Shown: positions 1 to 64,000 of the stretch, one piece after another | Layout: the number at the start of each line of letters is the position of its first letter | Position numbering within the stretch: position 1 is the first letter of the stretch | Assembly: GCF_009789575.1 (NCBI RefSeq) | Contig: NZ_CP046908.1 | Span: 1,736,001 to 1,800,000 of the forward strand | Length of the DNA: 64,000 bases | Direction of reading: 5' to 3' | From: Stappia indica | GTDB taxonomy: Bacteria; Pseudomonadota; Alphaproteobacteria; Rhizobiales; Stappiaceae | The notes under the pieces: model-generated | Database searches by the model: none | Told to the model about the DNA's origin: nothing | Seen by the model: the letters and a program-made list of their open reading frames with translations, nothing else | Position numbers and translations under genes: made by a program

Positions 1-195
1 CGCAACGCGCGAGATCTCCGCCGTCGTCGCCGCCTCGAAATCGCGCACGGCGTTGAGCACGACGATCTGCGGGATCGTCAGCCCCGTCTCGCGTGCCACC
101 CGCTTCGACCGGACATCCATCGCCTGCACGATCCGCCGGATCGAGCGAATGACATCGCTTGCATCCTTTTGGGCGGCTGCGCGTTCATCCGTCAC
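1..195 (-). CDS. MarR-family transcriptional regulator, 5' part only
   Basis: The gene runs off the left edge of the window; only 65 codons are visible. I chose the GTG at 195 because an AGGAG ribosome site lies just upstream. The visible protein is the N-terminal dimerisation helix and first winged-helix segment of a MarR protein (a helix with RSIRRIVQAMDVRSKRVA, then LTIPQIVVLNAVRDF). MarR proteins are dimeric repressors that often release DNA on binding a small ligand. It is transcribed away from the NAGGN operon, and a palindromic operator lies between them (256-269), so it probably represses itself and perhaps that operon. The ligand cannot be told from this fragment. Confidence 0.85.
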   Translation of the reverse strand, partial: MTDERAAAQKDASDVIRSIRRIVQAMDVRSKRVARETGLTIPQIVVLNAVRDFEAATTAEISRVA

Positions 196-238
196 GGGTC
201 TCTCCTTGCGTTGGGCCTTGTCCAGCGGCTTGCACAGA

Positions 239-267
239 TAATTACACCACAAAAGATTTGATTTCAA
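239..267 (-). promoter_or_regulatory. Putative sigma-70 promoter of the marR gene
   Basis: On the minus strand TTGAAA (267-262) is followed by 17 bases and TAATTA (244-239). The -35 hexamer lies inside the palindrome at 256-269, so a bound repressor would block it. Predicted by eye only. Confidence 0.5.
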
Positions 268-269
268 AT
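256..269. promoter_or_regulatory. MarR-type operator palindrome
   Basis: ATTTGA-TT-TCAAAT is a perfect 6+2+6 palindrome between divergent marR and asnO. TTTGA/TCAAA arms are common in MarR-family operators. It covers the -35 elements of promoters reading both ways. Confidence 0.6.
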
Positions 270-286
270 GATTTGTACTCTAACTA
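258..286 (+). promoter_or_regulatory. Putative sigma-70 promoter of the NAGGN operon
   Basis: TTGATT (258-263), a 17-base spacer and TAACTA (281-286) precede asnO, giving a leader of about 115 bases. The -35 element overlaps the MarR-like palindrome. Confidence 0.45.
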
Positions 287-409
287 ATGACCCAAGCCAG
301 CCACCGGATGCGGTGGGCCCTGTGCCCGCCCCGATGGCAGAAGTCATCCGCAAGCCCCGGAAAACCGGACCTTGCGGCAACACGATATGCAGCAAAGGGG
401 CTTCCTTTC

Positions 410-2185
410 ATGTGCGGTATTGCCGGCGAATTTCGCTTCGATGGACAATTTGCGGATGCGGAGGCGGTTGCCCGGATGACGGAGCGTCTGGCGCCGCGCG
501 GTCCCGACGGATCCGGCGTGATGGCACAGGGGCCCGTGGCGCTCGGCCATCGGCGGCTGAAGATCATCGACCTGTCGGAAAAGGCGTCCCAGCCCATGGC
601 CGATCCGGCGCTGGAGCTGTCCATCGTCTTCAACGGCTGCATCTACAACTACCCGGAGCTACGCAAGGAGCTGGAGGCCAAGGGCTACAGCTTCTTCTCG
701 CATGGCGACACGGAGGTGATCCTCAAGGCGTTCCACGCCTGGGGCGCCGACTGCGTGAAGCGCTTCCACGGCATGTTCGCCTTCGCCATCCATGACCGCC
801 GCGACGGGTCGGTCACGCTCGCCCGCGACCGCTTCGGCATCAAGCCGCTCTATCTTGCGGAAAAGGGCAAGCGCCTTCGCTTCGCCTCCACCCTGCAGGC
901 GCTGCTGGCCGGCGGCGACGTCGACACCGGTATCGACCGGGCGGCGCTCACTTGCTTCATGAGCTTCCATGCGGTGGTGCCCGCTCCGCGCACCATCCTG
1001 TCGGGCGTGCGCAAGCTGCCGCCGGCGACCGTGCGCCGGATCGAGGCCGACGGGCACTCCAGCGAACACCGCTACTGGAACGCGTCCTACACCCGCCGCG
1101 AGGAAGACAGCGGCCTGTCCGCCGACGACTGGCGCGACCGGGTGCTGGAAGCGCTGCGTCTCGCCGTGCGCCGCCGCATGGTCTCGGACGTTCCGGTCGG
1201 CGTCCTGCTGTCGGGCGGCGTCGACAGCTCGCTGATCGTCGGCCTGCTGGCCGAGGAGGGCCAGAAGGACCTGATGACCTTCTCCATCGGCTTCGAGGAA
1301 GCCAATGGCGAGAAGGGCGACGAGTTCGTCTATTCCGACCTGATCGCCGAGCGCTTCGGCACCGATCACCACAAGATCTTCGTGCCCTCGGCCGATCTCA
1401 TGACCTCGCTCCCGGACACCATCGCCGCCCAGTCGGAGCCGATGGTCTCCTACGACAATATCGGCTTCTTCCTGCTCAGCCGCGAGGTGTCCAAGCACAT
1501 CAAGGTGGTGCAGTCGGGCCAGGGCGCCGACGAGGTGTTCGGCGGCTATCACTGGTATCCCCCGCTGGCCGGCTCCAACGATGTCGTCGCCGACTATGCC
1601 CGCGTCTTCTTCGACCGCTCGCGCGCGACGATGGGCCGCCACCTCTCGCCCGAGTGGATGGCGGACAAGGACGAGGCCCTCGACTTCGTCGCGGCTCACC
1701 TGATGCAGGGCGGGGCTGAAACCCCGGTCGACCGGGCACTGCGTCTCGATGCCGAGATCATGCTGGTCGACGACCCGGTCAAGCGGGTCGACAACATGAC
1801 CATGGCCTGGGGCCTGGAGGCGCGCGTTCCCTTCCTCGACCACGAACTGGTCGAGTTGGCCGCGCGCATTCCGCCGGAGCTGAAGCTGGCGCAGGGCGGC
1901 AAGGGCGTCCTCAAGGAAGCCGCCCGCAAGGTCGTCCCGCATGAGGTGATCGACCGCAAGAAAGGCTACTTCCCCGTGCCCCAGCTGAAATACATCCAGG
2001 GCCCCTATCTCGACATGGTGCGGGATGCCCTGACCTCCGCTCCGGCGCGGGAACGCGGGCTGTTCCAGAAGGACTATCTCGACAGCCTCTTCACCGATCC
2101 GACGGCCCACATCACGCCGCTCCAGGGCTCCGAGCTCTGGCAGGTGGCCCTGCTGGAACTCTGGCTGCAGACCAACGACATCTGA
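410..2185 (+). CDS. asnO: N-acetylglutaminylglutamine amidotransferase, asparagine-synthetase family
   Basis: This 591-residue enzyme is expected to convert the C-terminal carboxylate of N-acetylglutaminylglutamine into an amide with glutamine as nitrogen donor, the last step in making the osmoprotectant NAGGN. I set the start at 410 so that Cys2 (MCGIAGEF) becomes the N-terminal nucleophile of the class II glutaminase domain (about residues 2-210). The synthetase half has the PP-loop VLLSGGVDSS for ATP binding. An AAAGGGG ribosome site precedes the ATG; longer in-frame starts would bury the Cys. It is followed after 10 bases by ngg and then an M42 peptidase. This three-gene arrangement identifies it as the NAGGN amidotransferase and not a general asparagine synthetase. 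Confidence 0.92.
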   Translation: MCGIAGEFRFDGQFADAEAVARMTERLAPRGPDGSGVMAQGPVALGHRRLKIIDLSEKASQPMADPALELSIVFNGCIYNYPELRKELEAKGYSFFSHGDTEVILKAFHAWGADCVKRFHGMFAFAIHDRRDGSVTLARDRFGIKPLYLAEKGKRLRFASTLQALLAGGDVDTGIDRAALTCFMSFHAVVPAPRTILSGVRKLPPATVRRIEADGHSSEHRYWNASYTRREEDSGLSADDWRDRVLEALRLAVRRRMVSDVPVGVLLSGGVDSSLIVGLLAEEGQKDLMTFSIGFEEANGEKGDEFVYSDLIAERFGTDHHKIFVPSADLMTSLPDTIAAQSEPMVSYDNIGFFLLSREVSKHIKVVQSGQGADEVFGGYHWYPPLAGSNDVVADYARVFFDRSRATMGRHLSPEWMADKDEALDFVAAHLMQGGAETPVDRALRLDAEIMLVDDPVKRVDNMTMAWGLEARVPFLDHELVELAARIPPELKLAQGGKGVLKEAARKVVPHEVIDRKKGYFPVPQLKYIQGPYLDMVRDALTSAPARERGLFQKDYLDSLFTDPTAHITPLQGSELWQVALLELWLQTNDI

Positions 2186-2195
2186 GGACACGACG

Positions 2196-4070
2196 ATGAC
2201 GGCAAGCAAGACCGGCGGCTCCGGGGGGAAGCGCGGCGAAGGATCGGGGCGAACGCCCCGTGAATCCCGCCAGAAGGACGCACGGCACCGGGACGCCTAT
2301 TCGCATCGGCTCAAGCGCATGCGCGAGCACGGCCTCAAGCCGCCGATCGACAACCAGCCGAGCGATGCGCCGGCGGTCACCGCCAACTGCGCGCTCGACC
2401 TCGGCTGGGGACGCCTGATGTTCGGACAGACCTTCTCGGAGCCCGAGCGGCTCGTGGCGACGCTGGAGGGCGAGTTGCCCGACCGCCGCGACATCGCCGT
2501 CTATGTGCGCGATCCGCATGTGCTGCTGGCCAACGCCCCGCAGGAGATCTTTCTCGATCCCTCTCATACGTTCCGCCTCGACCTCTCCACCTACCGGGCG
2601 TCCAAGCGGGCGCCCTCCGGCTTCTTCCTGCGCCGGCTCACCTCGCAGGCGGATGCGGACGAGATCAACCGCATCTACGCTGGTCGCGGCATGGTCCCCG
2701 TGCCGCCGGACTTCTTCTGGTCCAAGCGCGATGCCCGGTCGATCTGCTATTTCGTGGCGGAGGACGAGGTCAGCGGCGAGATCCTCGGCACCGTGACCGG
2801 GGTCGATCACCTTCGCGCGTTCAACGATCCCGAGCGCGGCGGCTCGCTGTGGTGCCTTGCGGTCGACCCGCAGGCGCGCCATCCCGGCGTCGGCCAGGCC
2901 CTCGTACGTCATCTGGCGGAGTATTTCGCGGCGCGCGGCCTTGCCTATCTCGACCTGTCGGTCATGCACGACAACGAGCAGGCCATCGCGCTCTACGAAA
3001 AGCTCGGCTTCCAACGAGTGCCCTATTTCACCGTCAAGCGGAAGAACCTCATCAACGAGACGCTCTACACCGGTCCGGATGTCGACGATGCGCTGAACCC
3101 CTATGCCACGATCATCGTGCGCGAGGCGCGCCGCCGCGGCATCCGCGTCGAGGTGACCGACGCCGAACACGGCTTCTTCTCGCTGTCCCAGGGCGGTCGC
3201 ACGATCCGCTGCCGCGAGAGCCTCAGCGAGCTGACCAGCGCCGTGGCCATGTCGATCTGCGACGACAAGACCGCGACGCGAAAGGTGGTCGAGGGCGCCG
3301 GCGTGCATGTGCCGGCACAGATCCTCGCGAGTGCCGGCGACGACGCGCTGGAAACCTTCCTGCGCGAACACGGCAAGGTCGTCGTCAAGCCTGCGCGCGG
3401 CGAGCAGGGACGCGGCGTTGCCGTCGGCCTGACCTCCATGGACGACATGCGCGCTGCCATCGATGAGGCCCGCCAGCTCTGCGACACGGTGCTGGTGGAG
3501 GAGTGCGTCGAGGGCCAGGACCTTCGGCTGATCGTCATCAACTACCGGCTGGTCGCCGCCGCCGTCCGCCGCCCTCCGACCATCGTCGGCAACGGCCGCA
3601 GCACCATTCGCGAGTTGATCGAGGCCCAGAGCCGCCGCCGCGGCGCGGCAACGGGCGGCGAATCCCACATTCCGCTCGACGCGGAGACCGACCGCACCAT
3701 TGCCCAGGCCGGCTATACGCTGGACGATGTCCTGGACAGCGGCACCCAGCTGCAGGTGCGCCGGACCGCGAACCTGCATACGGGCGGCACGATCCACGAC
3801 GTCACCGACATCGTCCATCCGGCGCTTGTCGAGGCGGCGGTGCGCTCGGCCCGCGCCATCGACATTCCGGTAACCGGCATCGACCTGATGGTCGCCTCCC
3901 CCACGGAGGCCGACTACCGGTTCATCGAGGCGAACGAACGGCCGGGCCTGGCAAACCACGAACCGCAGCCGACGGCAGAGCGCTTCGTCGACCTGCTGTT
4001 CCCGCTGTCCATGCCGGCCACAGCCCGCCAGGTCGTCGCCGACCAGCATGCCAACCAGGGGGCTACATGA
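2196..4070 (+). CDS. ngg: N-acetylglutaminylglutamine synthetase (GNAT plus ATP-grasp)
   Basis: This 624-residue two-domain enzyme is expected to acetylate glutamine and ligate a second glutamine, giving N-acetylglutaminylglutamine, the precursor of the osmolyte NAGGN. A charged N-terminal stretch leads into a GNAT acetyltransferase domain (roughly 130-290; acetyl-CoA loop region LAVDPQARHPGVGQALVRHL). A C-terminal ATP-grasp ligase follows (about 340-610, with KPARGEQGRGVAVG, VEECVEGQDLRLIV and the metal-binding end FIEANERPG). The fusion and its place between asnO and the M42 gene match the osmoprotectant trio known from rhizobia and Pseudomonas. Its stop codon overlaps the next start (ATGA). 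Confidence 0.92.
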   Translation: MTASKTGGSGGKRGEGSGRTPRESRQKDARHRDAYSHRLKRMREHGLKPPIDNQPSDAPAVTANCALDLGWGRLMFGQTFSEPERLVATLEGELPDRRDIAVYVRDPHVLLANAPQEIFLDPSHTFRLDLSTYRASKRAPSGFFLRRLTSQADADEINRIYAGRGMVPVPPDFFWSKRDARSICYFVAEDEVSGEILGTVTGVDHLRAFNDPERGGSLWCLAVDPQARHPGVGQALVRHLAEYFAARGLAYLDLSVMHDNEQAIALYEKLGFQRVPYFTVKRKNLINETLYTGPDVDDALNPYATIIVREARRRGIRVEVTDAEHGFFSLSQGGRTIRCRESLSELTSAVAMSICDDKTATRKVVEGAGVHVPAQILASAGDDALETFLREHGKVVVKPARGEQGRGVAVGLTSMDDMRAAIDEARQLCDTVLVEECVEGQDLRLIVINYRLVAAAVRRPPTIVGNGRSTIRELIEAQSRRRGAATGGESHIPLDAETDRTIAQAGYTLDDVLDSGTQLQVRRTANLHTGGTIHDVTDIVHPALVEAAVRSARAIDIPVTGIDLMVASPTEADYRFIEANERPGLANHEPQPTAERFVDLLFPLSMPATARQVVADQHANQGAT

Positions 4071-5233
4071 CACGACTGAGCATCGATACGGACTATCTGG
4101 CCGAGACCCTCAAGGCGCTGCTCGCGATCCCGAGCCCCACCGGCTACACGGACACGGTGGTGCGGTATGTCTCGGCCCAGCTGGAACAACTGGGGCTGCC
4201 GGTCGAGCTGACACGCCGCGGCGCCATCCGCGCGATCCGACGCGGCCGCCAGGACCGCGGCGCCCGGGCGCTCGTCTCGCATCTCGACACGCTCGGTGCC
4301 CAGGTAAAGTTCGTCAAGGACAATGGCCGGCTGGCGCTGGTGCCCATCGGCAACTGGTCCGCACGCTTCGCCGAAGGCGCACGCGCGACGCTGTATTCCT
4401 ATTCCGGCGCCTATCGCGGAACCATCCTGCCGCTCAAATCCTCCGGCCATACCTTCAACGAGGAGATCGACACCTCGCCCATCGGCTGGGATCACGTGGA
4501 GCTGCGCGTCGATGCCCTCGCCTTCGGCCGTGCCGACCTGGATCGCCTCGGCATCGAGGTCGGCGACATCATCGCCATCGACCCGCAGCCGGAATTCCTG
4601 GACAACGGCTTCATCATCTCCCGGCATCTCGACAACAAGGCGGGCGTTGCAGTCATGCTCGCCGCGTTGAAGGCCATGACCGAGGCCGAGGCGGAAACGC
4701 CCGTCGACATCCATTGGCTGTTCACGATCGCCGAGGAAGTCGGCGTCGGCGCCTCCTCGATCATCACCCACGACGTTGCCTCGCTGGTTGCCGTCGACAA
4801 CGGCACCACGGCGCCGGGTCAGAACTCGAGCGAATTCGGCGTCACCTTCTCGATGGCCGACCAGACAGGCCCGTTCGACTACCATCTGACGAAGAAGCTG
4901 GTGGAGCTGTGCCAGGAGCACGACATCCGCTACCAGAAGGACGTCTTCCGCTACTACCGCTCGGACTCCGCCAGCGCCATCGAGGCCGGTGCCGACGTGC
5001 GCACCGCGCTGATCACCTTCGGCGTCGACAGCTCGCACGGCTACGAGCGCATCCACATGCATGCACTGCGCTCGCTGGCCGAACTGATCACCGCCTATGC
5101 CTCCAGCCCGGTGGAAATCCCCCGCGACTACGAGGAAACGGCCGGCGTCTCCGGTTTCACCCGCCAGCCGACAGCCGAAGCGGAGCAGACACTGACGCCG
5201 GACGCGGAGAACACCGACCTGCCGCAGGCCTGA
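4067..5233 (+). CDS. M42-family peptidase of the NAGGN osmoprotectant trio
   Basis: This 388-residue protein is of the M42 glutamyl-aminopeptidase type, zinc enzymes of the cytoplasm. Metal-site segments visible are VSHLDTLG (His/Asp), the bridging region FIISRHLDNKAGVAV, the acidic pair TIAEEVGVGAS, VAVDNGT and a late His in ITFGVDSSHGYERIHMHAL. The start overlaps ngg by 4 bases (ATGA), so the three genes are probably translated together. Homologues always travel with asnO and ngg; the substrate is unproven, but turnover of the N-blocked dipeptide when osmotic stress ends is a reasonable guess. Confidence 0.88.
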   Translation: MTRLSIDTDYLAETLKALLAIPSPTGYTDTVVRYVSAQLEQLGLPVELTRRGAIRAIRRGRQDRGARALVSHLDTLGAQVKFVKDNGRLALVPIGNWSARFAEGARATLYSYSGAYRGTILPLKSSGHTFNEEIDTSPIGWDHVELRVDALAFGRADLDRLGIEVGDIIAIDPQPEFLDNGFIISRHLDNKAGVAVMLAALKAMTEAEAETPVDIHWLFTIAEEVGVGASSIITHDVASLVAVDNGTTAPGQNSSEFGVTFSMADQTGPFDYHLTKKLVELCQEHDIRYQKDVFRYYRSDSASAIEAGADVRTALITFGVDSSHGYERIHMHALRSLAELITAYASSPVEIPRDYEETAGVSGFTRQPTAEAEQTLTPDAENTDLPQA

Positions 5234-5248
5234 GCCGCGGCAGATGCC

Positions 5249-6202
5249 TCAGAGCGTCAGTCCGCAAGTCTCGAAGGCGGCGCGGGTCGCCTCCCGCTCC
5301 GCATCGGTCAGCTGCAGCAAGGGCGGGCGCACCGGCCCGCCGACCTGGCCCAGGAGCTCCTGCCAGTATTTCTGGTGCGCCTGCGGCTTGCCGCCGGGCC
5401 GCGTGCCGCGCAGCGCCTTGCGCACCGGATCGAGGCTGGCGCTGACCGCCTTCGCCCGCTCCGCATCGCCGGCAAAGGCCGCCTGCGTGTAGTCGTGCAT
5501 GCGCCGGTCCTTCGCGGTCTGCAGCAGATAGGGCGGCGAGGAACACAGGTAGAGCTGCCAGCCGAGCTCGAGAATATTGTCGAGCCACTCCTCTTCGGAG
5601 GCGGTGGAGACGAGAATCTTGTCGCCGACCATTTCCGTCAGCTTCACATACATCGGCCGCGGCACGCTGTACTTGATGGCGACGATGTTCGGCAGCTCCG
5701 CCACGCGGGCGCACAGCTCCGGGCTCATCAGATAGCCCGAATCCGGGTGGCTCCACATGGCGATGCCGATGTTCACCCGCTCGCAGATCGCCTTGTAGTA
5801 CTCGTAGACCGTGTCGTCCTGATCGCTGATGAAATGCAGGATCGGCGCATGCACCACGATGTAGTCGGCGCCCACCGCTTCCGCGTGCCGGGCAAGCTCG
5901 ATCACCGTGTCGAAGTTCTGGTCCGAGCAGGACATGATCGTCCCCGCCTTGCCCGCCGTCTCCTCCACCGCGATCTCGAAGTTGCGCTTGCGCTCGGCGA
6001 GCGACATGGAGAAGAACTCGCCCTGCTTGCCGGCGATGAAGAGCCCGGCGATGGCAAGATCGTCCACCCAGTGGCGGATGTTGGACCGCAGGCCGTCCTC
6101 GTCAAAGGAGAAATCCTCGCGGAACGGATTGAGCGCCGCTGCCCAGATCCCCTTCATGTTGGCACGGGCATAGGCCTTGGCGTCGAGCCTCGAATAATTC
6201 AT
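5249..6202 (-). CDS. Dihydrodipicolinate synthase/N-acetylneuraminate lyase family aldolase
   Basis: This 317-residue class I aldolase-fold protein has the family GxxGE-type loop (IAGKQGEFFSMSLAER) and a Schiff-base lysine in NIVAIKYSV. The usual Tyr-Tyr after the fourth strand of DapA is replaced by VVHAPILHF, so it is unlikely to be lysine-biosynthetic DapA. Family members cleave or condense pyruvate with aldehydes in sugar-acid and aromatic catabolism. The ATG at 6202 was chosen over an upstream in-frame start because a GAGG site sits before it and the upstream choice would overlap the preceding gene. It lies 5 bases after the molybdenum-hydroxylase gene, so the two are likely co-transcribed. 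The substrate is unknown. Confidence 0.8.
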   Translation of the reverse strand: MNYSRLDAKAYARANMKGIWAAALNPFREDFSFDEDGLRSNIRHWVDDLAIAGLFIAGKQGEFFSMSLAERKRNFEIAVEETAGKAGTIMSCSDQNFDTVIELARHAEAVGADYIVVHAPILHFISDQDDTVYEYYKAICERVNIGIAMWSHPDSGYLMSPELCARVAELPNIVAIKYSVPRPMYVKLTEMVGDKILVSTASEEEWLDNILELGWQLYLCSSPPYLLQTAKDRRMHDYTQAAFAGDAERAKAVSASLDPVRKALRGTRPGGKPQAHQKYWQELLGQVGGPVRPPLLQLTDAEREATRAAFETCGLTL

Positions 6203-6207
6203 TTCGG

Positions 6208-8430
6208 TCACCTCGTTGGAGCCGAGCGCAGGGCGCGCCACAGCGCCTCGGCGGTCAGCGGCATGGACTGGATCGCGGCGCCATGGGGGCGCAGCGCGTC
6301 GTTGGCGGCATTGAGGATCGCGGCCGGGGCACCGATGGTGCCGGCCTCGCCGACCCCCTTGGCGCCGAGCGCGTTGGCGGGCGATGGCGTGGACATCTTG
6401 CCGATGGAAAGGTGCGGCATGTCGGAGGCACGCGGCAGCGCGTAATCCATCAGCGAGCCGGTCAACAGCTGACCGTCGGCGTCATAGACGATCCGCTCCA
6501 TCAAGGCCTCGCCGATCCCTTGCGCAAAGCCGCCCCGGATCTGGCCCTCGACCATCATCGGGTTGATCACCGTGCCGATGTCGTCGCAGCAATGCGCCTC
6601 TTCGATGGTCGGCGTTCCGGTGTCCGGATCGATGGTCAGAAGAACGAGATAGGCGCCGTAGCCCCAGGCCTCGCCCTTGGCCTCGTAAACCACCTCGGCA
6701 CTCACCGGCTTGCCGCGGTCCGCGCCATCCGCAAGCTTGCCCAGAACGGCATCGCAGGCCTCGGCGAGCGCGCTTCCGCCGATCGGCGTGCTGCGGCTGG
6801 CCAGGGCGCCGATGCCGGTCGGGCAGTCTTCGGTGGACCCGTGCAGCACGCGCACCCGCTCAAGCGGCAGGGACAGCCGGTCGGCCGCAATCTGGGCGAA
6901 GGCCGTTTCGCGGCCGTGCCCCTGGCTGCTACCACCGCTCGCCACCTCTGCGCGCCCATCCGGATGCAGCGTCACCCTCGCGCTTTCCCAGCCCGTCCCG
7001 CAGGGCTCGACATAGAAGGCAAGGCCGAGGCCGGCGACGCCGCCCTCTGCCCGGATCCGGTCGCGCCGCCCCTTCAGCCGGTCGTAGTCCGCATCCCCTG
7101 CCAGCTTGTCGAGAAGTTCGGCATAGCGGCCGGAATCGAGCTTTGTACCGGTCGGCCCCGCATGCGGCAGCCGGTCAGGTGCCAGCAAATTGCGGCGGCG
7201 GATTTCCAGCGGATCGATACCGCTGGCGCTTGCCGCCTCGTCGACGAGCCGCTCCATCAGGCAATTGGCCTCCGGACGCCCCGCACCGCGATAGATGCCA
7301 ACCGCCGCGCTGTGCGTGAGCTTTGCTCGGGAATGGATATCGACCGCAGGAATGTCGTAGCCGCCCGGCAGGATCCGCCCTGCATTCCAGGCCGGAATGC
7401 CGGCGCTGTTGGGCAGCCAGTGGCCGAGCGGGCAGTCCACCTCGGCCGCCAGCGCCAGAAAGCGGCCCTCGGAGTCGAGCGCCAGCCGCCCCCGGCTGCG
7501 CGCCCCGCGGCCGTGGGTTGCCGACATCAGGTCCTCGCTGCGGCTCGACGCCCAGCGGATGGAACGGCGAAAGCGGAAGGCGGCCCAGACGGCGAATACC
7601 TCCTCGGGATAGAGCGAGGCCTTCATGCCGAAGGCACCGCCGACATCCGGCGCCCGGACCGCGATTCGCGCCTCTTCGATGCCGAGTATCCGGCAGAGCT
7701 CACGCCTCGCCCGGTGCGGTGTCTGGCTCGAATACCAGACCAGCGCACGATCCCGCTCCGCGTCGTAGTCGACGGCAATCGCACGCGGCTCGAGAGGAGA
7801 CGGCGCAAGACGCGGATGCTGCACCTCCACCTCGACCACAAGGGCGGCCGCGGCAAAGGCTGCGTCAACGTCGCCGCTGGACCAGTCGCCGCGAAAGCCC
7901 GGCACATCCGCGCCGGAATAGTCCGGCGCCGCGCCGTCCTCATCGATGTCGACGCCGACCAGGTCCGCGGCATCCTGCGCAAGGGAACGCCCGCTCGCGA
8001 GAACCGCCGCAACCGGCTGGCCGACGGCCGCAACAAAGCCGCGCGCAAGGACAGGAAATTCGGCCTCGCCCTCGAACGGCAGGACCGGATTGACGGCGAG
8101 CCTGCCGAGGGCATCGCCTTCCCGCGGACCAAAGCCGGAAAGATCCTCGCCCGTCACCACATGGGCGACCCCATCCATCTCCCGCGCGGCCTCGACATCG
8201 CAGCTCAGGATCGCGCCGCGCGGCAAGGGGCTGCGGACGAAGGCGATATGCAGCGCATCATGAAGCGGAATGTCGGAAACGTAACGGCCCTGCCCGGTCA
8301 CAAGGGCATCGTCCTCGCGGCGGCGCACGGCACGCCCGACGAGCGCATTGGCGGCGGATTCGTCCTCGTCCCGCACCGTCTGCGAAGCGTGCCCGGTCTT
8401 CATCGTCACGGCTGCCACCCGTCCTCCCAC
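6208..8430 (-). CDS. Xanthine dehydrogenase-family molybdopterin-binding large subunit
   Basis: This protein of up to 740 residues is the molybdenum-cofactor subunit of a hydroxylase in the xanthine dehydrogenase/aldehyde oxidase/CO dehydrogenase family. The N-terminal domain starts at GRAVRRREDDALVTGQGRY; cofactor loops include GGAFGMKASLYPEE and YRGAGRPEA. The catalytic glutamate is in the C-terminal GVGEAGTIGAP. The GTG at 8430 has a GAGGG upstream; ATG at 8403 is an alternative. The iron-sulphur and FAD subunits that normally accompany this protein are not next to it or anywhere in the window. It is followed by the DHDPS-family aldolase, suggesting a hydroxylation/aldol-cleavage pair for an unknown, possibly N-heterocyclic, substrate. 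Confidence 0.85.
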   Translation of the reverse strand: MGGRVAAVTMKTGHASQTVRDEDESAANALVGRAVRRREDDALVTGQGRYVSDIPLHDALHIAFVRSPLPRGAILSCDVEAAREMDGVAHVVTGEDLSGFGPREGDALGRLAVNPVLPFEGEAEFPVLARGFVAAVGQPVAAVLASGRSLAQDAADLVGVDIDEDGAAPDYSGADVPGFRGDWSSGDVDAAFAAAALVVEVEVQHPRLAPSPLEPRAIAVDYDAERDRALVWYSSQTPHRARRELCRILGIEEARIAVRAPDVGGAFGMKASLYPEEVFAVWAAFRFRRSIRWASSRSEDLMSATHGRGARSRGRLALDSEGRFLALAAEVDCPLGHWLPNSAGIPAWNAGRILPGGYDIPAVDIHSRAKLTHSAAVGIYRGAGRPEANCLMERLVDEAASASGIDPLEIRRRNLLAPDRLPHAGPTGTKLDSGRYAELLDKLAGDADYDRLKGRRDRIRAEGGVAGLGLAFYVEPCGTGWESARVTLHPDGRAEVASGGSSQGHGRETAFAQIAADRLSLPLERVRVLHGSTEDCPTGIGALASRSTPIGGSALAEACDAVLGKLADGADRGKPVSAEVVYEAKGEAWGYGAYLVLLTIDPDTGTPTIEEAHCCDDIGTVINPMMVEGQIRGGFAQGIGEALMERIVYDADGQLLTGSLMDYALPRASDMPHLSIGKMSTPSPANALGAKGVGEAGTIGAPAAILNAANDALRPHGAAIQSMPLTAEALWRALRSAPTR

Positions 8431-8514
8431 GGCCTGCCCTCATAACGGGCCGGCATCTGTCTTGGCGGAGAGTGGCGTCGTTCAGATATCGCAGCAAATA
8501 TCATGTTTCAAATC

Positions 8515-8537
8515 TGCTATCTGGATATTGGATAGCA
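8515..8537. promoter_or_regulatory. LysR-type operator between the hydroxylase and aspartate dehydrogenase genes
   Basis: TGCTATC and GATAGCA form 7-bp perfect inverted arms around 9 bases, containing the ATC-N9-GAT core typical of LysR sites. It sits in the divergent promoter region 8431-8590, and a LysR gene follows the aspartate dehydrogenase gene at 9445. Confidence 0.55.
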
Positions 8538-8590
8538 AACCGTCTGCCGATCACGCAGGATGGGCGACAGGATATCCTTCGGAGTCTTGC

Positions 8591-9391
8591 ATGAAACACG
8601 TCGCGATCATCGGCTACGGTGCCATCGCCAGCCACGTCATCCGCGCCATTTCCGCGTCCTCCGCCGTACAGCTCGGCGGCGTGATCGGCCGCGCCGGACG
8701 CCTGGCCGCAGCACGGGAGGCCGCCGGCCCGAACATCGCCGTGGTCGATAGCATCGACGGCCTCGCGACCCGTCCCGATCTGGTGCTGGACTGCGCCGGC
8801 CATCCGGGCCTGATCGCCCATGGCGCCGCCATCCTGGAACGCGGCATCGATCTCGTCAGCGTCTCCGCCGGTGCGCTGGCCGATGAGGAGCTTTATGAAA
8901 CGCTGGCAAAGGCGGCCTCCGCCTCCGGCGCCCGCCTTCGCATCGCCTCCGGCGCCATCGGCGGTCTCGACGTCCTGTCGGCGGCGCGGCGCGGCGGGCT
9001 CGACCGGGTGACCTATCGCGGCCGCAAGCCGGTCGCCAGCTGGCGCGGCACGCCGGCCGAAACCGTGCTCGACCTCGACAGTCTCGCGGACGCCCGGATC
9101 CATTTTCGCGGCACGGCGCGCGAGGCCGCGCGCCTTTACCCCAAGAACGCCAACGTCACCGCCAGCGTCGCCCTTGCCGGCATCGGCTTCGACGCGACCG
9201 GGGTGGAGCTCGTCGCCGATCCGGCCTGCACCTCCAACTGCCACGAGCTGGAGGCGGAAGGCGCTTTCGGCAGTTTCTCGCTGCGCCTCAATGGGTACCA
9301 GCTGGCCGACAATCCGAAGTCGTCGGCCCTCACCGCCATGAGCATGATCAACGCCGCGCTCTCACTCGAAGAGCCGATCCTGGTTGCGTGA
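8591..9391 (+). CDS. Aspartate dehydrogenase family protein
   Basis: This 266-residue enzyme belongs to the L-aspartate dehydrogenase family (oxidises aspartate to iminoaspartate with NAD(P)). The N-terminal Rossmann motif is GYGAIASHV; the family C-terminal domain is visible as YPKNANVTASVALAGIGFDATGVEL and the final SALTAMSMINAAL helix. A GGAG site precedes the ATG. Iminoaspartate feeds quinolinate and hence NAD synthesis, or spontaneously gives oxaloacetate. The gene is divergent from the molybdenum hydroxylase and directly upstream of a LysR gene. Nearby 3-hydroxyanthranilate dioxygenase also leads to quinolinate, which makes the pairing notable. Confidence 0.83.
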   Translation: MKHVAIIGYGAIASHVIRAISASSAVQLGGVIGRAGRLAAAREAAGPNIAVVDSIDGLATRPDLVLDCAGHPGLIAHGAAILERGIDLVSVSAGALADEELYETLAKAASASGARLRIASGAIGGLDVLSAARRGGLDRVTYRGRKPVASWRGTPAETVLDLDSLADARIHFRGTAREAARLYPKNANVTASVALAGIGFDATGVELVADPACTSNCHELEAEGAFGSFSLRLNGYQLADNPKSSALTAMSMINAALSLEEPILVA

Positions 9392-9444
9392 GCCCGGTCG
9401 ATCAGGTACCGGCTGAAGGCGCGCCTCTCGCGCAAGGACGGCCG

Positions 9445-10398
9445 ATGAGCGAACCGACACCGAAGCATTTCCGCATCGTCGAGCGGATCCTGACCCGGCT
9501 GAAGCTGAAGCAGCTTCGCCTGCTGGTGGCGGTCGAGCGGCACAATTCGATCCTGCATGCCGCACGCGAGCTGAACCTGTCGCAGCCGGCCGCCACCAAG
9601 CTGATCAAGGATCTGGAGACCGACTTCGGCGTCATGCTCTTCGAGCGGACCAACCGGGGCGTCGTCCCGACCATCTACGGCGAGGCGCTGGCCCGCCACG
9701 GCAAGCTGATCTTCGCGCAGATCTCTCATGCCGCGCAGGAGCTCGACGACCTGTCGGAAGGCTCAAGCGGCCGGATCGTCGTCGGCACGCTGCTGGCCGC
9801 CTCGGCCTTGCTTCTGCCCCGCACCATCGCCCGGGTCCTCGCCGAAAAGCCCAACCTGTCGATCAAGATCCAGGAAGGCACCAACGAGGTGCTGATGCCG
9901 GCGCTGCGGTCCGGCGAGCTCGATCTGGTGGTCGGACGGCTGCCAACGCACCGGCACCGGGACGAGCTGCTGCAGGAACGGCTCTACGAGGAGAAGGTCA
10001 TCGCCGTCACCCGCGTCGGCCATCCGCTGCAGGAGCGCAAGAAGGTCACCTTCGCCGACATGATGGAGTACGGCTGGATCCTGCCGCCGCCGGAAACGAC
10101 CCTGCGCCGGCAGATCGACATGGTCTTCCTCGATCACGGCCTGTCCTCGCCGATCAATGCGGTGGAATCGGTGTCGTTCCTCGCCAATCGCAGCCTGCTG
10201 GTCAATTCCAGCATGATCGGCGTCCTGCCGAGCCACGTCGCCGAGCAGGACATCGCCGCCGGCATCCTCGCCCGTGTCCCCTGGGACGTCCCGATCCCCA
10301 TCGGCCCGGTCGGCGTCTCCTACCGCAAGGGCCGCAGCCTGACGCCGGCCGCGAGCTTCTTCCTGGAGCAGCTGCGCCAGGTCGCCGCGACCTTCTGA
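9445..10398 (+). CDS. LysR-family transcriptional regulator (GbpR-like)
   Basis: This 317-residue protein has an N-terminal winged helix-turn-helix (LKQLRLLVAVERHNSILHAARELNLSQPAATKLIKDLE) and a LysR effector-binding domain from about residue 95 (SGRIVVGTLL onward). Its style resembles the GbpR/galactose-binding-protein regulator subgroup. I prefer the ATG at 9445, preceded by AAGGAC; a GTG at 9388 overlapping the previous stop would add 19 residues that do not look like LysR sequence. It most likely controls the aspartate dehydrogenase and the divergent hydroxylase through the palindrome at 8515-8537. It ends 7 bases from the convergent TRAP permease gene. Confidence 0.88.
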   Translation: MSEPTPKHFRIVERILTRLKLKQLRLLVAVERHNSILHAARELNLSQPAATKLIKDLETDFGVMLFERTNRGVVPTIYGEALARHGKLIFAQISHAAQELDDLSEGSSGRIVVGTLLAASALLLPRTIARVLAEKPNLSIKIQEGTNEVLMPALRSGELDLVVGRLPTHRHRDELLQERLYEEKVIAVTRVGHPLQERKKVTFADMMEYGWILPPPETTLRRQIDMVFLDHGLSSPINAVESVSFLANRSLLVNSSMIGVLPSHVAEQDIAAGILARVPWDVPIPIGPVGVSYRKGRSLTPAASFFLEQLRQVAATF

Positions 10399-10405
10399 AC
10401 GGGTT

Positions 10406-11668
10406 TCAGCGGATCAGCACTGTCGAGATCGACGGCGCCCAGCTCAGCAGCAGCAGCACCGCGGCAACCGCCGCCAGGAACGGATAGAGCGCGCGGAAGA
10501 TCGCCATCGGCTTCGCCCCGCTCATCGCCGAGGCGATATAGAGCCCTGCTCCCACCGGCGGGGTCAGCAGCCCCAGCACCAGGTTGAGGCAGACGATCAC
10601 CCCGAACTGGAACGGGTCGATGGCATAGTGGGTCTGTGCGATCGGCAGCAGGATCGGCACCACCAGGATCACCGCGGCGATGCCGTCGATCACCATGCCG
10701 ATCAGGAACAGCGCCAGGTTGACGATCAGCAGGAAGACGAAGGGATCAGAGGTAAGCGTGGTGATCTGCGCCGCCAGCTTCTGCGGGATCGCCTCGTAGA
10801 TGATCACCCAGCCGAAGACATTGGCCGAGGCGATCAGGAAGATCACGAGACTGGAATTTGCGGCGGTGCGCACGAACAGCGCGCCGAGCCGGGTGATCTT
10901 CAGCTCGCCATAGACGAAGCGACCGATCACGAAAGCCACCAGCGAGGCGACCGCCGCCGACTCCGTCGGTGTCGCGATGCCCAAGAGAATGCCGCCGACG
11001 ATGGCCAGCGGAATGAGCGCGGCCGGCAGGCAATCGCGGATCGCGGCGAGCGCCACGCCCGGCGACATCCACTCGCCCTTCGGGAACTGCTCCTTGAGGC
11101 CGACCAGCGCAACGATGACGAAGAAGCTCGCCGAGAGGATCAGCCCCGGCAGGATACCGGCCATGAACATGTCGCCGATGGGGATCTGCGCCAGCACACC
11201 GTAGATGACGAACAGCATGGAGGGCGGAATGATCGGCGACAGCAGCCCTCCGGCCGCCGTCGTCGCGGCGGCGAACTCCCGTCGGTAGCCCTCCTCCTCC
11301 ATCGCCGGCACCATGGCCCGCGACATCACCGCGATCTGCGAGGCGGCCGAGCCGATGATCGCCGCCATGAACATGTTGGCGAGCAGGTTGATATAGGCAA
11401 GACCGCCGCGAAACCCGCCGACGAAGACCCGCGCTGCCTGGATCAGCCGCTGGGTCAGGCCGCCCTCGTTCATCAGCTCGCCGGTGAGCATGAACAGCGG
11501 GATCGCCAGCAATCCATAGCTCTCGACACCGGCGAAAAGCTGCTGCGCAAAGCTGGAATACAGCACCTCGTTGCCGCTCGCCTGAATATACCAGACCGCC
11601 GACAGGCACAGCACGAGGCTGATCGGCACGCCGGCGAAAAGCAGGACCAGAAAGACGACGCCGGTCAT
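10406..11668 (-). CDS. dctM: TRAP transporter large permease (DctM type)
   Basis: This 420-residue inner-membrane protein is the substrate-translocating subunit of a TRAP importer, a sodium-driven uptake system. About 12 hydrophobic segments are visible, and the family signatures include IPLFMLTGELMN, GGLLSPIIPPSM and the ATPTESAAVA region. Its ATG overlaps the small-permease stop (ATGA), so translation is coupled. It is the last gene of the operon 3-HAO, dctP, dctQ, dctM on the minus strand. That context suggests uptake of an aromatic or amino-aromatic carboxylate, but TRAP specificity cannot be read from this subunit. Confidence 0.93.
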   Translation of the reverse strand: MTGVVFLVLLFAGVPISLVLCLSAVWYIQASGNEVLYSSFAQQLFAGVESYGLLAIPLFMLTGELMNEGGLTQRLIQAARVFVGGFRGGLAYINLLANMFMAAIIGSAASQIAVMSRAMVPAMEEEGYRREFAAATTAAGGLLSPIIPPSMLFVIYGVLAQIPIGDMFMAGILPGLILSASFFVIVALVGLKEQFPKGEWMSPGVALAAIRDCLPAALIPLAIVGGILLGIATPTESAAVASLVAFVIGRFVYGELKITRLGALFVRTAANSSLVIFLIASANVFGWVIIYEAIPQKLAAQITTLTSDPFVFLLIVNLALFLIGMVIDGIAAVILVVPILLPIAQTHYAIDPFQFGVIVCLNLVLGLLTPPVGAGLYIASAMSGAKPMAIFRALYPFLAAVAAVLLLLSWAPSISTVLIR

Positions 11669-12213
11669 TCGCCGCTCCTGCCTGCTGTTCCGAGCGCGGG
11701 AAGCGAACGCGACAGGTTCGCCGCCGCATGCAGCAGGAAACCGAAGGTGAAGAGGATCATGATCATCCAGATCCAGGCCTTGCGGATCCCCAGCGTGGTG
11801 GTCGGTTCCGCATAGATGAAGTTGAACGTGTTGCCCTGGAACGTCTCGATGTCGAAGCCGGCAGCTGCAAGGCCGGCGGGATCGAACCACAGCCAGCAGA
11901 ACCAGCCGAGCGCCAGGCCGAAACCGAGCGCGACGATATCGAGCGCTGCCGTGAGGCGCGCTCTCGCCCGGTCCGACAGCATGTCGCCGACCAGCGTGAC
12001 CGCGACGGCGCTGCGATCATGCACGGCAGCGGATGCGGCAAGGAAGGTCATCCAGATCATCGTGTAGATCGCCGCCTCGTCGATCCAGTAGATCGCCATG
12101 CGGGCGGTGCGCGTGGCGACGTTGATCAGGATCAGGACGGTAATAGCCCCCGCAAGCACGGCGGCCACGGCGATTTCGCAGCGCGCCCACAAGGCCGACA
12201 GGCGGTAGAGCAT
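11665..12213 (-). CDS. dctQ: TRAP transporter small permease (DctQ type)
   Basis: This 182-residue protein has four predicted membrane helices (near residues 13-33, 48-65, 90-107 and 140-165) and the family region WIDEAAIYTMIWMTFLAAS. It partners DctM in the membrane complex. The ATG at 12213 has a strong GGGAGGGAGG upstream; further upstream starts add a non-hydrophobic arginine-rich tail. A GC-rich hairpin occupies the gap between this gene and the binding-protein gene. Confidence 0.9.
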   Translation of the reverse strand: MLYRLSALWARCEIAVAAVLAGAITVLILINVATRTARMAIYWIDEAAIYTMIWMTFLAASAAVHDRSAVAVTLVGDMLSDRARARLTAALDIVALGFGLALGWFCWLWFDPAGLAAAGFDIETFQGNTFNFIYAEPTTTLGIRKAWIWMIMILFTFGFLLHAAANLSRSLPALGTAGRSGE

Positions 12214-12243
12214 CGCGGGACCTCCCTCCCTCTGGCCCGAAAC

Positions 12244-12276
12244 GGCGCGGGCGGCGACGCAACGCCATCCCGCGCC
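12244..12276. other. GC-rich hairpin between dctP and dctQ of the first TRAP operon
   Basis: GGCGCGGG (12244-12251) and CCCGCGCC (12269-12276) are 8-bp inverted arms, with an inner GGCG/CGCC pair in the loop. There is no T-run, so a stability or processing element is more likely than a terminator. Confidence 0.4.
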
Positions 12277-12330
12277 GGCAATCTCGGCGGATCGTCCGGG
12301 CGACACGACTGCCGCCCGGCGCATCCCTCC

Positions 12331-13963
<1,633 letters not shown>

Positions 13964-14066
13964 CTATGGCTCCCCGCACTGGCTGGCTCGCGCACGGCGC
14001 CGCTTCTTTCGGGGCCCCCGCCCCGCGGTCGTCCGCACGTTTTTCTCAGCCAAGGAGACGGCAGAG

Positions 14067-14087
14067 TGGTATGTCAATCAAATACCA
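14067..14087. promoter_or_regulatory. Operator-like inverted repeat upstream of 3-HAO
   Basis: TGGTAT and ATACCA flank 9 bases in the 257-bp gap between the 3-HAO and rpiR genes, in DNA much richer in A+T than its surroundings. The arms resemble GntR (TTGGTAT) or LysR half-sites. The gap otherwise holds no gene, and I see no convincing -35/-10 pair. Confidence 0.4.
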
Positions 14088-14220
14088 ATATTCGAAGCAG
14101 ATATAATGAAACCGGATAGCCAGCCCCTTCCGCAGCGTCGCTTTGCGCGCAGATGCGCAAGAACCGGCAACACCTTGCGCGGGAGCCTCGGTCGCGCTGG
14201 ACCCCGGCCGGAAAGGCCGG

Positions 14221-15102
14221 TCAGTCGCCGATGGGCTTGGGGCCCACATCCTTGGACAGCGGCACCAGCGAGGTGCGGATACGGCGCAGATATTCGCGCA
14301 CGCGCTCGGGCCGCTTGCGCGCGGCGCCGGCCGCCAGCACGTCGATGATCGCCACATAGGCAAGCCGCGAGGCGCTCGGCTTGTAGATGTCCTGATCTTC
14401 CGGCAGGTCGAGGCCGAGCGCGATGTCCGTGGCGCCGGCCAGGTCCGAGCCGGCCTTGGTCAGGCTCAGCGTCTGGGCCCCGTACTGGCGGGCGATGGCG
14501 ACGCTGTCGAGCAGCTCGGCCGGCGTCCCGCTCGCCGAGATCGCGAAGACCACATCGCCGCGTTCCAGCGTCGAGGCGATCATCCGCTGCAGATAGCCGT
14601 CCGAATGCGCCTCCGCCGGCACGCCGAGACGAAAGAAGCGGTTCGCCCCCTCCCGCGCCACGTTGGCCGACCCGCCGCCGACGCCGAAGAAGACGATCCG
14701 CCGCGCCCCGGCCAAGAGGTCGATCGCCGCCTCCACGGCCAGCGGATCGAGCTGCGCCCGCGCCCGGTTGAGCGTGTCCATCAGCGCGCCGAACACCTGC
14801 GCCACCAGCGCGTCCGACAGCGACCCGCTGTCGGGCGCATGCACGTCCATGTATTGCAGCGACACGGCCACGCTCTGGGCGAGGCGGATCTTGAAGTCCT
14901 TGAACCCGTCGCAGCCGAGCGTCTGGCAGAACCGGTTGACCGTGGCATCGGACACCCCGGCGCCCTGGGCGATCTCGCTCTGGCGCTGGTAGGCGATGGT
15001 CTCCAGGTTCGCCAGCACGTAGTCGGCAACCCGCTGCTCGCGCTTGGGGAAGGCACCGTCGAGCCGCCTGAGCTGCGCGATGATATCGATCACCTTGGAC
15101 AC
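14221..15102 (-). CDS. MurR/RpiR-family transcriptional regulator
   Basis: This 293-residue protein has an N-terminal RpiR helix-turn-helix domain (FPKREQRVADYVLANLETIAYQ, then SEIAQGAGVSDATVNRFCQTLG). A C-terminal SIS sugar-phosphate-binding domain (about 130-260; RRIVFFGVGGGSANVA, AISASGTPAELLDSV) follows. I chose the GTG at 15102, since upstream starts run into the ridA gene. RpiR proteins sense sugar phosphates or cell-wall derived ligands. Likely targets are ridA and the divergent peptide-importer operon, whose shared promoter region carries two TGAAA-N5-TTWCA-like sites. Confidence 0.88.
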   Translation of the reverse strand: MSKVIDIIAQLRRLDGAFPKREQRVADYVLANLETIAYQRQSEIAQGAGVSDATVNRFCQTLGCDGFKDFKIRLAQSVAVSLQYMDVHAPDSGSLSDALVAQVFGALMDTLNRARAQLDPLAVEAAIDLLAGARRIVFFGVGGGSANVAREGANRFFRLGVPAEAHSDGYLQRMIASTLERGDVVFAISASGTPAELLDSVAIARQYGAQTLSLTKAGSDLAGATDIALGLDLPEDQDIYKPSASRLAYVAIIDVLAAGAARKRPERVREYLRRIRTSLVPLSKDVGPKPIGD

Positions 15103-15148
15103 GCCCCCGGCCCCTTCCCTGCCATCCGCCCCGGTTTCCGGGGCAAGA

Positions 15149-15538
15149 TTAATCGGCTTTGTAGGCGATGACATCCATCTCGACCTTCGCATCCACCATC
15201 AACGGCGACTGCACCGTGGAGCGCGCCGGAGGGTGGGCCCCGAAATGCCGCTCGAACACGGCGTTGAAGCTGGAGAAGTCGCGGGCATCGTCCAGCCAGA
15301 CATTGACCTTCACCACATGCTCCAGCCCGCAGCCGGCCAGCGCCAGCACCGACTTGATGTTCTCGATCACCTTTTCGGTCTGCGCGACGATGCCGCCGGT
15401 GATGATCTCACCCCCTTCCACGGGCACCTGGCCGGAGACGTAGACGAACCCGCCGGCGGTGACCGCCTTGGCGAAGGGACGCTTCTGCCCGCCGGCGGCG
15501 AGATCGGCGGTGTCGTGACGGGTGATGCCCTTGGTCAT
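15149..15538 (-). CDS. RidA/YjgF family enamine/imine deaminase
   Basis: This 129-residue protein has the RidA fold: FVYVSGQVPVEGG near the N-terminus and the ARSTVQSPLMVDAKVEMDVIAY end, with the arginine (Arg-Ser) that binds the substrate carboxylate. RidA proteins hydrolyse reactive enamines and imines. Subfamilies include 2-aminomuconate deaminases, a possible link to the 3-HAO gene nearby; another option is clearing imines made by PLP enzymes such as the D-threonine-aldolase-like protein of the divergent operon. It is transcribed with rpiR (46-bp gap). Confidence 0.85.
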   Translation of the reverse strand: MTKGITRHDTADLAAGGQKRPFAKAVTAGGFVYVSGQVPVEGGEIITGGIVAQTEKVIENIKSVLALAGCGLEHVVKVNVWLDDARDFSSFNAVFERHFGAHPPARSTVQSPLMVDAKVEMDVIAYKAD

Positions 15539-15557
15539 GGAAATCCTCGGCTCAATA

Positions 15558-15602
15558 TGAAAGTTTCTTTCATTATCTACCGCAGTTTAGCGGGAAACTC
15601 AA
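15558..15602 (-). promoter_or_regulatory. ridA promoter with RpiR-like operator at the start site
   Basis: On the minus strand TTGAGT (15602-15597), 17 bases and TAGATA (15579-15574) form a sigma-70-like promoter. Directly downstream lies TGAAA-GTTTC-TTTCA (15558-15572, plus strand), a perfect 5+5+5 palindrome suited to a repressor. Confidence 0.5.
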
Positions 15603-15610
15603 ATTCCCGT

Positions 15611-15645
15611 TTGACAGTTTAGGCAGATTATGAAAATTTTTTACA
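15611..15645 (+). promoter_or_regulatory. Peptide-importer promoter region with second operator copy
   Basis: TTGACA (15611-15616) is a good -35 element. Near the expected -10 lies TGAAA-ATTTT-TTACA (15631-15645), an imperfect copy of the 15558 palindrome, exactly 73 bp away (about seven helical turns). The -10 hexamer itself is unclear. Confidence 0.4.
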
Positions 15646-15766
15646 CAACGAACAGCCGGCGCAGACACGGCAGATCGTGGGATGGCTGCACGGCCGGCGA
15701 CTGCACGTCGCCCGCCCGTGTAGCCCATTCGGGCTACCCAGAGGACCCTGTATTTGGAGGAATGGA

Positions 15767-17308
15767 ATGTTTCGGAACCCCCGCTGGAAAACCGTGTTCG
15801 CCGCGGCGATCGCGACATCCATGGCCAGCACCGCCTTTGCGGCCGGCACGCTGCGCTACGCCACTGTCGGCGAGCCGCCCAGCCTCGACCAGCACGTCGT
15901 CACCTCGGACCTGTCGACGACCATCGCCCACCACATGTTCGAGGGTCTCTACACCTTCGACGCCAGCAATTCGCCCGTGCCGCTTCTGGCCGAGAGCGAC
16001 CGGCTGGAGGATGACGGGCGCACCATCGTCATCACCCTGCGCAAGGACGTGACCTTCCACAACGGCACCGACATGACCTCGGCGGACGTGGTCGCCTCGC
16101 TGAAGCGCTGGGGCGAGTTCGGCTCGCGCGGCAGCCTGCTGTTCTCGAATGTCGAGAGCATCGAGGCGACCGGCGACCATGAGGTCACCCTGCGCCTCAG
16201 CCAACCCTTCGGCCCCTGGAAGAACCTTCTGGCCTTCATCAACGGCGGCCCGGCGATCTACCCGGCCTCCGTGATGGAAGGCGCCGGCAAGGAGCCGATC
16301 GCACCGGAAAACTACATCGGCACCGGTCCCTACCGCTTCGGCGAATGGCAGCCCAACCGCCATGTCGAGCTCGTCCGCTTCGACGACTACGATTCGCCGG
16401 AAGGCGAGGCGAACGGCTATGGCGGCACCCGCAAGGCCGAGTTCGATGCGCTCCGCTTCATCCCGGTTCCCGATGTCGGCACCCGCGTCAGCGGCCTGCA
16501 GGCCGGCGACTACGACTACGCCGAGAACATCCCAGGCGACCTCTTCGATGCCCTCGATGCCAGCCCGGACGTCACGACGATCCTCAACGGCGGCCCGATC
16601 TTCGGTCTCGTCTTCCTCAATTCCAAGGAAGGCCCACTGAAGGAGAACTTCGCCCTGCGCCGCGCCATCCAGACGGCGATCAACAAGACGCCGGCGCTTC
16701 AGGTCGCCATCGGTCCGGAGAAGCTGTGGCGTGCCAACGGCTCGTTCATGCCGCAGGGCAATGTCTGGTACACCGAATCCGGCGCCGAGAACTTCAGCAA
16801 GGGCGATGCGGCGGCCGCCAAGGAGCTGGCCAAGGAAGCCGGCTACAACGGCGAGCCGATCAAGTTCATGGTGTCGACCAACTACCCGTTCCACTACGAC
16901 ACGGCGATCGTCTACACCAAGCAGCTTGCCCAGGCCGGCTTCAACATCGACCTGCAGGTCTACGACTGGGCGACGCTCATCAAGAAGCGCGGCGAGCCGG
17001 ACCAGTGGGACCTGTTCTTCACCCATCACGGCTTCGTGCCGGATCCGATCCTGATCTCGGTGATGAACCCGAACTATCCCGGCTGGTGGGCCACGCCGGA
17101 AAAGACCGCGCTTTCGGAGAAGTTCACCGCCTCGGCCGATCCGGCGGAGCGGCAGAAGCTGTGGGGCGAGCTGCAGGCGCTCGTCTACGAGCAGGTCCCG
17201 ACCATGAAGACGGGCGACGTCTACACCTACAACATTGCCTCCCCGGCGCTTAAGGGCCTCGGCGAAGCAACCCTGATCTGGCCGCACTTCTGGAACGTCT
17301 CGAAGTAA
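15767..17308 (+). CDS. ABC transporter substrate-binding protein, peptide/nickel (DppA/family 5) type
   Basis: This 513-residue periplasmic protein has a signal peptide of about 25 residues ending TAFA-AGTLRYA. The mature protein follows the family 5 binding-protein pattern (TVGEPPSLDQHVV, then the LAESDRLEDDGRTIVITLRKDV region). The ATG at 15767 has an ideal GGAGG 6 bases upstream; a nearby ATG at 15762 is out of frame. It leads an operon with two permeases, two ATPases, an M81 peptidase and a D-threonine-aldolase-like enzyme, so an oligopeptide or peptide-like ligand, possibly with D-residues, is likely. Confidence 0.93.
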   Translation: MFRNPRWKTVFAAAIATSMASTAFAAGTLRYATVGEPPSLDQHVVTSDLSTTIAHHMFEGLYTFDASNSPVPLLAESDRLEDDGRTIVITLRKDVTFHNGTDMTSADVVASLKRWGEFGSRGSLLFSNVESIEATGDHEVTLRLSQPFGPWKNLLAFINGGPAIYPASVMEGAGKEPIAPENYIGTGPYRFGEWQPNRHVELVRFDDYDSPEGEANGYGGTRKAEFDALRFIPVPDVGTRVSGLQAGDYDYAENIPGDLFDALDASPDVTTILNGGPIFGLVFLNSKEGPLKENFALRRAIQTAINKTPALQVAIGPEKLWRANGSFMPQGNVWYTESGAENFSKGDAAAAKELAKEAGYNGEPIKFMVSTNYPFHYDTAIVYTKQLAQAGFNIDLQVYDWATLIKKRGEPDQWDLFFTHHGFVPDPILISVMNPNYPGWWATPEKTALSEKFTASADPAERQKLWGELQALVYEQVPTMKTGDVYTYNIASPALKGLGEATLIWPHFWNVSK

Positions 17309-17423
17309 CGCACGATCCCCTCGGTCCCCTCCGGCCTTTGCGAAACTCCGTCCCTAGGGCGACACTCGCAACAGGCCGGGGGCGGGCTGGCCGCCTCCCG
17401 ACATTTCGCGGAAAGTCACGCTC

Positions 17424-18371
17424 ATGCTCGGATATGCCCTGCGGAGACTGCTGACGCTCGTGCCGACGCTGCTCGCCGCCTCGCTGCTGGTCTTCCTTTT
17501 CGTGCACCTGATCCCCGGCGATCCGGCTGCCGTCCTGCTCGGCGATAGCGCCACGCCCGAGGAGATCGCCAGCCTGACGCGCGAACTCGGTCTCGATCAG
17601 CCGCTCTACACCCAATACCTGCTGTGGCTCGGCAACGTGCTGCAGGGCGACTTCGGCACGTCGATCTTCTTCCGCGTCCCCGTCACCTCGGTGATCGCCG
17701 ACGGCGCGGAGACCTCGATCCTTCTCGCCCTGATGACGATGGTCTGGATCGTCATTCTCGGCGTGCCCATCGGCGTCGTCGCCGCCAGCTATCGCGGCAC
17801 CTGGGTCGACCAGGTCACGTCCGGCGGCGCCATGCTCTTCGCCTCCGTGCCGACCTTCTGGCTCGGTCTCTACCTGATCCTGATCTTCTCGGTGACCCTC
17901 GGCTGGCTGCCCTCGTCCGGCTTTCCGTCCGTGACCGACGACGGCGGGCTCGCCAACCTGCGCTACCTCCTGCTGCCGAGCTTCACCCTTGCCGCGCCGA
18001 ACGCCGCGCTGATCATCCGCCTGGTGCGCGCCTCCATGCTCGACGTGCAGCGCGAGGACCATGTGCGCACCGCCCGCGCCAAGGGCCTCGCCCCGTGGAA
18101 GGTCTCGGTGAAGCACGTCTTCCGCAACGCGCTGATCGCCGTTGCCGCCGCCTTCGGCTTCACCTTCGCCGCCCTCGTCTCCGAGGCGGTGGTGACCGAA
18201 ACCGTCTTCTCGCTGCCCGGCATCGGCCGCCTCGTGGTGCAGTCGATCCTGCGCCGCGACTATCCCGTCATCCAGGGCGTCATCCTGGTGATCGTCGTCC
18301 TCTACATGGTCATCAATCTTCTGGTCGACCTCGCCTATGCGCGCCTCGACCCCAGGGTGTCGCTGAAATGA
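17424..18371 (+). CDS. ABC transporter permease, DppB type
   Basis: This 315-residue inner-membrane permease begins LGYALRRLLTLVPTLLAASLLVFLFVHLIPGDPA, the usual DppB opening. It has six predicted helices and the ATPase-coupling loop DHVRTARAKGLAPWKV. It pairs with the next gene to form the channel. The 115-bp gap after the binding-protein gene holds no gene and only a weak GC-rich fold. Confidence 0.92.
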   Translation: MLGYALRRLLTLVPTLLAASLLVFLFVHLIPGDPAAVLLGDSATPEEIASLTRELGLDQPLYTQYLLWLGNVLQGDFGTSIFFRVPVTSVIADGAETSILLALMTMVWIVILGVPIGVVAASYRGTWVDQVTSGGAMLFASVPTFWLGLYLILIFSVTLGWLPSSGFPSVTDDGGLANLRYLLLPSFTLAAPNAALIIRLVRASMLDVQREDHVRTARAKGLAPWKVSVKHVFRNALIAVAAAFGFTFAALVSEAVVTETVFSLPGIGRLVVQSILRRDYPVIQGVILVIVVLYMVINLLVDLAYARLDPRVSLK

Positions 18372-18414
18372 CCCGGACCCGTTCTCTCAAGCCGCAAAGC
18401 CAGGGAGCTGAGGC

Positions 18415-19266
18415 ATGACCGCGATCCTCACCATGGGCCGCATCTTCCGCGGGCGCTGGCTCGCCACCGCCGGACTGTGCTGGCTGATCCTGGTCGCGCT
18501 GGCCGCGATCTTCGCCCCGCTCGTCGCCCCTTACGATCCGCTGGAAATCGACCCGCTCGTGCGCCTGTCGCCGCCGAGCCTGGAGCACCTGTTCGGCACC
18601 GACCACTACGGCCGCGACAGCTTCTCGCGCAGCCTCTACGGCGCGCGCATGGCCATCATCATCGGCATCGGCAGCGTCGTCGTGGCGCTGATCGCCGGCG
18701 GCCTCGCCGGCATGGTCTCGGCCTATTTCAGCCGCCTCGGCCATGTGATCATGCGCGTCGTCGACGTGCTGATGGCCTTCCCGGCGCTGCTGCTCGCCCT
18801 CGTGCTGATGACCCTGCTGGAGCGCAGCGTCGTCAACACGGTGATCGTCATCGGCATCGTCTATGCCACCACCACCGCCCGCATCCTTTTCGGCATGACG
18901 CTGAAACTCAAGGGCGAGGTCTTCGTCGATGCCGCGACGTGTTCGGGCGCCGGCCATGCCAGCATCCTCTTCCGCCACATCCTGCCGAACCTCGTCTCGC
19001 CGCTCCTGGTGCAGGCAAGCTTCATCTTCGCCTTCGCCCAGCTGCAGGCCGCGGCCCTCGACTTTCTCGGCCTCGGCCTGCCGCCGGAAGTCCCGAGCTG
19101 GGGCAACATGCTGTCGGAATCGCGCATCTACGTCACCCGCGCCTCCTGGCTGCTGCTGTTCCCCGGCGCGCTGATCATCCTGTCCGTCTTCTCCATGAAC
19201 CTGGTCGGCGACGCCCTGCGCGACAGCATCGACCCGCGGTTCCGTAACGACATCAAGGGGGTGTGA
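18415..19266 (+). CDS. ABC transporter permease, DppC type
   Basis: This 283-residue permease shows the DppC hallmarks: the N-terminal helix (GLCWLILVALAAIFAPLVAPYDP), the periplasmic EHLFGTDHYGRDSFSRSLYGAR motif and the coupling loop FVDAATCSGAGHASILFRHILPN. It is 1 base from the downstream ATPase gene and acts with the DppB-type subunit. Confidence 0.92.
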   Translation: MTAILTMGRIFRGRWLATAGLCWLILVALAAIFAPLVAPYDPLEIDPLVRLSPPSLEHLFGTDHYGRDSFSRSLYGARMAIIIGIGSVVVALIAGGLAGMVSAYFSRLGHVIMRVVDVLMAFPALLLALVLMTLLERSVVNTVIVIGIVYATTTARILFGMTLKLKGEVFVDAATCSGAGHASILFRHILPNLVSPLLVQASFIFAFAQLQAAALDFLGLGLPPEVPSWGNMLSESRIYVTRASWLLLFPGALIILSVFSMNLVGDALRDSIDPRFRNDIKGV

Positions 19267-19267
19267 G

Positions 19268-20269
19268 ATGACGCGCCCGAATACAGACGCCAGCGACCTG
19301 TTGCTCGACATGCGCGGCCTGACGCTCGGCGTCGCCACGCCCGACGGCATCCTGCCGGTGGTGCAGGACCTCTCGCTCAGCCTGTCGACCGGCGAGACGC
19401 TCGGCATCGTCGGCGAGAGCGGCTGCGGCAAGAGCCTTACCTCGCTCGCGATCATGGGTCTGCTGGAGGGAACGCCCGTGCGCGTTCTTGCCGGCGAGAT
19501 CTTCTTCCGCGGCCGCGACCTGTTGCGCCTGTCGCCGCGCGAGCGCCGCGCGGTCATGGGCAACGAGATGTCGATGATCTTCCAGGAGCCGATGACCTCG
19601 CTCAATCCGGTCTATCGGATCGGCGACCAGATCATCGAGGCGATCCGCGAGCATCAGCCGATGTCGCGCCGTGCCGCCCGCGACCGGGCGCTGGAGCTGC
19701 TGACCATGGTCCGCATCCCCGATCCGGCCGGACGCATCGACAGCTTCCCGCACCAACTGTCCGGCGGCCAGCGCCAGCGCGTGATGATCGCCATGGCACT
19801 CGCCGGCTCGCCGCGCCTCTTGATCGCCGACGAGCCGACCACCGCCCTCGACGTCACCGTGCAGGCGCAGATCCTCAATCTCATCGTCGAGTTGCAGAAG
19901 GAGACCGGCATGGGCGTCATGCTGATCTCCCACGATCTTGGCGTCATCGCCGAGACCTGCGACCGCATCGCCGTGATGTATCGGGGCCGCGTGGTCGAGA
20001 CGGCGGGTGCGCGCGAGCTCTTCCAGGACATGCGCCATCCCTACACCCGCGGCCTGCTGGACTCGATTCCCGAGGCCGACGAGGACGTCGACCGGCTCTC
20101 CGCCATTCCCGGACGCGTCCCGACGCTCGACGAGGCCATCGCCGGCTGCGCCTTCCATCCGCGCTGCGCGCGGGCAGGAGCCGGCTGCGACAGCGACCAG
20201 CCGGCGCTCACCGCCTTCGCGCCCACCCATTTCGCCCGCTGCCACTACCCGCTGGAGCCGGACGCATGA
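19268..20269 (+). CDS. ABC transporter ATP-binding protein, DppD type
   Basis: This 333-residue ATPase has Walker A GESGCGKS, a Q-loop in [15 protein letters not shown], signature LSGGQRQRV, Walker [13 protein letters not shown] and the switch histidine in [10 protein letters not shown]. The C-terminal oligopeptide-transporter domain ([15 protein letters not shown]) carries the cysteines that hold an Fe-S cluster in some Dpp/Opp ATPases. It forms a heterodimer with the next gene, which it overlaps by 4 bases. Confidence 0.93.
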
Positions 20270-21267
20270 CCGACGCCGCCCCCCTTCTCCAGGTCCGCGA
20301 CCTGAAGACCCACTTCACCTTCCGCGCGCCCTCGACCGGCGTGTTGCCGGGCCCCAAACGCATCCTCAAGGCGGTCGACGGCGTCTCCTTCGACCTTGCC
20401 GAGGGCGAGGTGCTGGGCATCGTCGGCGAAAGCGGCTGCGGCAAGTCCACGGTCGGGCGCACGCTGACGAAGCTCGAGCCGGCAACCAGCGGCGAGGCGC
20501 GGTTCCGCGGCCGCGACATTCTGGGACTTTCGGCGGGCGCCTTCCGGCCGCTGCGCCGCGAGATCCAGATGATCTTCCAGGACCCGTTCGCCTCGCTCAA
20601 TCCGCGCCTCACCATCGAGCAGACGCTGGCCGAACCGGTCCGTATCCACGACCTTGCCCGCACCCGCGAGGAGGTGCGCGCCCGCATCGCCGACACGCTG
20701 GTGAAGGTCGGCCTCGATCCGAAGGTGATGACCCGCTATCCGCACGAGTTCTCCGGCGGCCAGCGCCAGCGCATCGGCATCGCCAGGGTGATGATCGTCG
20801 AGCCGCGCCTCGTCATCGCCGACGAGGCGGTCTCCGCCCTCGACGTGTCGATCCAGGCGCAGGTGCTCAATCTCATCAAGGACCTGCAGCGCGACAGCGG
20901 CATCTCGATGCTGTTCATCTCCCACGACCTCGGCGTCGTGCGGCACATCTCCGACCGTGTCGCCGTCATGTATCTCGGCCGCATCGTCGAAACGGCGCCG
21001 AAGGCCGCCATCTTCGAAAAGCCCGCGCATCCCTATACGCGCCTGCTGCTCGCCTCCATCCCGCGCATCCGGCCGGGACGGCAGCCGGTCGCCGATCTCG
21101 GCGAACCGGCCAGCGCCGCCTCGCCGCCCTCCGGCTGCGCCTTCCATCCGCGTTGCCCGCTCGCCACCGACATCTGCCGCTCGACGCGGCCCGATCCGGT
21201 GGATCTCGGCAACGGACGTTCCAGTGCCTGCCACCATGCCGGCCAGCTTCTCGGGGAGGCCGCCTGA
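20266..21267 (+). CDS. ABC transporter ATP-binding protein, DppF type
   Basis: This 333-residue partner ATPase has Walker A GESGCGKS, the Q-loop IQMIFQDPFASLNPRL, signature FSGGQRQRI, Walker B VIADEAVSALD and switch MLFISHDLGV. In Walker B the usual EPT is EAV, which is common in DppF. The C-terminal cysteine cluster ([16 protein letters not shown]) is present. Its stop overlaps the start of the M81 gene by one base, indicating a single operon from importer to peptidase. Confidence 0.93.
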   Translation: MTDAAPLLQVRDLKTHFTFRAPSTGVLPGPKRILKAVDGVSFDLAEGEVLGIVGESGCGKSTVGRTLTKLEPATSGEARFRGRDILGLSAGAFRPLRREIQMIFQDPFASLNPRLTIEQTLAEPVRIHDLARTREEVRARIADTLVKVGLDPKVMTRYPHEFSGGQRQRIGIARVMIVEPRLVIADEAVSALDVSIQAQVLNLIKDLQRDSGISMLFISHDLGVVRHISDRVAVMYLGRIVETAPKAAIFEKPAHPYTRLLLASIPRIRPGRQPVADLGEPASAASPPSGCAFHPRCPLATDICRSTRPDPVDLGNGRSSACHHAGQLLGEAA

Positions 21268-22736
21268 TGGCCGAAATGAAACGCGTATTCGTCGGGTCCC
21301 TGGCAACGGAGACCAACACCTTCTCGCCCCTGCGCACCGACCTGCAGGACTTCCGCGACAGCTTCTATGCCGGCCCCGGCGAGCACCCCGCAACGCCGAC
21401 GCTGTGCAGCGCGGTCTTCCCGGTCGCCCGTGACCGCGCGCGGCAATACGGCTGGGACGTGATCGAGGGCACCGCGACCTGGGCGGAGCCGGGCGGGCTC
21501 GTCAACGCCCGCACCTGGGAGCTGCTGCGCGACCAGATGCTGGCCGAGATCCGCGCCGCGCTGCCGCTCGACATCGTGCTGCTCGGCCTGCACGGCGCGA
21601 TGGTCGCCGACGGCTGCCTCGACTGCGAGGGCGAGATTCTGGAGGCGGTGCGCGCCATCGTCGGGCCGGGCACGATCGTCGGCGCCACCTTCGATCCGCA
21701 CAGCCACCTGTCGGCAAAGCGCACGGCCAATGCCGACCTGCTGGTCGCCTTCAAGGAATTCCCGCACACCGATTTCGTCATCGCCGCCGAAAGCCTCATA
21801 GATCTCGCCCACCGCATGTCGGTCGGCGAGGTGAAGCCGGAAATCTCGGTCTTCGACTGCCGGATGATCGAGGTGCTGCCGACCAGCCGCCAGCCCATGC
21901 GCGGCTTCGTCGACAAGCTCAAGGCGCTGGAAGGGCATGACGGCGTCCTGTCGGTCTCGGTGATCCACGGCTTCATGGCCGCCGATGTGCCGGACCTCGG
22001 CTCCCGCCTCGTCGTCATCACCGACGGCGACCGGCCGAAGGGCGACCAGCTGGCGCGCGAACTCGGCATGGAGCTCTTCTCCTTCCGCGGTCGCACCCGG
22101 CCGGACTTCCTCACCCCGGCTGAGGCGCTCGACAGGGCGGCCGAGATCGACGGCCGGCCGGTCGTTATCGCCGACGTCTGGGACAATCCGGGCGGCGGCG
22201 TGCCGGGCGATTCCACCATCGTGCTGCGCGAGATGATCGCCCGCGATCTCACGGACGCCGCCCTCGCCTCGATCTGGGACCCGGTCGCGGTGCGCACCTG
22301 CATTTCCGCTGGCGAAGGCGCGACGCTCCCCTTGCGCTTCGGCGGCAAGATGTCGGCCGCGGCGGGCGAGCCCATCGATGCCGAAGTGACGGTGGAAAAG
22401 GTGGTGCGCAACGCGGTGCAGAGCTTCGGCACCAGCGTCGTGCCGCTGGGCGATTCGGTGACGATCCGCGTTGGCGGCCTGCGCGTCGTGCTCAACACGG
22501 TGCGCTCGCAGATCTTCAGCCCGGACGCTTTCGCCAACATGGGGATCGACCCGGCGGCGATGAAGATCCTGGTTGTGAAGTCGACCAATCACTTCCACGA
22601 TGCCTTCTCGCGGATCGCCGCCGACATCCTCTATGCGGCGGTCGACGGGCCCTACCCGAACGATCCGGCGACCAACACCTACCACACCCTCACACGCGCC
22701 ATCTGGCCGCGTGTCGAGGATCCCCACGCCGCCTGA
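21267..22736 (+). CDS. M81-family metallopeptidase (MlrC-like)
   Basis: This 489-residue zinc peptidase belongs to the family of MlrC, which cleaves linear microcystin fragments. Visible family segments are FVGSLATETNTFSPL, IVLLGLHGAMVADG, the metal-binding FDPHSHLS, VIHGFMAADVPDLGS and VIADVWDNPGGGVPGDST. I placed the start at 21267 (ATG overlapping the dppF-like stop as TGATG). Co-occurrence with a Dpp-type importer is common and suggests it opens imported peptides with unusual bonds such as isoaspartyl or D-residues. The substrate is not known. Confidence 0.88.
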   Translation: MAEMKRVFVGSLATETNTFSPLRTDLQDFRDSFYAGPGEHPATPTLCSAVFPVARDRARQYGWDVIEGTATWAEPGGLVNARTWELLRDQMLAEIRAALPLDIVLLGLHGAMVADGCLDCEGEILEAVRAIVGPGTIVGATFDPHSHLSAKRTANADLLVAFKEFPHTDFVIAAESLIDLAHRMSVGEVKPEISVFDCRMIEVLPTSRQPMRGFVDKLKALEGHDGVLSVSVIHGFMAADVPDLGSRLVVITDGDRPKGDQLARELGMELFSFRGRTRPDFLTPAEALDRAAEIDGRPVVIADVWDNPGGGVPGDSTIVLREMIARDLTDAALASIWDPVAVRTCISAGEGATLPLRFGGKMSAAAGEPIDAEVTVEKVVRNAVQSFGTSVVPLGDSVTIRVGGLRVVLNTVRSQIFSPDAFANMGIDPAAMKILVVKSTNHFHDAFSRIAADILYAAVDGPYPNDPATNTYHTLTRAIWPRVEDPHAA

Positions 22737-22753
22737 GACGAACGGACCACACC

Positions 22754-23833
22754 ATGACCGCCGACGCGCCCTTCCAGCCCGAAACGCCCGCCCTCGTGCT
22801 GGACGAGGCGGTTGCGCTCGCCAACATCGCCCGCTTCCAGGCCCATTGCGACCGGCTCGGCCTCAAGAGCCGGCCGCATATCAAGACGCACAAGCTGCCG
22901 CGCTTCGCCAAGGCGCAGATCGAGGCCGGCGCACGCGGCATCACCTGCCAGAAGATCGGCGAGGCGGAGGTCATGGCCGATGCCGGCATCGACGACATCC
23001 TCATCACCTTCAACATCCTCGGCGAGTCCAAGCTTGCGCGGCTGAAGGCGCTGGCCGGACGCATCGCCCGCCTTGCCGTCGTCGCCGACAGCGAGACGAC
23101 GGTGGACGGCCTGGCAGCGGCCTTCGCGGACGGTGCGGCAACGCTGCATGTGATGGTGGAATGCGATACCGGCGCCGGGCGCTGCGGCGTCCAGACGCCA
23201 GCAGAGGCAGCAGATCTCGCCGCCCGCATCGCGGCGGCGCCCGGCCTCGTCTTCGCCGGTCTGATGACCTATCCCGCCCCCGGCAAGGCCGGCAATGTCG
23301 AACGCTTCATGGGCGAGGCGCTCGGCCTGCTCGGCGCACGCGGCATCGACTGCCCGGAAATCTCCAGCGGCGGCTCGCCCGACATGTGGCATGCGGGCGA
23401 AGCGGAAGGCGGGTCCCGCAACCTCGTCACCGAGTACCGGGCCGGCACCTATATCTACAACGACCGCTCGCTGGTCGAGCGCGGCGCCTGCGCCCTCGAC
23501 GACTGCGCCCTGACGGTGCATGCCACCGTCGTCAGCCGGCCGACACCAACGCGCGCGGTGCTGGATGCCGGCTCCAAGGCGCTGTCCTCGGATCTGCTCG
23601 GCCTCACCGGACACGGCACCGTCATCGGCCATCCGGATGCGCAGATCGCCGCGCTCAGCGAGGAACATGCGGTGGTCGAGATCCCCGCCGGCAGCCTTGC
23701 CGTCGGCGACCGCGTCCGCATCGTGCCGAACCATTGCTGCGTGGTGACGAACCTATTCGACCGGGCCTGGCTGCTCGGTGCCGACGGCGGCGTTCAGGAG
23801 ATCGACATCGCCGCCCGCGGCCGCATGACCTGA
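22754..23833 (+). CDS. D-threonine aldolase-like PLP enzyme (alanine-racemase fold)
   Basis: This 359-residue PLP enzyme has the cofactor lysine in RPHIKTHKLP and follows the D-threonine aldolase/D-serine dehydratase layout. The C-terminal metal site is VPNHCCVVTN (His and Cys). Such enzymes cleave D-3-hydroxy-amino acids or dehydrate D-serine, using a divalent metal. It ends the importer/M81 operon, 17 bases after the peptidase gene, which fits catabolism of D-amino acids freed from imported peptides. D-threonine aldolase, D-threo-3-hydroxyaspartate dehydratase and D-serine dehydratase cannot be told apart here. Confidence 0.85.
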   Translation: MTADAPFQPETPALVLDEAVALANIARFQAHCDRLGLKSRPHIKTHKLPRFAKAQIEAGARGITCQKIGEAEVMADAGIDDILITFNILGESKLARLKALAGRIARLAVVADSETTVDGLAAAFADGAATLHVMVECDTGAGRCGVQTPAEAADLAARIAAAPGLVFAGLMTYPAPGKAGNVERFMGEALGLLGARGIDCPEISSGGSPDMWHAGEAEGGSRNLVTEYRAGTYIYNDRSLVERGACALDDCALTVHATVVSRPTPTRAVLDAGSKALSSDLLGLTGHGTVIGHPDAQIAALSEEHAVVEIPAGSLAVGDRVRIVPNHCCVVTNLFDRAWLLGADGGVQEIDIAARGRMT

Positions 23834-23858
23834 CGGACTGACCGGCGCGACCCTCTCC

Positions 23859-24560
23859 TCAGGCCTCGTCGGGATCGAAATAGTCTGCGTGGGCGGCCCG
23901 AATATCGTCGATGATGCCGGCGATACGGGCCAGATGCGAGCGCATCCGCGTGATCGCCCCGTCCTGATCGCCGCCGCGCACCGCCGCCAGGATCGAGATG
24001 TGGTCCTCCAGCGCCAGCCGCGCGCCGTTTTCCAGCGACAGATAGCGGACCCGGTCCATATGGGCCTTGTGATCGCGGATGAGTGCCCACACGTGCCCCT
24101 GCCCGGCGATCTCGCAAATACGGTTGTGGAAACTGTCGTCGAGCGCGTGGAAGCCGGCACGGTCGTCGCGATCCACCGCCTTTTCCTGCTCGCCGATCAT
24201 GTCTTCCAGCTCGCCCATCTCCGCCTCGGTCATGTTGGCCATGGCCGCGCGCATCGTCTCCAGTTCGAGCGCGGTGCGGATGAAGCGGGCCCGGTGCACC
24301 GCCTCGACCGAGATCGGCGTCACCACCGTGGCGCGCTGCGGACGGATCAGCAGGAAGCCCTGCTGCGATAGCCGGTAGAAGGCATCGCGCACCGGCTGCC
24401 GGCTGACGCCCATCTGCTTGGCGACTTCCGCCTCCGACAGCTTGGTGCCCGGCAACAGGTCGAGGCCGACCACCCGGTTGTAGAGTTCGGCAAACACCAG
24501 ATCGGTCACGGACGGCACGCGCGACATGTCGAGCGTCCTGAGCTTGATCTGTTCCGTCAT
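23859..24560 (-). CDS. GntR-family regulator, FCD (FadR) subgroup
   Basis: This 233-residue protein has an N-terminal winged helix (TDLVFAELYNRVVGLDLLPGTKLSEAEVAKQMGVSRQPVRDAFYRLSQQGFL) and an all-helical FCD ligand domain. Metal-binding residues are visible in FHALDDSFHNRI and the late MRSHL. The start at 24560 has GGGAGGG upstream. It is divergent from the hexuronate operon and likely represses it, as UxuR/ExuR-type FCD proteins do. The site at 24745-24770 overlaps the uxaC promoter. It is convergent with the previous operon, 25 bases apart. Confidence 0.9.
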   Translation of the reverse strand: MTEQIKLRTLDMSRVPSVTDLVFAELYNRVVGLDLLPGTKLSEAEVAKQMGVSRQPVRDAFYRLSQQGFLLIRPQRATVVTPISVEAVHRARFIRTALELETMRAAMANMTEAEMGELEDMIGEQEKAVDRDDRAGFHALDDSFHNRICEIAGQGHVWALIRDHKAHMDRVRYLSLENGARLALEDHISILAAVRGGDQDGAITRMRSHLARIAGIIDDIRAAHADYFDPDEA

Positions 24561-24728
24561 CCACCTGCCCTCCCTGCGACCACCGCAGCCCGCCCGCAAG
24601 ATCGGACGAGGCCTTGGCGCCGCGCTGCCGGACGTTTCGTCCGCGCCGGTTTTCCGGCATTTGCCGGGAGGCTCGTCCTAGCGACTGCCGCCCGGTTTGA
24701 CAATTCGTCGCCCCGTTTCCCCGAGGCG

Positions 24729-24770
24729 TTGACTCGACTTGCAGACTAACATATTAGATTACTAGTTAGT
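24729..24770 (+). promoter_or_regulatory. Hexuronate operon promoter with GntR-like operator
   Basis: TTGACT (24729-24734), 17 bases and TATTAG (24752-24757) form the promoter. ACTAAC (24745-24750) and GTTAGT (24765-24770) are inverted arms; inside, CTAA-CATA-TTAG (24747-24758) is a near-perfect dyad over the -10. The leader would be about 65 bases. Confidence 0.55.
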
Positions 24771-24830
24771 TCGCCAGCCCCAACAATGAGACGCGAAAAT
24801 AACGTGTCAGGGCCGGCAGGGAGGATCGGA

Positions 24831-26237
24831 ATGGCGCTACTGGACGAGGACCGGCTGTTTCCGGTGGAGCCGCGCACGCGCGGCCTTGCCCGCGACATCT
24901 ACCGGACCATCCGCGACCTGCCCATCGTCAGCCCGCACGGCCATACGGATCCGGCGTGGTTCGCGCTGAACGAGCCCTTCCCCGATCCGGCCGAGCTTTT
25001 CGTGGTGCCGGACCACTACGTCTTCCGCATGCTGTGTTCGCAGGGAATCCCGCTGACCGATCTCGGCGTGCCCCGTGTCGACGGCGGCACGAGCGAGCGC
25101 GACCCGCGCCGCATCTGGCAGCTCTTTGCCGACAATTTCCACCTCTTCCGCGGCACGCCCTCCGCGCTCTGGCTGAACCACGCCTTCCAGGAAGTTTTCG
25201 GCATCGACGAGCCGCTGGGCCCAAAGACCGCGACCCGCATCTACGACCACATTGCCGACTGCCTTGCCCGGCCGCAGTTCCGGCCGCGCGCCTTGTTCGA
25301 TCGCTTCAACATCGAGGTCATCGCCACGACGGAATCGGCGCTCGACTCGCTGGAGCATCATCGCACGATCCGCGAGAGCGGCTGGGACGGCCGGGTGATC
25401 ACCGCCTATCGGCCCGATGCGGTGATCGATCCCGAGTTCGAGGGCTTTGCCGCCAACGTCGCCCGTCTCGGCGAGATCACCGGCGAGGACACGACGACCT
25501 GGCCGGGTTATCTCGCCGCCCACCGTGCGCGGCGCGCCTTCTTCAAGCAGCACGGCGCCACCTCGACCGACCACGGCGCGCCCAGCGCCCGCACCGAGGA
25601 TCTGTCCCCGGCCGAGGCCGCCGGCCTCTTCGACAAGGCGCTGGCCGGACGCTGCACGGCGGAGGAAGCCGACCGGTTCCGCGGCCACATGCTGACCGAG
25701 ATGGCGCGCATGAGCCTCGACGACGGACTGGTGATGCAGATCCATCCCGGTGCGTTCCGCAACCATTCGCCGGCGATCATGGCCCGGCACGGCCGCGACA
25801 AGGGCTTCGACGTGCCGACGCGCACCGACTACGTGCGGGCGCTCAAGCCGCTGCTCGACGCGGTCGGCCACGAGCCCGGCCTCACCATCATCCTCTTCAC
25901 GCTGGACGAGACGTCCTATGCGCGCGAGCTGGCGCCGCTCGCCGGCGCCTATCCGGTGCTGCGCCTCGGCCCGCCCTGGTGGTTCCACGACAGCGCGGAA
26001 GGCATGCGCCGTTTCCGCGAAATGGCGACGGAAACCGCCGGTTTCTACAACACGGTCGGGTTCAACGACGACACCCGCGCCTTCTGTTCCATCCCCGCCC
26101 GCCATGACGTGGCCCGGCGGTCGGATGCGGCATTCCTTGCCACACTCGTCGCCACAGGGAGGCTCGGCGAGGGCGAGGCATACGAGGTCGCACGCGACCT
26201 CACCTACACCCTGGTCAAGGCAGCCTACAGGCTGTGA
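24831..26237 (+). CDS. uxaC: Glucuronate/galacturonate (uronate) isomerase
   Basis: This 468-residue enzyme isomerises D-glucuronate to D-fructuronate and D-galacturonate to D-tagaturonate. The metal-binding HxH is in LPIVSPHGHTDPAWF, and family regions LVMQIHPGAFRNHSP and GPPWWFHDSAEGM are present. Length matches the family (about 470). The ATG at 24831 follows GGGAGG; an in-frame ATG at 24786 would add 15 unlikely residues. It is the first gene of a ten-gene hexuronate operon that ends at 35248. Confidence 0.95.
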   Translation: MALLDEDRLFPVEPRTRGLARDIYRTIRDLPIVSPHGHTDPAWFALNEPFPDPAELFVVPDHYVFRMLCSQGIPLTDLGVPRVDGGTSERDPRRIWQLFADNFHLFRGTPSALWLNHAFQEVFGIDEPLGPKTATRIYDHIADCLARPQFRPRALFDRFNIEVIATTESALDSLEHHRTIRESGWDGRVITAYRPDAVIDPEFEGFAANVARLGEITGEDTTTWPGYLAAHRARRAFFKQHGATSTDHGAPSARTEDLSPAEAAGLFDKALAGRCTAEEADRFRGHMLTEMARMSLDDGLVMQIHPGAFRNHSPAIMARHGRDKGFDVPTRTDYVRALKPLLDAVGHEPGLTIILFTLDETSYARELAPLAGAYPVLRLGPPWWFHDSAEGMRRFREMATETAGFYNTVGFNDDTRAFCSIPARHDVARRSDAAFLATLVATGRLGEGEAYEVARDLTYTLVKAAYRL

Positions 26238-26270
26238 CCGGGCTGAAACTGCTCTAGGGAGGAACTGAAC

Positions 26271-27251
26271 ATGAAACACTGGAAGACCATGACGGCAGCC
26301 TTCGGACTGCTTGCCGCCTCCGCCATGACGGTGCAGGCGGCCGACATCGTCCTGCGGTCCTCGGACACCCATCCGGACGGGTATCCGACTGTCGAGGCGG
26401 TCAAGTATCTGGGCGACCTCGTCAAGGAGCGCTCCAACGGCCGCATCGAGATCGAGGTGTTCCACTCGGCCCAGCTTGGCCAGGAGAAGGACACGATCGA
26501 ACAGACCCAGTTCGGCGTGATCGACATGAACCGCGTCTCGCTCGGGCCGTTCAACAACATCATCGAGGAGACCCAGGTTCCCTCGCTGCCCTACATCTTC
26601 CGCTCCGTCGACCACATGCACAAGGTGATGGACGGCGAGATCGGCCAGGAGATCCTCGACGCCTTCTCCGCCCATGACCTCGTCGGCCTCGTCTTCTACG
26701 ATGCCGGTTCGCGCTCCTTCTACAACCGCCAGAAGCCGGTCGAGAGCATGGCCGACCTGTCGGGCATGAAGTTCCGCGTCATGCAGTCGGACCTGTTCGT
26801 CGACATGGTCAACGCGCTCGGCGCCAACGCGACGCCGATGCCTTATGGCGAGGTCTATTCCTCGATCCAGACCGGCGTCATCGACGGTGCCGAGAACAAC
26901 TGGCCGTCCTTCGAGAGCTCCGGCCATTTCGAGGTCGCCGGCTACTACACGCTCGACGAGCACCTGATCGTGCCGGAAGTCCTGGTCATGTCGAAGAAGA
27001 GCTGGGACAAGCTCTCGGCCGAGGACCAGGCCTTGATCCGCCAGGCCGCCAAGGACTCCGTCCCGCACATGCGCAAGCTGTGGGCCGAGCGCGAGGCCGC
27101 CTCCGAGGCCAAGGTGCGCGAGGCCGGTGTGAAGATCGTCAACGACATCGACAAGACGCCGTTCATCGAGGCGATGAAGCCGGTCTACGAGAAATACGTG
27201 ACCTCCGACAAGCTGAAGGACCTCGTCGCCCGTATCCAGGCGACCGAGTGA
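26271..27251 (+). CDS. dctP: TRAP transporter substrate-binding protein, hexuronate operon
   Basis: This 326-residue periplasmic protein has a signal peptide of about 23 residues ([23 protein letters not shown]). The mature part begins [20 protein letters not shown], and the [20 protein letters not shown] segment holds the conserved Arg for the substrate carboxylate. GGGAGGA precedes the ATG. Sitting between uxaC and kdgF, its ligand is very likely a hexuronate, as shown for several DctP proteins from such operons. Confidence 0.93.
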
Positions 27252-27267
27252 TCCCTGCCTGACTTCG

Positions 27268-27300
27268 AACCCGCGGCGGCCGGTTCGCCGCGGGTTTCTT
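27268..27300 (+). terminator. Intra-operon hairpin with T-rich tail after dctP
   Basis: AACCCGCGGCG (27268-27278) and CGCCGCGGGTT (27286-27296) form an 11-bp perfect stem with a 7-base loop, followed by TTTCTTCTT. It probably acts as a partial terminator or 3' stabiliser, giving more binding-protein mRNA than permease mRNA. Confidence 0.65.
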
Positions 27301-27331
27301 CTTGCCGGGAGGACGCATCTTGCAAGGGACA

Positions 27332-27841
27332 ATGCGCGACATCGCGCGGATCACGGGCACCATGGGCCGCATCGCCCTGTGGCTGTCGGGCACGGGCCTC
27401 GTGCTGATGACCGCATTCATTTCGGTCCAGGTCTTCTGGCGCTATGCGCTCAACGACAGCCAGTCCTGGACGGAGCCCGCATCGGTGATGCTGATGGGCT
27501 GGTTCATCTTCCTCGGCGCTGCCGTCGGCATCCGCGAGGGCTACCACCTGTCCTTCGACGTGCTGCTCTACGTGCTGCCGCTGAAGGTCAAGCTGGCGCT
27601 GCACTCGGTCTCCGACGCGGTGGTCATCGCCTTCGGTGCGGGCATGGTCTGGTACGGCGCCGAACTCGCCGCCAAGACCGCCGGCAACAAGCTGCCCTCG
27701 CTCGGCATTTCCGGTGCGTTCGACTTCCTGCCCCTCGTCGGCGGCGGGGTCCTCATCGTCCTGTTCTCGCTCGAGCGCCTCGCCCGCCGCGCCGCCGGCC
27801 TGCCGACCGCCCGCTTCGGCGAAACCGAACTGGAGGATTGA
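27332..27841 (+). CDS. dctQ: TRAP transporter small permease, hexuronate operon
   Basis: This protein of about 169 residues has four predicted membrane helices and the DctQ region QVFWRYALNDSQSWTEPASVMLMGWFIFLGAAVGIREGYHL. The start is uncertain: ATG at 27332 has AAGGG very close by, while an in-frame TTG at 27320 has a better GGAGG 7 bases upstream and would add four residues. It partners the next gene, 3 bases away. Confidence 0.9.
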   Translation: MRDIARITGTMGRIALWLSGTGLVLMTAFISVQVFWRYALNDSQSWTEPASVMLMGWFIFLGAAVGIREGYHLSFDVLLYVLPLKVKLALHSVSDAVVIAFGAGMVWYGAELAAKTAGNKLPSLGISGAFDFLPLVGGGVLIVLFSLERLARRAAGLPTARFGETELED

Positions 27842-27844
27842 CCG

Positions 27845-29125
27845 ATGGAACTGTTGATCCTCTTCGGCACCTTTACCGTCCTGCTGCTGATCGGCACGCC
27901 CGTCGCCTTCTGCCTCGGCGTCTCGTCCTTCGCCACCATCGCCTATATGGGCCTGCCGCCGGTCGTCGTTTTCCAGCGGCTGAACTCCGGCGTCTCGGTC
28001 TTCGCGCTGATGGCGATCCCGTTCTTCATCTATGCGGGCGAGCTGATGGTGCGCGGGGATATCGCCCGCCGGCTGGTGGCGCTGGCCGGCGCCCTGGTCG
28101 GCCACCTGCGCGGCGGCCTCGGCCAGGTCAACATCACCGCCTCGGTGCTGTTCGGCGGCATCTCCGGCTCGGCCGCGGCCGACGCCTCGGCCATCGGCGG
28201 CCTGATGATCCCGCAGATGAAGGCGCGCGGCTACGACGTCGACTACGGCGTCAACGTCACGGTCGTCTCCTCGATCATCGCATTGATGCTGCCGCCCTCG
28301 CACAACATGATCATCTATTCGATCTCGGCAGGCGGGCGCATCTCCATCGCCGACCTGTTCACCGCCGGCATCCTGCCCGGCCTGCTGCTGGCGCTGTCGC
28401 TCATGTTCGCGGCCTGGTACGTCGCCAAGAAGCGCAACTACCCCATCGACCCGTTCCAGGGCTGGGGCATGGTCGGCCACCTGCTGATCAACGCGACCCC
28501 CGGCATCCTGCTGATCGCCATCATCTTCGGCGGCGTGCGCTCCGGCATCTTCACCGCCTCGGAAAGCTCCTGCATCGCGGTCGTCTACGCGCTCTTCATC
28601 ACCGCCGTCGCCTACCGCACCATGCACTGGCAGAACTTCGTGCTGGCGACGACCGCCGCGGTGCGCACCACCGCCATGGTGCTGCTGGTGATCGGCTGCG
28701 CCGCCTCTTTCGGCTGGCTGCTCGCCGTGCTTCGCGTCCCCGCGACGCTCGTCGCGGTCATGCAGGACGTCTCGCAGAACCCGCTGCTGGTCCTGCTGTT
28801 GATCAACGTGATCCTGCTGATCCTCGGCACGTTCATGGACATGTCGCCGCTGATCGTCATCACCACGCCGATCTTCCTGCCCGTCGCCCAGGCCTTCGGC
28901 GTCGACCCGGTCCATTTCGGCGTCATCCTGATCCTCAATCTCGGCATCGGTCTGTGCACCCCGCCGGTCGGCGCGGTGCTCTTCGTCGGCTGCGCCGTCG
29001 GCCGGATCACCGTGTGGGATGCCGTCCGCACGATCTGGCCCTTCTACTTCGCCGCCGTCGGGACCCTGCTGCTCGTCACCTACGTGCCGGCGCTGTCGCT
29101 CTGGCTGCCGTCGCTGTTCCACTGA
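27845..29125 (+). CDS. dctM: TRAP transporter large permease, hexuronate operon
   Basis: This 426-residue, roughly 12-helix membrane protein has family segments MAIPFFIYAGELMVRGDIARRL, FGGISGSAAADASAIGG, MLPPSHNMIIYS and NLGIGLCTPPVGAVL. It forms the sodium-driven importer with the preceding two gene products. It is not closely similar by eye to the DctM at 10406, so the two TRAP systems probably have different ligands. Confidence 0.93.
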   Translation: MELLILFGTFTVLLLIGTPVAFCLGVSSFATIAYMGLPPVVVFQRLNSGVSVFALMAIPFFIYAGELMVRGDIARRLVALAGALVGHLRGGLGQVNITASVLFGGISGSAAADASAIGGLMIPQMKARGYDVDYGVNVTVVSSIIALMLPPSHNMIIYSISAGGRISIADLFTAGILPGLLLALSLMFAAWYVAKKRNYPIDPFQGWGMVGHLLINATPGILLIAIIFGGVRSGIFTASESSCIAVVYALFITAVAYRTMHWQNFVLATTAAVRTTAMVLLVIGCAASFGWLLAVLRVPATLVAVMQDVSQNPLLVLLLINVILLILGTFMDMSPLIVITTPIFLPVAQAFGVDPVHFGVILILNLGIGLCTPPVGAVLFVGCAVGRITVWDAVRTIWPFYFAAVGTLLLVTYVPALSLWLPSLFH

Positions 29126-29143
29126 TCCAATCGGAGCCCGCCC

Positions 29144-29473
29144 ATGTCGCCCCCCATGTCTCCCCTTGCCACCTTTCCGGAAGTCGCGACCGGACCGGGG
29201 ATAACCCGCCGGGTCGTCACGGACAGTCCGCAGATGATGGTCGTCGCCTTCACCTTCGAAGCCGGCGCGGAAGGTCCGCTGCACAACCACCCGCACATCC
29301 AGTCGACCTATGTGGAAAGCGGCCGCTTCGTCTTCTCGCTGGATGGCGAGGAATTCGAGGTCGGCCCAGGGGACAGTTTCGTCATCCCCTCCAACGCGGT
29401 GCACGGCTGCCGCTGCCTTCAGGCAGGGCGCCTGATCGACGGCTTCACGCCGCGCCGCGACGACTTCCTCTGA
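29144..29473 (+). CDS. kdgF: KdgF-like cupin (unsaturated uronate linearisation)
   Basis: This 109-residue single-domain cupin has metal ligands His47, His49, Gln53 and His87, the arrangement known for KdgF. KdgF speeds conversion of 4,5-unsaturated monouronates, from pectin or alginate lyases, into the linear ketouronate. It is followed by kduI and kduD, which carry out the next steps. GGAG lies 7 bases before the ATG; a second in-frame ATG at 29156 is possible. Confidence 0.85.
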   Translation: MSPPMSPLATFPEVATGPGITRRVVTDSPQMMVVAFTFEAGAEGPLHNHPHIQSTYVESGRFVFSLDGEEFEVGPGDSFVIPSNAVHGCRCLQAGRLIDGFTPRRDDFL

Positions 29474-29504
29474 TCCCGAAACCCCACCCCTTCAAGGAGC
29501 CGCC

Positions 29505-30329
29505 ATGCTGAGCGTAGAGACCCGCCACGCCGTCCACCAGGACCATGCCAAGGGCATGGACACGGACGAGCTGCGCCGCCACTTCCATGCCGGAGGCCTG
29601 TTCCGCGACGGCGAGATCCGCCTCGTCTACACCCATTACGACCGCTTCGTGCTGGGCGGCGCGGTGCCGGGCGCCGGCAAGCTGACCCTCGACAAGGTCG
29701 AGGAGACCCGCACCGCCACCTTCCTGGAACGGCGCGAGATGGCCGTCGTCAACATCGGCGCCACCGGCGAGGTCTCCACGGACGGCGACAGCTGGACGCT
29801 GGAGCGCGGCGACGTGCTCTATCTCGGCATGGGTGCCGGCCCGGTCACCTTCTCCGGCGGCGGGCGGTTCTACATCACCTCCGCCCCGGCCCACCGCTCC
29901 CTGCCCGCGCGGCTGATCCGCCTGTCGGAGGCCAACAGCCTGAAGCTCGGCGCCACCGAGACCTCGAACAAGCGCACCATCAACCAGTTCGTCCATCCGC
30001 TGGTGATGGAAAGCTGCCAGCTCGTGCTCGGCTACACCACGCTGGAGGACGGCTCGGTCTGGAACACCATGCCGGCCCATGTCCACGACCGGCGGATGGA
30101 GGCCTATCTCTACTTCGACATGACGGAGGATCAGCGCGTCCTGCACCTGATGGGCGAGCCGCAGCAGACCCGCCACCTCATCGTCGCCAACGAGGAAGCC
30201 GCGATCTCGCCGCCCTGGTCGATCCACTCGGGCGCGGGCACCGGCAGCTACACGTTCATCTGGGCGATGGCCGGCGATAATGTCGACTATACGGACATGG
30301 ACTTCGTCAGCATGGCGGAGATGAAATGA
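29505..30329 (+). CDS. kduI: 5-dehydro-4-deoxy-D-glucuronate isomerase
   Basis: This 274-residue double-cupin enzyme converts 5-keto-4-deoxyuronate to 3-deoxy-D-glycero-2,5-hexodiulosonate. The zinc-site motif MPAHVHDRRMEAYLYF (two His and Glu) and the later His in SIHSGAGTGSYTFIW are present. Length equals the family norm (about 278). An AAGGAG site precedes the ATG. Its stop overlaps the kduD start by 4 bases. Confidence 0.95.
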   Translation: MLSVETRHAVHQDHAKGMDTDELRRHFHAGGLFRDGEIRLVYTHYDRFVLGGAVPGAGKLTLDKVEETRTATFLERREMAVVNIGATGEVSTDGDSWTLERGDVLYLGMGAGPVTFSGGGRFYITSAPAHRSLPARLIRLSEANSLKLGATETSNKRTINQFVHPLVMESCQLVLGYTTLEDGSVWNTMPAHVHDRRMEAYLYFDMTEDQRVLHLMGEPQQTRHLIVANEEAAISPPWSIHSGAGTGSYTFIWAMAGDNVDYTDMDFVSMAEMK

Positions 30330-31069
30330 GCCCCTCCTTCTCGCTCTCCGGCCGCAAGGCGCTGGTGACCGGCGCCAATACCGGCATCGGCCAGGCCATC
30401 GCGCTGGCGCTGGCCGCCGCAGGCGCGGAAGTGACCTGCGCCGGCCGCCGCTCCTGCCTTGAGACCGTCGCCGCGATCGAGGCGGCCGGCGGCCGCGCGT
30501 CCTCGCTCGCCCTCGATCTCGCCGACCCGATGGCGGCGCGCGACGTCTTTGCCGGCACGGGACATTCGATCCTCGTCAACAATGCCGGCATCATCCGCCG
30601 CGGGGACAGCGCCGACTTCACGGAAGGTGACTGGGACGCGGTGATGGACGTCAATCTCAAGGCGCTGTTCTTCACCACCCAGGCCTTCGCCCGCGACCTG
30701 CTGGCGCGCGGCGAGGGCGGCGCGGTCGTCAACATCGCCTCCATGCTGTCCTTCCAGGGCGGCATCCGCGTGCCGTCCTACACCGCCGCCAAGCACGGGG
30801 TTGCGGGGGTTACCAAGATCCTCGCCAACGAGTGGGCGGCAAAAGGCATCAACGTCAACGCCATCGCGCCCGGCTATATCGCCACCAACAACACCAAGGC
30901 GCTGCGCGAGGATCCGGACCGCTCCGCCGCGATCCTCGAGCGTATCCCGGCCGGTCATTGGGGCGCGCCCGAGGACATCGCCGGCACCGCCGTCTTCCTC
31001 TGCTCCCCGGCCGCCCGCTACGTGCACGGCGCGGTGATCCCTGTCGATGGAGGCTGGCTTGCCCGCTGA
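30326..31069 (+). CDS. kduD: 2-dehydro-3-deoxy-D-gluconate 5-dehydrogenase
   Basis: This 247-residue short-chain dehydrogenase reduces 2,5-diketo-3-deoxygluconate to 2-keto-3-deoxygluconate (KDG). It has the Rossmann glycine motif TGANTGIGQ, NNAGI, the catalytic Ser (NIASM) and Tyr-x-x-x-Lys (YTAAKHG). The ATGA overlap with kduI confirms the pairing. Its end overlaps the next gene by about 20 bases in another frame. Confidence 0.93.
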   Translation: MSPSFSLSGRKALVTGANTGIGQAIALALAAAGAEVTCAGRRSCLETVAAIEAAGGRASSLALDLADPMAARDVFAGTGHSILVNNAGIIRRGDSADFTEGDWDAVMDVNLKALFFTTQAFARDLLARGEGGAVVNIASMLSFQGGIRVPSYTAAKHGVAGVTKILANEWAAKGINVNAIAPGYIATNNTKALREDPDRSAAILERIPAGHWGAPEDIAGTAVFLCSPAARYVHGAVIPVDGGWLAR

Positions 31070-32507
31070 CCTGCCCCACCTGACGCCCCGCCGCGAAGGC
31101 CCCCGCCCCGGCACCGGCATCGTCCATCTCGGCCTCGGCGCCTTCTTCCGCGCCCATGGCGCCCTCTACATCGCCGAGGCGATGGCCGCGTCCGGCGGCG
31201 ACTGGGGCATTGTCGGCGTCTCGCTGAAACGGCCGGACCAGCGCGACCGGCTGGCGCCGCAGGACTTCGCGTATACCGCGCTGGAGCTCGGCCCCGGCGG
31301 CGAGGTGCCGCGCATCGTCGATGTGCTGGCCGGCGTCCTCGTCGCGCCGGAAGATCCGGAAGCGGTGGTCGCGCTGATGGCCGCCCCCGCCACCCGCATC
31401 GTCACCCTGACGGTCACCGAAAAGGGCTATTGCCACGAGCCGGCGACCGGACGGCTGTCGCTCACCCATCCCGACATCGCAGCCGATCTTGCCGATCCGG
31501 CGCGGCCCGCCTCTGCCCTCGGCTTCCTGGTGCGCGCGCTTGCCCGCCGCCGCGCGGCGGGGATCAAGCCCTTCACCGTGCTGACCTGCGACAACCTCCC
31601 CCACAACGGCGCGATGCTGCGCGGCCTGGTGCTGGAGCTGGCCGAGCGGATCGACCCGGGCCTTTCGCAGTGGATCGCGGCGGAAGGCCGCTTCCCCTCC
31701 ACCATGGTCGACCGGATCGTGCCGGCGACCAGCCCGGCCGATCTCGACCATGTCGCCCGCCTGATCGGCTGCCGGGACGAAAGCCCGGTGCTGCACGAGC
31801 CGTTTCGCCAGTGGGTGATCGAGGACGATTTCGTCGGCGGCGACCGGCCGGACCTTGCGGCCTGCGGCGCGGAACTCGTCACGGACGTCGCCCCGTACGA
31901 GCTGATGAAGCTGCGCTGCCTCAACGGCACGCACAGCTCGCTCGCCTATCTCGGCTACCTTGCCGGCTTTGAGACCATCGCCGAGACCGTCGCCGATCCG
32001 GCCTTCTCGGCTTTTCTGGATAACCTATGGGCCGAGGAGATCCTGCCCGGCCTCACCCCGCCGCCCGGCGTCGACCTTGCCGCCTATGCCGCCCGGCTGA
32101 AAGAGCGCTACGCCAATCCGGCGATCCGCCACCGCACCTGGCAGATCGCCATGGACGGCTCGCAGAAACTGCCGCAGCGCATTCTCGGGCAGCTGGAGGA
32201 AGGGCTTGCCGCCGGCCGGCCGATGTCCGGCCTTATCCTCGCGGTCGCCGCGTGGATAACCTATGTCGGCGGCACCGATCTTTCAGGGAAATCCATCGAC
32301 GTGCGCGACCCGATGGCCGACCGCCTGCGCGCCCTGTGCGATGCGGCGGACGGTTCGGCCGCGAAGGTCGCCGCCCTTTTGGGCCTGCGCGAGATCTTTC
32401 CGGCAAGCCTTGCCGGCAACACAGCGTTCCGCGCCCGTCTCGCCGAGGCCCATGCGGGCCTTGCAGAGCGGGGCGCCCGCGCAATGGTCGAGGCCTGTCA
32501 TGCTTGA
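31047..32507 (+). CDS. uxuB: Mannitol dehydrogenase family, fructuronate/tagaturonate reductase
   Basis: This 486-residue polyol-specific long-chain dehydrogenase has the N-terminal NAD motif IVHLGLGAFFRAHGA and the catalytic K-x4-N-G-x-H in MKLRCLNGTHSSLAYLGYL. It should reduce D-fructuronate to D-mannonate. The ATG at 31047 overlaps kduD by 23 bases; a TTG at 31059 after GGAGG is an alternative. No separate uxaB lies in the window, so this enzyme may also serve tagaturonate, or uxaB is elsewhere. Confidence 0.88.
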   Translation: MEAGLPADLPHLTPRREGPRPGTGIVHLGLGAFFRAHGALYIAEAMAASGGDWGIVGVSLKRPDQRDRLAPQDFAYTALELGPGGEVPRIVDVLAGVLVAPEDPEAVVALMAAPATRIVTLTVTEKGYCHEPATGRLSLTHPDIAADLADPARPASALGFLVRALARRRAAGIKPFTVLTCDNLPHNGAMLRGLVLELAERIDPGLSQWIAAEGRFPSTMVDRIVPATSPADLDHVARLIGCRDESPVLHEPFRQWVIEDDFVGGDRPDLAACGAELVTDVAPYELMKLRCLNGTHSSLAYLGYLAGFETIAETVADPAFSAFLDNLWAEEILPGLTPPPGVDLAAYAARLKERYANPAIRHRTWQIAMDGSQKLPQRILGQLEEGLAAGRPMSGLILAVAAWITYVGGTDLSGKSIDVRDPMADRLRALCDAADGSAAKVAALLGLREIFPASLAGNTAFRARLAEAHAGLAERGARAMVEACHA

Positions 32508-33693
32508 GAGTTGGCGCTGGTACGGACCGCTCGACCGCATCGGGCTTCACGAGATTTCGCAGACCGGCGCGCGGGGAGTAGTCACCGCGCTGCACGAGAT
32601 TTCCTATGGCGAGGTCTGGACCCGGCAGGCCATCGCCGCCCGCAAGGAGCTGATCGCCGCATCCGGGCTCGACCTCTCATGGCAGGTGGTGGAGAGCCTG
32701 CCGGTGCACGAACGCATCAAGCGCGGCGAGGGCGACCTTGCCCCGCTGTTTGCCAACTATCGCCAGTCGCTGGCGAACCTTGCGGCCGAAGGCATCTTCA
32801 CCGTCTGCTACAACTTCATGCCGCTGCTGGACTGGACGCGGACCGATCTCGCCAGCCCGGTCCGCGGCGGCGGCACCTGCCTGCGCTTCGACGCAGCACG
32901 CATGTGCGCGCTGGAAATGTTCATGCTGGAGCGCGAGGGCGCTGCGGACGACTACCCGGACGAGGTGCGCACCCGCGCCCGCCAGTGGTTCGAGGCAAGC
33001 GATCCGGCCGCCCGCGAGGAGCTCGTCGCATCGATCATGGCGGGCCTGCCCGGCGCTTACGACCGCTACGACATCCCGGCCCTGCGCCGGGCGCTGACGC
33101 TGTATGACGGCATCGACGCGGATGCCCTGCGGGCAAATTTCTCCCGCTTTCTCAAGGAGGTGGTGCCGACGGCGGCCGAACTCGGCATGCGCCTGTGCGT
33201 CCACCCGGACGACCCGCCGCGCGACATTCTCGGCCTGCCGCGCATCGTCTCGGATGCCGACGACATCGCCTGGATTCTCGGCCAGGACGAGGCGACGGCG
33301 AACGGCCTGACCCTGTGCTCCGGCTCGCTCGGCGCCAATCCGGAAAACGACGTGCCGGCGATTGCCCGGCGCTTTGCCCCGCGCATCCATTTCGCCCATC
33401 TGCGCAATGTCGCGAAGGAGGCGGACGGCAGCTTCGAGGAAGCAGCCCACCTTGCCGGCGACACCGACATGGTGGCGCTTGCCGCCGCGCTGCTGGCCGA
33501 GGAACGCCGGCGCCGGAACGAGGGCCGGGCGGATACAGATATCCCCTTCCGCCCCGACCACGGACACGAGCTGCTGTCTGACTTCGACCGCGACACCCAT
33601 CCGGGTTATCCTCTGATCGGACGCATGCGCGGCCTTGCCGAGCTGCGCGGCGTCGTCACGGCCCTCTCCCATCCCGGAACCCGTCATGCCTGA
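32500..33693 (+). CDS. uxuA: Mannonate dehydratase
   Basis: This 397-residue TIM-barrel enzyme dehydrates D-mannonate to KDG. Family segments are YGPLDRIGLHEISQTGARGVVTALHEI, VCYNFMPLLDWTRTDL, the metal-site MRLCVHPDDPP, LCSGSLGANPENDV, IHFAHLRNV and RPDHGHELLSD. Length matches E. coli UxuA (394). It overlaps the uxuB end by 8 bases. Confidence 0.95.
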   Translation: MLESWRWYGPLDRIGLHEISQTGARGVVTALHEISYGEVWTRQAIAARKELIAASGLDLSWQVVESLPVHERIKRGEGDLAPLFANYRQSLANLAAEGIFTVCYNFMPLLDWTRTDLASPVRGGGTCLRFDAARMCALEMFMLEREGAADDYPDEVRTRARQWFEASDPAAREELVASIMAGLPGAYDRYDIPALRRALTLYDGIDADALRANFSRFLKEVVPTAAELGMRLCVHPDDPPRDILGLPRIVSDADDIAWILGQDEATANGLTLCSGSLGANPENDVPAIARRFAPRIHFAHLRNVAKEADGSFEEAAHLAGDTDMVALAAALLAEERRRRNEGRADTDIPFRPDHGHELLSDFDRDTHPGYPLIGRMRGLAELRGVVTALSHPGTRHA

Positions 33694-35248
33694 TACTGCA
33701 ACCGGCCTTGTCGACCGTCCGCCGCTCGTGCTTTCGGAGCGCGACAATGTCGCGGTGCTTGCCGCCCGCGCGGAGGCCGGCAGCGATCCGCTGGGCGTGG
33801 GCGCGCCGCTGTCCGCCGCGATCGCGCCGGGGCACAAGATCGCCCGCCGCGCCATCGGCGCCGGCGAGCCGGTGGTCAAGTACGGGCAGGTGATCGGCTA
33901 TGCCACGGTCGCGATTGCCGCCGGCACGCATGTCCATTCGCACAATTGCGAGATCGGCGAGCACGAACGCGCCTACCGCATCTCCGACAAGCTGGATGAG
34001 GCGCGCGCCGCCATTCCGCGCCTCGACCAGGTGACCATCGCGGAGAGCTTCCTCGGCTACCCGCGCACTGATGGGCGCGCCGGCACGCGCAACATGATCG
34101 CGCTGGTCGCCACGGTGAACTGCTCGGCGACGGTGGTGCGGCGGGCCGCCGACATCCTCAACGCCTCCGGCATGCTGGACGAATGGCCGAACATCGACGG
34201 CGTCGTCGCCTTCGCCCACGGCACCGGCTGCGGCATGTCGTCGAGCGGTCCGGGCTGGGAGATTCTTCAGCGCGTGCTGTGGGGCCATGCGACCCATCCC
34301 AATGTCGGTGCAGCGGTTTTCGTCGGCCTCGGCTGCGAGGTGATGCAGGTGGCGCGCATGAAGGCGCTCTACTCGGACGGCGCGGAGACCCGCTTCCACG
34401 GCCTTGCGATCCAGGAAAACGGCGGCACCCACGCCACCATCGAGCGGATCGTCGAGACCGTGCGCGAGCTGCTGCCGGAGGTGAACCGGACCGCCCGCCG
34501 TCCGGTGCCGGTCGCGGCGCTGAAGCTCGGCCTGCAATGCGGCGGCTCGGACGGCTGGTCGGGGATCACCGCCAATCCGGCGCTCGGCATCGCCTGCGAC
34601 CTGTTGGTGGCGCAAGGAGCGACCGTCGTTCTGTCGGAAACCCCGGAAATCTTTGGCGCCGAACAGCTTTTGCTATCGCGCGCGGCCTCGCAGGAGGTCG
34701 CCGACCGCCTGATCGAGCGCATCCGCTGGTGGGAGGACTATGCGGCGCAGAACGGCGCCTCGCTCGACCAGAATCCCAGCCCCGGCAACAAGGCCGGCGG
34801 CCTCACCACCATCCTGGAAAAGTCGCTCGGCGCCGTTGCCAAGGCCGGCGCCACGCCGCTGAACGAGGTCGTCGGCTACGGCGAACAGGTGAAGGGGCCG
34901 GGCCTCGTCTTCATGGACACGCCGGGCTACGACCCGGTCTCGGCGACGGGGCAGATCGCCGGCGGCTGCCAGCTGGTCGCCTTCACCACCGGACGCGGCT
35001 CGGCCTTCGGCTCCAAGCCCGCGCCGACCCTGAAGATCGCCACCAGCGACCGGCTCTACCGGGCGATGCGCGAGGACATGGACGTCAATGCCGGGGAAGT
35101 GCTGGAAACCGGCGTGTCGCTGGCCGAGAAGGGCCGCGAGATCCATGACCGGCTGATCGCAGCCGCCTCGGGCGAACAGACGAAATCGGAGGCCCTGGGC
35201 CTCGGCGACCACGAATTCGTGCCCTGGCAGATCGGCGCGGTGCTGTAG
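33686..35248 (+). CDS. uxaA: Altronate dehydratase, full length
   Basis: This 520-residue enzyme dehydrates D-altronate to KDG. The N-terminal SAF domain (about 12-95, with IGYATVAIAAGTHVHSHNCE) precedes the catalytic domain (GYPRTDGRAGTRN, AFAHGTGCGM, GLQCGGSDGWSGITANPALG). The start at 33686 overlaps uxuA by 8 bases. With uxaC, this gives the galacturonate branch; uxuAB gives the glucuronate branch; kdgF-kduID gives the unsaturated branch. All end at KDG, whose kinase and aldolase are not in this window. Confidence 0.95.
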   Translation: MPDTATGLVDRPPLVLSERDNVAVLAARAEAGSDPLGVGAPLSAAIAPGHKIARRAIGAGEPVVKYGQVIGYATVAIAAGTHVHSHNCEIGEHERAYRISDKLDEARAAIPRLDQVTIAESFLGYPRTDGRAGTRNMIALVATVNCSATVVRRAADILNASGMLDEWPNIDGVVAFAHGTGCGMSSSGPGWEILQRVLWGHATHPNVGAAVFVGLGCEVMQVARMKALYSDGAETRFHGLAIQENGGTHATIERIVETVRELLPEVNRTARRPVPVAALKLGLQCGGSDGWSGITANPALGIACDLLVAQGATVVLSETPEIFGAEQLLLSRAASQEVADRLIERIRWWEDYAAQNGASLDQNPSPGNKAGGLTTILEKSLGAVAKAGATPLNEVVGYGEQVKGPGLVFMDTPGYDPVSATGQIAGGCQLVAFTTGRGSAFGSKPAPTLKIATSDRLYRAMREDMDVNAGEVLETGVSLAEKGREIHDRLIAAASGEQTKSEALGLGDHEFVPWQIGAVL

Positions 35249-35281
35249 GGATCGGGCCCGGTTCCAACCTCCAGACGCAAA

Positions 35282-35305
35282 AAAGGCCGGGCGAGCCCGG
35301 CCTTT
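35282..35305. terminator. Bidirectional terminator between uxaA and csp
   Basis: AAAGGCCGGGC (35282-35292) and GCCCGGCCTTT (35295-35305) pair in a strong stem. An A-run precedes it and a short T-run follows, so it can stop both the hexuronate operon and the convergent cold-shock gene. Confidence 0.85.
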
Positions 35306-35415
35306 CCCAAGTGCCTCGATGAGTGCTGCCAGTACATCCGTGGTCAGCGCTCAGAAGCACAATTTGCGTTGTCAGGTGCGCGCTTCAGGAGCGCGCGCCC
35401 TGACCCTGCGGATCG

Positions 35416-35625
35416 TTACGCGACCTGCAGGTTGTCGGCAGCAGCCTTGCCGCTGCGGCGATCGGTGACGATCTCGAAGCTGACCTTCTGGCCCTCGACG
35501 AGGCTGGTCATGCCAGCGCGCTCGACTGCGGAGATGTGAACGAAGACGTCGGGCTGACCGCCGCCCTGCTCGATGAAGCCAAAGCCCTTGGTGGAATTGA
35601 AGAACTTAACGGTACCGGTGTTCAT
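35416..35625 (-). CDS. Cold-shock domain protein
   Basis: This 69-residue single cold-shock domain binds single-stranded RNA/DNA. Both RNA-binding motifs are present: KGFGFI (RNP1) and VFVHI (RNP2), and the length is typical of CspA proteins. GGAAATC lies before the ATG. A long upstream region of over 200 bases without genes fits the structured 5' leader usual for csp genes. Confidence 0.96.
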
Positions 35626-36060
35626 GGCGATTTCCTTTTCAGATCGCGAACGGGTATGTGCCTGCCGCGCGAAGAACGCATGGCAAACGGTTCAGATCGA
35701 TTTTGAGGAGGAAGATCGCCAGTCGCGCGCCAAGCGCGCTCAGGAACAAAGTTCAACAGCCAAGATCGATGAACACTATATGGACGGCAACGGTGTCCAA
35801 AACAAGGCCGCATTCTCGCCAAGGTAAAAATAAATCCGGAAGCGGGGCGCCAGGGGGGACAACGGCCAGGGCATGGACGGGGATAAGCCGCGTTCCGGGA
35901 AAAACCGGAAATGAGAACGGCATCGGCGAAAAATCCGAGAAAATCGTCGATTTTCTTTTTATTTCAACAGCTTGATCTCGATTCGAAATTGAGACGGATT
36001 TTGCGAAATTCCGTCTCGAAATTCGAAAATTTCGAGTTTCGCCGCTCCAATCGCAGCAAA
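35626..36060. other. AT-rich intergenic region with hairpins
   Basis: There is no credible gene here. It holds the csp upstream region on the minus strand, with TATAGT at 35780-35775 as a weak -10 candidate. The AT-rich stretch 35930-36050 contains AGAAAATCG/CGATTTTCT (35938-35946 and 35948-35956) followed by TTTTTATTT, a terminator reading plus-ward. GAGACGGA/TCCGTCTC (35991-35998 and 36010-36017) lies just past the LysR gene's stop. Confidence 0.5.
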
Positions 36061-37008
36061 TCACACGGCGAGCTGGCGCGCCACGTCCGACAGCGTCGCC
36101 AGCAGCGGCGTCAGCGGCTCGCGCTGGACCATGACGAGGCCGACCGGCTCGCCCTTGTCCTCGCCCTCCCCCTGTCCTTCCCCGTCGGGATATCCCCGCC
36201 CCTCCCCGTCGGGTTGTCCCCGCCCCGCGCCGGAGATCGGCACGGCGGCGATGGCCCCGGCGGAGACGAACATGCCGGCAAGCTTTTCCGGCACGACCGA
36301 GGCCCACTTGCCGGACATGACATGGGCGACGAGGGCGATGATGGAATTCGATTCCACCTGCGCCTTCGGCGTCACGCCGGCAGCCGCAAGGTGCCGGTCG
36401 ACGATGGCGCGGTTCTGCATGTCGGGGGTCAGCAGGCAGAGCTGCTCGCCGCCGAGCTCGTGCCAGCCGACCCGGTCGCGCGCTGCCAGCGGATCGGACA
36501 CGGCGACAAGCAGACGATAGCGCTCGCGGTAGAGCGGCAGCACGGTGCGGCGGCGCCGGGCATCGGCGTCGAGATAGGTGATGCCGGCATCGAGGTCGAG
36601 CCGGTCCATCTGGTCGAGGATCTCGACCGAGGTGCGCGACAGGATCTGGAACCGCACGCGCGGATGGCGCAGCGCGTAGGGAGAGACGAGATCGGCGACC
36701 ATCGGCAGCGCCGTCGGGATGACGCCGATGCGCAAGGTGCCTTCCAGATCGGAGCGGACCGCGCGCATCTCGTCGCGCAGGGCGCGCATGTCGCCGACGA
36801 TCCTAAGGGCCAGAAGGTGCACCCGCTCGCCCTCCGGCGTCAGCCCCTGGAAGCGCGAGCCGCGATGCACGAGCTGGACGTTGAGCTGGTCCTCGAGCTG
36901 GCGGATGGCCGAGGAGAGCGTCGGCTGGGTGACGCCGATGCTCTCCGCCGCGCGGCCGAAATGGCGCTCGCGCACCAGCGCAATGAACATTTCCAGCTTG
37001 TCGATCAT
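36061..37008 (-). CDS. LysR-family transcriptional regulator with low-complexity insert
   Basis: This 315-residue protein has the helix-turn-helix MIDKLEMFIALVRERHFGRAAESIGVTQPTLSSAIRQLE and an effector domain from about residue 90. By sequence style it resembles the regulator found beside formate dehydrogenase (fds) operons in alphaproteobacteria, but no such operon is here. Residues 260-288 are a Gly/Glu/Asp/Pro-rich insert of about three 8-residue repeats based on PDGEGRG, encoded by 24-bp DNA repeats (36145-36231). The insert falls near the last strand/helix of the effector domain and may be a recent expansion. The target genes are unknown. Confidence 0.85.
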   Translation of the reverse strand: MIDKLEMFIALVRERHFGRAAESIGVTQPTLSSAIRQLEDQLNVQLVHRGSRFQGLTPEGERVHLLALRIVGDMRALRDEMRAVRSDLEGTLRIGVIPTALPMVADLVSPYALRHPRVRFQILSRTSVEILDQMDRLDLDAGITYLDADARRRRTVLPLYRERYRLLVAVSDPLAARDRVGWHELGGEQLCLLTPDMQNRAIVDRHLAAAGVTPKAQVESNSIIALVAHVMSGKWASVVPEKLAGMFVSAGAIAAVPISGAGRGQPDGEGRGYPDGEGQGEGEDKGEPVGLVMVQREPLTPLLATLSDVARQLAV

Positions 37009-37087
37009 GCCTGCCGAACCCGGTTTCCGCCCTTTATCGACGATCCGCCCTCAGGCGTCCGTCTCATTTGCGCCGGACGATAGCGCC

Positions 37088-37161
37088 GGCGCGACCGCGC
37101 CAGACATAGGATGGGCGCGACCGCGCCAGACATAGCATGGGCGCGACCGCGCCAGACATAG
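37088..37161. repeat. Three tandem 26-bp repeats, each with a small hairpin
   Basis: Copies start at 37088, 37114 and 37140. Each begins GGCGCGACCGCGCC (5-bp stem GGCGC/GCGCC around GACC) and continues AGACATAG; copies are near identical over 22 bases. They fill the gap between the LysR start and the arsH end, downstream of the ars operon and upstream of lysR. Confidence 0.85.
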
Positions 37162-37202
37162 CACGGGGGCGGCAGCGGCAGGCAAGAGCGGTGGAAAGCG
37201 GA

Positions 37203-37937
37203 TCAGATCGAACGCTGGTTGACGCGCGCGGAGACCTCGGCCGCCGTCTCCACCCGCTCCGAATAGCGGTCGACCAGTGCCGGTGAGCGCCCGCGCACCA
37301 TCAGCGTGAACTTCACCAGCTCCTCGGTGACGTCGACGATCCGGTTGTAATAGGAGGACGGCTTCATCCGGTCGTCCTCGCCGAATTCGGCGAAGGCGCG
37401 GGCGACGGAGGACTGGTTGGGGATGGTGACCATCCGCATCCAGCGGCCGAGAATGCGCATCTGGTTGACCGCGTTGAAGCTCTGCGAGCCGCCGCAGACC
37501 TGCATCACCGCCAGCGTCTTGCCCTGGGTCGGGCGGACGCCGCCGAGCGACAGCGGCAGCCAGTCGATCTGCGCCTTCATGATGCCGGTCATCGCCCCGT
37601 GCCGCTCCGGCGAGACCCAGACCATGCCTTCCGACCACATGGCGAGCTCGCGCAGCTCGCGCACCTTGGGATGGTCCGGCTCCGCCGCATCGGGCAGCGG
37701 CAGGTCGCGCGGGTCGAACATGCGCGTCTCGCAGCCGTGCCAGTCGAGCAGGCGGCGGGCTTCTTCCGCAACGAGCCGCGAGAAGGAGCGCTGGCGCAGC
37801 GACCCGTAGAGCAGCAGGATGCGCGGGGCATGGTAGGCCTCGCCCGGCAGGGCGTAGTCCGCCGGGTCGACCCGGTGCATCTGCGTGAAGTCGATGTTCG
37901 GCAGGTCGGCGGCGGCAAGATCGGCGACGGAACTCAC
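37203..37937 (-). CDS. arsH: ArsH NADPH-dependent FMN reductase
   Basis: This 244-residue flavoprotein is of the ArsH type, which oxidises trivalent organoarsenicals to less toxic pentavalent forms. The FMN-binding loop is [20 protein letters not shown], followed by the [21 protein letters not shown] segment diagnostic of ArsH. The GTG at 37937 overlaps the arsC stop (GTGA). It is last in the arsR-arsC-arsH operon. Confidence 0.94.
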
Positions 37938-38359
37938 GAGGCGTCTCCGGAAGAGTTGCCGGCGACGACGATCTCGCCGTCTTCCTTGCGGAAGGTGCCG
38001 ATGCCGGCATTGGGCAGGATCTCCAGCACGACTTCCGACGGGCGGCACAGGCGGATGCCCTTTTCCGTGACGACGATGGGCCGGTTGACCAGAACGGGGT
38101 GCTCCAGCATGGCGGCGAGGATCGTCTCGTCGTCGACGGACGGATCGGTGAGGCCGAGCTCCTCGGCCGGCGACTTCGACACGCGCAGGGCGGTGCGCGG
38201 GGTCAGCCCGGCGCCGGCGAACAGGGCCAGAAGCTGCGGACGGGTCCAGCCGGTCTTGAGATATTCGATGATGACGGGCTCCTCGCCGGACGCGCGGATC
38301 ATCTCCAGCACGTTGCGCGAGGTGCCGCAGTCGGGATTGTGGTGGATGACGATGGTCAT
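37934..38359 (-). CDS. arsC: Arsenate reductase, glutaredoxin-dependent
   Basis: This 141-residue ArsC has the catalytic cysteine in [11 protein letters not shown], the arsenate-binding arginine in [15 protein letters not shown], and the typical family length. It reduces As(V) to As(III) using glutathione and glutaredoxin. Its start overlaps arsR by 4 bases. No ArsB or Acr3 efflux gene lies in this operon, so export of the product must rely on something elsewhere. Confidence 0.95.
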
Positions 38360-38721
38360 GAGCTTCCTTCGCAGGTAACGGGGTCCGGCGCACAGCAGGC
38401 CGGCAGCGCCGCCAGGACGGGACGACAGACATCGGGCGCGCCGCCGCAGCAGTCTTCCATCAGGAAGGCAAGCAGCGCCGTCAGACCGCCCATGTCGGCG
38501 AAATAGCGGATCGTGCGCCCCTGCCGGTGACTGCGCAGCACGCCGGCGCGGGTGAGGATCGCAAGGTTCGTGGAGAGCGTGTTCTGCCGCACGTCGAGCG
38601 CGGCCGCGATGTCGCCCGCAGCCATGCCCTCGCCGCCTGCGCGGATGAGCAGGCGCAGGACGTCGAGGCGGGTCTCCTGCGACAGGGCGGCAAAGGCCGA
38701 AAGGGCGGCTGTCTTTTCCAT
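38356..38721 (-). CDS. arsR: ArsR-family arsenic-responsive repressor
   Basis: This 121-residue winged-helix repressor has [18 protein letters not shown] and the recognition helix [20 protein letters not shown]. The C-terminal tail is cysteine-rich ([10 protein letters not shown], then [10 protein letters not shown]), a likely As(III) site as in alphaproteobacterial ArsR types with C-terminal thiols. No ribosome site precedes the ATG, and the predicted start of transcription falls on it, so the mRNA may be leaderless. Confidence 0.93.
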
Positions 38722-38722
38722 A

Positions 38723-38755
38723 ATTCGAGAATATTCGATATATCGCGCCCGTCAA
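38723..38755 (-). promoter_or_regulatory. arsR promoter and ArsR-type operator
   Basis: On the minus strand TTGACG (38755-38750), 16 bases and TATTCT (38733-38728) place transcription start at about 38721, the first base of the arsR ATG. GAATATTC (38729-38736) is a perfect palindrome over the -10, flanked by TTCGA repeats 10 bp apart (38724, 38734). Confidence 0.5.
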
Positions 38756-38848
38756 CCCCGCGGGACGGGAAAGGCGAGAGACGAAACGCAAGACGGCCGC
38801 GCGAGGCTCGCGCGGCCGTCCTGGCTTGAAGCGGGAAAGGCGGAGCCG

Positions 38849-40582
38849 TCAGGCGGGCTGCGCGCCGCTGGTGCTCGTGTCGCGGAACTCTTCGTTCTTC
38901 TTCTCGCGGGCGGCCGGTGCCGGCGCGGGCGCCGAGGCGCGCAGGCGCGTGTCGGCGAGCTCGCCGCAGGCCTCCAGGATCGGCTGGGCGACGACGACGA
39001 AATGGCCATGGATGCGCTTCAGGTCGCGCAGCACGTCCATATGGATCGAGGTCGTCTCCATCGACAGCTTCACCCCGTCGCGCAGCCGCGCGTAGTGGCG
39101 CTCGGCATAGTGCCGCTCCAGGTCGCGGATGGCGGTCTTTTCGGCGAAGAGCCGGCGCGCCAGGTCCGCGTCGCCGGTGGCGAAGACGTTGAGCGCGGTG
39201 GCGAAGTTCGACGCGACCCGGGCGTGGAACGCCTTGAGGTCGGCCAGGCCTTCCGAGGAGAAGGCAAGGTTGCCGCGGCCCTTCTTCTCCGCCAGTTCCA
39301 GAAGCTGCTTGTCGATGACGTCGCCGATATGCTCCAGGTTGGTGGTGAAGGAAAGGATCTCCATGAAACGGCGCGAATCCTCCTCCGACATGCCCTTGCG
39401 GGACATGCGCACCAGATGCAGCTTGATCGCCTCGTTGACCGCGTCGACCGCGTCGTCCGAGGTACGGATCTCGCGGATCAGCTTCGGATCGCCGGTCTCC
39501 AGCGCCTCCATCGACTTGATCAGCATCGCCTCGACCCGGTCGCCGAGCGCCAGCGCCTCGCGATGGGCGGCGGCCAGCGCCTCGGACGACATGTCGGTGG
39601 TGGCGCTGCCGAGATAGCGCGGGCGCTTGGGGTCCGCCGGCTGGGCCGAGGCGGGCACCAGCCGCTCCAGCAGCCGCGACACCGGACCGACCAGCGGAAT
39701 GAAGATCAGTGCCACGACGATGTTGAACGCCAGATGCGCGTCGACGGTCAGCCGCGCGCCGACCAGCCCATGGCTGGTGGCGATGTCGGCGAGCACGCCG
39801 GAAAACGGCACCAGCACCGCCGCAACCACGCCGCGCATCAGCATGTTGCCGAGCGGCACGCGCTTGGTCTCCGGCGCCCCGCCCCAGTTGGCCGAAAGCG
39901 GCGCTGCGGCAGCGCCGACATTGGCGCCGAGCACGGCGGCGATGGCCAGCGTCGGCGTCACCGCACCGGTGAGCGCCAGGGTGGCGATGACGAGAACCAC
40001 GGCGAGCGAGGAATGCGCCGCCCAGGTGATGCCCGCGGCGAGGATCGCGGCGAGGATCGGCTCGCTGCCGAGGGCGGCGAGCACGAGGCCGAAGGTCTCG
40101 GACTCGGCGAGCGGCACCACGGTCAGCCGCAGGGTCTGCAGCGACAGCGTGAGCAGGCCGAGGCCGATCAGCGCCCGGCCGATGCACTGGGCCCGGTCGG
40201 CCTCCATCGACAGGAACATGAAGACGCCGGCGGTGACGAAGACCGGCCAGAGATAGGACACGTCGAGCGACAGGATCTGCGCGGCGATGGCCGAGCCGAC
40301 ATCGGCGCCCAGCACCACGGCCAGCGCCATGGCCAGCGGGACGAGGCCGCTGCGCGAGAAGGAGGTGAGCAGCATCGCCGTCGCCGTCGCGCTCTGCATC
40401 AACACCGTGACGCCGGCGCCGGCAAAGGCCGCCATCGCCCGGTTGCGCGTCGCCGACGCAAGAACCGCCCTGAGGGAGGAGCCGAAAGCCCGCACCACCC
40501 CGGTGCGCACCATCCGCACGGCCCAGATCAGCAGCGCCACGCCGCCGATCAGCTGCACGAAGACCGCACTCGCACTCATCAT
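38849..40582 (-). CDS. Na/Pi cotransporter family protein with PhoU-like domain
   Basis: This 577-residue protein has an N-terminal membrane domain made of two inverted Na/Pi repeats. Signatures VLMQSATATAMLLTSF and ITWAAHSSLAVVLVIA are the paired QSSS-like substrate loops. A C-terminal cytoplasmic PhoU-like helical domain (about 340-540, with LSFTTNLEHIGDVIDKQLLE) follows. These proteins move phosphate with sodium, and the PhoU part is thought to regulate. Two adjacent ATGs (40582, 40579) are possible. It is divergent from the phosphatase/AfuABC-like operon, fitting phosphate handling. The C-terminal tail is Ala/Pro-rich. Confidence 0.9.
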   Translation of the reverse strand: MMSASAVFVQLIGGVALLIWAVRMVRTGVVRAFGSSLRAVLASATRNRAMAAFAGAGVTVLMQSATATAMLLTSFSRSGLVPLAMALAVVLGADVGSAIAAQILSLDVSYLWPVFVTAGVFMFLSMEADRAQCIGRALIGLGLLTLSLQTLRLTVVPLAESETFGLVLAALGSEPILAAILAAGITWAAHSSLAVVLVIATLALTGAVTPTLAIAAVLGANVGAAAAPLSANWGGAPETKRVPLGNMLMRGVVAAVLVPFSGVLADIATSHGLVGARLTVDAHLAFNIVVALIFIPLVGPVSRLLERLVPASAQPADPKRPRYLGSATTDMSSEALAAAHREALALGDRVEAMLIKSMEALETGDPKLIREIRTSDDAVDAVNEAIKLHLVRMSRKGMSEEDSRRFMEILSFTTNLEHIGDVIDKQLLELAEKKGRGNLAFSSEGLADLKAFHARVASNFATALNVFATGDADLARRLFAEKTAIRDLERHYAERHYARLRDGVKLSMETTSIHMDVLRDLKRIHGHFVVVAQPILEACGELADTRLRASAPAPAPAAREKKNEEFRDTSTSGAQPA

Positions 40583-40659
40583 CTTTCTGTCGTCCTCTTG
40601 TCGCGCCGGGTGTCGTCGCTGCGGCTCTTGTCGCTTTTCGGGCCCTTGTCCCGGGAGCG

Positions 40660-40674
40660 GCAATCGCCGATTGC
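40660..40674. promoter_or_regulatory. Palindrome between the Na/Pi transporter and phosphatase genes
   Basis: GCAATCG-C-CGATTGC is a perfect 7+1+7 inverted repeat in the 261-bp divergent intergenic region, with a second palindrome GGCGCCGGCGCC at 40679-40690. It may be a shared operator. The remainder of the gap is AT-richer and has no gene. Confidence 0.4.
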
Positions 40675-40843
40675 TATTGGCGCCGGCGCCATGATCCGGT
40701 GTCGTGCCTCCCATTTTCCGGCCAGATCGTTGATTCTGGCAGGCAATAGTGGCGGCAAAATGCCGAGGAAATCGCTTTTCCATCGGCTGAATACGTGGAA
40801 AAACAATGATGACAGATATTTGTCGGCTAAGTAAGAGGAAAGC

Positions 40844-41680
40844 ATGAGCGGATCCGCCAACCCGGAAGTGACGTTGCGTTTTCTTGCCCTTCAGGGACTT
40901 GCCGCGGAAGCCGCGGCCCTGGCGATGCGGTATTTCGAGAACCGCGACGCCATGGCAATCTCCCTGAAAGGCGCCCAGGACTGGCTCACCGAGGCCGACG
41001 GCGCGGTCGAGGCCCTGATCCGCTCGCGCATCGCCGAGGTCTTCCCGCAGGACAGCGTGCTGGGCGAGGAAGGCGGCGGCGAGGTGAGCGAGCGCGTGTG
41101 GATCGTCGACCCGATCGACGGCACCGCCAACTTCGCCCATGGCGACACGACCTGGTGCATTTCCATCGGCTTCCTCCTCGATGGCACGCCGGAGCTCGGC
41201 TGCATCGCCGCCCCGGCGCTCGGTGAGACCTATCTTGCCCGCCGCGGCCACGGCGCAACGATGAACGGCAAGCCGATCAAGGTCGCCGCCACCGACACGA
41301 TCACCCGCGCCACCGTGGAGCACGGCTGGTCGCCGCGCCTGCCGGTCGCCGGCTACATCAACAACGTCCGCGCCCTGTTCGAGGCCGGCGCCAACGTCAA
41401 GCGCTCCGCCTCCGGCGCGATGGGCCTTGCCTCCGTCGCCTGCGGCCGCAGCGACGGCTATCTGGAAGGCCACATCAACTCCTGGGACGTGGCCGCCGGC
41501 GTCGTCATCGCCAGCGAGGCGGGCGCCCGCGTCAGCGACTTCTTCAGCGGCGACTGGACCCGCGGCAACCCGATCGTCGTCGCAGCCCCCGGCATCGCCG
41601 AGGATGCAGCGCGCGTCACCGGCCTGCCGCTCGCCCCGGCGTCGCACCCGAAAGACGCTGCGTCGCAGACGGGAGATTGA
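40844..41680 (+). CDS. Inositol monophosphatase-family phosphatase
   Basis: This 278-residue magnesium-dependent phosphatase has all family motifs: VLGEEGGG (metal Glu), WIVDPIDGTANFAHG (metal Asp-x-x-Asp) and INSWDVAAG (third metal Asp). Members hydrolyse inositol-1-phosphate, sugar phosphates or histidinol phosphate. AGAGGAAAG precedes the ATG. It leads the operon with an AfuABC-like importer, so a sugar phosphate brought in by that system is the likeliest substrate. Confidence 0.9.
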   Translation: MSGSANPEVTLRFLALQGLAAEAAALAMRYFENRDAMAISLKGAQDWLTEADGAVEALIRSRIAEVFPQDSVLGEEGGGEVSERVWIVDPIDGTANFAHGDTTWCISIGFLLDGTPELGCIAAPALGETYLARRGHGATMNGKPIKVAATDTITRATVEHGWSPRLPVAGYINNVRALFEAGANVKRSASGAMGLASVACGRSDGYLEGHINSWDVAAGVVIASEAGARVSDFFSGDWTRGNPIVVAAPGIAEDAARVTGLPLAPASHPKDAASQTGD

Positions 41681-41757
41681 CGACCGGCGCTGCGCCGTTC
41701 AATTTGAACCAACGAATGCACAGCTTTGCAATGATGCATCGTAAAGGGAGGAGAACC

Positions 41758-42801
41758 ATGAAGATCACCGTCAGCCTGCAGGCGCTCGCGTCGGGCGCCG
41801 CCTTCGGTCTTGCCGGCCTGATGTGGGCCGTGCCCGCCTCGGCGTCCGGCGAGCTCACCGTCTACTGCTCCGTGCAGGAAGAATGGTGCCGCCCGATGGT
41901 CCAGGCCTTCGAGCGCGAGACCGGCATCAAGGTCAACATGACCCGCAAGTCGTCCGGCGAAACCTTCGCCCAGATCAAGGCGGAAGCCGCCAACCCGCGC
42001 GGCGACGTGTGGTGGGGCGGCACCGGCGACCCGCACCTGCAGGCGGCCGAGGAGGACCTGACGGTCGAATACAAGTCGCCGATGCTGGCCGAGCTGCAGC
42101 CCTGGGCCGTGTCCCAGGCCGAGCAGTCGGGCTACAAGACCGTCGGCATCTATGCCGGCGCGCTCGGCTACTCGTTCAACACCGAGATGCTGGCCTCCAC
42201 CGGCGCGCCGGAGCCGACCTGCTGGTCGGACCTTCTGCGCGAGGAGTTCCGCGACGAGGTGCAGGTGGCCAACCCGAACTCGTCCGGCACGTCCTACACG
42301 ATGGTCGCGACGCTGGTGCAGCTGATGGGCGAGGACAAGGCCTTCGAGTACATGAAGGCCCTGCACAAGAACATCAACCAGTACACCAAGTCGGGCGCCG
42401 CCCCGGCCCGTGCCGCCGCCACCGGCGAGACGCTGATCGGCATCACCTTCCAGCACGACGGCGTCACCCAGGTCGTGCAGGGCGCACCGGTCAAGGTGGT
42501 CTCCCCGTGCGAGGGCACCGGCTACGAGATCGGCTCCATGTCGATCATCAAGGGCGCCCCGAACATGGACAACGCCAAGAAGTGGTACGACTGGGCGCTG
42601 ACCCCGGCCGCGCAGGAACTCGGCGCGGCGGCGAACTCGTTCCAGGTGCCGTCCAACAAGGGTGCCAAGGCTCCCGAGCAGGCGCCGGACCTGTCGTCGG
42701 TCAAGCTGATCGACTACGACTTCGGCAAATACGGCTCGTCGGCCGAACGCACCCGCCTGCTGACCAAGTGGGATGCGGAGGTCGGTGCCGCGCCGAAGTG
42801 A
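41758..42801 (+). CDS. ABC substrate-binding protein, AfuA-like (hexose phosphate or iron)
   Basis: This 347-residue periplasmic protein has a signal peptide ending near VPASASG. The mature part begins ELTVYCSVQEEWCRPMVQAFERETGIKV, the ferric-iron-binding-protein type fold. The tyrosine pair that binds iron in FbpA is not obvious. Instead the protein has the FQHDGVTQVV and SPCEGTGYEIGSMSII segments resembling AfuA, which binds glucose-6-phosphate with a His-Asp pair and a Glu. AAAGGGAGGAG precedes the ATG. The phosphatase gene upstream supports a phosphorylated-sugar ligand over iron. Confidence 0.85.
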   Translation: MKITVSLQALASGAAFGLAGLMWAVPASASGELTVYCSVQEEWCRPMVQAFERETGIKVNMTRKSSGETFAQIKAEAANPRGDVWWGGTGDPHLQAAEEDLTVEYKSPMLAELQPWAVSQAEQSGYKTVGIYAGALGYSFNTEMLASTGAPEPTCWSDLLREEFRDEVQVANPNSSGTSYTMVATLVQLMGEDKAFEYMKALHKNINQYTKSGAAPARAAATGETLIGITFQHDGVTQVVQGAPVKVVSPCEGTGYEIGSMSIIKGAPNMDNAKKWYDWALTPAAQELGAAANSFQVPSNKGAKAPEQAPDLSSVKLIDYDFGKYGSSAERTRLLTKWDAEVGAAPK

Positions 42802-42835
42802 GGCGCGCCACCGTCCCTCAAGCGACAGCATCGCG

Positions 42836-44956
42836 ATGATCGACCGTTTTCCGGTGATCCTGGCCGCTGCCGGGCTGATTGGCCCGGCGGTGCTGGCCTA
42901 CCATGCCGACGACGGAACCCGCCTGGCCGGAGCGCTCGCCTCCGGCCATGTGGCGCCCGCGCTCGGCTGTCTGGCGCTGGTCCTTGCGGCCGGCGCGAGC
43001 CTTGCCGGGGCCCAGCGCGCCAGCGCCCTTTTCGGGGCGATCGGCGGCATGCTGGCGCTCGTCGCGATGATCCTTGCCGGCTTCTTCCCGGCCCTTGCCG
43101 CCGGGATCGGCTTTGCCGGGAGCGAGGTAGGGCGGGCCATCGGCCCGGGCGCCGGCATTCTCGCCCTTGCCCTCGTCGCACTCTTTGCCGGCGCCATCGC
43201 CCGGTTCGGCGCCTTCCGCAACGACCGCTTCGTCTCCGTCAGCGTCATCACCATCGGCGCGCTGGTGGTGATGTTCGTGTTCTGGCCGGTGCTGCGGATG
43301 CTGTCCGAAGCCTTCCACGGGGAGAGCGAGGCGCGCGCCGCCGTCTTCCTCGACCGGCTGCTGCAGGGCGACATCTGGTCGCTCGCCTGCCTGTGGTCGA
43401 CCGCCCGCTGCGGCGTTGCCCCCAACACCGTCATTCTCGGCATTCTCGCCGCCTTCTTCTCGACAACGCTGGCGCTCGGCCTTGCCCTGATCGCGGTGCG
43501 CACCAATGTGCGCTTTCCGCGCGCCTTCGACGCGCTCGCCATCCTGCCGATCATCACGCCGCCTTTCGTCATCGGCCTTGCGCTGATCGTGCTGTTCGGG
43601 CGCACCGGCCTCATCACCACCGCCCTGTGGGACTGGTTCGGCATTCCCCGCTCGCGCTGGCTCTACGGCCTGCCCGGCGTGCTGCTGGCGCAGGTCCTGT
43701 CGCAGGTGCCGCTGTCCTTCCTGATCCTGGTCGGCTCGCTGAAGGCCCTGTCGCCGACGCTGGAAGAGGCCGCGCAAACCCTGCGCGCCACCCGCACCCG
43801 CATCCTCCTGACCGTGACGCTGCCGCTGCTGCTGCCGGCCATCGCCAACACCTACCTGCTCGCCTTCGTCGAGAGCCTTGCCGACTTCGGCAACCCGCTC
43901 GTGCTCGGCGGCAATTTCGAGGTGCTGTCGACCAAGATCTTCTTCGCCGTCGTCGGCGCCCAGCACGAACCGGGCCGCGCCGCCGTTCTGGCCATGGTGC
44001 TGCTCGCCTTCACCCTCGCCGCCTTCCTCGTGCAGATGCGCCTGCTCGCCAACGCCTCCTTCGTCACCGTGTCCGGCAAGGGCGACAGCGGCGTACCGGC
44101 CGCCCTGCCCAAGGGCCTGCCCGCCGGCCTGTGGAGCGTCATCATTCCCTGGATCGGGCTGACCATCGCCGTCTACTCGATCGTGCTGATCGGCGGCTTC
44201 GTCAAGGATATCGGCCGCTTCGACATGACGCCGACGCTCGATCACCTGCGCACCGGCTTCCTGGTGGAGTGGACCGACAACGGCCTGTTCTGGGCGGGCT
44301 CGGCCTGGGACAGCTTCTGGACCACGGTGCTGGTCTCGGCGGCCGCCGCCCCGCTGACGGCGATCATCGGCCTTTTGACCGCCTATGTGCTGGCGCGCCA
44401 GAAGTTCCGCGGGCGCAGGTCGCTGGAATTCCTGACCATGCTGTCCTTCGCCATTCCCGGCACGGTGATCGGCGTCGCCTATATCCTCGCCTTCAACGTG
44501 CCGCCGGTGGAGATCACCGGCACCGGCTTCATCCTCATCGCCTGCTTCGTCTTCCGCAACATGCCGGTCGGCGTGCGCGCCGGCATCGCCGCCCTGTCGC
44601 AGATCGATCCCTCGCTCGACGAGGCCTCGGCCACCTTGCGGGCCAGCACAGGGCGCACGCTGATGACCGTGGTGCTGCCCCTGATGAAGCCGGCCATCGT
44701 CGCGACCCTGATCTTCTCCTTCGTCCATGCGATGACGGCGGTCTCGGCGATCATCTTCCTCGTCACGGCGCGCTACAACATGGCGACCGCCTATATCGTC
44801 GGCCGGGTGGAGGCAGGCGAATACTCGCTCGCCATCGCCTATTGCGCCTTCATGATCATCTTCATGATCGCCGCCATCGCCACCATCCGCTTCCTCGTCG
44901 GCGAGGCGCGGCTGGGCCGGCGCGGCAGCGAAACCATCGCCGCAGGGGGACACTGA
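42836..44956 (+). CDS. ABC transporter fused permease, AfuB-like
   Basis: This 706-residue membrane protein contains two permease halves in one chain. The first coupling loop is near LEEAAQTLRATRTRILLTVTLPLLLPA and the second near LDEASATLRASTGRTLMTVVLPLMKPA; about 15 hydrophobic segments can be seen, including an N-terminal extension with four or five. Such a fused permease is typical of AfuB/FbpB systems. No strong ribosome site precedes the ATG at 42836, so translation may be coupled to the gene 34 bases upstream. Confidence 0.9.
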   Translation: MIDRFPVILAAAGLIGPAVLAYHADDGTRLAGALASGHVAPALGCLALVLAAGASLAGAQRASALFGAIGGMLALVAMILAGFFPALAAGIGFAGSEVGRAIGPGAGILALALVALFAGAIARFGAFRNDRFVSVSVITIGALVVMFVFWPVLRMLSEAFHGESEARAAVFLDRLLQGDIWSLACLWSTARCGVAPNTVILGILAAFFSTTLALGLALIAVRTNVRFPRAFDALAILPIITPPFVIGLALIVLFGRTGLITTALWDWFGIPRSRWLYGLPGVLLAQVLSQVPLSFLILVGSLKALSPTLEEAAQTLRATRTRILLTVTLPLLLPAIANTYLLAFVESLADFGNPLVLGGNFEVLSTKIFFAVVGAQHEPGRAAVLAMVLLAFTLAAFLVQMRLLANASFVTVSGKGDSGVPAALPKGLPAGLWSVIIPWIGLTIAVYSIVLIGGFVKDIGRFDMTPTLDHLRTGFLVEWTDNGLFWAGSAWDSFWTTVLVSAAAAPLTAIIGLLTAYVLARQKFRGRRSLEFLTMLSFAIPGTVIGVAYILAFNVPPVEITGTGFILIACFVFRNMPVGVRAGIAALSQIDPSLDEASATLRASTGRTLMTVVLPLMKPAIVATLIFSFVHAMTAVSAIIFLVTARYNMATAYIVGRVEAGEYSLAIAYCAFMIIFMIAAIATIRFLVGEARLGRRGSETIAAGGH

Positions 44957-46017
44957 TGGGACCGGCAAGCCTCGACTTCATCGGCGTCACCAAGCGCTAC
45001 GGCGCGGTGACCGCCGTCGACGACGTCGCCTTCCGCTGCGAGGCCGGATCGCTGACCACGCTGCTCGGCCCCTCCGGCTGCGGCAAGACCACCACCTTGC
45101 GGATGATCGCCGGGCTGGAACTGGCGAGCGAGGGGAGGATCCTGATCGACGGCAAGGACGTGACGCACCTGTCGGCGGCCGAGCGCGACGTCACCATGGT
45201 GTTCCAGTCCTATGCGCTGTTCCCGCATATGAGCGTGCTGGAGAACGTCATGTACGGGCCGCGTTCCTCCGGCATCGGCAAGGCGCAGGCGGCCGAGATG
45301 GCGCGCGAGAAGCTCGGCCTGCTGGGCCTGTCCGGCTACGACACGCGGCTGCCGTCGGAACTCTCCGGCGGCCAGCAGCAGCGCGTCGCCGTCGCCCGCG
45401 CGCTGGTGCTGGAGCCCTCGATCCTGCTGTTCGACGAACCGCTGTCGAACCTCGATGCGCGGCTGCGCCGCAAGGTGCGCGAGGACATCCGCGCCCTGCA
45501 GAAGGATCTCGGCCTGACGGTGGTCTACGTCACCCACGACCAGGAGGAGGCGCTCGCCGTCTCCGACGAGGTCATCGTCATGTCGAATGCCCGCATCGCC
45601 CAGAAGGCCACCCCGCGCGACCTGTGGAACGCCCCGGCGAACCTCTTCGTCGCCGACTTCATCGGCGATGCCAACGTGGTCGACGGCACCATCGCCAGCG
45701 TTGCCGGCGAGACGGCGGTGCTGGATCTCGCCGGCGCCAGCGTCGAGGCGCCCGCACGCGGGCTCAATCCCGGTCCGGTGAAGGTCGCCCTGCGGCCCGA
45801 CGCGCTGCGCCTCGAACCGCTTGGCGAGGGCGATGCCGGCGGGCTGACCGGAACCGTGAGGACCGCGAGCTATCTCGGCAAGCACATGGAATACGAGATC
45901 GAGACGCCGCTCGGCGAGCTCTTCGTCATCGCGCCCGCCGATGGCGGCGAGGTCGGCGCCGGCGCCGAAGTGCGCCTGCTGCCCAAGGGGCACGGCATCG
46001 CCGTCATTCCGCAATAG
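44956..46017 (+). CDS. ABC transporter ATP-binding protein, AfuC/FbpC-like
   Basis: This 353-residue ATPase has Walker A GPSGCGKTT, Q-loop FQSYALFPHMSVLENV, signature LSGGQQQRV, Walker B ILLFDEPLSNLDA, switch VYVTHDQEEAL and a C-terminal TOBE-type domain (about 285-350). Its start overlaps the permease stop by one base. It energises the importer formed with the two preceding genes. Confidence 0.93.
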   Translation: MGPASLDFIGVTKRYGAVTAVDDVAFRCEAGSLTTLLGPSGCGKTTTLRMIAGLELASEGRILIDGKDVTHLSAAERDVTMVFQSYALFPHMSVLENVMYGPRSSGIGKAQAAEMAREKLGLLGLSGYDTRLPSELSGGQQQRVAVARALVLEPSILLFDEPLSNLDARLRRKVREDIRALQKDLGLTVVYVTHDQEEALAVSDEVIVMSNARIAQKATPRDLWNAPANLFVADFIGDANVVDGTIASVAGETAVLDLAGASVEAPARGLNPGPVKVALRPDALRLEPLGEGDAGGLTGTVRTASYLGKHMEYEIETPLGELFVIAPADGGEVGAGAEVRLLPKGHGIAVIPQ

Positions 46018-46133
46018 CCCGGCCGGCCCTGCCGGGGGCCGCAAACACGGCGAAAAACCCCGCTGCGCCCGCCACATGGACGCGGGGCGGCGCGCATATG
46101 AGTGCGCATCCCGGCCGCGGCGGAACGGCGCAG

Positions 46134-46154
46134 GCTATAGGGCTGCGCAATAGC
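46134..46154 (+). promoter_or_regulatory. 21-bp itaconate-locus motif, copy 1
   Basis: This copy of G-N-Y-ATAGR-N5-GCAATAGC ends 78 bases before the ATG at 46233. The outer arms GCTAT-N11-ATAGC are inverted, with the T-N11-A spacing of LysR sites. Two further copies lie at 51821 and 61007. Confidence 0.65.
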
Positions 46155-46232
46155 TCCGTGCATGCAAAGATATTTCCGGCCGGCCGCCGGACCTGCGATT
46201 TTGCGGCAAGCCCGAATGTCTCAGGAAACACC

Positions 46233-47414
46233 ATGAACGCCTTCGATCCGACAGCCGAATACAGTGCCATCCGCGACGGTGTCGCCAAGGTCTGCGCCGG
46301 GTTCCCCGGCGAGTACTGGCGCGACCTGGATGCGCGCCGCGCCTATCCCAAGGATTTCGTCGACGCGCTGATCCGCGAAGGCTATCTCGCCGCGATGATC
46401 CCGGAGGAGTATGGCGGCTCGGGCCTCAACCTGTCGGCCTCTGCCGTGATCCTGGAAGAGATCCACCGCAACGGCTGCAACGCCGCCGCCTGCCACGCGC
46501 AGATGTACACGATGGGCACGGTGCTGCGGCACGGCAGCCCCGAGCAGAAGCAGCAATACCTGCCCGGCATCGCCGACGGCACGCTGCGCCTGCAGGCCTT
46601 CGGCGTGACCGAGCCGACCAGCGGCACCGACACGCTGGCGCTGAAGACGACGGCAAAGCGCGACGGCGACGACTACATCGTCAACGGCCAGAAGATCTGG
46701 ATCTCCCGCGCCGAGCACTCCGACCTGATGGTGCTGCTGGCCCGCACGACGCCGCGCGACCAGGTGAAGTCGAAGACCGACGGCCTGTCGGTGTTCCTCA
46801 TCGACCTGCGCGAGCTGAAGGGCAACGGCGTCGAGATCCGCCCGATCCGCACGATGATCAACCACGCGACGACGGAGATCTTCTTCGACAACGCGCGCAT
46901 CCCAGCGTCCAGCCTGATCGGCGAGGAAGGCAAGGGCTTCCGCTACATCCTGTCGGGCATGAATTCCGAGCGCATCCTGATCGCCGCCGAGTGCATCGGC
47001 GATGCCAAGTGGTTCATCGAGAAGGGCTCCAACTACGCCAAGGAGCGGGTGATCTTCGGCGCCCCGATCGGCCAGAACCAGGGCGTGCAGTTCCCGCTTG
47101 CCCGCGCCTATGCGCACATGATGGCGGCCGAGGCCATCGTCTACCGCGCCGCCGCGATGTACGATGCCGGCCACAATCCGGGCGTGGAGGCGAACAGCGC
47201 CAAGATGCTGGCCGCCGATGCCAGCTGGGAAGCGGCCGAGGCCTGCCTGCAGACCCATGGCGGCTTCGGCTTCGCCGAGGAATACGACGTGGAGCGCAAG
47301 TTCCGCGAGGCGCGGCTCTACCAGGTGGCGCCGATCTCCACCAACCTGATCCTGTGCTTCATCGCCGAGCAGGTGCTCGGCCTGCCGAAATCCTACGGGG
47401 CCCCGAAGGCATGA
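46233..47414 (+). CDS. Acyl-CoA dehydrogenase family protein of the itaconate-type locus
   Basis: This 393-residue flavoprotein has the acyl-CoA dehydrogenase layout: FGVTEPTSGTDT (FAD-binding), KIWISRAEHSD, ERILIAAECIGDAKWFIEKG and QTHGGFGFAEEYDVERKFREARLYQVAP. The usual catalytic-base motif YEGT is replaced by VAPIST, so the enzyme may use another base or catalyse something other than simple dehydrogenation. It corresponds in position and style to PA0879 of Pseudomonas aeruginosa. The downstream MmgE/PrpD gene overlaps by 4 bases. Confidence 0.88.
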   Translation: MNAFDPTAEYSAIRDGVAKVCAGFPGEYWRDLDARRAYPKDFVDALIREGYLAAMIPEEYGGSGLNLSASAVILEEIHRNGCNAAACHAQMYTMGTVLRHGSPEQKQQYLPGIADGTLRLQAFGVTEPTSGTDTLALKTTAKRDGDDYIVNGQKIWISRAEHSDLMVLLARTTPRDQVKSKTDGLSVFLIDLRELKGNGVEIRPIRTMINHATTEIFFDNARIPASSLIGEEGKGFRYILSGMNSERILIAAECIGDAKWFIEKGSNYAKERVIFGAPIGQNQGVQFPLARAYAHMMAAEAIVYRAAAMYDAGHNPGVEANSAKMLAADASWEAAEACLQTHGGFGFAEEYDVERKFREARLYQVAPISTNLILCFIAEQVLGLPKSYGAPKA

Positions 47415-48730
47415 CGCTGATCGACCGCATCCTCGACCTTGCCATGTTGCCCGCCGGCGAGTTGCCGGCCGGCGCGCTCGCCATGGCCCGCTTCTCGCTG
47501 TTCGACTGGCTGGTCTGCGGGCGGGCCGGCATCGATGAGCCGCTGGCCGGCAAGCTGCGCCAGCTCGCGGACGAGGAAGGCGGCCGCGGCACGGCCTCGG
47601 TCTTCGGCGGCGCGCCCGCCCCGGCGCGCATGGCCGCGCTGGTCAACGGCGCAACGAGCCACGCGCTCGACTACGACGACACCCATTTCGGCCATATCGG
47701 CCATACCTCCGTCGGCATCTATCCGGCCGCCCTTGCCGCCGGCGAGACGGTCGGCGCCAGCGCGCGCGCCGTGGTCGAGGCGTTTCTGGTCGGCGCGGAA
47801 GCCTCGGTGCGCATCGGCATGGCGCTGGGGTCCATCCATTACAATCGCGGCTTCCACCAGACGGCGACAGCCGGCGCCTTCGGCGCGGCGATTGCCGCAG
47901 GGCGCCTCTTCGGCCTGACCCGCGACCAGATGCGGGTTGCCATCGGGCTTTGCGCCACCCGCGCCTCCGGCCTCAAGTCGCAGTTCGGCACCATGGGCAA
48001 GCCGTACAATGCGGGCATCGCCGCCGCCAATGGCGTCGAATGCGCAAGGCTCGCCGCCCTCGGCTTCACCTCCGCCGACGACGGCCTGATGAACGCGCAA
48101 GGCTTCATCCCCACCCATTCCGACAAGCCCGATCCGGAGGCCGCCTGGCAGTCGCCGCCGCCGGAGACGTTCCTGTTCGAGGACATCAAGTACAAGCTGC
48201 ATGCCTGCTGCCACGGCACCCATGCGATGATCGAGGCGCTGCGCACGGTGCGGGCGGAGGACGGCATCGGCATCGGCGATGTCGAGGCGATGGTGCTGCA
48301 CACCAACCCGCGCTGGCTGTCGGTCTGCGACGTCAAGGCGCCGCGCACCGGGCTGGAGGTCAAGTTCAGCTACAACTGGCTGGCCGGCATGGTGCTGGAG
48401 GATCGCGATACCGCGCGCGACGACACCTATACCGACACGCTGGCGACCGACGCCGGTCTTGCCGCCTTTGCCCCGCGCATCACCGTCGACGGCGACCCGG
48501 CCCTGACCGACATGCAGGCCAAGGGCCTGCTCCGGCTGAAGGACGGGCGCAGCATCGCCTTCTCGCACGATCTTGCCCGCCCACTCGGCGAGGCGGAGCT
48601 GTCCGCCGGGCTCACCGCCAAGGCGACGGCGCTGCTCGGCGAAGAGGGCGAACGGCTGCGGCAGGCGGTCGAGAAACTCGACACGCTTACCGCCGCCGAC
48701 CTCGGCGCCCTGGTGGGAGCACGGGCATGA
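47411..48730 (+). CDS. MmgE/PrpD family protein
   Basis: This 439-residue protein belongs to the family of 2-methylcitrate dehydratase and cis-aconitate decarboxylase. Seen are FSLFDWLVCGRAG, the active-site region NGATSHALDYDDTHFGHIGHTS, LCATRASGLKSQFGTMGKPYNAG and KYKLHACCHGTHAMIEAL. The ATGA overlap with the acyl-CoA dehydrogenase gene indicates coupling. A homologue (PA0881) is part of the Pseudomonas itaconate locus; its reaction there is not settled, but the family suggests handling of C5/C6 tricarboxylate-like substrates. Confidence 0.87.
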   Translation: MTLIDRILDLAMLPAGELPAGALAMARFSLFDWLVCGRAGIDEPLAGKLRQLADEEGGRGTASVFGGAPAPARMAALVNGATSHALDYDDTHFGHIGHTSVGIYPAALAAGETVGASARAVVEAFLVGAEASVRIGMALGSIHYNRGFHQTATAGAFGAAIAAGRLFGLTRDQMRVAIGLCATRASGLKSQFGTMGKPYNAGIAAANGVECARLAALGFTSADDGLMNAQGFIPTHSDKPDPEAAWQSPPPETFLFEDIKYKLHACCHGTHAMIEALRTVRAEDGIGIGDVEAMVLHTNPRWLSVCDVKAPRTGLEVKFSYNWLAGMVLEDRDTARDDTYTDTLATDAGLAAFAPRITVDGDPALTDMQAKGLLRLKDGRSIAFSHDLARPLGEAELSAGLTAKATALLGEEGERLRQAVEKLDTLTAADLGALVGARA

Positions 48731-49548
48731 GCGACTATGCGGAATGGATCGGCAAGCAGCGCCGGGTGAGCGAGACGCTCGACCGCGAGCTGCTTGAGCG
48801 TTACCGCGCGACTCTGTCAGGCATGCTGTGGCAGACCGACGTGCCGGCCGGCGTGCACTGGTGCCTGGCGCCCGACGTGGTCGAGCCGGCGGATCTCGGC
48901 CGCGACGGCCATCCGCGCACCGGCATCTTCCTGCCGGCACTCCCCCTGCCCCGGCGCATGTGGGCGGGCGGCCACCTGGAATACCGCAAGGCGTTTTCGC
49001 CCGGCGACGAGGTGACCCGCGTGACGACGATCCGCGACGTGACCTTCAAGCAGGGTCGCAGCGGGCCGCTCGGCTTCGTCACGCTGGACCATGTCTACGA
49101 GGTGGCGGGCGAGGCCCATGTCGTCGAGCGCCACGACATCGTCTATCGCGAGGACCCCAAGCCCGGCGCCGGCACCGCGCCGCAGCCGGCAGAAGACTGG
49201 CAGGCGCTGGCGCGCTGGCAGGTCACCCCGACGCCGACGCTGCTGTTCCGCTATTCGGCGCTGACCTTCAACGGCCACCGCATCCACTACGACCAGCCCT
49301 ACGCCACCGGCGTCGAAGGCTATGACGGGCTGGTGGTGCACGGGCCGCTGCAGTCGATCTGGATGCAGAACCTTGCCGCCTCGCTGCTCGGCAAGTTGCC
49401 GGGAGCCTTCACCTATCGCGGGTTGTCGCCGCTGACCTGCGGCCGGCCGGTGAGCGTCGAAGCGCGCGAAGGCGAGGACGGCGCCCTGGAGCTGCGCGTG
49501 CGGCGCGACGAGGATGGGGTTGTCACCATGCAGGCGACCGCCCGGTAG
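48727..49548 (+). CDS. ich: HTD2-type MaoC hydratase, itaconyl-CoA/mesaconyl-C4-CoA hydratase-like
   Basis: This 273-residue double-hotdog protein has an N-terminal FAS1-like dehydratase half (FLPALPLPRRMWAGGHLEY) and a C-terminal half with the hydratase segment SALTFNGHRIHYDQPYATGVEGYDGLVVHGPL. Length and motifs match itaconyl-CoA hydratase (PA0878) and mesaconyl-C4-CoA hydratase. In itaconate breakdown it would form citramalyl-CoA for the CitE-type lyase at 60020. The start overlaps the previous gene (ATGA). The exact acyl-CoA is inferred. Confidence 0.82.
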   Translation: MSDYAEWIGKQRRVSETLDRELLERYRATLSGMLWQTDVPAGVHWCLAPDVVEPADLGRDGHPRTGIFLPALPLPRRMWAGGHLEYRKAFSPGDEVTRVTTIRDVTFKQGRSGPLGFVTLDHVYEVAGEAHVVERHDIVYREDPKPGAGTAPQPAEDWQALARWQVTPTPTLLFRYSALTFNGHRIHYDQPYATGVEGYDGLVVHGPLQSIWMQNLAASLLGKLPGAFTYRGLSPLTCGRPVSVEAREGEDGALELRVRRDEDGVVTMQATAR

Positions 49549-49557
49549 GAAAGAGCT

Positions 49558-50496
49558 TCAGCCCTCGATCAGGTTGCCTTCCCAGATGCCGCGCCGCACG
49601 AGATCGCGGGCGACCTCCAGCGTGATCTGCTCGACCGCGCGGCAGGCCCGGCTCATCGAGCGGGCCGGCTTGCTGACCAGATAGACCGGGCGCGAGATCG
49701 TCGGCTCGACGATGGGCGCCTTGAGCAGCTCGCCGCGGGCGACGAAGTCGTGCACGGCGGCGGGGGCGAAGATCGTGTGGCCGGAGCCGCGCGCCACCAG
49801 CTCCTTGATCTGGGTCATCGCGTCCATCTCGATGACGACGTTGAGATTGACGTCGCAGGCGGCGGCGTGCCGCTCGATGGTCTTGCGCAGCCCGTGCGAA
49901 ACGCCGGGCAGGATCATCTCCAGCTTCTCCAGCGCATGCATCGGCACCGGCGTGCCCGGCGGCGTGTCGAGCGGCCATGTGTCCGGCGCGGAGAAGAAGA
50001 ACAGCTGCTCGTCCAGCACATGGATGATGCGGAAATGCTCGACCTTCTCCAGGTCGTAGATGAAGCCGATATCGACGGTCTCGTCCTCGATCCAGCTCTT
50101 GATGTAGCCGCTCATCGCCTCGATGGCGCGCAGCCGCACGTCCGGCAGCTCGACCCGCACGGTCTCCGCCAGCGGCACCGACATCACCATCGACACCGAC
50201 GGCGGCATGCCGAAGCCGACCTTGCCGCGAATGCCGCCGCCAAGGTCGCGCATCTCCGAGATGCAATGCTCCATGCTGGCGCAGATCTCGCGGGCATGGC
50301 GCACCAGCAGGTGGCCCTCCTCGGTCAGCATCGTGCCGCGCGGCGAGCGCTCGACCAGCTGTACGCCGAGCTCCTGCTCCATGCGCTGGACGTATTGCGA
50401 CAGGGACGGCTGGGCGACGCCCAGGACCTGCGCCGCCGCGGAGAGCGACGGCGCCTCGGAAATGGCGATGAAATAGCGAAGGTGGCGAATGTCCAT
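49558..50496 (-). CDS. LysR-family regulator of the itaconate-type locus
   Basis: This 312-residue protein has the helix-turn-helix MDIRHLRYFIAISEAPSLSAAAQVLGVAQPSLSQYVQRME and a typical effector domain (IRGKVGFGMPPSVSMVMSVPLAETV onward). It lies beside the hydratase gene, as PA0877 does in Pseudomonas, and 19 bases downstream of the alcohol dehydrogenase gene with which it is co-oriented. It is one of two candidates for binding the 21-bp motif, the other being the LysR at 62924. Confidence 0.9.
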   Translation of the reverse strand: MDIRHLRYFIAISEAPSLSAAAQVLGVAQPSLSQYVQRMEQELGVQLVERSPRGTMLTEEGHLLVRHAREICASMEHCISEMRDLGGGIRGKVGFGMPPSVSMVMSVPLAETVRVELPDVRLRAIEAMSGYIKSWIEDETVDIGFIYDLEKVEHFRIIHVLDEQLFFFSAPDTWPLDTPPGTPVPMHALEKLEMILPGVSHGLRKTIERHAAACDVNLNVVIEMDAMTQIKELVARGSGHTIFAPAAVHDFVARGELLKAPIVEPTISRPVYLVSKPARSMSRACRAVEQITLEVARDLVRRGIWEGNLIEG

Positions 50497-50515
50497 GGGG
50501 AAGGTTAGCCGGTTT

Positions 50516-51640
50516 TCAGCCGATCTCCACCACCTGGCGGATCGCCGAGCCGTCCTCCAGCCGGTCCATCGCCAGGTTGATGTCGGCAAGCGGCAGGCGG
50601 TGGCTCAGCATCTTTTCCACCGGCAGCAGGCCGCGGCGATGCAGCGCGAACATGCGCGGCAGGTCGCGCTGCGGCACGCAGGAGCCGATATAGCTGCCCT
50701 TCAGCGAGCGCTCCTCGGCGACCAGCTTCAGCGCGTTGAGCGCCATGCGCGAATCCGGGTGCGGCAGGCCGGCGGTGACGGTGGTGCCGCCGCGCCGGGT
50801 GATGTCGTAGGCGGTCTCCAGCGCCCGCACCGAGCCGGCCAGCTCGAACGCATAGTCGACGCCGCCGCCTGTGAGATCGCGCACCGCCTCGACGACGCCC
50901 TCGCCCGCCTTCACCGCGTCGGTCGCGCCCATCTGGCGGGCGACGTCGAGCTTGTTCTCGAACGGGTCGATGGCGACGATCTGCCCGGCCCCGGCCGCCA
51001 CCGCGCCGAGGATCGCGGCCATGCCGACGCCGCCGATGCCGACCACCGCGACCTTGGAGCCCGGCTTGATATGGGCGGTGTTGAACACCGCACCGGCGCC
51101 CGTCAGCATGGCGCAGGAAAACAGCGTCGAGATGTGCGGGGCGATGTCCTGGTCGACCTTGACCAGCGACTGGCGCGCGACGACCGCGTGGCTGGCGAAG
51201 GCGGAGATGCCGACGTGATGGTGCACGGGCCGCCCGTCCATCGACAACCGGCGGTGGCCGGTCATCAGCTCGCCGACGCCGTGATGCTTGGCCGCCTTTT
51301 CGCACAAGGCCGGCCGGCCTTCCGCACACGGGGTGCAGCGGCCGCAGCCGGGCGCGAAGATGCACACGACATGATCGCCGGGCGCAAGGTCGTCGACGCC
51401 CGCGCCAACCTCCTCGACATAGCCGGATGCCTCATGGCCGAGCACCATCGGCAGCGGGCGCGGCCGGGTGCCGTTGATCACCGACAGGTCGGAATGGCAG
51501 ACGCCGGCGGCGGCGATGCGGATCAGCACCTCGCCGGGACCGGGCGGCGCCAGCTCGACCTCGCGCACGATCAGCGGCTTTTCCGCCGCGTAGTTGCCCT
51601 TGACCTCGCCCCGCTCCAGCACCGCCGCCGTGATCTTCAT
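50516..51640 (-). CDS. Zinc-dependent alcohol dehydrogenase
   Basis: This 374-residue medium-chain dehydrogenase has catalytic-zinc residues in AAGVCHSDLSV and GHEASGYVEEVG, the structural zinc cysteines in APGCGRCTPCAEGRPALC, and the NAD motif VVGIGGVGMAA. Length and pattern fit the class III-like/long-chain MDR group. It probably oxidises an alcohol to the aldehyde used by the dehydrogenase at 57693. It is divergent from the cyclase operon across a 280-bp regulatory region. Confidence 0.88.
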   Translation of the reverse strand: MKITAAVLERGEVKGNYAAEKPLIVREVELAPPGPGEVLIRIAAAGVCHSDLSVINGTRPRPLPMVLGHEASGYVEEVGAGVDDLAPGDHVVCIFAPGCGRCTPCAEGRPALCEKAAKHHGVGELMTGHRRLSMDGRPVHHHVGISAFASHAVVARQSLVKVDQDIAPHISTLFSCAMLTGAGAVFNTAHIKPGSKVAVVGIGGVGMAAILGAVAAGAGQIVAIDPFENKLDVARQMGATDAVKAGEGVVEAVRDLTGGGVDYAFELAGSVRALETAYDITRRGGTTVTAGLPHPDSRMALNALKLVAEERSLKGSYIGSCVPQRDLPRMFALHRRGLLPVEKMLSHRLPLADINLAMDRLEDGSAIRQVVEIG

Positions 51641-51714
51641 GTCTCCACCCTTTTGCTCTTGTTCGCTCTTGAGGCCGCCGCCGCCGCAGCACGGCGTTGC
51701 CCGTTTGCTTGCAA

Positions 51715-51726
51715 TGGTGCACCCTG
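51715..51726. repeat. TGGTGCACCCTG direct repeat, copy 1
   Basis: This 12-bp sequence, containing the palindrome GGTGCACC, recurs exactly at 51861-51872. The two copies flank the adh/cyclase divergent promoter region, one nearer each gene, and may be operator sites. Confidence 0.5.
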
Positions 51727-51820
51727 AGGGCCCTGCCGGCCGGCGGATCGCACCCCGCTGTCGGGCGGATGCTAGCGGCAAACAGGCCCGAAGACAGGCC
51801 TAATCGGCTTTTTGGCCTCG

Positions 51821-51841
51821 GTCATAGGTTTTTGCAATAGC
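51821..51841 (+). promoter_or_regulatory. 21-bp itaconate-locus motif, copy 2
   Basis: This copy matches G-N-Y-ATAGR-N5-GCAATAGC and ends 79 bases before the cyclase ATG at 51921. The left arm is GTCAT and the right arm ATAGC, with T-N11-A spacing. Confidence 0.65.
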
Positions 51842-51844
51842 CGA

Positions 51845-51872
51845 GCACCAAGCAAATTATTGGTGCACCCTG
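51845..51872. promoter_or_regulatory. Inverted repeat plus second TGGTGCACCCTG copy
   Basis: GCACCAA (51845-51851) and TTGGTGC (51860-51866) are 7-bp inverted arms around 8 bases. They overlap TGGTGCACCCTG (51861-51872), the second copy of the 51715 repeat. This looks like a second operator next to the 21-bp motif. Confidence 0.5.
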
Positions 51873-51920
51873 TCGGCAATACCTAGGCTTCTTCATCTCA
51901 CATGCTTTGGGAGGAAAGCC

Positions 51921-52886
51921 ATGAGGGTCTTCAACTGCACTGCGGCGCTCGCCGGGCTTGCGCTCGTCGTCGCCACCAGCCTTGCCCAGGCCGACAATCA
52001 CAATCACAAATGGACGGAATCGCGCTGGGGCAAGGACGACCAGATCGGGTCGGCGAACCTGATGACGCCGGAGCGCGTCAAGCTCGCCGCCGAACTCGTC
52101 ACCGCCGGCAAGGTCTACAGCCTCGGCATGATCGTCGGCAGCGACACGCCGGCATTCCCGCCGCGCAGCCTGTCCGTGACCGTGCTCCAGCCCAACCAGA
52201 TCACCAATAGCGGGCTGGGCGAAAACGCCTTCACCTACAACGACGACATCTTCATGGGCTGGCTCGGCATCGGCCCGCAGATCGACGGTCTCGGTCATGC
52301 CGGCATCGACCATGTCTATTACAACGGCCACAAGGCCGGCGACTTCGCCAAGGCCGCGGGCCTGACCGAACTCGGCCTGCACAACCTGCCCGGCCTCGTC
52401 GGCCGCGGCGTGCTGCTCGACATGGCCAAGTTCTACGGCGTCGACATGATCGAGGAAGGCAAGGCCTACACCGCCGACGACGTCAAGGCCGCCGCCGCCC
52501 AGCAGGGCGTCGAGCTGCGCGAGGGCGATGTCGTGCTGTTCAACTCCAACTGGATGAACCTGCTCGACGGGCCGAACGCGGATCCCAAGCGCTTCGGCGC
52601 GGCGGAGCCGGGCCTCGGCGTCAGCGGCGCCGAATATCTCGCCGAGCTGGGCGTGATGGCGGTGGGTGCCGACACCTGGGGCATGGAGGTCGTTCCGGCC
52701 GAGGTCGAGGGCGAGGCATTCCGCGCCCACCAGATCCTGCAGCCGCAGAACGGCATCTACATCCTGGAGAACATGGATACCCGCGAACTGGCGAAGGACG
52801 AGGCTTACGAGTTCCTCTTCGTGCTCGGCCAGGCCCGCCTCAAGGGCGCGGTGCAGATGATCATCAACCCGATCGCGATCCGCTGA
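51921..52886 (+). CDS. Exported cyclase-family (kynurenine formamidase-like) hydrolase
   Basis: This 321-residue protein has a clear signal peptide (MRVFNCTAALAGLALVVATSLAQA), so it acts in the periplasm. The mature part is a cyclase/formamidase fold of the metal-dependent hydrolase family. The usual HxGTHxDxPxH is present only in part, as GIGPQIDGLGHAGIDH, keeping the Asp and last His. Family members hydrolyse amides or lactones. It is the first gene of the operon before the Liv-type importer, suggesting it releases or opens the substrate before uptake. GGGAGGAAAG precedes the ATG. Confidence 0.82.
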   Translation: MRVFNCTAALAGLALVVATSLAQADNHNHKWTESRWGKDDQIGSANLMTPERVKLAAELVTAGKVYSLGMIVGSDTPAFPPRSLSVTVLQPNQITNSGLGENAFTYNDDIFMGWLGIGPQIDGLGHAGIDHVYYNGHKAGDFAKAAGLTELGLHNLPGLVGRGVLLDMAKFYGVDMIEEGKAYTADDVKAAAAQQGVELREGDVVLFNSNWMNLLDGPNADPKRFGAAEPGLGVSGAEYLAELGVMAVGADTWGMEVVPAEVEGEAFRAHQILQPQNGIYILENMDTRELAKDEAYEFLFVLGQARLKGAVQMIINPIAIR

Positions 52887-52948
52887 CCGGGCAAACGGAC
52901 ACGCGGGCGGCACGCAATCGCCCGCGGCTACTCGAAGGGAGTGAAACC

Positions 52949-54235
52949 ATGCGGAAATTCCTGCTCACAACGGCAGCGATCCTCGCTGCCCCGATCGCCG
53001 CGCTGGCGGCGGACAAGCCGGCCGAGCTCAAGGTCGGCGTCACCACGTTCCTCACCGGCCCGGCCTCCGTGTTCGGCGTGCCGGCGCGCGATGCGGCCGA
53101 GATCATCGTCGGCAAGCTCAATGCCGAAGGCGGCATCGGCGGCGTGCCGGTCGCCCTGTCCTTCATCGACGAGGGCGCCGGCGCCGAGGCGCTGACCACC
53201 GAGTTCCGCCGCCAGGTCGAGGGCGGTGCCCACGCCATGATGGGCGCGATCTCCTCCGGCAACTGCCAGACGCTCGCCCCGCTGGCCGAGGACCTCAAGG
53301 TCCTGAACCTGATGTGGGACTGCGGCACCCAGCAGATCTTCGAGAAGAACGACTACAAGTACGTCTTCCGCACCCAGGCCAACGCCACGCCGGAAATGCT
53401 CGCCACCGTGCTCTACCTGCTGAAGGTGAAGCCGGACTTCAAGACCATCGCCGTCGTCAACCAGGACTACGCCTGGGGCCGCGACAGCTGGCAGATCTTC
53501 TCCGCCGCGCTGAAGGCCCTGAAGCCGGACGTCGAGGTGGTCGGCGAGTTCTTCCCCAAGTTCGGCGCCGCCGACTTCTCCACCGAGATCTCCCGCCTGC
53601 AGGCGATGCAGCCCGACGTCATCCTGTCGACCTCCTGGGGCGGCGACCTCGACACGTTCATCCAGCAGGCGGCCCAGCGCGGCCTGATGAACTCCTCGAC
53701 CTTCGTCATCCCGCTGGCCGAAAGCTCCCTGGAGCGTCTCGGCTCGACCCTGCCGGCCGGCCATATCGTCGGCGCGCGCGGCGACCATTACTTCCTGCAT
53801 CCGGACCGTCGCGACGACGCGGACTTCAAGGAGTTCATGGCAGCCTTCGAGGAAAAGACCGGCGCCCACGCGATCTACCCGGTCTTCCACATGTCGCAGG
53901 CGCTCGCCGCGCTGAAGGCGGCCTACGAGAAGGCGATCGCGGCCAAGGGCGGCGAATGGCCGGAAGAGGACGAGATCATCGCGGCCTTCGAGGGCCTGAC
54001 CTTCCAGGGTCTCGGCCGTGAGGTCACCATCCGCGAGGACAACCAGGGCATCGAGGCCCAGCTCCTCGGCATGAGCGTCCAGACCGGCGACTATCCCTTC
54101 GCCACGCTGGAAAACATCATGATCTTCGACGGCGAAGCGCTGACCACCCCGGTCGGGCAGGAGTCGGTCGAGTGGGTCAGCAAGCTCACGCCGGAATATG
54201 CCGCGGGCGTGAAGGTCGACACCTACGAAAAATAA
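52949..54235 (+). CDS. ABC substrate-binding protein, branched-chain amino acid (Liv) type
   Basis: This 428-residue periplasmic binding protein has a signal peptide ending ALAA and the type I fold (LKVGVTTFLTGPASVFGVPARDAAEIIV, AMMGAISSGNCQTLAPLAEDLKV, FKTIAVVNQDYAWGRDSWQIF). Proteins of this class from catabolic operons often bind aromatic or dicarboxylic acids as well as amino acids. It has GAAGGGAG before the ATG. Given the operon, a C5-type dicarboxylate or a derivative is the likely ligand, by inference. Confidence 0.9.
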   Translation: MRKFLLTTAAILAAPIAALAADKPAELKVGVTTFLTGPASVFGVPARDAAEIIVGKLNAEGGIGGVPVALSFIDEGAGAEALTTEFRRQVEGGAHAMMGAISSGNCQTLAPLAEDLKVLNLMWDCGTQQIFEKNDYKYVFRTQANATPEMLATVLYLLKVKPDFKTIAVVNQDYAWGRDSWQIFSAALKALKPDVEVVGEFFPKFGAADFSTEISRLQAMQPDVILSTSWGGDLDTFIQQAAQRGLMNSSTFVIPLAESSLERLGSTLPAGHIVGARGDHYFLHPDRRDDADFKEFMAAFEEKTGAHAIYPVFHMSQALAALKAAYEKAIAAKGGEWPEEDEIIAAFEGLTFQGLGREVTIREDNQGIEAQLLGMSVQTGDYPFATLENIMIFDGEALTTPVGQESVEWVSKLTPEYAAGVKVDTYEK

Positions 54236-54306
54236 GAAGCGCCGGGACAGCACGAGCGGAGCAAGGCAGGCGTGCCGCGTTCCGCTCCCCCGGCCTTCCT
54301 CCCGGC

Positions 54307-54339
54307 CCGCCCCGGACGGTGACCCGTCCGGGGCGGTTT
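54307..54339 (+). terminator. Intra-operon GC-rich hairpin after the Liv-type binding protein
   Basis: CCGCCCCGGACGG (54307-54319) and CCGTCCGGGGCGG (54324-54336) form a 13-bp perfect stem with a 4-base loop followed by TTT. It may partly terminate or protect the binding-protein mRNA. The rest of the 165-bp gap before livH holds nothing else I can support. Confidence 0.55.
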
Positions 54340-54400
54340 CCGAACACGCCGCCGCGGCACGCCTGCGGATCGTTCCGCCCATTGACCTGAATGGACGACC

Positions 54401-55306
54401 ATGAACCTCACCATCTTCCTTCTGGCCCTGTTCGACGGCATCGCCTATGCGGCCCTCGTCTTCAGTGTCGCCGTGGGGCTCACGCTGATCTTCGGCGTGA
54501 TGCGCATCCTCAACGTCGCGCACGGCTCGCTCTATGCGGTCGGCGCGTATCTGACGGCCACGCTCACCGGCTATGCGCTGGCGCTCGGTTTCGCGCCGCT
54601 GCTGGCCTTCCCGCTGATGATCGTCTCGGCGGTGCTGGTCGGCGTGCTCGTCGGCGGCCCCATCGAATGGCTGCTGCTGCGCCGGATCTACAACAAGCCG
54701 GAAGTGCTCCAGCTCCTGGTGACCTTCGCGGTCTTCATGATCCTGGAGGACGTGCAGCGGCTGGTCTGGGGCACCCAGCCCTATTTCCAGGCCTCGGCGC
54801 TGCAGGCGCTCGGCATGGTGAAGGTGTTCGGCGTCAACTACACCGTCTACCAGCTGATCCTGCTGCCGCTGCTGGCCTTGACGCTGCTGGTGGGCCTGCG
54901 CTTCTTCCTGCGCCACACCATCCTCGGCAAGCTGATCCTGGCGACCACCGAGGACCGCGAGGCGGCCCAGTCCATCGGCATCGACGCCGACAAGGTGTTC
55001 CTGGTGACCTTCATCGTCGGCGCGGCCCTGGCCGGGCTCGGCGGTGCGCTGGCCTCGCCCACCACCTCGATCCTGCCGGGCATGGGCGCGGACATGATCG
55101 TGCTGTCCTTCGCCGTGGTGGCGACGGCCGGTCTCGGCCAGATCGAGGGCGCGGCCTTCACCGCGCTGCTGATCGGGCTCGGCCGCTCCTTCGCGGTCTA
55201 TGTCTGGCCGGAGACGGCGGTGCTCGTCCCCTATCTCATCATGCTGATCGTCCTGCTGGTGCGCCCGGAAGGGCTGTTCGGCAGCCCGACCGCGCGCAAG
55301 ATCTGA
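54401..55306 (+). CDS. livH: Branched-chain amino acid-type ABC permease, LivH
   Basis: This 301-residue membrane protein has about eight helices and the LivH regions VAVGLTLIFGVMRILNVAHGSLYAVGAYL and LILATTEDREAAQSIGIDADKVFLVTFIVGAALAGLGG. It forms the translocation path with LivM encoded 10 bases downstream. Confidence 0.93.
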   Translation: MNLTIFLLALFDGIAYAALVFSVAVGLTLIFGVMRILNVAHGSLYAVGAYLTATLTGYALALGFAPLLAFPLMIVSAVLVGVLVGGPIEWLLLRRIYNKPEVLQLLVTFAVFMILEDVQRLVWGTQPYFQASALQALGMVKVFGVNYTVYQLILLPLLALTLLVGLRFFLRHTILGKLILATTEDREAAQSIGIDADKVFLVTFIVGAALAGLGGALASPTTSILPGMGADMIVLSFAVVATAGLGQIEGAAFTALLIGLGRSFAVYVWPETAVLVPYLIMLIVLLVRPEGLFGSPTARKI

Positions 55307-55316
55307 GGAGGAACGG

Positions 55317-56270
55317 ATGACCTTTCGTCTGGCCATTCCGGCCCTTCTCGTCGCGCTCGTCGCCGCGATCCCCTTCGCCGCGCCGCAGCTCCAGCTCCTG
55401 ATGAACCTGGCGCTCGCCAAGGGCATCGCCGTCGTCGGCGTGACTGTGCTGCTGCGCGCCGGCCAGGTGTCCTTCGGCCACGCGCTCTACTTCGCCATCG
55501 CCGCCTATGCCGCCGCCTTCCTGTCGGCCTCCATGCCCGGCGCGGACCTCATTCTGGTGCTCGTCGTCGCGGTCGCCGGCGCGGTGCTGTCCGGCGTCAT
55601 CGTCGGCCTGTTCGTGGTGCGCTACCGCGGCATCTTCTTCGGCATGCTGAACCTTGCCTTCTCGATGATCTTCTGGTCGATCCTGGAGAAGTTCTACCAC
55701 TACACGGGCGGCGCCGACGGCATCCGCCTGCCGCGCCCCACCGTGTTCGGCATGGCACTGGAGCGCGGTCCGTTCGAGCTGATCATGTTCTACCTGTCGG
55801 TGGCCCTGGTGCTCCTGCTCGGCTGGTTCACGATGCGCTGGTTCGCCTCGCCCGCCGGCCAGATCTTCCAGACCATCAAGACCAACGAGACCCGCCTGCA
55901 ATATCTCGGCGTCTCGCCGCAGCGCGCGCTGCTGTCCGGCTACATCCTGTCGGCGGCCCTGTGCGGCACCGGCGGCGTCATCATGGGCATCGTCCAGGGC
56001 GTCGTGACGCCGGAATTCGCCTGGTGGATCCGTTCGGGCGAGATGGTCTTCATCGCCGTGCTCGGCGGTGCCGGCTCGGTTGCCGGCGCCTTCGTCGGCG
56101 CGATCATCTACGAGACCATCCGCACCTACGCCTCGGCCTTTGCCGGCGACGTGTGGCAGATGGTGCTCGGCGGCTTCCTGCTCGTCATCATCCTGTTCGC
56201 CCCCAAGGGCGTGATCGGCATCTACGACGCAGCGCTTGCCCGCCTGACCGGCAAAGGGAGGTCGGAATGA
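55317..56270 (+). CDS. livM: Branched-chain amino acid-type ABC permease, LivM
   Basis: This 317-residue membrane protein has the LivM regions GIAVVGVTVLLRAGQVSFGHALYFAIAAYAAAF, KTNETRLQYLGVSPQRALLSGYILSAALCGTGG and MVFIAVLGGAGSVAGAFVGAIIYETI. GAGGA precedes its ATG. The stop overlaps livG by 4 bases. Confidence 0.93.
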   Translation: MTFRLAIPALLVALVAAIPFAAPQLQLLMNLALAKGIAVVGVTVLLRAGQVSFGHALYFAIAAYAAAFLSASMPGADLILVLVVAVAGAVLSGVIVGLFVVRYRGIFFGMLNLAFSMIFWSILEKFYHYTGGADGIRLPRPTVFGMALERGPFELIMFYLSVALVLLLGWFTMRWFASPAGQIFQTIKTNETRLQYLGVSPQRALLSGYILSAALCGTGGVIMGIVQGVVTPEFAWWIRSGEMVFIAVLGGAGSVAGAFVGAIIYETIRTYASAFAGDVWQMVLGGFLLVIILFAPKGVIGIYDAALARLTGKGRSE

Positions 56271-57016
56271 GCGAGATCCTTCTCGAAGCCCGCAACCTGC
56301 AGATCAGCTTCGGCGGCGTGGTCGCCGCCGACGACGTGTCGCTCGCCATCGAGCGGGGCAAGAACCTTGCGATCATCGGCCCGAACGGCGCCGGCAAGAC
56401 GACGTTCCTGAACATCTGCACCGGCTGGATCAAGCCGACCAAGGGCAAGGTCTATTTCGAGGGACGGGACGTGACGCCGCTGCCGCCACGCCGCATCGTC
56501 CGCCTCGGCGTTGCCCGCGCCTTCCAGATCCCGCAGCTGTTCACCGAGCACACCGCTCTGGAGAACCTGCTGATCTCGGCCGCCGCCCGCGAGCAGCTGC
56601 GCCATCCGCTGCAGGACCTGCACCGCATCCGCGAACGGGCCGAAATGCTGCACCTGCTCGACATGGTCGGCTGCGCCGATGTCGCCGACCGGCTGGTGGT
56701 GGAGCTCTCGGAAGGCCAGCGCAAGCTGGTCGACATCGCCGTGGCGCTGGCCCTGCGGCCGAAACTGCTGCTGATGGACGAGCCGACCTCGGGCGTCGCC
56801 TCCTCGGAGAAGTTCAAGATCATGGAAATCCTGGTCAAGGCGCTCGCCGAGGCGAAGGTGACGAGCGTCTTCGTCGAGCACGACATGGGCATCGTCTCGC
56901 GCTACGCCGACGAGGTGGCCGTGTGGGCCGCCGGCCGGCTGCAGATGCAGGGATCGCCGGAGGAAATCCTGCGCCATCCCGACGTGATCCGCGACGTCAT
57001 CGGGGAGGCCGTGTGA
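56267..57016 (+). CDS. livG: Branched-chain amino acid-type ABC ATPase, LivG
   Basis: This 249-residue ATPase has Walker A GPNGAGKTT, Q-loop region RAFQIPQLFTEHTALENLL, Walker B LLLMDEPTSGVA and switch SVFVEHDMGIV. The signature motif is LSEGQRK instead of LSGGQ, a change seen in some LivG proteins. It sits between livM and livF with 4-base and 1-base overlaps. Confidence 0.93.
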   Translation: MSEILLEARNLQISFGGVVAADDVSLAIERGKNLAIIGPNGAGKTTFLNICTGWIKPTKGKVYFEGRDVTPLPPRRIVRLGVARAFQIPQLFTEHTALENLLISAAAREQLRHPLQDLHRIRERAEMLHLLDMVGCADVADRLVVELSEGQRKLVDIAVALALRPKLLLMDEPTSGVASSEKFKIMEILVKALAEAKVTSVFVEHDMGIVSRYADEVAVWAAGRLQMQGSPEEILRHPDVIRDVIGEAV

Positions 57017-57693
57017 TGCTGGAACTGAGCAATGTCGGCGCCTCGATCGGCATCATCCCGATCCTGCGCAATCTCGACGTCACCATCTCCGCCGCCGAGA
57101 CGGTGGCCTTGATCGGCCGCAACGGCGCCGGCAAGACCACCTTGCTGCGCTCGATCATGGGCTTCACCACGGTCACCGGCAGCATCCGCTTCGAGGGCGA
57201 GGACATTACCGGCCTGTTGCCGGCAAAACGTCCGGCCTTAGGCATCGGCTACGCGCCGGAAGATCGCCGCCTGTTCTCCGCCTTCACCGTGGAGGAGAAC
57301 ATCCTGCTGCCGGCGCAGGTCGCCAAGCTGGATGCGGCCGAGACCAAGCGGCGGCTCGACCGGGTCTACCACATCCTGCCCGAGTTGAAGACCATGGCCG
57401 GGCGGCCGGCCGGCAACGTCTCCGGCGGCCAGGGCAAGATGGTCGCGCTCGGCCGCGCGCTGATGCTGGGCACCCGCCTCATCATGCTCGACGAGCCGTT
57501 CCAGGGCCTCGCCCCGGCGCTGGCCCTGCGCTATGCCGAGGCGCTGAAGGCGCTGCGCGACGCCGACCGGACGGTGACGCTGATCATCACCGAATCCAAC
57601 CCCTCCCTGCTGCGCGGCTTCGCCAGCCGCACGCTCCTGATCGAGCGCGGGGAAGTCTCCGAAAGCTCGCTCGAGCACGAAAGGACCCACTGA
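57016..57693 (+). CDS. livF: Branched-chain amino acid-type ABC ATPase, LivF
   Basis: This 225-residue ATPase has Walker A GRNGAGKTT, YAPEDRRLFSAFTVEENILL, signature VSGGQGKMVALGRAL and Walker B LIMLDEPFQGLAP. The switch region is LIITESN, lacking the usual His, as is common for LivF. It is the shortest of the Liv genes and overlaps the aldehyde dehydrogenase start by one base, tying the importer to the enzyme. Confidence 0.92.
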   Translation: MLELSNVGASIGIIPILRNLDVTISAAETVALIGRNGAGKTTLLRSIMGFTTVTGSIRFEGEDITGLLPAKRPALGIGYAPEDRRLFSAFTVEENILLPAQVAKLDAAETKRRLDRVYHILPELKTMAGRPAGNVSGGQGKMVALGRALMLGTRLIMLDEPFQGLAPALALRYAEALKALRDADRTVTLIITESNPSLLRGFASRTLLIERGEVSESSLEHERTH

Positions 57694-59147
57694 TGACTGC
57701 CACAAACGTCCCCCTGCCCCGCGCCCTCAACCTGATCGACGGGAAATGGGTGCCGGCGGCCTCCGGCAAGGAGATGGACGTGCGCTCGCCCATCGACGGC
57801 GAGGTGTTCACCCGCATCGCCGACAGCGGCCCCGAGGATGTCGATGCCGCGGTCGCGGCCGCCCGCGCCGCCTTCGACGGCGGTCCCTGGTCGAAGCTGA
57901 CGGCGGCCGAGCGCGGCCGGCTGATGGTCCGCCTCGGCAACCGCATCCTGGAGGAGGCCGAGGCGCTCGCCCGGCTCGAGACCATGGACAACGGCAAGCC
58001 GATCAAGCAGTCGCGCGCCGACATGATCGCAACAGCCCGCTACTTCGAATATTACGGCGGCGCCGCCGACAAGGTGCATGGCGAGGTCATTCCCTTCCTC
58101 AATGGCTACAACGTGCAGGTGCTGCGCGAGCCGCATGGCGTCACCGGCCACATCATCCCGTGGAACTACCCGGCGCAGATGTTCGGCCGCTCGATCGCCC
58201 CGGCGCTGGCCATGGGCAATGCCACCGTTCTGAAGCCGGCGGAAGACGCCTGCCTGACGGCGCTGCGCATCGGCGAGCTGGCGATGGAGGTCGGCTTCCC
58301 GGCCGGCGCCATCAACATCGTCACCGGCCGCGGCGAGGTCGCCGGCAAGGCCCTGTCCGAGCACCGCCAGGTCGACTTCCTGTCCTTCACCGGCTCGCCG
58401 GAAGTCGGCGTGCTGATCCAGACGGCGGCGGCGCGCAACTTCATCGGCTGCACGCTGGAGCTCGGCGGCAAGTCGCCGCAGATCATCTTCGACGATGCCG
58501 ATCTCGACGCGGTCTATCCGGTGCTGGTCAACGCCATCATCCAGAACGGCGGCCAGACCTGCTCGGCCGGCTCGCGCGTGCTGCTGCAGCGCGGCATCTA
58601 CGACAAGGTGATGGCCGAGTTGAAGACCCGCTTCGAGGCGGTCGCGGCCTCCGATTCCGGCGAGGACGCGGTGCTCGGGCCGCTGATCTCGGCCCGCCAG
58701 AAGAAGCGGGTGGAGACCTATATCGCCGAGGCCGATGCGCCGCTGGTCGCCCGCGGCACGGTGGCCAAGGGCTCGCCGGAAGGCGGCTACTACGTCGCCG
58801 CCGCCCTGTTCGGCCCCTGCGACCCGAACTCGAAAATCGCCCAGGAGGAAGTGTTCGGCCCCGTGCTGTGCGCCATCCCCTTCGACGACGAGGCGGAGGC
58901 GATCCGCATCGCCAACGGCACCGAATACGGCCTGGTCGCCGGCATCTGGACCCGCGACGGCGGCCGCCAGCAGCGCGTCGCCAAGGCGATGCATTGCGGC
59001 CAGGTCTTCATCAACGGCTACGGCGCGGGCGGCGGCATCGAGCTGCCCTTCGGCGGCATCCGCAAGTCCGGCCACGGCCGCGAGAAGGGCTTCGCGGCGC
59101 TGCACGAATTCTCCCACATCAAGACCGTCGTCCACAATCACGGCTGA
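57693..59147 (+). CDS. Aldehyde dehydrogenase
   Basis: This 484-residue NAD(P)-dependent enzyme has the catalytic glutamate in LELGGKSPQIIF, the nucleophile cysteine in GQTCSAGSR, NAD-binding GHIIPWNYPAQM and FTGSPEVG, and the C-terminal PFGGIRKSGHGREKG. It oxidises an aldehyde to the acid. With the alcohol dehydrogenase at 50516 it could turn an alcohol-bearing substrate into a carboxylate that enters the CoA pathway. A 2-aminomuconate semialdehyde dehydrogenase role is possible but less supported by context. Confidence 0.9.
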   Translation: MTATNVPLPRALNLIDGKWVPAASGKEMDVRSPIDGEVFTRIADSGPEDVDAAVAAARAAFDGGPWSKLTAAERGRLMVRLGNRILEEAEALARLETMDNGKPIKQSRADMIATARYFEYYGGAADKVHGEVIPFLNGYNVQVLREPHGVTGHIIPWNYPAQMFGRSIAPALAMGNATVLKPAEDACLTALRIGELAMEVGFPAGAINIVTGRGEVAGKALSEHRQVDFLSFTGSPEVGVLIQTAAARNFIGCTLELGGKSPQIIFDDADLDAVYPVLVNAIIQNGGQTCSAGSRVLLQRGIYDKVMAELKTRFEAVAASDSGEDAVLGPLISARQKKRVETYIAEADAPLVARGTVAKGSPEGGYYVAAALFGPCDPNSKIAQEEVFGPVLCAIPFDDEAEAIRIANGTEYGLVAGIWTRDGGRQQRVAKAMHCGQVFINGYGAGGGIELPFGGIRKSGHGREKGFAALHEFSHIKTVVHNHG

Positions 59148-59160
59148 GGACAGCAAAGAC

Positions 59161-59910
59161 ATGCGACTTCAAGGAAAGACCACTCTCGTCACGGGCGCTG
59201 CCTCCGGCTTCGGCAAGGGCATCGCCGAGACCTATGTGCGCGAAGGCGCCAAGGTGGCGATCGTCGACCTGAACGAGGAGGGCGCGAAGGCCGTTGCCGC
59301 CGAGCTCGGCGATGCGGCCATCGCCATCAAGTGCGACGTCTCCAAGGCCGAGGACGTGGCGGCAGCCGTGGCGAAGACCTGCGAGGCCTTCGGCTCGCTC
59401 GACATCGTCGTCAACAATGCCGGCTGGACCAACCCGAACCGGCCGCTGATGGAGACGGACGAGGCGACCTTCCGCAAGATCTACGACATCAACGTGCTGT
59501 CGATCTTCCACATGACCAAGACCTGCGTGCCGGTGTGGCGCGAGCAGGGCGCCGGCGTGATGATCAATGTCGGCTCGACCGCCGGCATCCGTCCGCGTCC
59601 GGGCCTGACCTGGTACAACTCGTCGAAGGGCGCGGTGAACCTGATGACCCGCAGCCTTGCCGTGGAGCTCGCCCCCGACAAGATCCGCGTCAACGGCATC
59701 GCCCCGGTGATGGGCGTCACCGGCCTGCTGGAGCAGTTCATGGGCATGCCGGACACGCCGGAGAACCGGGCGAAGTTCCTCGCCACCATCCCGCTCGGCC
59801 GCCTGTCGCAGCCGCGCGACATCGCCAATGCCGCGCTCTACCTTGCCTCGGACGAAGCCGACTTCATCACCGGCGTCATCCTCGAGGTCGATGGCGGCCG
59901 CACCATCTGA
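59161..59910 (+). CDS. Short-chain dehydrogenase (glucose 1-dehydrogenase-like SDR)
   Basis: This 249-residue SDR has the glycine motif TGAASGFGKG, the NAD-selecting Asp in VAIVDLNEE, NNAGW, catalytic Ser in NVGSTAGI and Tyr-x-x-x-Lys in WYNSSKGAV. It ends the operon begun at 51921. It most likely oxidises or reduces a hydroxy- or keto-acid of the pathway; the substrate is not evident. Confidence 0.88.
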   Translation: MRLQGKTTLVTGAASGFGKGIAETYVREGAKVAIVDLNEEGAKAVAAELGDAAIAIKCDVSKAEDVAAAVAKTCEAFGSLDIVVNNAGWTNPNRPLMETDEATFRKIYDINVLSIFHMTKTCVPVWREQGAGVMINVGSTAGIRPRPGLTWYNSSKGAVNLMTRSLAVELAPDKIRVNGIAPVMGVTGLLEQFMGMPDTPENRAKFLATIPLGRLSQPRDIANAALYLASDEADFITGVILEVDGGRTI

Positions 59911-59950
59911 ACAAAAGGCAGCCCGGGGTCCCCTGCCCCACACCTGAAAA

Positions 59951-60006
59951 CGCCCGTGCCATTGGCACGGGCGTCTTTTTTTGGGCCGATGGCACGGGCG
60001 TCTTTT
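59951..60006 (+). terminator. Intrinsic terminator with duplicated 3' arm
   Basis: CGCCCGTGCC-ATT-GGCACGGGCG (59951-59973) forms a 10-bp stem followed by TCTTTTTTT. The 3' arm and T-run are repeated at 59991-60006 (GGCACGGGCG then TCTTTT), 27 bp away, with no matching second 5' arm. It terminates the cyclase-to-SDR operon before the convergent lyase gene. Confidence 0.88.
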
Positions 60007-60019
60007 TTGCGAAACCTGT

Positions 60020-60862
60020 TCAGCCGGCGGCGGAGGCGGCGCGCGCCAGGATCTGCCGGGCCTTGGCGATCACCGGCGCATCGACCATCGCCCCGTCGAC
60101 GGCGACCGCCGCAGCACCCCCTTCCACCGCCGCAAGCACCCGCTGCGCCCACTCGCACTCGGCCTCAGACGGCGCAAAGCCGCGCCGCGCCGGGGCGATC
60201 TGCGCCGGATGGATGATCAGCTTGCCGGCAAAGCCCATTTCCACCGCATGGCGGCAGTCGCCGGCAATCGCCTCCTCGTCCTTGAGCGCGGTCGTCACGC
60301 CGTCGATGGGGCCGCACTGGCCGGCAAGGCGCGCGGCCATCGCCAGGGCGAAACGGGCCGGGCGCAGCACCTCGCGCGCGTGCGCCATGCCGAGATCGGC
60401 GGCAAAATCGATGGAGCCGAAGGCGAGCCGGGCGCTCATCCCCGCAACCTCACCGGCATTGGCAAGGCCGCGGGCGCTTTCCACCAGCGCGATCACCGGC
60501 AGGCCGGTCGCCTCCGCAACGCCGGCGCAATCGGCCCCCGTCTCCGCCTTGGGCAGGACGATACCGGCAAGGCCCGCAATGCCGGCGCAGGCGGCAAGAT
60601 CCGCCGCGTGCCAGGGCGTGCCGCTGGCATTGACGCGCACCAGGATGCTCGCCGTGCCGACCAGCGGCGCCAGCGCCTCGGCAAGCCCTGCACGCGCCGC
60701 CTCCTTGACGGCGGGCGCGACCGCGTCCTCCAGGTCGACGATGACCGCGTCGGCGCCGGCGGCGACCGCCTTGGCGAAGCGCTCCGGCCGGTCGCCGGGC
60801 ACGAAAAGCGGCAGGGTGATGCGGTCGACCTTCGCGGTCGTCTCGTTCGAATGCGTGGTCAT
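60020..60862 (-). CDS. CitE-like CoA ester lyase, citramalyl-CoA lyase candidate
   Basis: This 280-residue TIM-barrel protein of the HpcH/HpaI-citrate lyase beta family has LFVPGDRPERFAKA, DAVIVDLEDAV, the metal-binding Glu in ALVESARG and Asp in AFGSIDFAADLGM, and KLIIHPAQI. In itaconate degradation the equivalent enzyme (PA0883, Ccl) splits citramalyl-CoA to acetyl-CoA and pyruvate. It is divergent from the CoA-transferase gene. Malyl-CoA or methylmalyl-CoA lyase activity cannot be excluded from sequence alone. Confidence 0.83.
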   Translation of the reverse strand: MTTHSNETTAKVDRITLPLFVPGDRPERFAKAVAAGADAVIVDLEDAVAPAVKEAARAGLAEALAPLVGTASILVRVNASGTPWHAADLAACAGIAGLAGIVLPKAETGADCAGVAEATGLPVIALVESARGLANAGEVAGMSARLAFGSIDFAADLGMAHAREVLRPARFALAMAARLAGQCGPIDGVTTALKDEEAIAGDCRHAVEMGFAGKLIIHPAQIAPARRGFAPSEAECEWAQRVLAAVEGGAAAVAVDGAMVDAPVIAKARQILARAASAAG

Positions 60863-61006
60863 GATGGGTCCGCCGGATGGGTTGGTCAGAAGTCGCAGGC
60901 GCCCAGAAAAGCGCGTGCGGCGCGCGCCTGCCAATAGCGAATTGCGCCCGCCCTCATTGATTGCGGCTATGGCAGGGGGTAAGGGCGGGGCGGGAATGGC
61001 CGCCGG

Positions 61007-61027
61007 GGCATAGATTGCGGCAATAGC
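61007..61027 (+). promoter_or_regulatory. 21-bp itaconate-locus motif, copy 3
   Basis: This copy of G-N-Y-ATAGR-N5-GCAATAGC ends 77 bases before the CoA-transferase ATG at 61105. The arms are GGCAT and ATAGC with T-N11-A spacing. A weaker reversed match (GCCATAG, then TCAAT) lies at 60953-60973, facing the lyase gene. Confidence 0.65.
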
Positions 61028-61104
61028 TGCGGGCGCTCCCCTCTATTACTCCCGATGCCGCGCTTCGGGCATACTGGCGCCACTTACAGGGAGAAGCTTT
61101 GAAA

Positions 61105-62238
61105 ATGCAGGGTGATCTTTCCGGTCTCTTCGTGGTGTCCGTCGAGCAGGCGGTGGCCGCGCCCTATCTGTCCGGGCGGCTGGCGGAAGCCGGCGCGCGC
61201 GTCGTCAAGGTGGAGCGGCCCGAGGGCGATTTCGCCCGCGCCTACGATCATCTGGTGCATGGCGAGAGCGCCTATTTCGTCTGGCTGAACCGCGGCAAGG
61301 AGTCCGTCTGCCTCGACTTGCGAGACGATGCCGACCGCGCCCTGCTGGCGGCGATGATCGCCAAGGCCGACGTCTTCATCCAGAACCTTGCGCCCGGCGC
61401 CATCGACCGGCTCGGCTTCGCGCCCGACCGGCTGCGCCAGGAGAACCCGCGGCTGATCACCGTGTCGATCTCCGGCTATGGCGACGAGGGACCGTTCCGC
61501 GACCTGAAGGCCTACGACCTGCTGGTGCAGGCGGAAAGCGGGTTGTCGGCGATCACCGGCAATGCGGAAGGCCCGGCGCGCGTCGGCGTCTCGGTCTGCG
61601 ACATCGCGGCCGGCATGACCGCGCACCAGGCCGTGCTGCAGGCGCTGTTCGCCCGCGAGCGCAGCGGCGAGGGCCGCCACATCGCCGTGTCGCTGTTCCA
61701 CGCGCTCGCCGACTGGATGAACGTGCCCTACCTGCAATTCGCCTATGGCGGCAAGGAGCCGGAGCGCAACGGCCTCAACCACCCGACCATCGCCCCTTAC
61801 GGCGCCTATTCGGGAAGCGACGGCAAGGACGTGCTGTTCTCGATCCAGAACGAGCGCGAGTGGGTCAACTTCTGCCGCGACGTGCTGGAGCGTCCTGAAG
61901 TGGCGACCGACAGCCGCTTCACCAGCAATTCGCGCCGCGTCGCCCACCGCGCCGAGCTGGACGCGATCATCAACGAGGTGTTCTCGGCCCACACGCGCGA
62001 TGCGCTGGCCGACCGGCTGCGCGATGCCCGCATCGCCTTCGGCCGGGTGAGCACCATGGACGACCTCGTCCGCCACCCGCAGAACCGCCATGTCGAAGCG
62101 GACACGCCGACCGGCCCGGTGCGCCTGCTCGCCCCCGGCGCGCTGGTCGACGGCAAGTCGCCGGAATTCGGCCCGGTGCCGGCGCTCGGCGCCGATACCG
62201 ACAGGGTCCGCGCGGAGTTCTCCCGTGTCGAAGCCTGA
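61105..62238 (+). CDS. Family III CoA transferase, itaconate/dicarboxylate CoA-transferase-like
   Basis: This 377-residue enzyme of the CaiB/BaiF family has the opening VVSVEQAVAAPYLSGRLAEAGARVVKVE, SVCLDLRDD, VFIQNLAPGAIDRLGF and the catalytic Asp in KAYDLLVQAESGLSAITG. It would move CoA from succinyl-CoA to a dicarboxylate such as itaconate (compare Ict, PA0882). I chose ATG 61105 after AGGGAGAAG; a TTG at 61099 would add two residues. It is shorter by about 20 residues than many family members but has all key regions. Confidence 0.87.
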   Translation: MQGDLSGLFVVSVEQAVAAPYLSGRLAEAGARVVKVERPEGDFARAYDHLVHGESAYFVWLNRGKESVCLDLRDDADRALLAAMIAKADVFIQNLAPGAIDRLGFAPDRLRQENPRLITVSISGYGDEGPFRDLKAYDLLVQAESGLSAITGNAEGPARVGVSVCDIAAGMTAHQAVLQALFARERSGEGRHIAVSLFHALADWMNVPYLQFAYGGKEPERNGLNHPTIAPYGAYSGSDGKDVLFSIQNEREWVNFCRDVLERPEVATDSRFTSNSRRVAHRAELDAIINEVFSAHTRDALADRLRDARIAFGRVSTMDDLVRHPQNRHVEADTPTGPVRLLAPGALVDGKSPEFGPVPALGADTDRVRAEFSRVEA

Positions 62239-62920
62239 GACGGTTCCGCAGACCGGCGAGCGGCTGCTGGCCATCCTGACCGAACGCAAGGCGCGCAAGG
62301 TGCTCGACATCGGCTGCGGCCACGGCGCGCTGTCGCGCTCGCTGGCGGCCAAGGGCTTCGAGACGACCGGCATCGACCCGGACGCGGCGGCCGTTGCCGC
62401 TGCCCGCAAGGCGGTGCCAGATGCACGCTTCGAGCGGGCAACCGCCGAGGCCCTGCCCTTTGCGGACGGCAGCTTCGACGCGGCCATCTTCCTCAACGCC
62501 CTGCACCATGTGCCTGAAGCGGTGATGCGTCAGGCGCTTGCCGAGACCCGGCGGGTGATCGGGCCGGGCGGCGCGCTGATCGTCGTGGAACCGCTCGCCC
62601 GCGGCACCTTCTTCGAGGTGATGCGCCCGGTCGAGGACGAGACGGAGATCCGGGCCGCGGCCCTGCGCGCGCTCGATGCCGATATCGCCTCCGGCAAGTG
62701 GCACGTCGCCCGGCACGACACCTACGACCGGCTGTCGGACTTCGCCGCGCTGGAGGAGTTCATCGACTATCTCGTGGCCGTCGATCCGACCCGTAAGTCG
62801 GTGGCCAATGAGCGCCGCGAGGAACTGGACGCCCTGTTCAAGGCCAATGCGACAGCGAGCGAAAAGGGCTTCCGGCTGATCCAGCCGCTGACGCTCTACG
62901 AGCTGCACCCGGCAGGCTGA
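62225..62920 (+). CDS. Class I SAM-dependent methyltransferase
   Basis: This 231-residue enzyme has the SAM-binding motif VLDIGCGHGALSRSLA, the acidic residue in TTGIDPDAAAV, and FDAAIFLNALHHV (motif IV). The GTG at 62225 follows GGAG and overlaps the CoA-transferase end by 14 bases, so the two are co-translated. Small-molecule methyltransferases of this fold include aconitate and dicarboxylate methyltransferases. The substrate is unknown; a link to the CoA-transferase substrate is suggested only by the overlap. Confidence 0.82.
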   Translation: MSKPETVPQTGERLLAILTERKARKVLDIGCGHGALSRSLAAKGFETTGIDPDAAAVAAARKAVPDARFERATAEALPFADGSFDAAIFLNALHHVPEAVMRQALAETRRVIGPGGALIVVEPLARGTFFEVMRPVEDETEIRAAALRALDADIASGKWHVARHDTYDRLSDFAALEEFIDYLVAVDPTRKSVANERREELDALFKANATASEKGFRLIQPLTLYELHPAG

Positions 62921-62923
62921 GGC

Positions 62924-63859
62924 TCAGCCGCCGGGCCCGAACGGGTCCGGCACCTCGCTGGAGAGATCGACGCCGCGCACCAGGTCGAGAAAGGCGGTGG
63001 CGGCCGGCGACAGCACATGGCCGGCCCGCCAGATGATGCCGACATGGCGCAGCACCTCCGGCTCCACCAGCCGGCGATAGATCAGATTTCCCGAACTCAG
63101 CACCGGCAGCGTCAGGACCGGCAGGGCGGTGACGCCCAGCCCCTGGGACACGAAGGCGCCGGCAGTGGCCAGATGCGCCACCTCGAAGCGCGGGCGGAAC
63201 GGCAGGTTCTGCTGCGAGCAGGCCGCGTCGATCAAAAGCCGCACGCTGGTGCCCTTCGCCATGGCGACCAGCGGCATTTCGCTGAGCTCCCGCCAGGTGC
63301 AGCTGTCGCGATCCTCCAGAATGCCGCCGGCCGCTCCCACCGCCACGAACGGGTCCGACAAGAGGGTGCGGAACGAGATCCGGTCGGAATTTTCCACCGC
63401 GCCGGCGGTGAAGCCGAGATCGGACTCGCCCTGCTCGACCGAGCGGATGACGCTGTCGGACAGCGCATCGTTGATCTGCACGTCGATATCGGGATGGCGG
63501 GCGAGAAACCGCGCGACCAGCGAGGGCAGCAGGCCGGCGGTCACCGAGGGCAGGCCGGCAATGGTCAGCCGGCCGCGCCGGGCCGCGAGATAGGCGTCGA
63601 ACTCCGCCCCCGCATTGGCCGCGGTGTTGAGCACCTGCTGCGCCAGCCGCAACAGGGTATGGCCCTGCGGGGTCAGCGAGACATTGCGCGTGTCGCGGTT
63701 GAACAGGCGCGTGCCGAGCCGCTCCTCCAGCCGGGCGATCTGGCGGCTGAGGGCGGAGGCGGACATGCCGATCTCGTCGGCGACGGCGCGAAACCGCCCG
63801 CCGGTGGCGAGGCTGGAAAAGACCCGCAGATCCTCCAGATCGAATTTGTTGCGCTCCAT
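62924..63859 (-). CDS. LysR-family transcriptional regulator
   Basis: This 311-residue protein has the helix-turn-helix [44 protein letters not shown] and an effector domain from about residue 93 ([20 protein letters not shown]). It is convergent with the methyltransferase gene, 3 bases apart. It is the second LysR in the itaconate-type locus and a candidate for sensing itaconate or its analogue. The 141 bases after its start to the window end (63860-64000) hold its AT-rich promoter region and no gene I can support. Confidence 0.9.
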
Positions 63860-64000
63860 GCATCAATTATCGCAAAATAAGCACTTCTGACAACAAAGAT
63901 CCTGGGACACTCTTGCAAAGGGTACAGGTCCGCCGTCGGTGCGGGCGCCGGAGGAGCGGCGTCCAGGCGGAAGGACCGGCCCGAGATCGCTGCCCGCCAA

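Follow-up and report, generated by a model that had tools for sequence, protein, structure and literature searches.

Predicted LysR-type boxes followed by TATT at a fixed spacing at four promoters of a split catabolic gene cluster in Stappia indica

The primary recognition site of LysR-type regulators is placed at about -65 in the textbook layout, and the consensus of NAC is ATA-N9-TAT. The three promoters PB, PH and PM of the ThnR system are an example of several promoters under one LysR protein; the available text of that study gives the conventional layout as a T-N11-A box near -65 plus a second site extending past -35, the second contacts being termed non-conserved sequences (PMC4834489). 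An itaconate/methylsuccinate degradation cluster, ich-mcd-mmgE-ict-ccl, is described for Pseudomonas aeruginosa and Cupriavidus necator in the available parts of two further papers (PMC12290011, PMC9875883).

The window analysed here is a stretch of 64,000 nucleotides of Stappia indica (bases from RefSeq assembly GCF_009789575.1, contig NZ_CP046908.1), and all coordinates are window positions. The cluster comprises the following genes:

46233..47414, + strand, acyl-CoA dehydrogenase (ACD), first gene of target operon 1 (Pfam; 92-99% identity in six congeners)
47411..48730, + strand, MmgE/PrpD family protein (Pfam)
48727..49548, + strand, MaoC-like (FAS1-dehydratase-region) protein, candidate hydratase (Pfam)
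49558..50496, - strand, LysR1, proposed regulator, LysR family with HTH_1 and substrate domain (Pfam)
50516..51640, - strand, zinc alcohol dehydrogenase (ADH), divergent from the cyclase operon (profile match; same arrangement in several genera)
51921..52886, + strand, putative cyclase/hydrolase (PF04199), first gene of target operon 2 (Pfam)
52949..57693, + strand, branched-chain-type ABC transporter LivJ, LivH, LivM, LivG, LivF (LivJ by Pfam)
57693-59147, + strand, aldehyde dehydrogenase (ALDH; ORF reading)
59161-59910, + strand, short-chain dehydrogenase (SDR; ORF reading, in-frame relatives)
60020..60862, - strand, HpcH/HpaI-type lyase, target unit 4 (best NCBIfam match RipC_Ccl, below cut-off)
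61105..62238, + strand, family III CoA-transferase, target unit 3 (Pfam)
62924-63859, strand not given, LysR2, LysR-family protein at the cluster end (Pfam)

LivH, LivM, LivG, LivF, ALDH and SDR were named from ORF reading without a family search; the Liv gene order and the ALDH order are conserved in relatives, and the in-frame SDR query found matches in 44 of 87 loci. ADH is likely to be co-transcribed with LysR1.

A shared pattern had been described at 46134, 51821 and 61007, on the plus strand and identical at 13 of 21 positions, and direct sequence match and count bore this out. The weaker reversed copy that had been noticed facing the lyase gene is real, has the same N16-TATT layout and constitutes a fourth site. 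The four boxes are:

46134..46154, + strand, predicted LysR-type box (RBS), promoter of the ACD-MmgE-MaoC operon, GCTAT-N11-ATAGC
51821..51841, + strand, predicted LysR-type box, promoter of the cyclase-Liv-ALDH-SDR operon, between this operon and the divergent ADH-LysR1 unit, GTCAT-N11-ATAGC
61007..61027, + strand, predicted LysR-type box, promoter of the CoA-transferase gene, GGCAT-N11-ATAGC
60953..60973, - strand, fourth predicted LysR-type box, facing the lyase, GCCAT-N11-ATGAG

As read from these sequences, the motif is better taken as a near-palindrome, the inverted repeat GYYAT-N11-ATRRC of a LysR-type T-N11-A box, than as an asymmetric pattern. The imperfect repeat is present at all four promoters, where 9-10 of the 10 arm positions fit, and the lyase box deviates from the consensus at its final base. 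The asymmetric consensus GNYATAGR-N5-GCAATAGC was dropped as the true shape, both arms being seen in diverged orthologues. The box also matches ATA-N9-(T/A)AT.

The exact pattern was derived from the three window sites, so that its three matches are given by construction and the informative part is the lack of a fourth exact match in the genome of 5,116,759 bp. Near-matches amounted to one at a single mismatch and 19 at two, the reversed control pattern giving 19 in all. Among these 20 near-matches outside the cluster, the 17 examined all lacked TATT at N16 on both strands, the other three being without a locus. The bipartite pattern (palindrome-N16-TATT) has four matches in its own genome, all within the cluster. 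On the question of frequency raised by the preliminary description, neither the exact nor the bipartite pattern is thus common genome-wide. The relaxed palindrome without TATT gave six matches in the same genome, three of them outside the cluster, and 55 matches in 14 Stappia genomes (15 for the control), only 21 of which are cluster sites.

In the orthologous loci of six Stappia congeners the boxes are conserved in a footprint alignment while the flanks diverge. Five congeners each carry four copies of the bipartite pattern. G001 carries two; its ACD site has CATT instead of TATT, and its lyase box is doubtful. No copy was found in the seven congeners that have neither LysR1 nor the ACD orthologue. 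That the box stands at nearly the same distance from the start codon was one of the original observations. It holds in the window, where the gaps from box to ATG are 78 (46233), 79 (51921) and 77 (61105), and among congeners for the cyclase (78-81 in five) and the CoA-transferase (77-78 in six). The ACD distance is not kept, being 111-112 in four of six congeners and 75 and 77 in the other two, and the lyase distance ranges over 87-156. Start-codon distance was dropped as the main constant since the ACD and lyase distances shift among congeners; the best-kept constant in these sequences appears to be motif-N16-TATT-(-10).

At all four promoters exactly 16 bp separate the inverted repeat from a downstream TATT, with the following predicted promoter elements:

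46171..46174, + strand, TATT of the ACD operon, overlapping predicted -35 at 46173-46178; predicted -10 at 46197-46202, start about 46209
51858..51861, + strand, TATT of the cyclase operon; predicted -35 at 51860-51865, -10 at 51884-51889, start about 51896
61044..61047, + strand, TATT of the CoA-transferase unit; predicted -35 at 61046-61051, -10 at 61070-61075, start about 61082
60933..60936, - strand, TATT of the lyase promoter; predicted -35 at 60934-60929, -10 at 60910-60905, start about 60898

These positions follow from 77 pooled, related sites, in which an unselected A (71%) at position 65 and T (65%) at position 69 are found as in a -10 hexamer; from this -10-like signal at positions 64-69 the repeat would be centred at about -65. 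TATT at N16 overlaps the predicted -35 and could be a LysR contact or merely -35 bases. A consensus scan of 60800-61120 identified no sigma-70 promoter, and a terminator-like match at 60925-60911 (-) overlaps the stretch assigned as the lyase promoter, which counts against that assignment. A structured RNA element was rejected: Rfam gave 0 matches at the gathering threshold in 45800-64000, and the box lies upstream of the predicted start.

The wider set comprised 76 LysR1-family loci beyond L073-L075, from several genera including Burkholderia. When sites were picked in these loci regardless of TATT, TATT stood at offset 16 in 44 of 105, with at most 3 at any other offset; among strict sites it was at offset 16 in 29 of 80, and three further offsets had a single site apiece, whereas the reversed-rule control gave 7 sites, none at 16 and one at 15. 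Of the seven core gene types, two or more were present in 54 of the 76 loci. Within the locus stretch covered, a bipartite site was identified in 47 of the 76 (38 of the 54 with at least two core genes, 9 of the 22 with fewer) and was absent from six loci with LysR1 identity of at least 65%. L064 and L065 carry the ACD box as a variant, the spacing in L064 being off by one. Among six relatives of the same order found by LysR1 protein (51-69%), the palindrome precedes a target gene in five and is followed by TATT at N16 in three only; the strict pattern search recovered none of the six. Elsewhere in order relatives the strict pattern gave six single matches (three for the control pattern); in their 3-kb loci one neighbour matched both LysR1 and LysR2 at 26%, two matched LysR2 at 26%, and no core gene was found. 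On the conservation test named in the preliminary description, the motif is conserved in orthologous loci, but not in every distant one, where conservation is incomplete. With its recurrence across several genera, the 16-bp spacing offers a clean comparison of how LysR activators are placed relative to RNA polymerase.

That the sites resemble one another by chance, or are copies of a repeat with no regulatory role, deserves almost no credence. The pattern was picked after the sequence was seen; against this, a Monte Carlo simulation (three 300-bp upstream regions, first-order Markov) gave an equally good shared start-aligned site in 0 of 8000 trials, in agreement with the original judgement that chance was unlikely, and the boxes persist in orthologues with diverging flanks and the N16-TATT spacing in other genera. 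Boxes of an unrelated or global regulator encoded outside the cluster are very improbable too: near-palindromes are usable by other transcription factors and the relaxed palindrome is also found elsewhere, but the bipartite pattern is missing from the seven congeners without LysR1, and bipartite sites go with LysR1 relatives in other genera, including Burkholderia.

Both LysR proteins had been put forward as candidates, and within Stappia only LysR1 accompanies the sites in every genome that has them (7 of 7 cluster-bearing genomes, 0 of 7 others); it has cluster-gene neighbours in other genera too. LysR2 is a LysR-family protein encoded at the cluster end in the window strain and near the cluster in three congeners. 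At E<=1e-60 it is absent from G003, G002 and the 89%-complete G001, all three of which retain the sites; a 53% homologue is present in two genomes that lack the cluster; and in 79 loci, reaching at most 10 kb from LysR1, it was matched after overlap filtering in L111 only, at 29%. LysR2 was rejected as the regulator for its absence from three Stappia genomes with the cluster, and a role for it at these sites, alone or together with LysR1, is very unlikely. LysR1 (49558-50496) is likely to be their regulator. It comprises 312 aa with LysR-type domains (PF00126, HTH_1, 75 bits; PF03466, LysR_substrate, 102 bits), and the T-N11-A symmetry, the predicted position near -65 and the co-inheritance with LysR1 support the LysR-type reading, which had been suggested before. 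A search of solved structures gave two chains among the matches listed, OxyR-type, at 78 bits. No operator for the family of LysR1 appears in the available text of PMC7057948, PMC7042172, PMC9637912, PMC5002191 and PMC9615192, and no paper on this regulon was found by title or abstract opening, most subscription papers lying outside the search.

We consider it highly probable that the boxes are primary recognition sites of LysR1 and that the four promoters carrying them belong to a single catabolic regulon, split into separate units. These units would be ACD-MmgE-MaoC; cyclase-Liv-ALDH-SDR with the divergent ADH-LysR1; the CoA-transferase unit; and the lyase. The single regulon of the preliminary description is supported, with four sites instead of three. 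As the four promoters have a common likely LysR site at fixed spacing, the separate units of one predicted pathway are probably switched together. A LysR1 dimer would occupy the -65 box and the second dimer of a tetramer would touch the TATT/-35 region; an inducer, probably a dicarboxylic acid or a CoA-pathway intermediate of the cluster, would shift this contact, and sigma-70 polymerase would then be activated at the weak -35 promoters. By enzyme type the cluster fits a route like that for itaconate/methylsuccinate, the substrate being a prediction. That the enzymes run such a route (CoA-transferase, ACD, MaoC-like hydratase, citramalyl-CoA-type lyase and MmgE isomerase, with the Liv importer and ADH, ALDH, SDR and cyclase as feeders) is about evenly balanced. 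It is a more tentative suggestion that the palindrome-N16-TATT layout may be an ancient promoter code that has stayed fixed within one LysR1 family (perhaps ItcR-like), has been retained in both Alphaproteobacteria and Burkholderia, and marks the pathway genes wherever they are scattered. If true, the whole substrate route could be deduced from this code, and with it an as yet unrecognised pathway by which marine bacteria, through the Liv importer, cyclase, ADH, ALDH and SDR, feed C5-dicarboxylate catabolism. On the regulon reading, sequence alone would tie four separate transcription units, about fifteen genes of one predicted pathway, to one regulator, and box plus spacing form a testable prediction.

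This kind of control is already known, and the Stappia regulon is a well-supported new example of it. The NAC / CynR LysR subgroup is among the closest known systems: the best NCBIfam match of LysR1 is NAC, at 159 bits and far below the cut-off of 309 (NF008410), and its setting is catabolic whereas that of NAC is nitrogen control. All five enzyme types of the ich-mcd-mmgE-ict-ccl cluster, as described in the available text of its sources, were identified by Pfam in the Stappia locus (MaoC-like, acyl-CoA dehydrogenase, MmgE/PrpD, family III CoA-transferase and HpcH/HpaI lyase); the lyase falls below the RipC_Ccl equivalog cut-off (150.0 bits versus 375, NCBIfam), as do those of the three relatives L141, L117 and L094 (142-157 bits). 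Unlike that cluster, Stappia has them spread over three transcription units, beside Liv, ADH, ALDH, SDR and cyclase genes. As in the ThnR promoters PB, PH and PM, in what the available text of that study covers, there is a palindromic T-N11-A primary site near -64/-65, a predicted position in Stappia, and a downstream second conserved region only loosely resembling the primary site, whereas regulator, pathway and box sequence are all other (PMC4834489). The second element in Stappia also differs from that of ThnR, being TATT at a fixed 16 bp, as found in several genera and Burkholderia.

The preliminary description had placed a 21-bp motif before three operons, and its coordinates, strands and fit to the pattern were all confirmed. 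Thirteen of the 21 columns are identical among the three sites and the gaps to the start codons in the window strain are 78, 79 and 77 bases (both by direct count). In all three plus-strand promoters TATT follows the box after exactly 16 bases (N16). The weaker reversed copy facing the lyase gene is real and keeps the same spacing. The four boxes are:

46134, plus strand: box before the acyl-CoA dehydrogenase (ACD)-MmgE-MaoC unit
51821, plus strand: box before the cyclase-Liv-ALDH-SDR unit
61007, plus strand: box before the CoA-transferase unit
60973-60953, minus strand: fourth box, before the lyase gene, with TATT at 60936-60933

In the 5,116,759-bp genome the original pattern matches perfectly three times, each time in the cluster; allowing one mismatch adds a single site, and allowing two adds 19 more. 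Outside the cluster such matches resemble background, since the reversed control pattern is nearly as frequent (19 against 23 at two mismatches or fewer); of the 20 imperfect genomic matches 17 had loci, and all 17 lack TATT at 16 bases on either strand. Chance had been called unlikely, and none of 8000 simulated triples of upstream regions gave an equally good start-aligned shared site.

The cluster, recognized by the ACD orthologue and its surroundings, was identified in 6 of 13 Stappia congeners. Alignment of the upstream regions shows the box retained while the flanks diverge. Both arms are visible in diverged copies, GTTAT-N11-ATGAC before the cyclase of G001 (a congener) and GCCAT-N11-ATGGC before the ACD of L065 (a locus of a second genus), and therefore the site is read from sequence as an inverted repeat, GYYAT-N11-ATRRC, which bears out the T-N11-A form of LysR-type sites proposed earlier. 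Among the congeners the constant distance to the start codon held for the cyclase (78-81) and the CoA-transferase (77-78), but not for ACD (111-112 in 4 of 6 congeners) or the lyase (87-156); in these measurements palindrome ties were settled in favour of TATT, a slight bias toward the present reading. Exceptions are G001, with CATT instead of TATT at ACD and a merely doubtful lyase site, and locus L064, where the ACD spacing is off by one. The G003 locus (L053) has no match to the cyclase, though the rest of the cluster is present; a cyclase-type promoter with box and TATT is retained before the Liv genes (about 7197-7496).

The bipartite pattern (palindrome plus N16-TATT) has four matches in the window's own genome, four each in G002, G003, G005, G008 and G012, two in G001, and none in the seven Stappia genomes that lack both LysR1 and the ACD orthologue. 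The palindrome without TATT is less specific, with 55 matches against 15 for the control in 14 genomes, 21 of the 55 being cluster sites (22 if one palindrome is read on both strands). Among the others, GACATAATCCGCAGAAATGGC (at G000:C1:2508304 and comparable places in other Stappia genomes) lacks N16-TATT and is found repeatedly whether or not a genome carries the cluster, as either conserved coding sequence or the site of another regulator; another, also without TATT at N16, lies just downstream of the cluster in G003 (C28:97344-97364). The cyclase promoter contains a second inverted repeat, GCACCAA-N8-TTGGTGC (51845-51866), overlapping the N16-TATT part, its right part retained in locus L055 and not in L056; it may be another regulator's site. 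The 12-mer TGGTGCACCCTG is present at 51715-51726 and 51861.

As the bipartite pattern was composed after inspecting Stappia promoters, its test lies outside Stappia. A LysR1 scan of genome contigs gave 79 loci from the best 80 matches; 76 were used, leaving out the Stappia orthologues L073-L075 and keeping L151 (Stappia sp. BW2), whose LysR has only 35% identity. Among these listed matches 44 of 105 sites have their TATT at offset 16, and every other offset accounts for at most 3; the sites, one per mapped gene and picked by palindrome alone, include backward-read palindromes and near-duplicate orthologues. Under the strictest rule at any position, offset 16 occurs in 29 of 80 deduplicated sites and three other offsets (up to 30 bases) once each; the reversed rule gave seven sites, with TATT once at offset 15 and never at 16. 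A bipartite site was identified in 47 of the 76 listed loci, including loci from Burkholderia: 25 of 31 at LysR1 identities of at least 65%, 3 of 6 at 55-65%, 4 of 7 at 40-46% and 15 of 32 below 40%; by gene content, in 38 of 54 with at least two core gene types and 9 of 22 with fewer. L102 and L118, cluster loci titled Oceanobacillus sp. and Bacillus subtilis, are probably mislabelled or contaminated assemblies.

The site is conserved in many LysR1-family loci, but incompletely in six of 199 genomes of the order bearing LysR1 at 51-69%. These have no strict bipartite match; under looser rules the palindrome stands before ACD, CoA-transferase or LivJ in five of the six, and TATT is at N16 in only three. 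Six other genomes of the 199 gave one strict match each (control pattern, three in all), with no core genes in the surrounding 3-kb loci. Of these results the most interesting is that the N16 spacing recurs, if not universally, in distant relatives.

Two LysR proteins had been proposed as regulators, and the evidence favours one. All 7 Stappia genomes with the cluster have LysR1 (49558), and none of the 7 lacking the cluster does (E<=1e-40); in 54 of the 76 listed loci it is accompanied by two or more of ACD, CoA-transferase, MaoC, MmgE, lyase, cyclase and LivJ (E<=1e-20, distant paralogues included). LysR2 (62924), in contrast, is found at a level of at least 97% in only four of the seven cluster-bearing genomes and is missing (E<=1e-60) from G001 (89% complete), G002 and G003, all of which retain the sites; a 53% homologue occurs in two genomes without the cluster. 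A region between divergent units is a usual place for a LysR site. The 51821 box has the ADH-LysR1 unit on one side and the divergent cyclase unit on the other, so LysR1 may regulate itself through it.

Promoter geometry was read from 77 distinct bipartite sites (52 of 82 loci searched), chosen by palindrome and TATT only. Two further columns are prominent: position 65 is A in 71% of the sites and position 69 is T in 65%, percentages from sites related by descent and so not independent samples. The two columns would correspond to bases 2 and 6 of a sigma-70 -10 hexamer spanning 64-69; a -35 box at 40-45 would leave a spacer of 18, and with a start near 76 the palindrome would be centred at about -65. 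The conventional LysR layout, according to PMC4834489, combines a T-N11-A palindrome around -65 with a second site extending past the -35 box. In the lyase promoter a scan found no consensus promoter, and a terminator-like match overlaps the stretch read as -35/-10.

The claim of one regulon uniting the ACD, cyclase/Liv and CoA-transferase units is supported, and the case for it is a little better than first put: four promoters, with one LysR-type box and a fixed second element, likely answer to LysR1. The cluster is not filed as itaconate degradation because the best NCBIfam match of its lyase, RipC_Ccl, is below the cut-off (150 of 375 bits), as are the lyases of three relatives (142-157 bits). 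There is about an even chance that the substrate is of C5-dicarboxylate type; the gene content suggests that the importer, cyclase, ADH, ALDH and SDR form a feeder route. By Pfam the cluster encodes an ACD, MmgE/PrpD, a MaoC-like protein, an HpcH/HpaI lyase and a family III CoA-transferase. According to PMC12290011 and PMC9875883, these five types of enzyme also occur in the Pseudomonas and Cupriavidus cluster for itaconate/methylsuccinate, where the acyl-CoA dehydrogenase and the MmgE/PrpD protein act on methylsuccinate. In Stappia, however, they are spread over three box-bearing units, which argues for one regulon independently of the motif.
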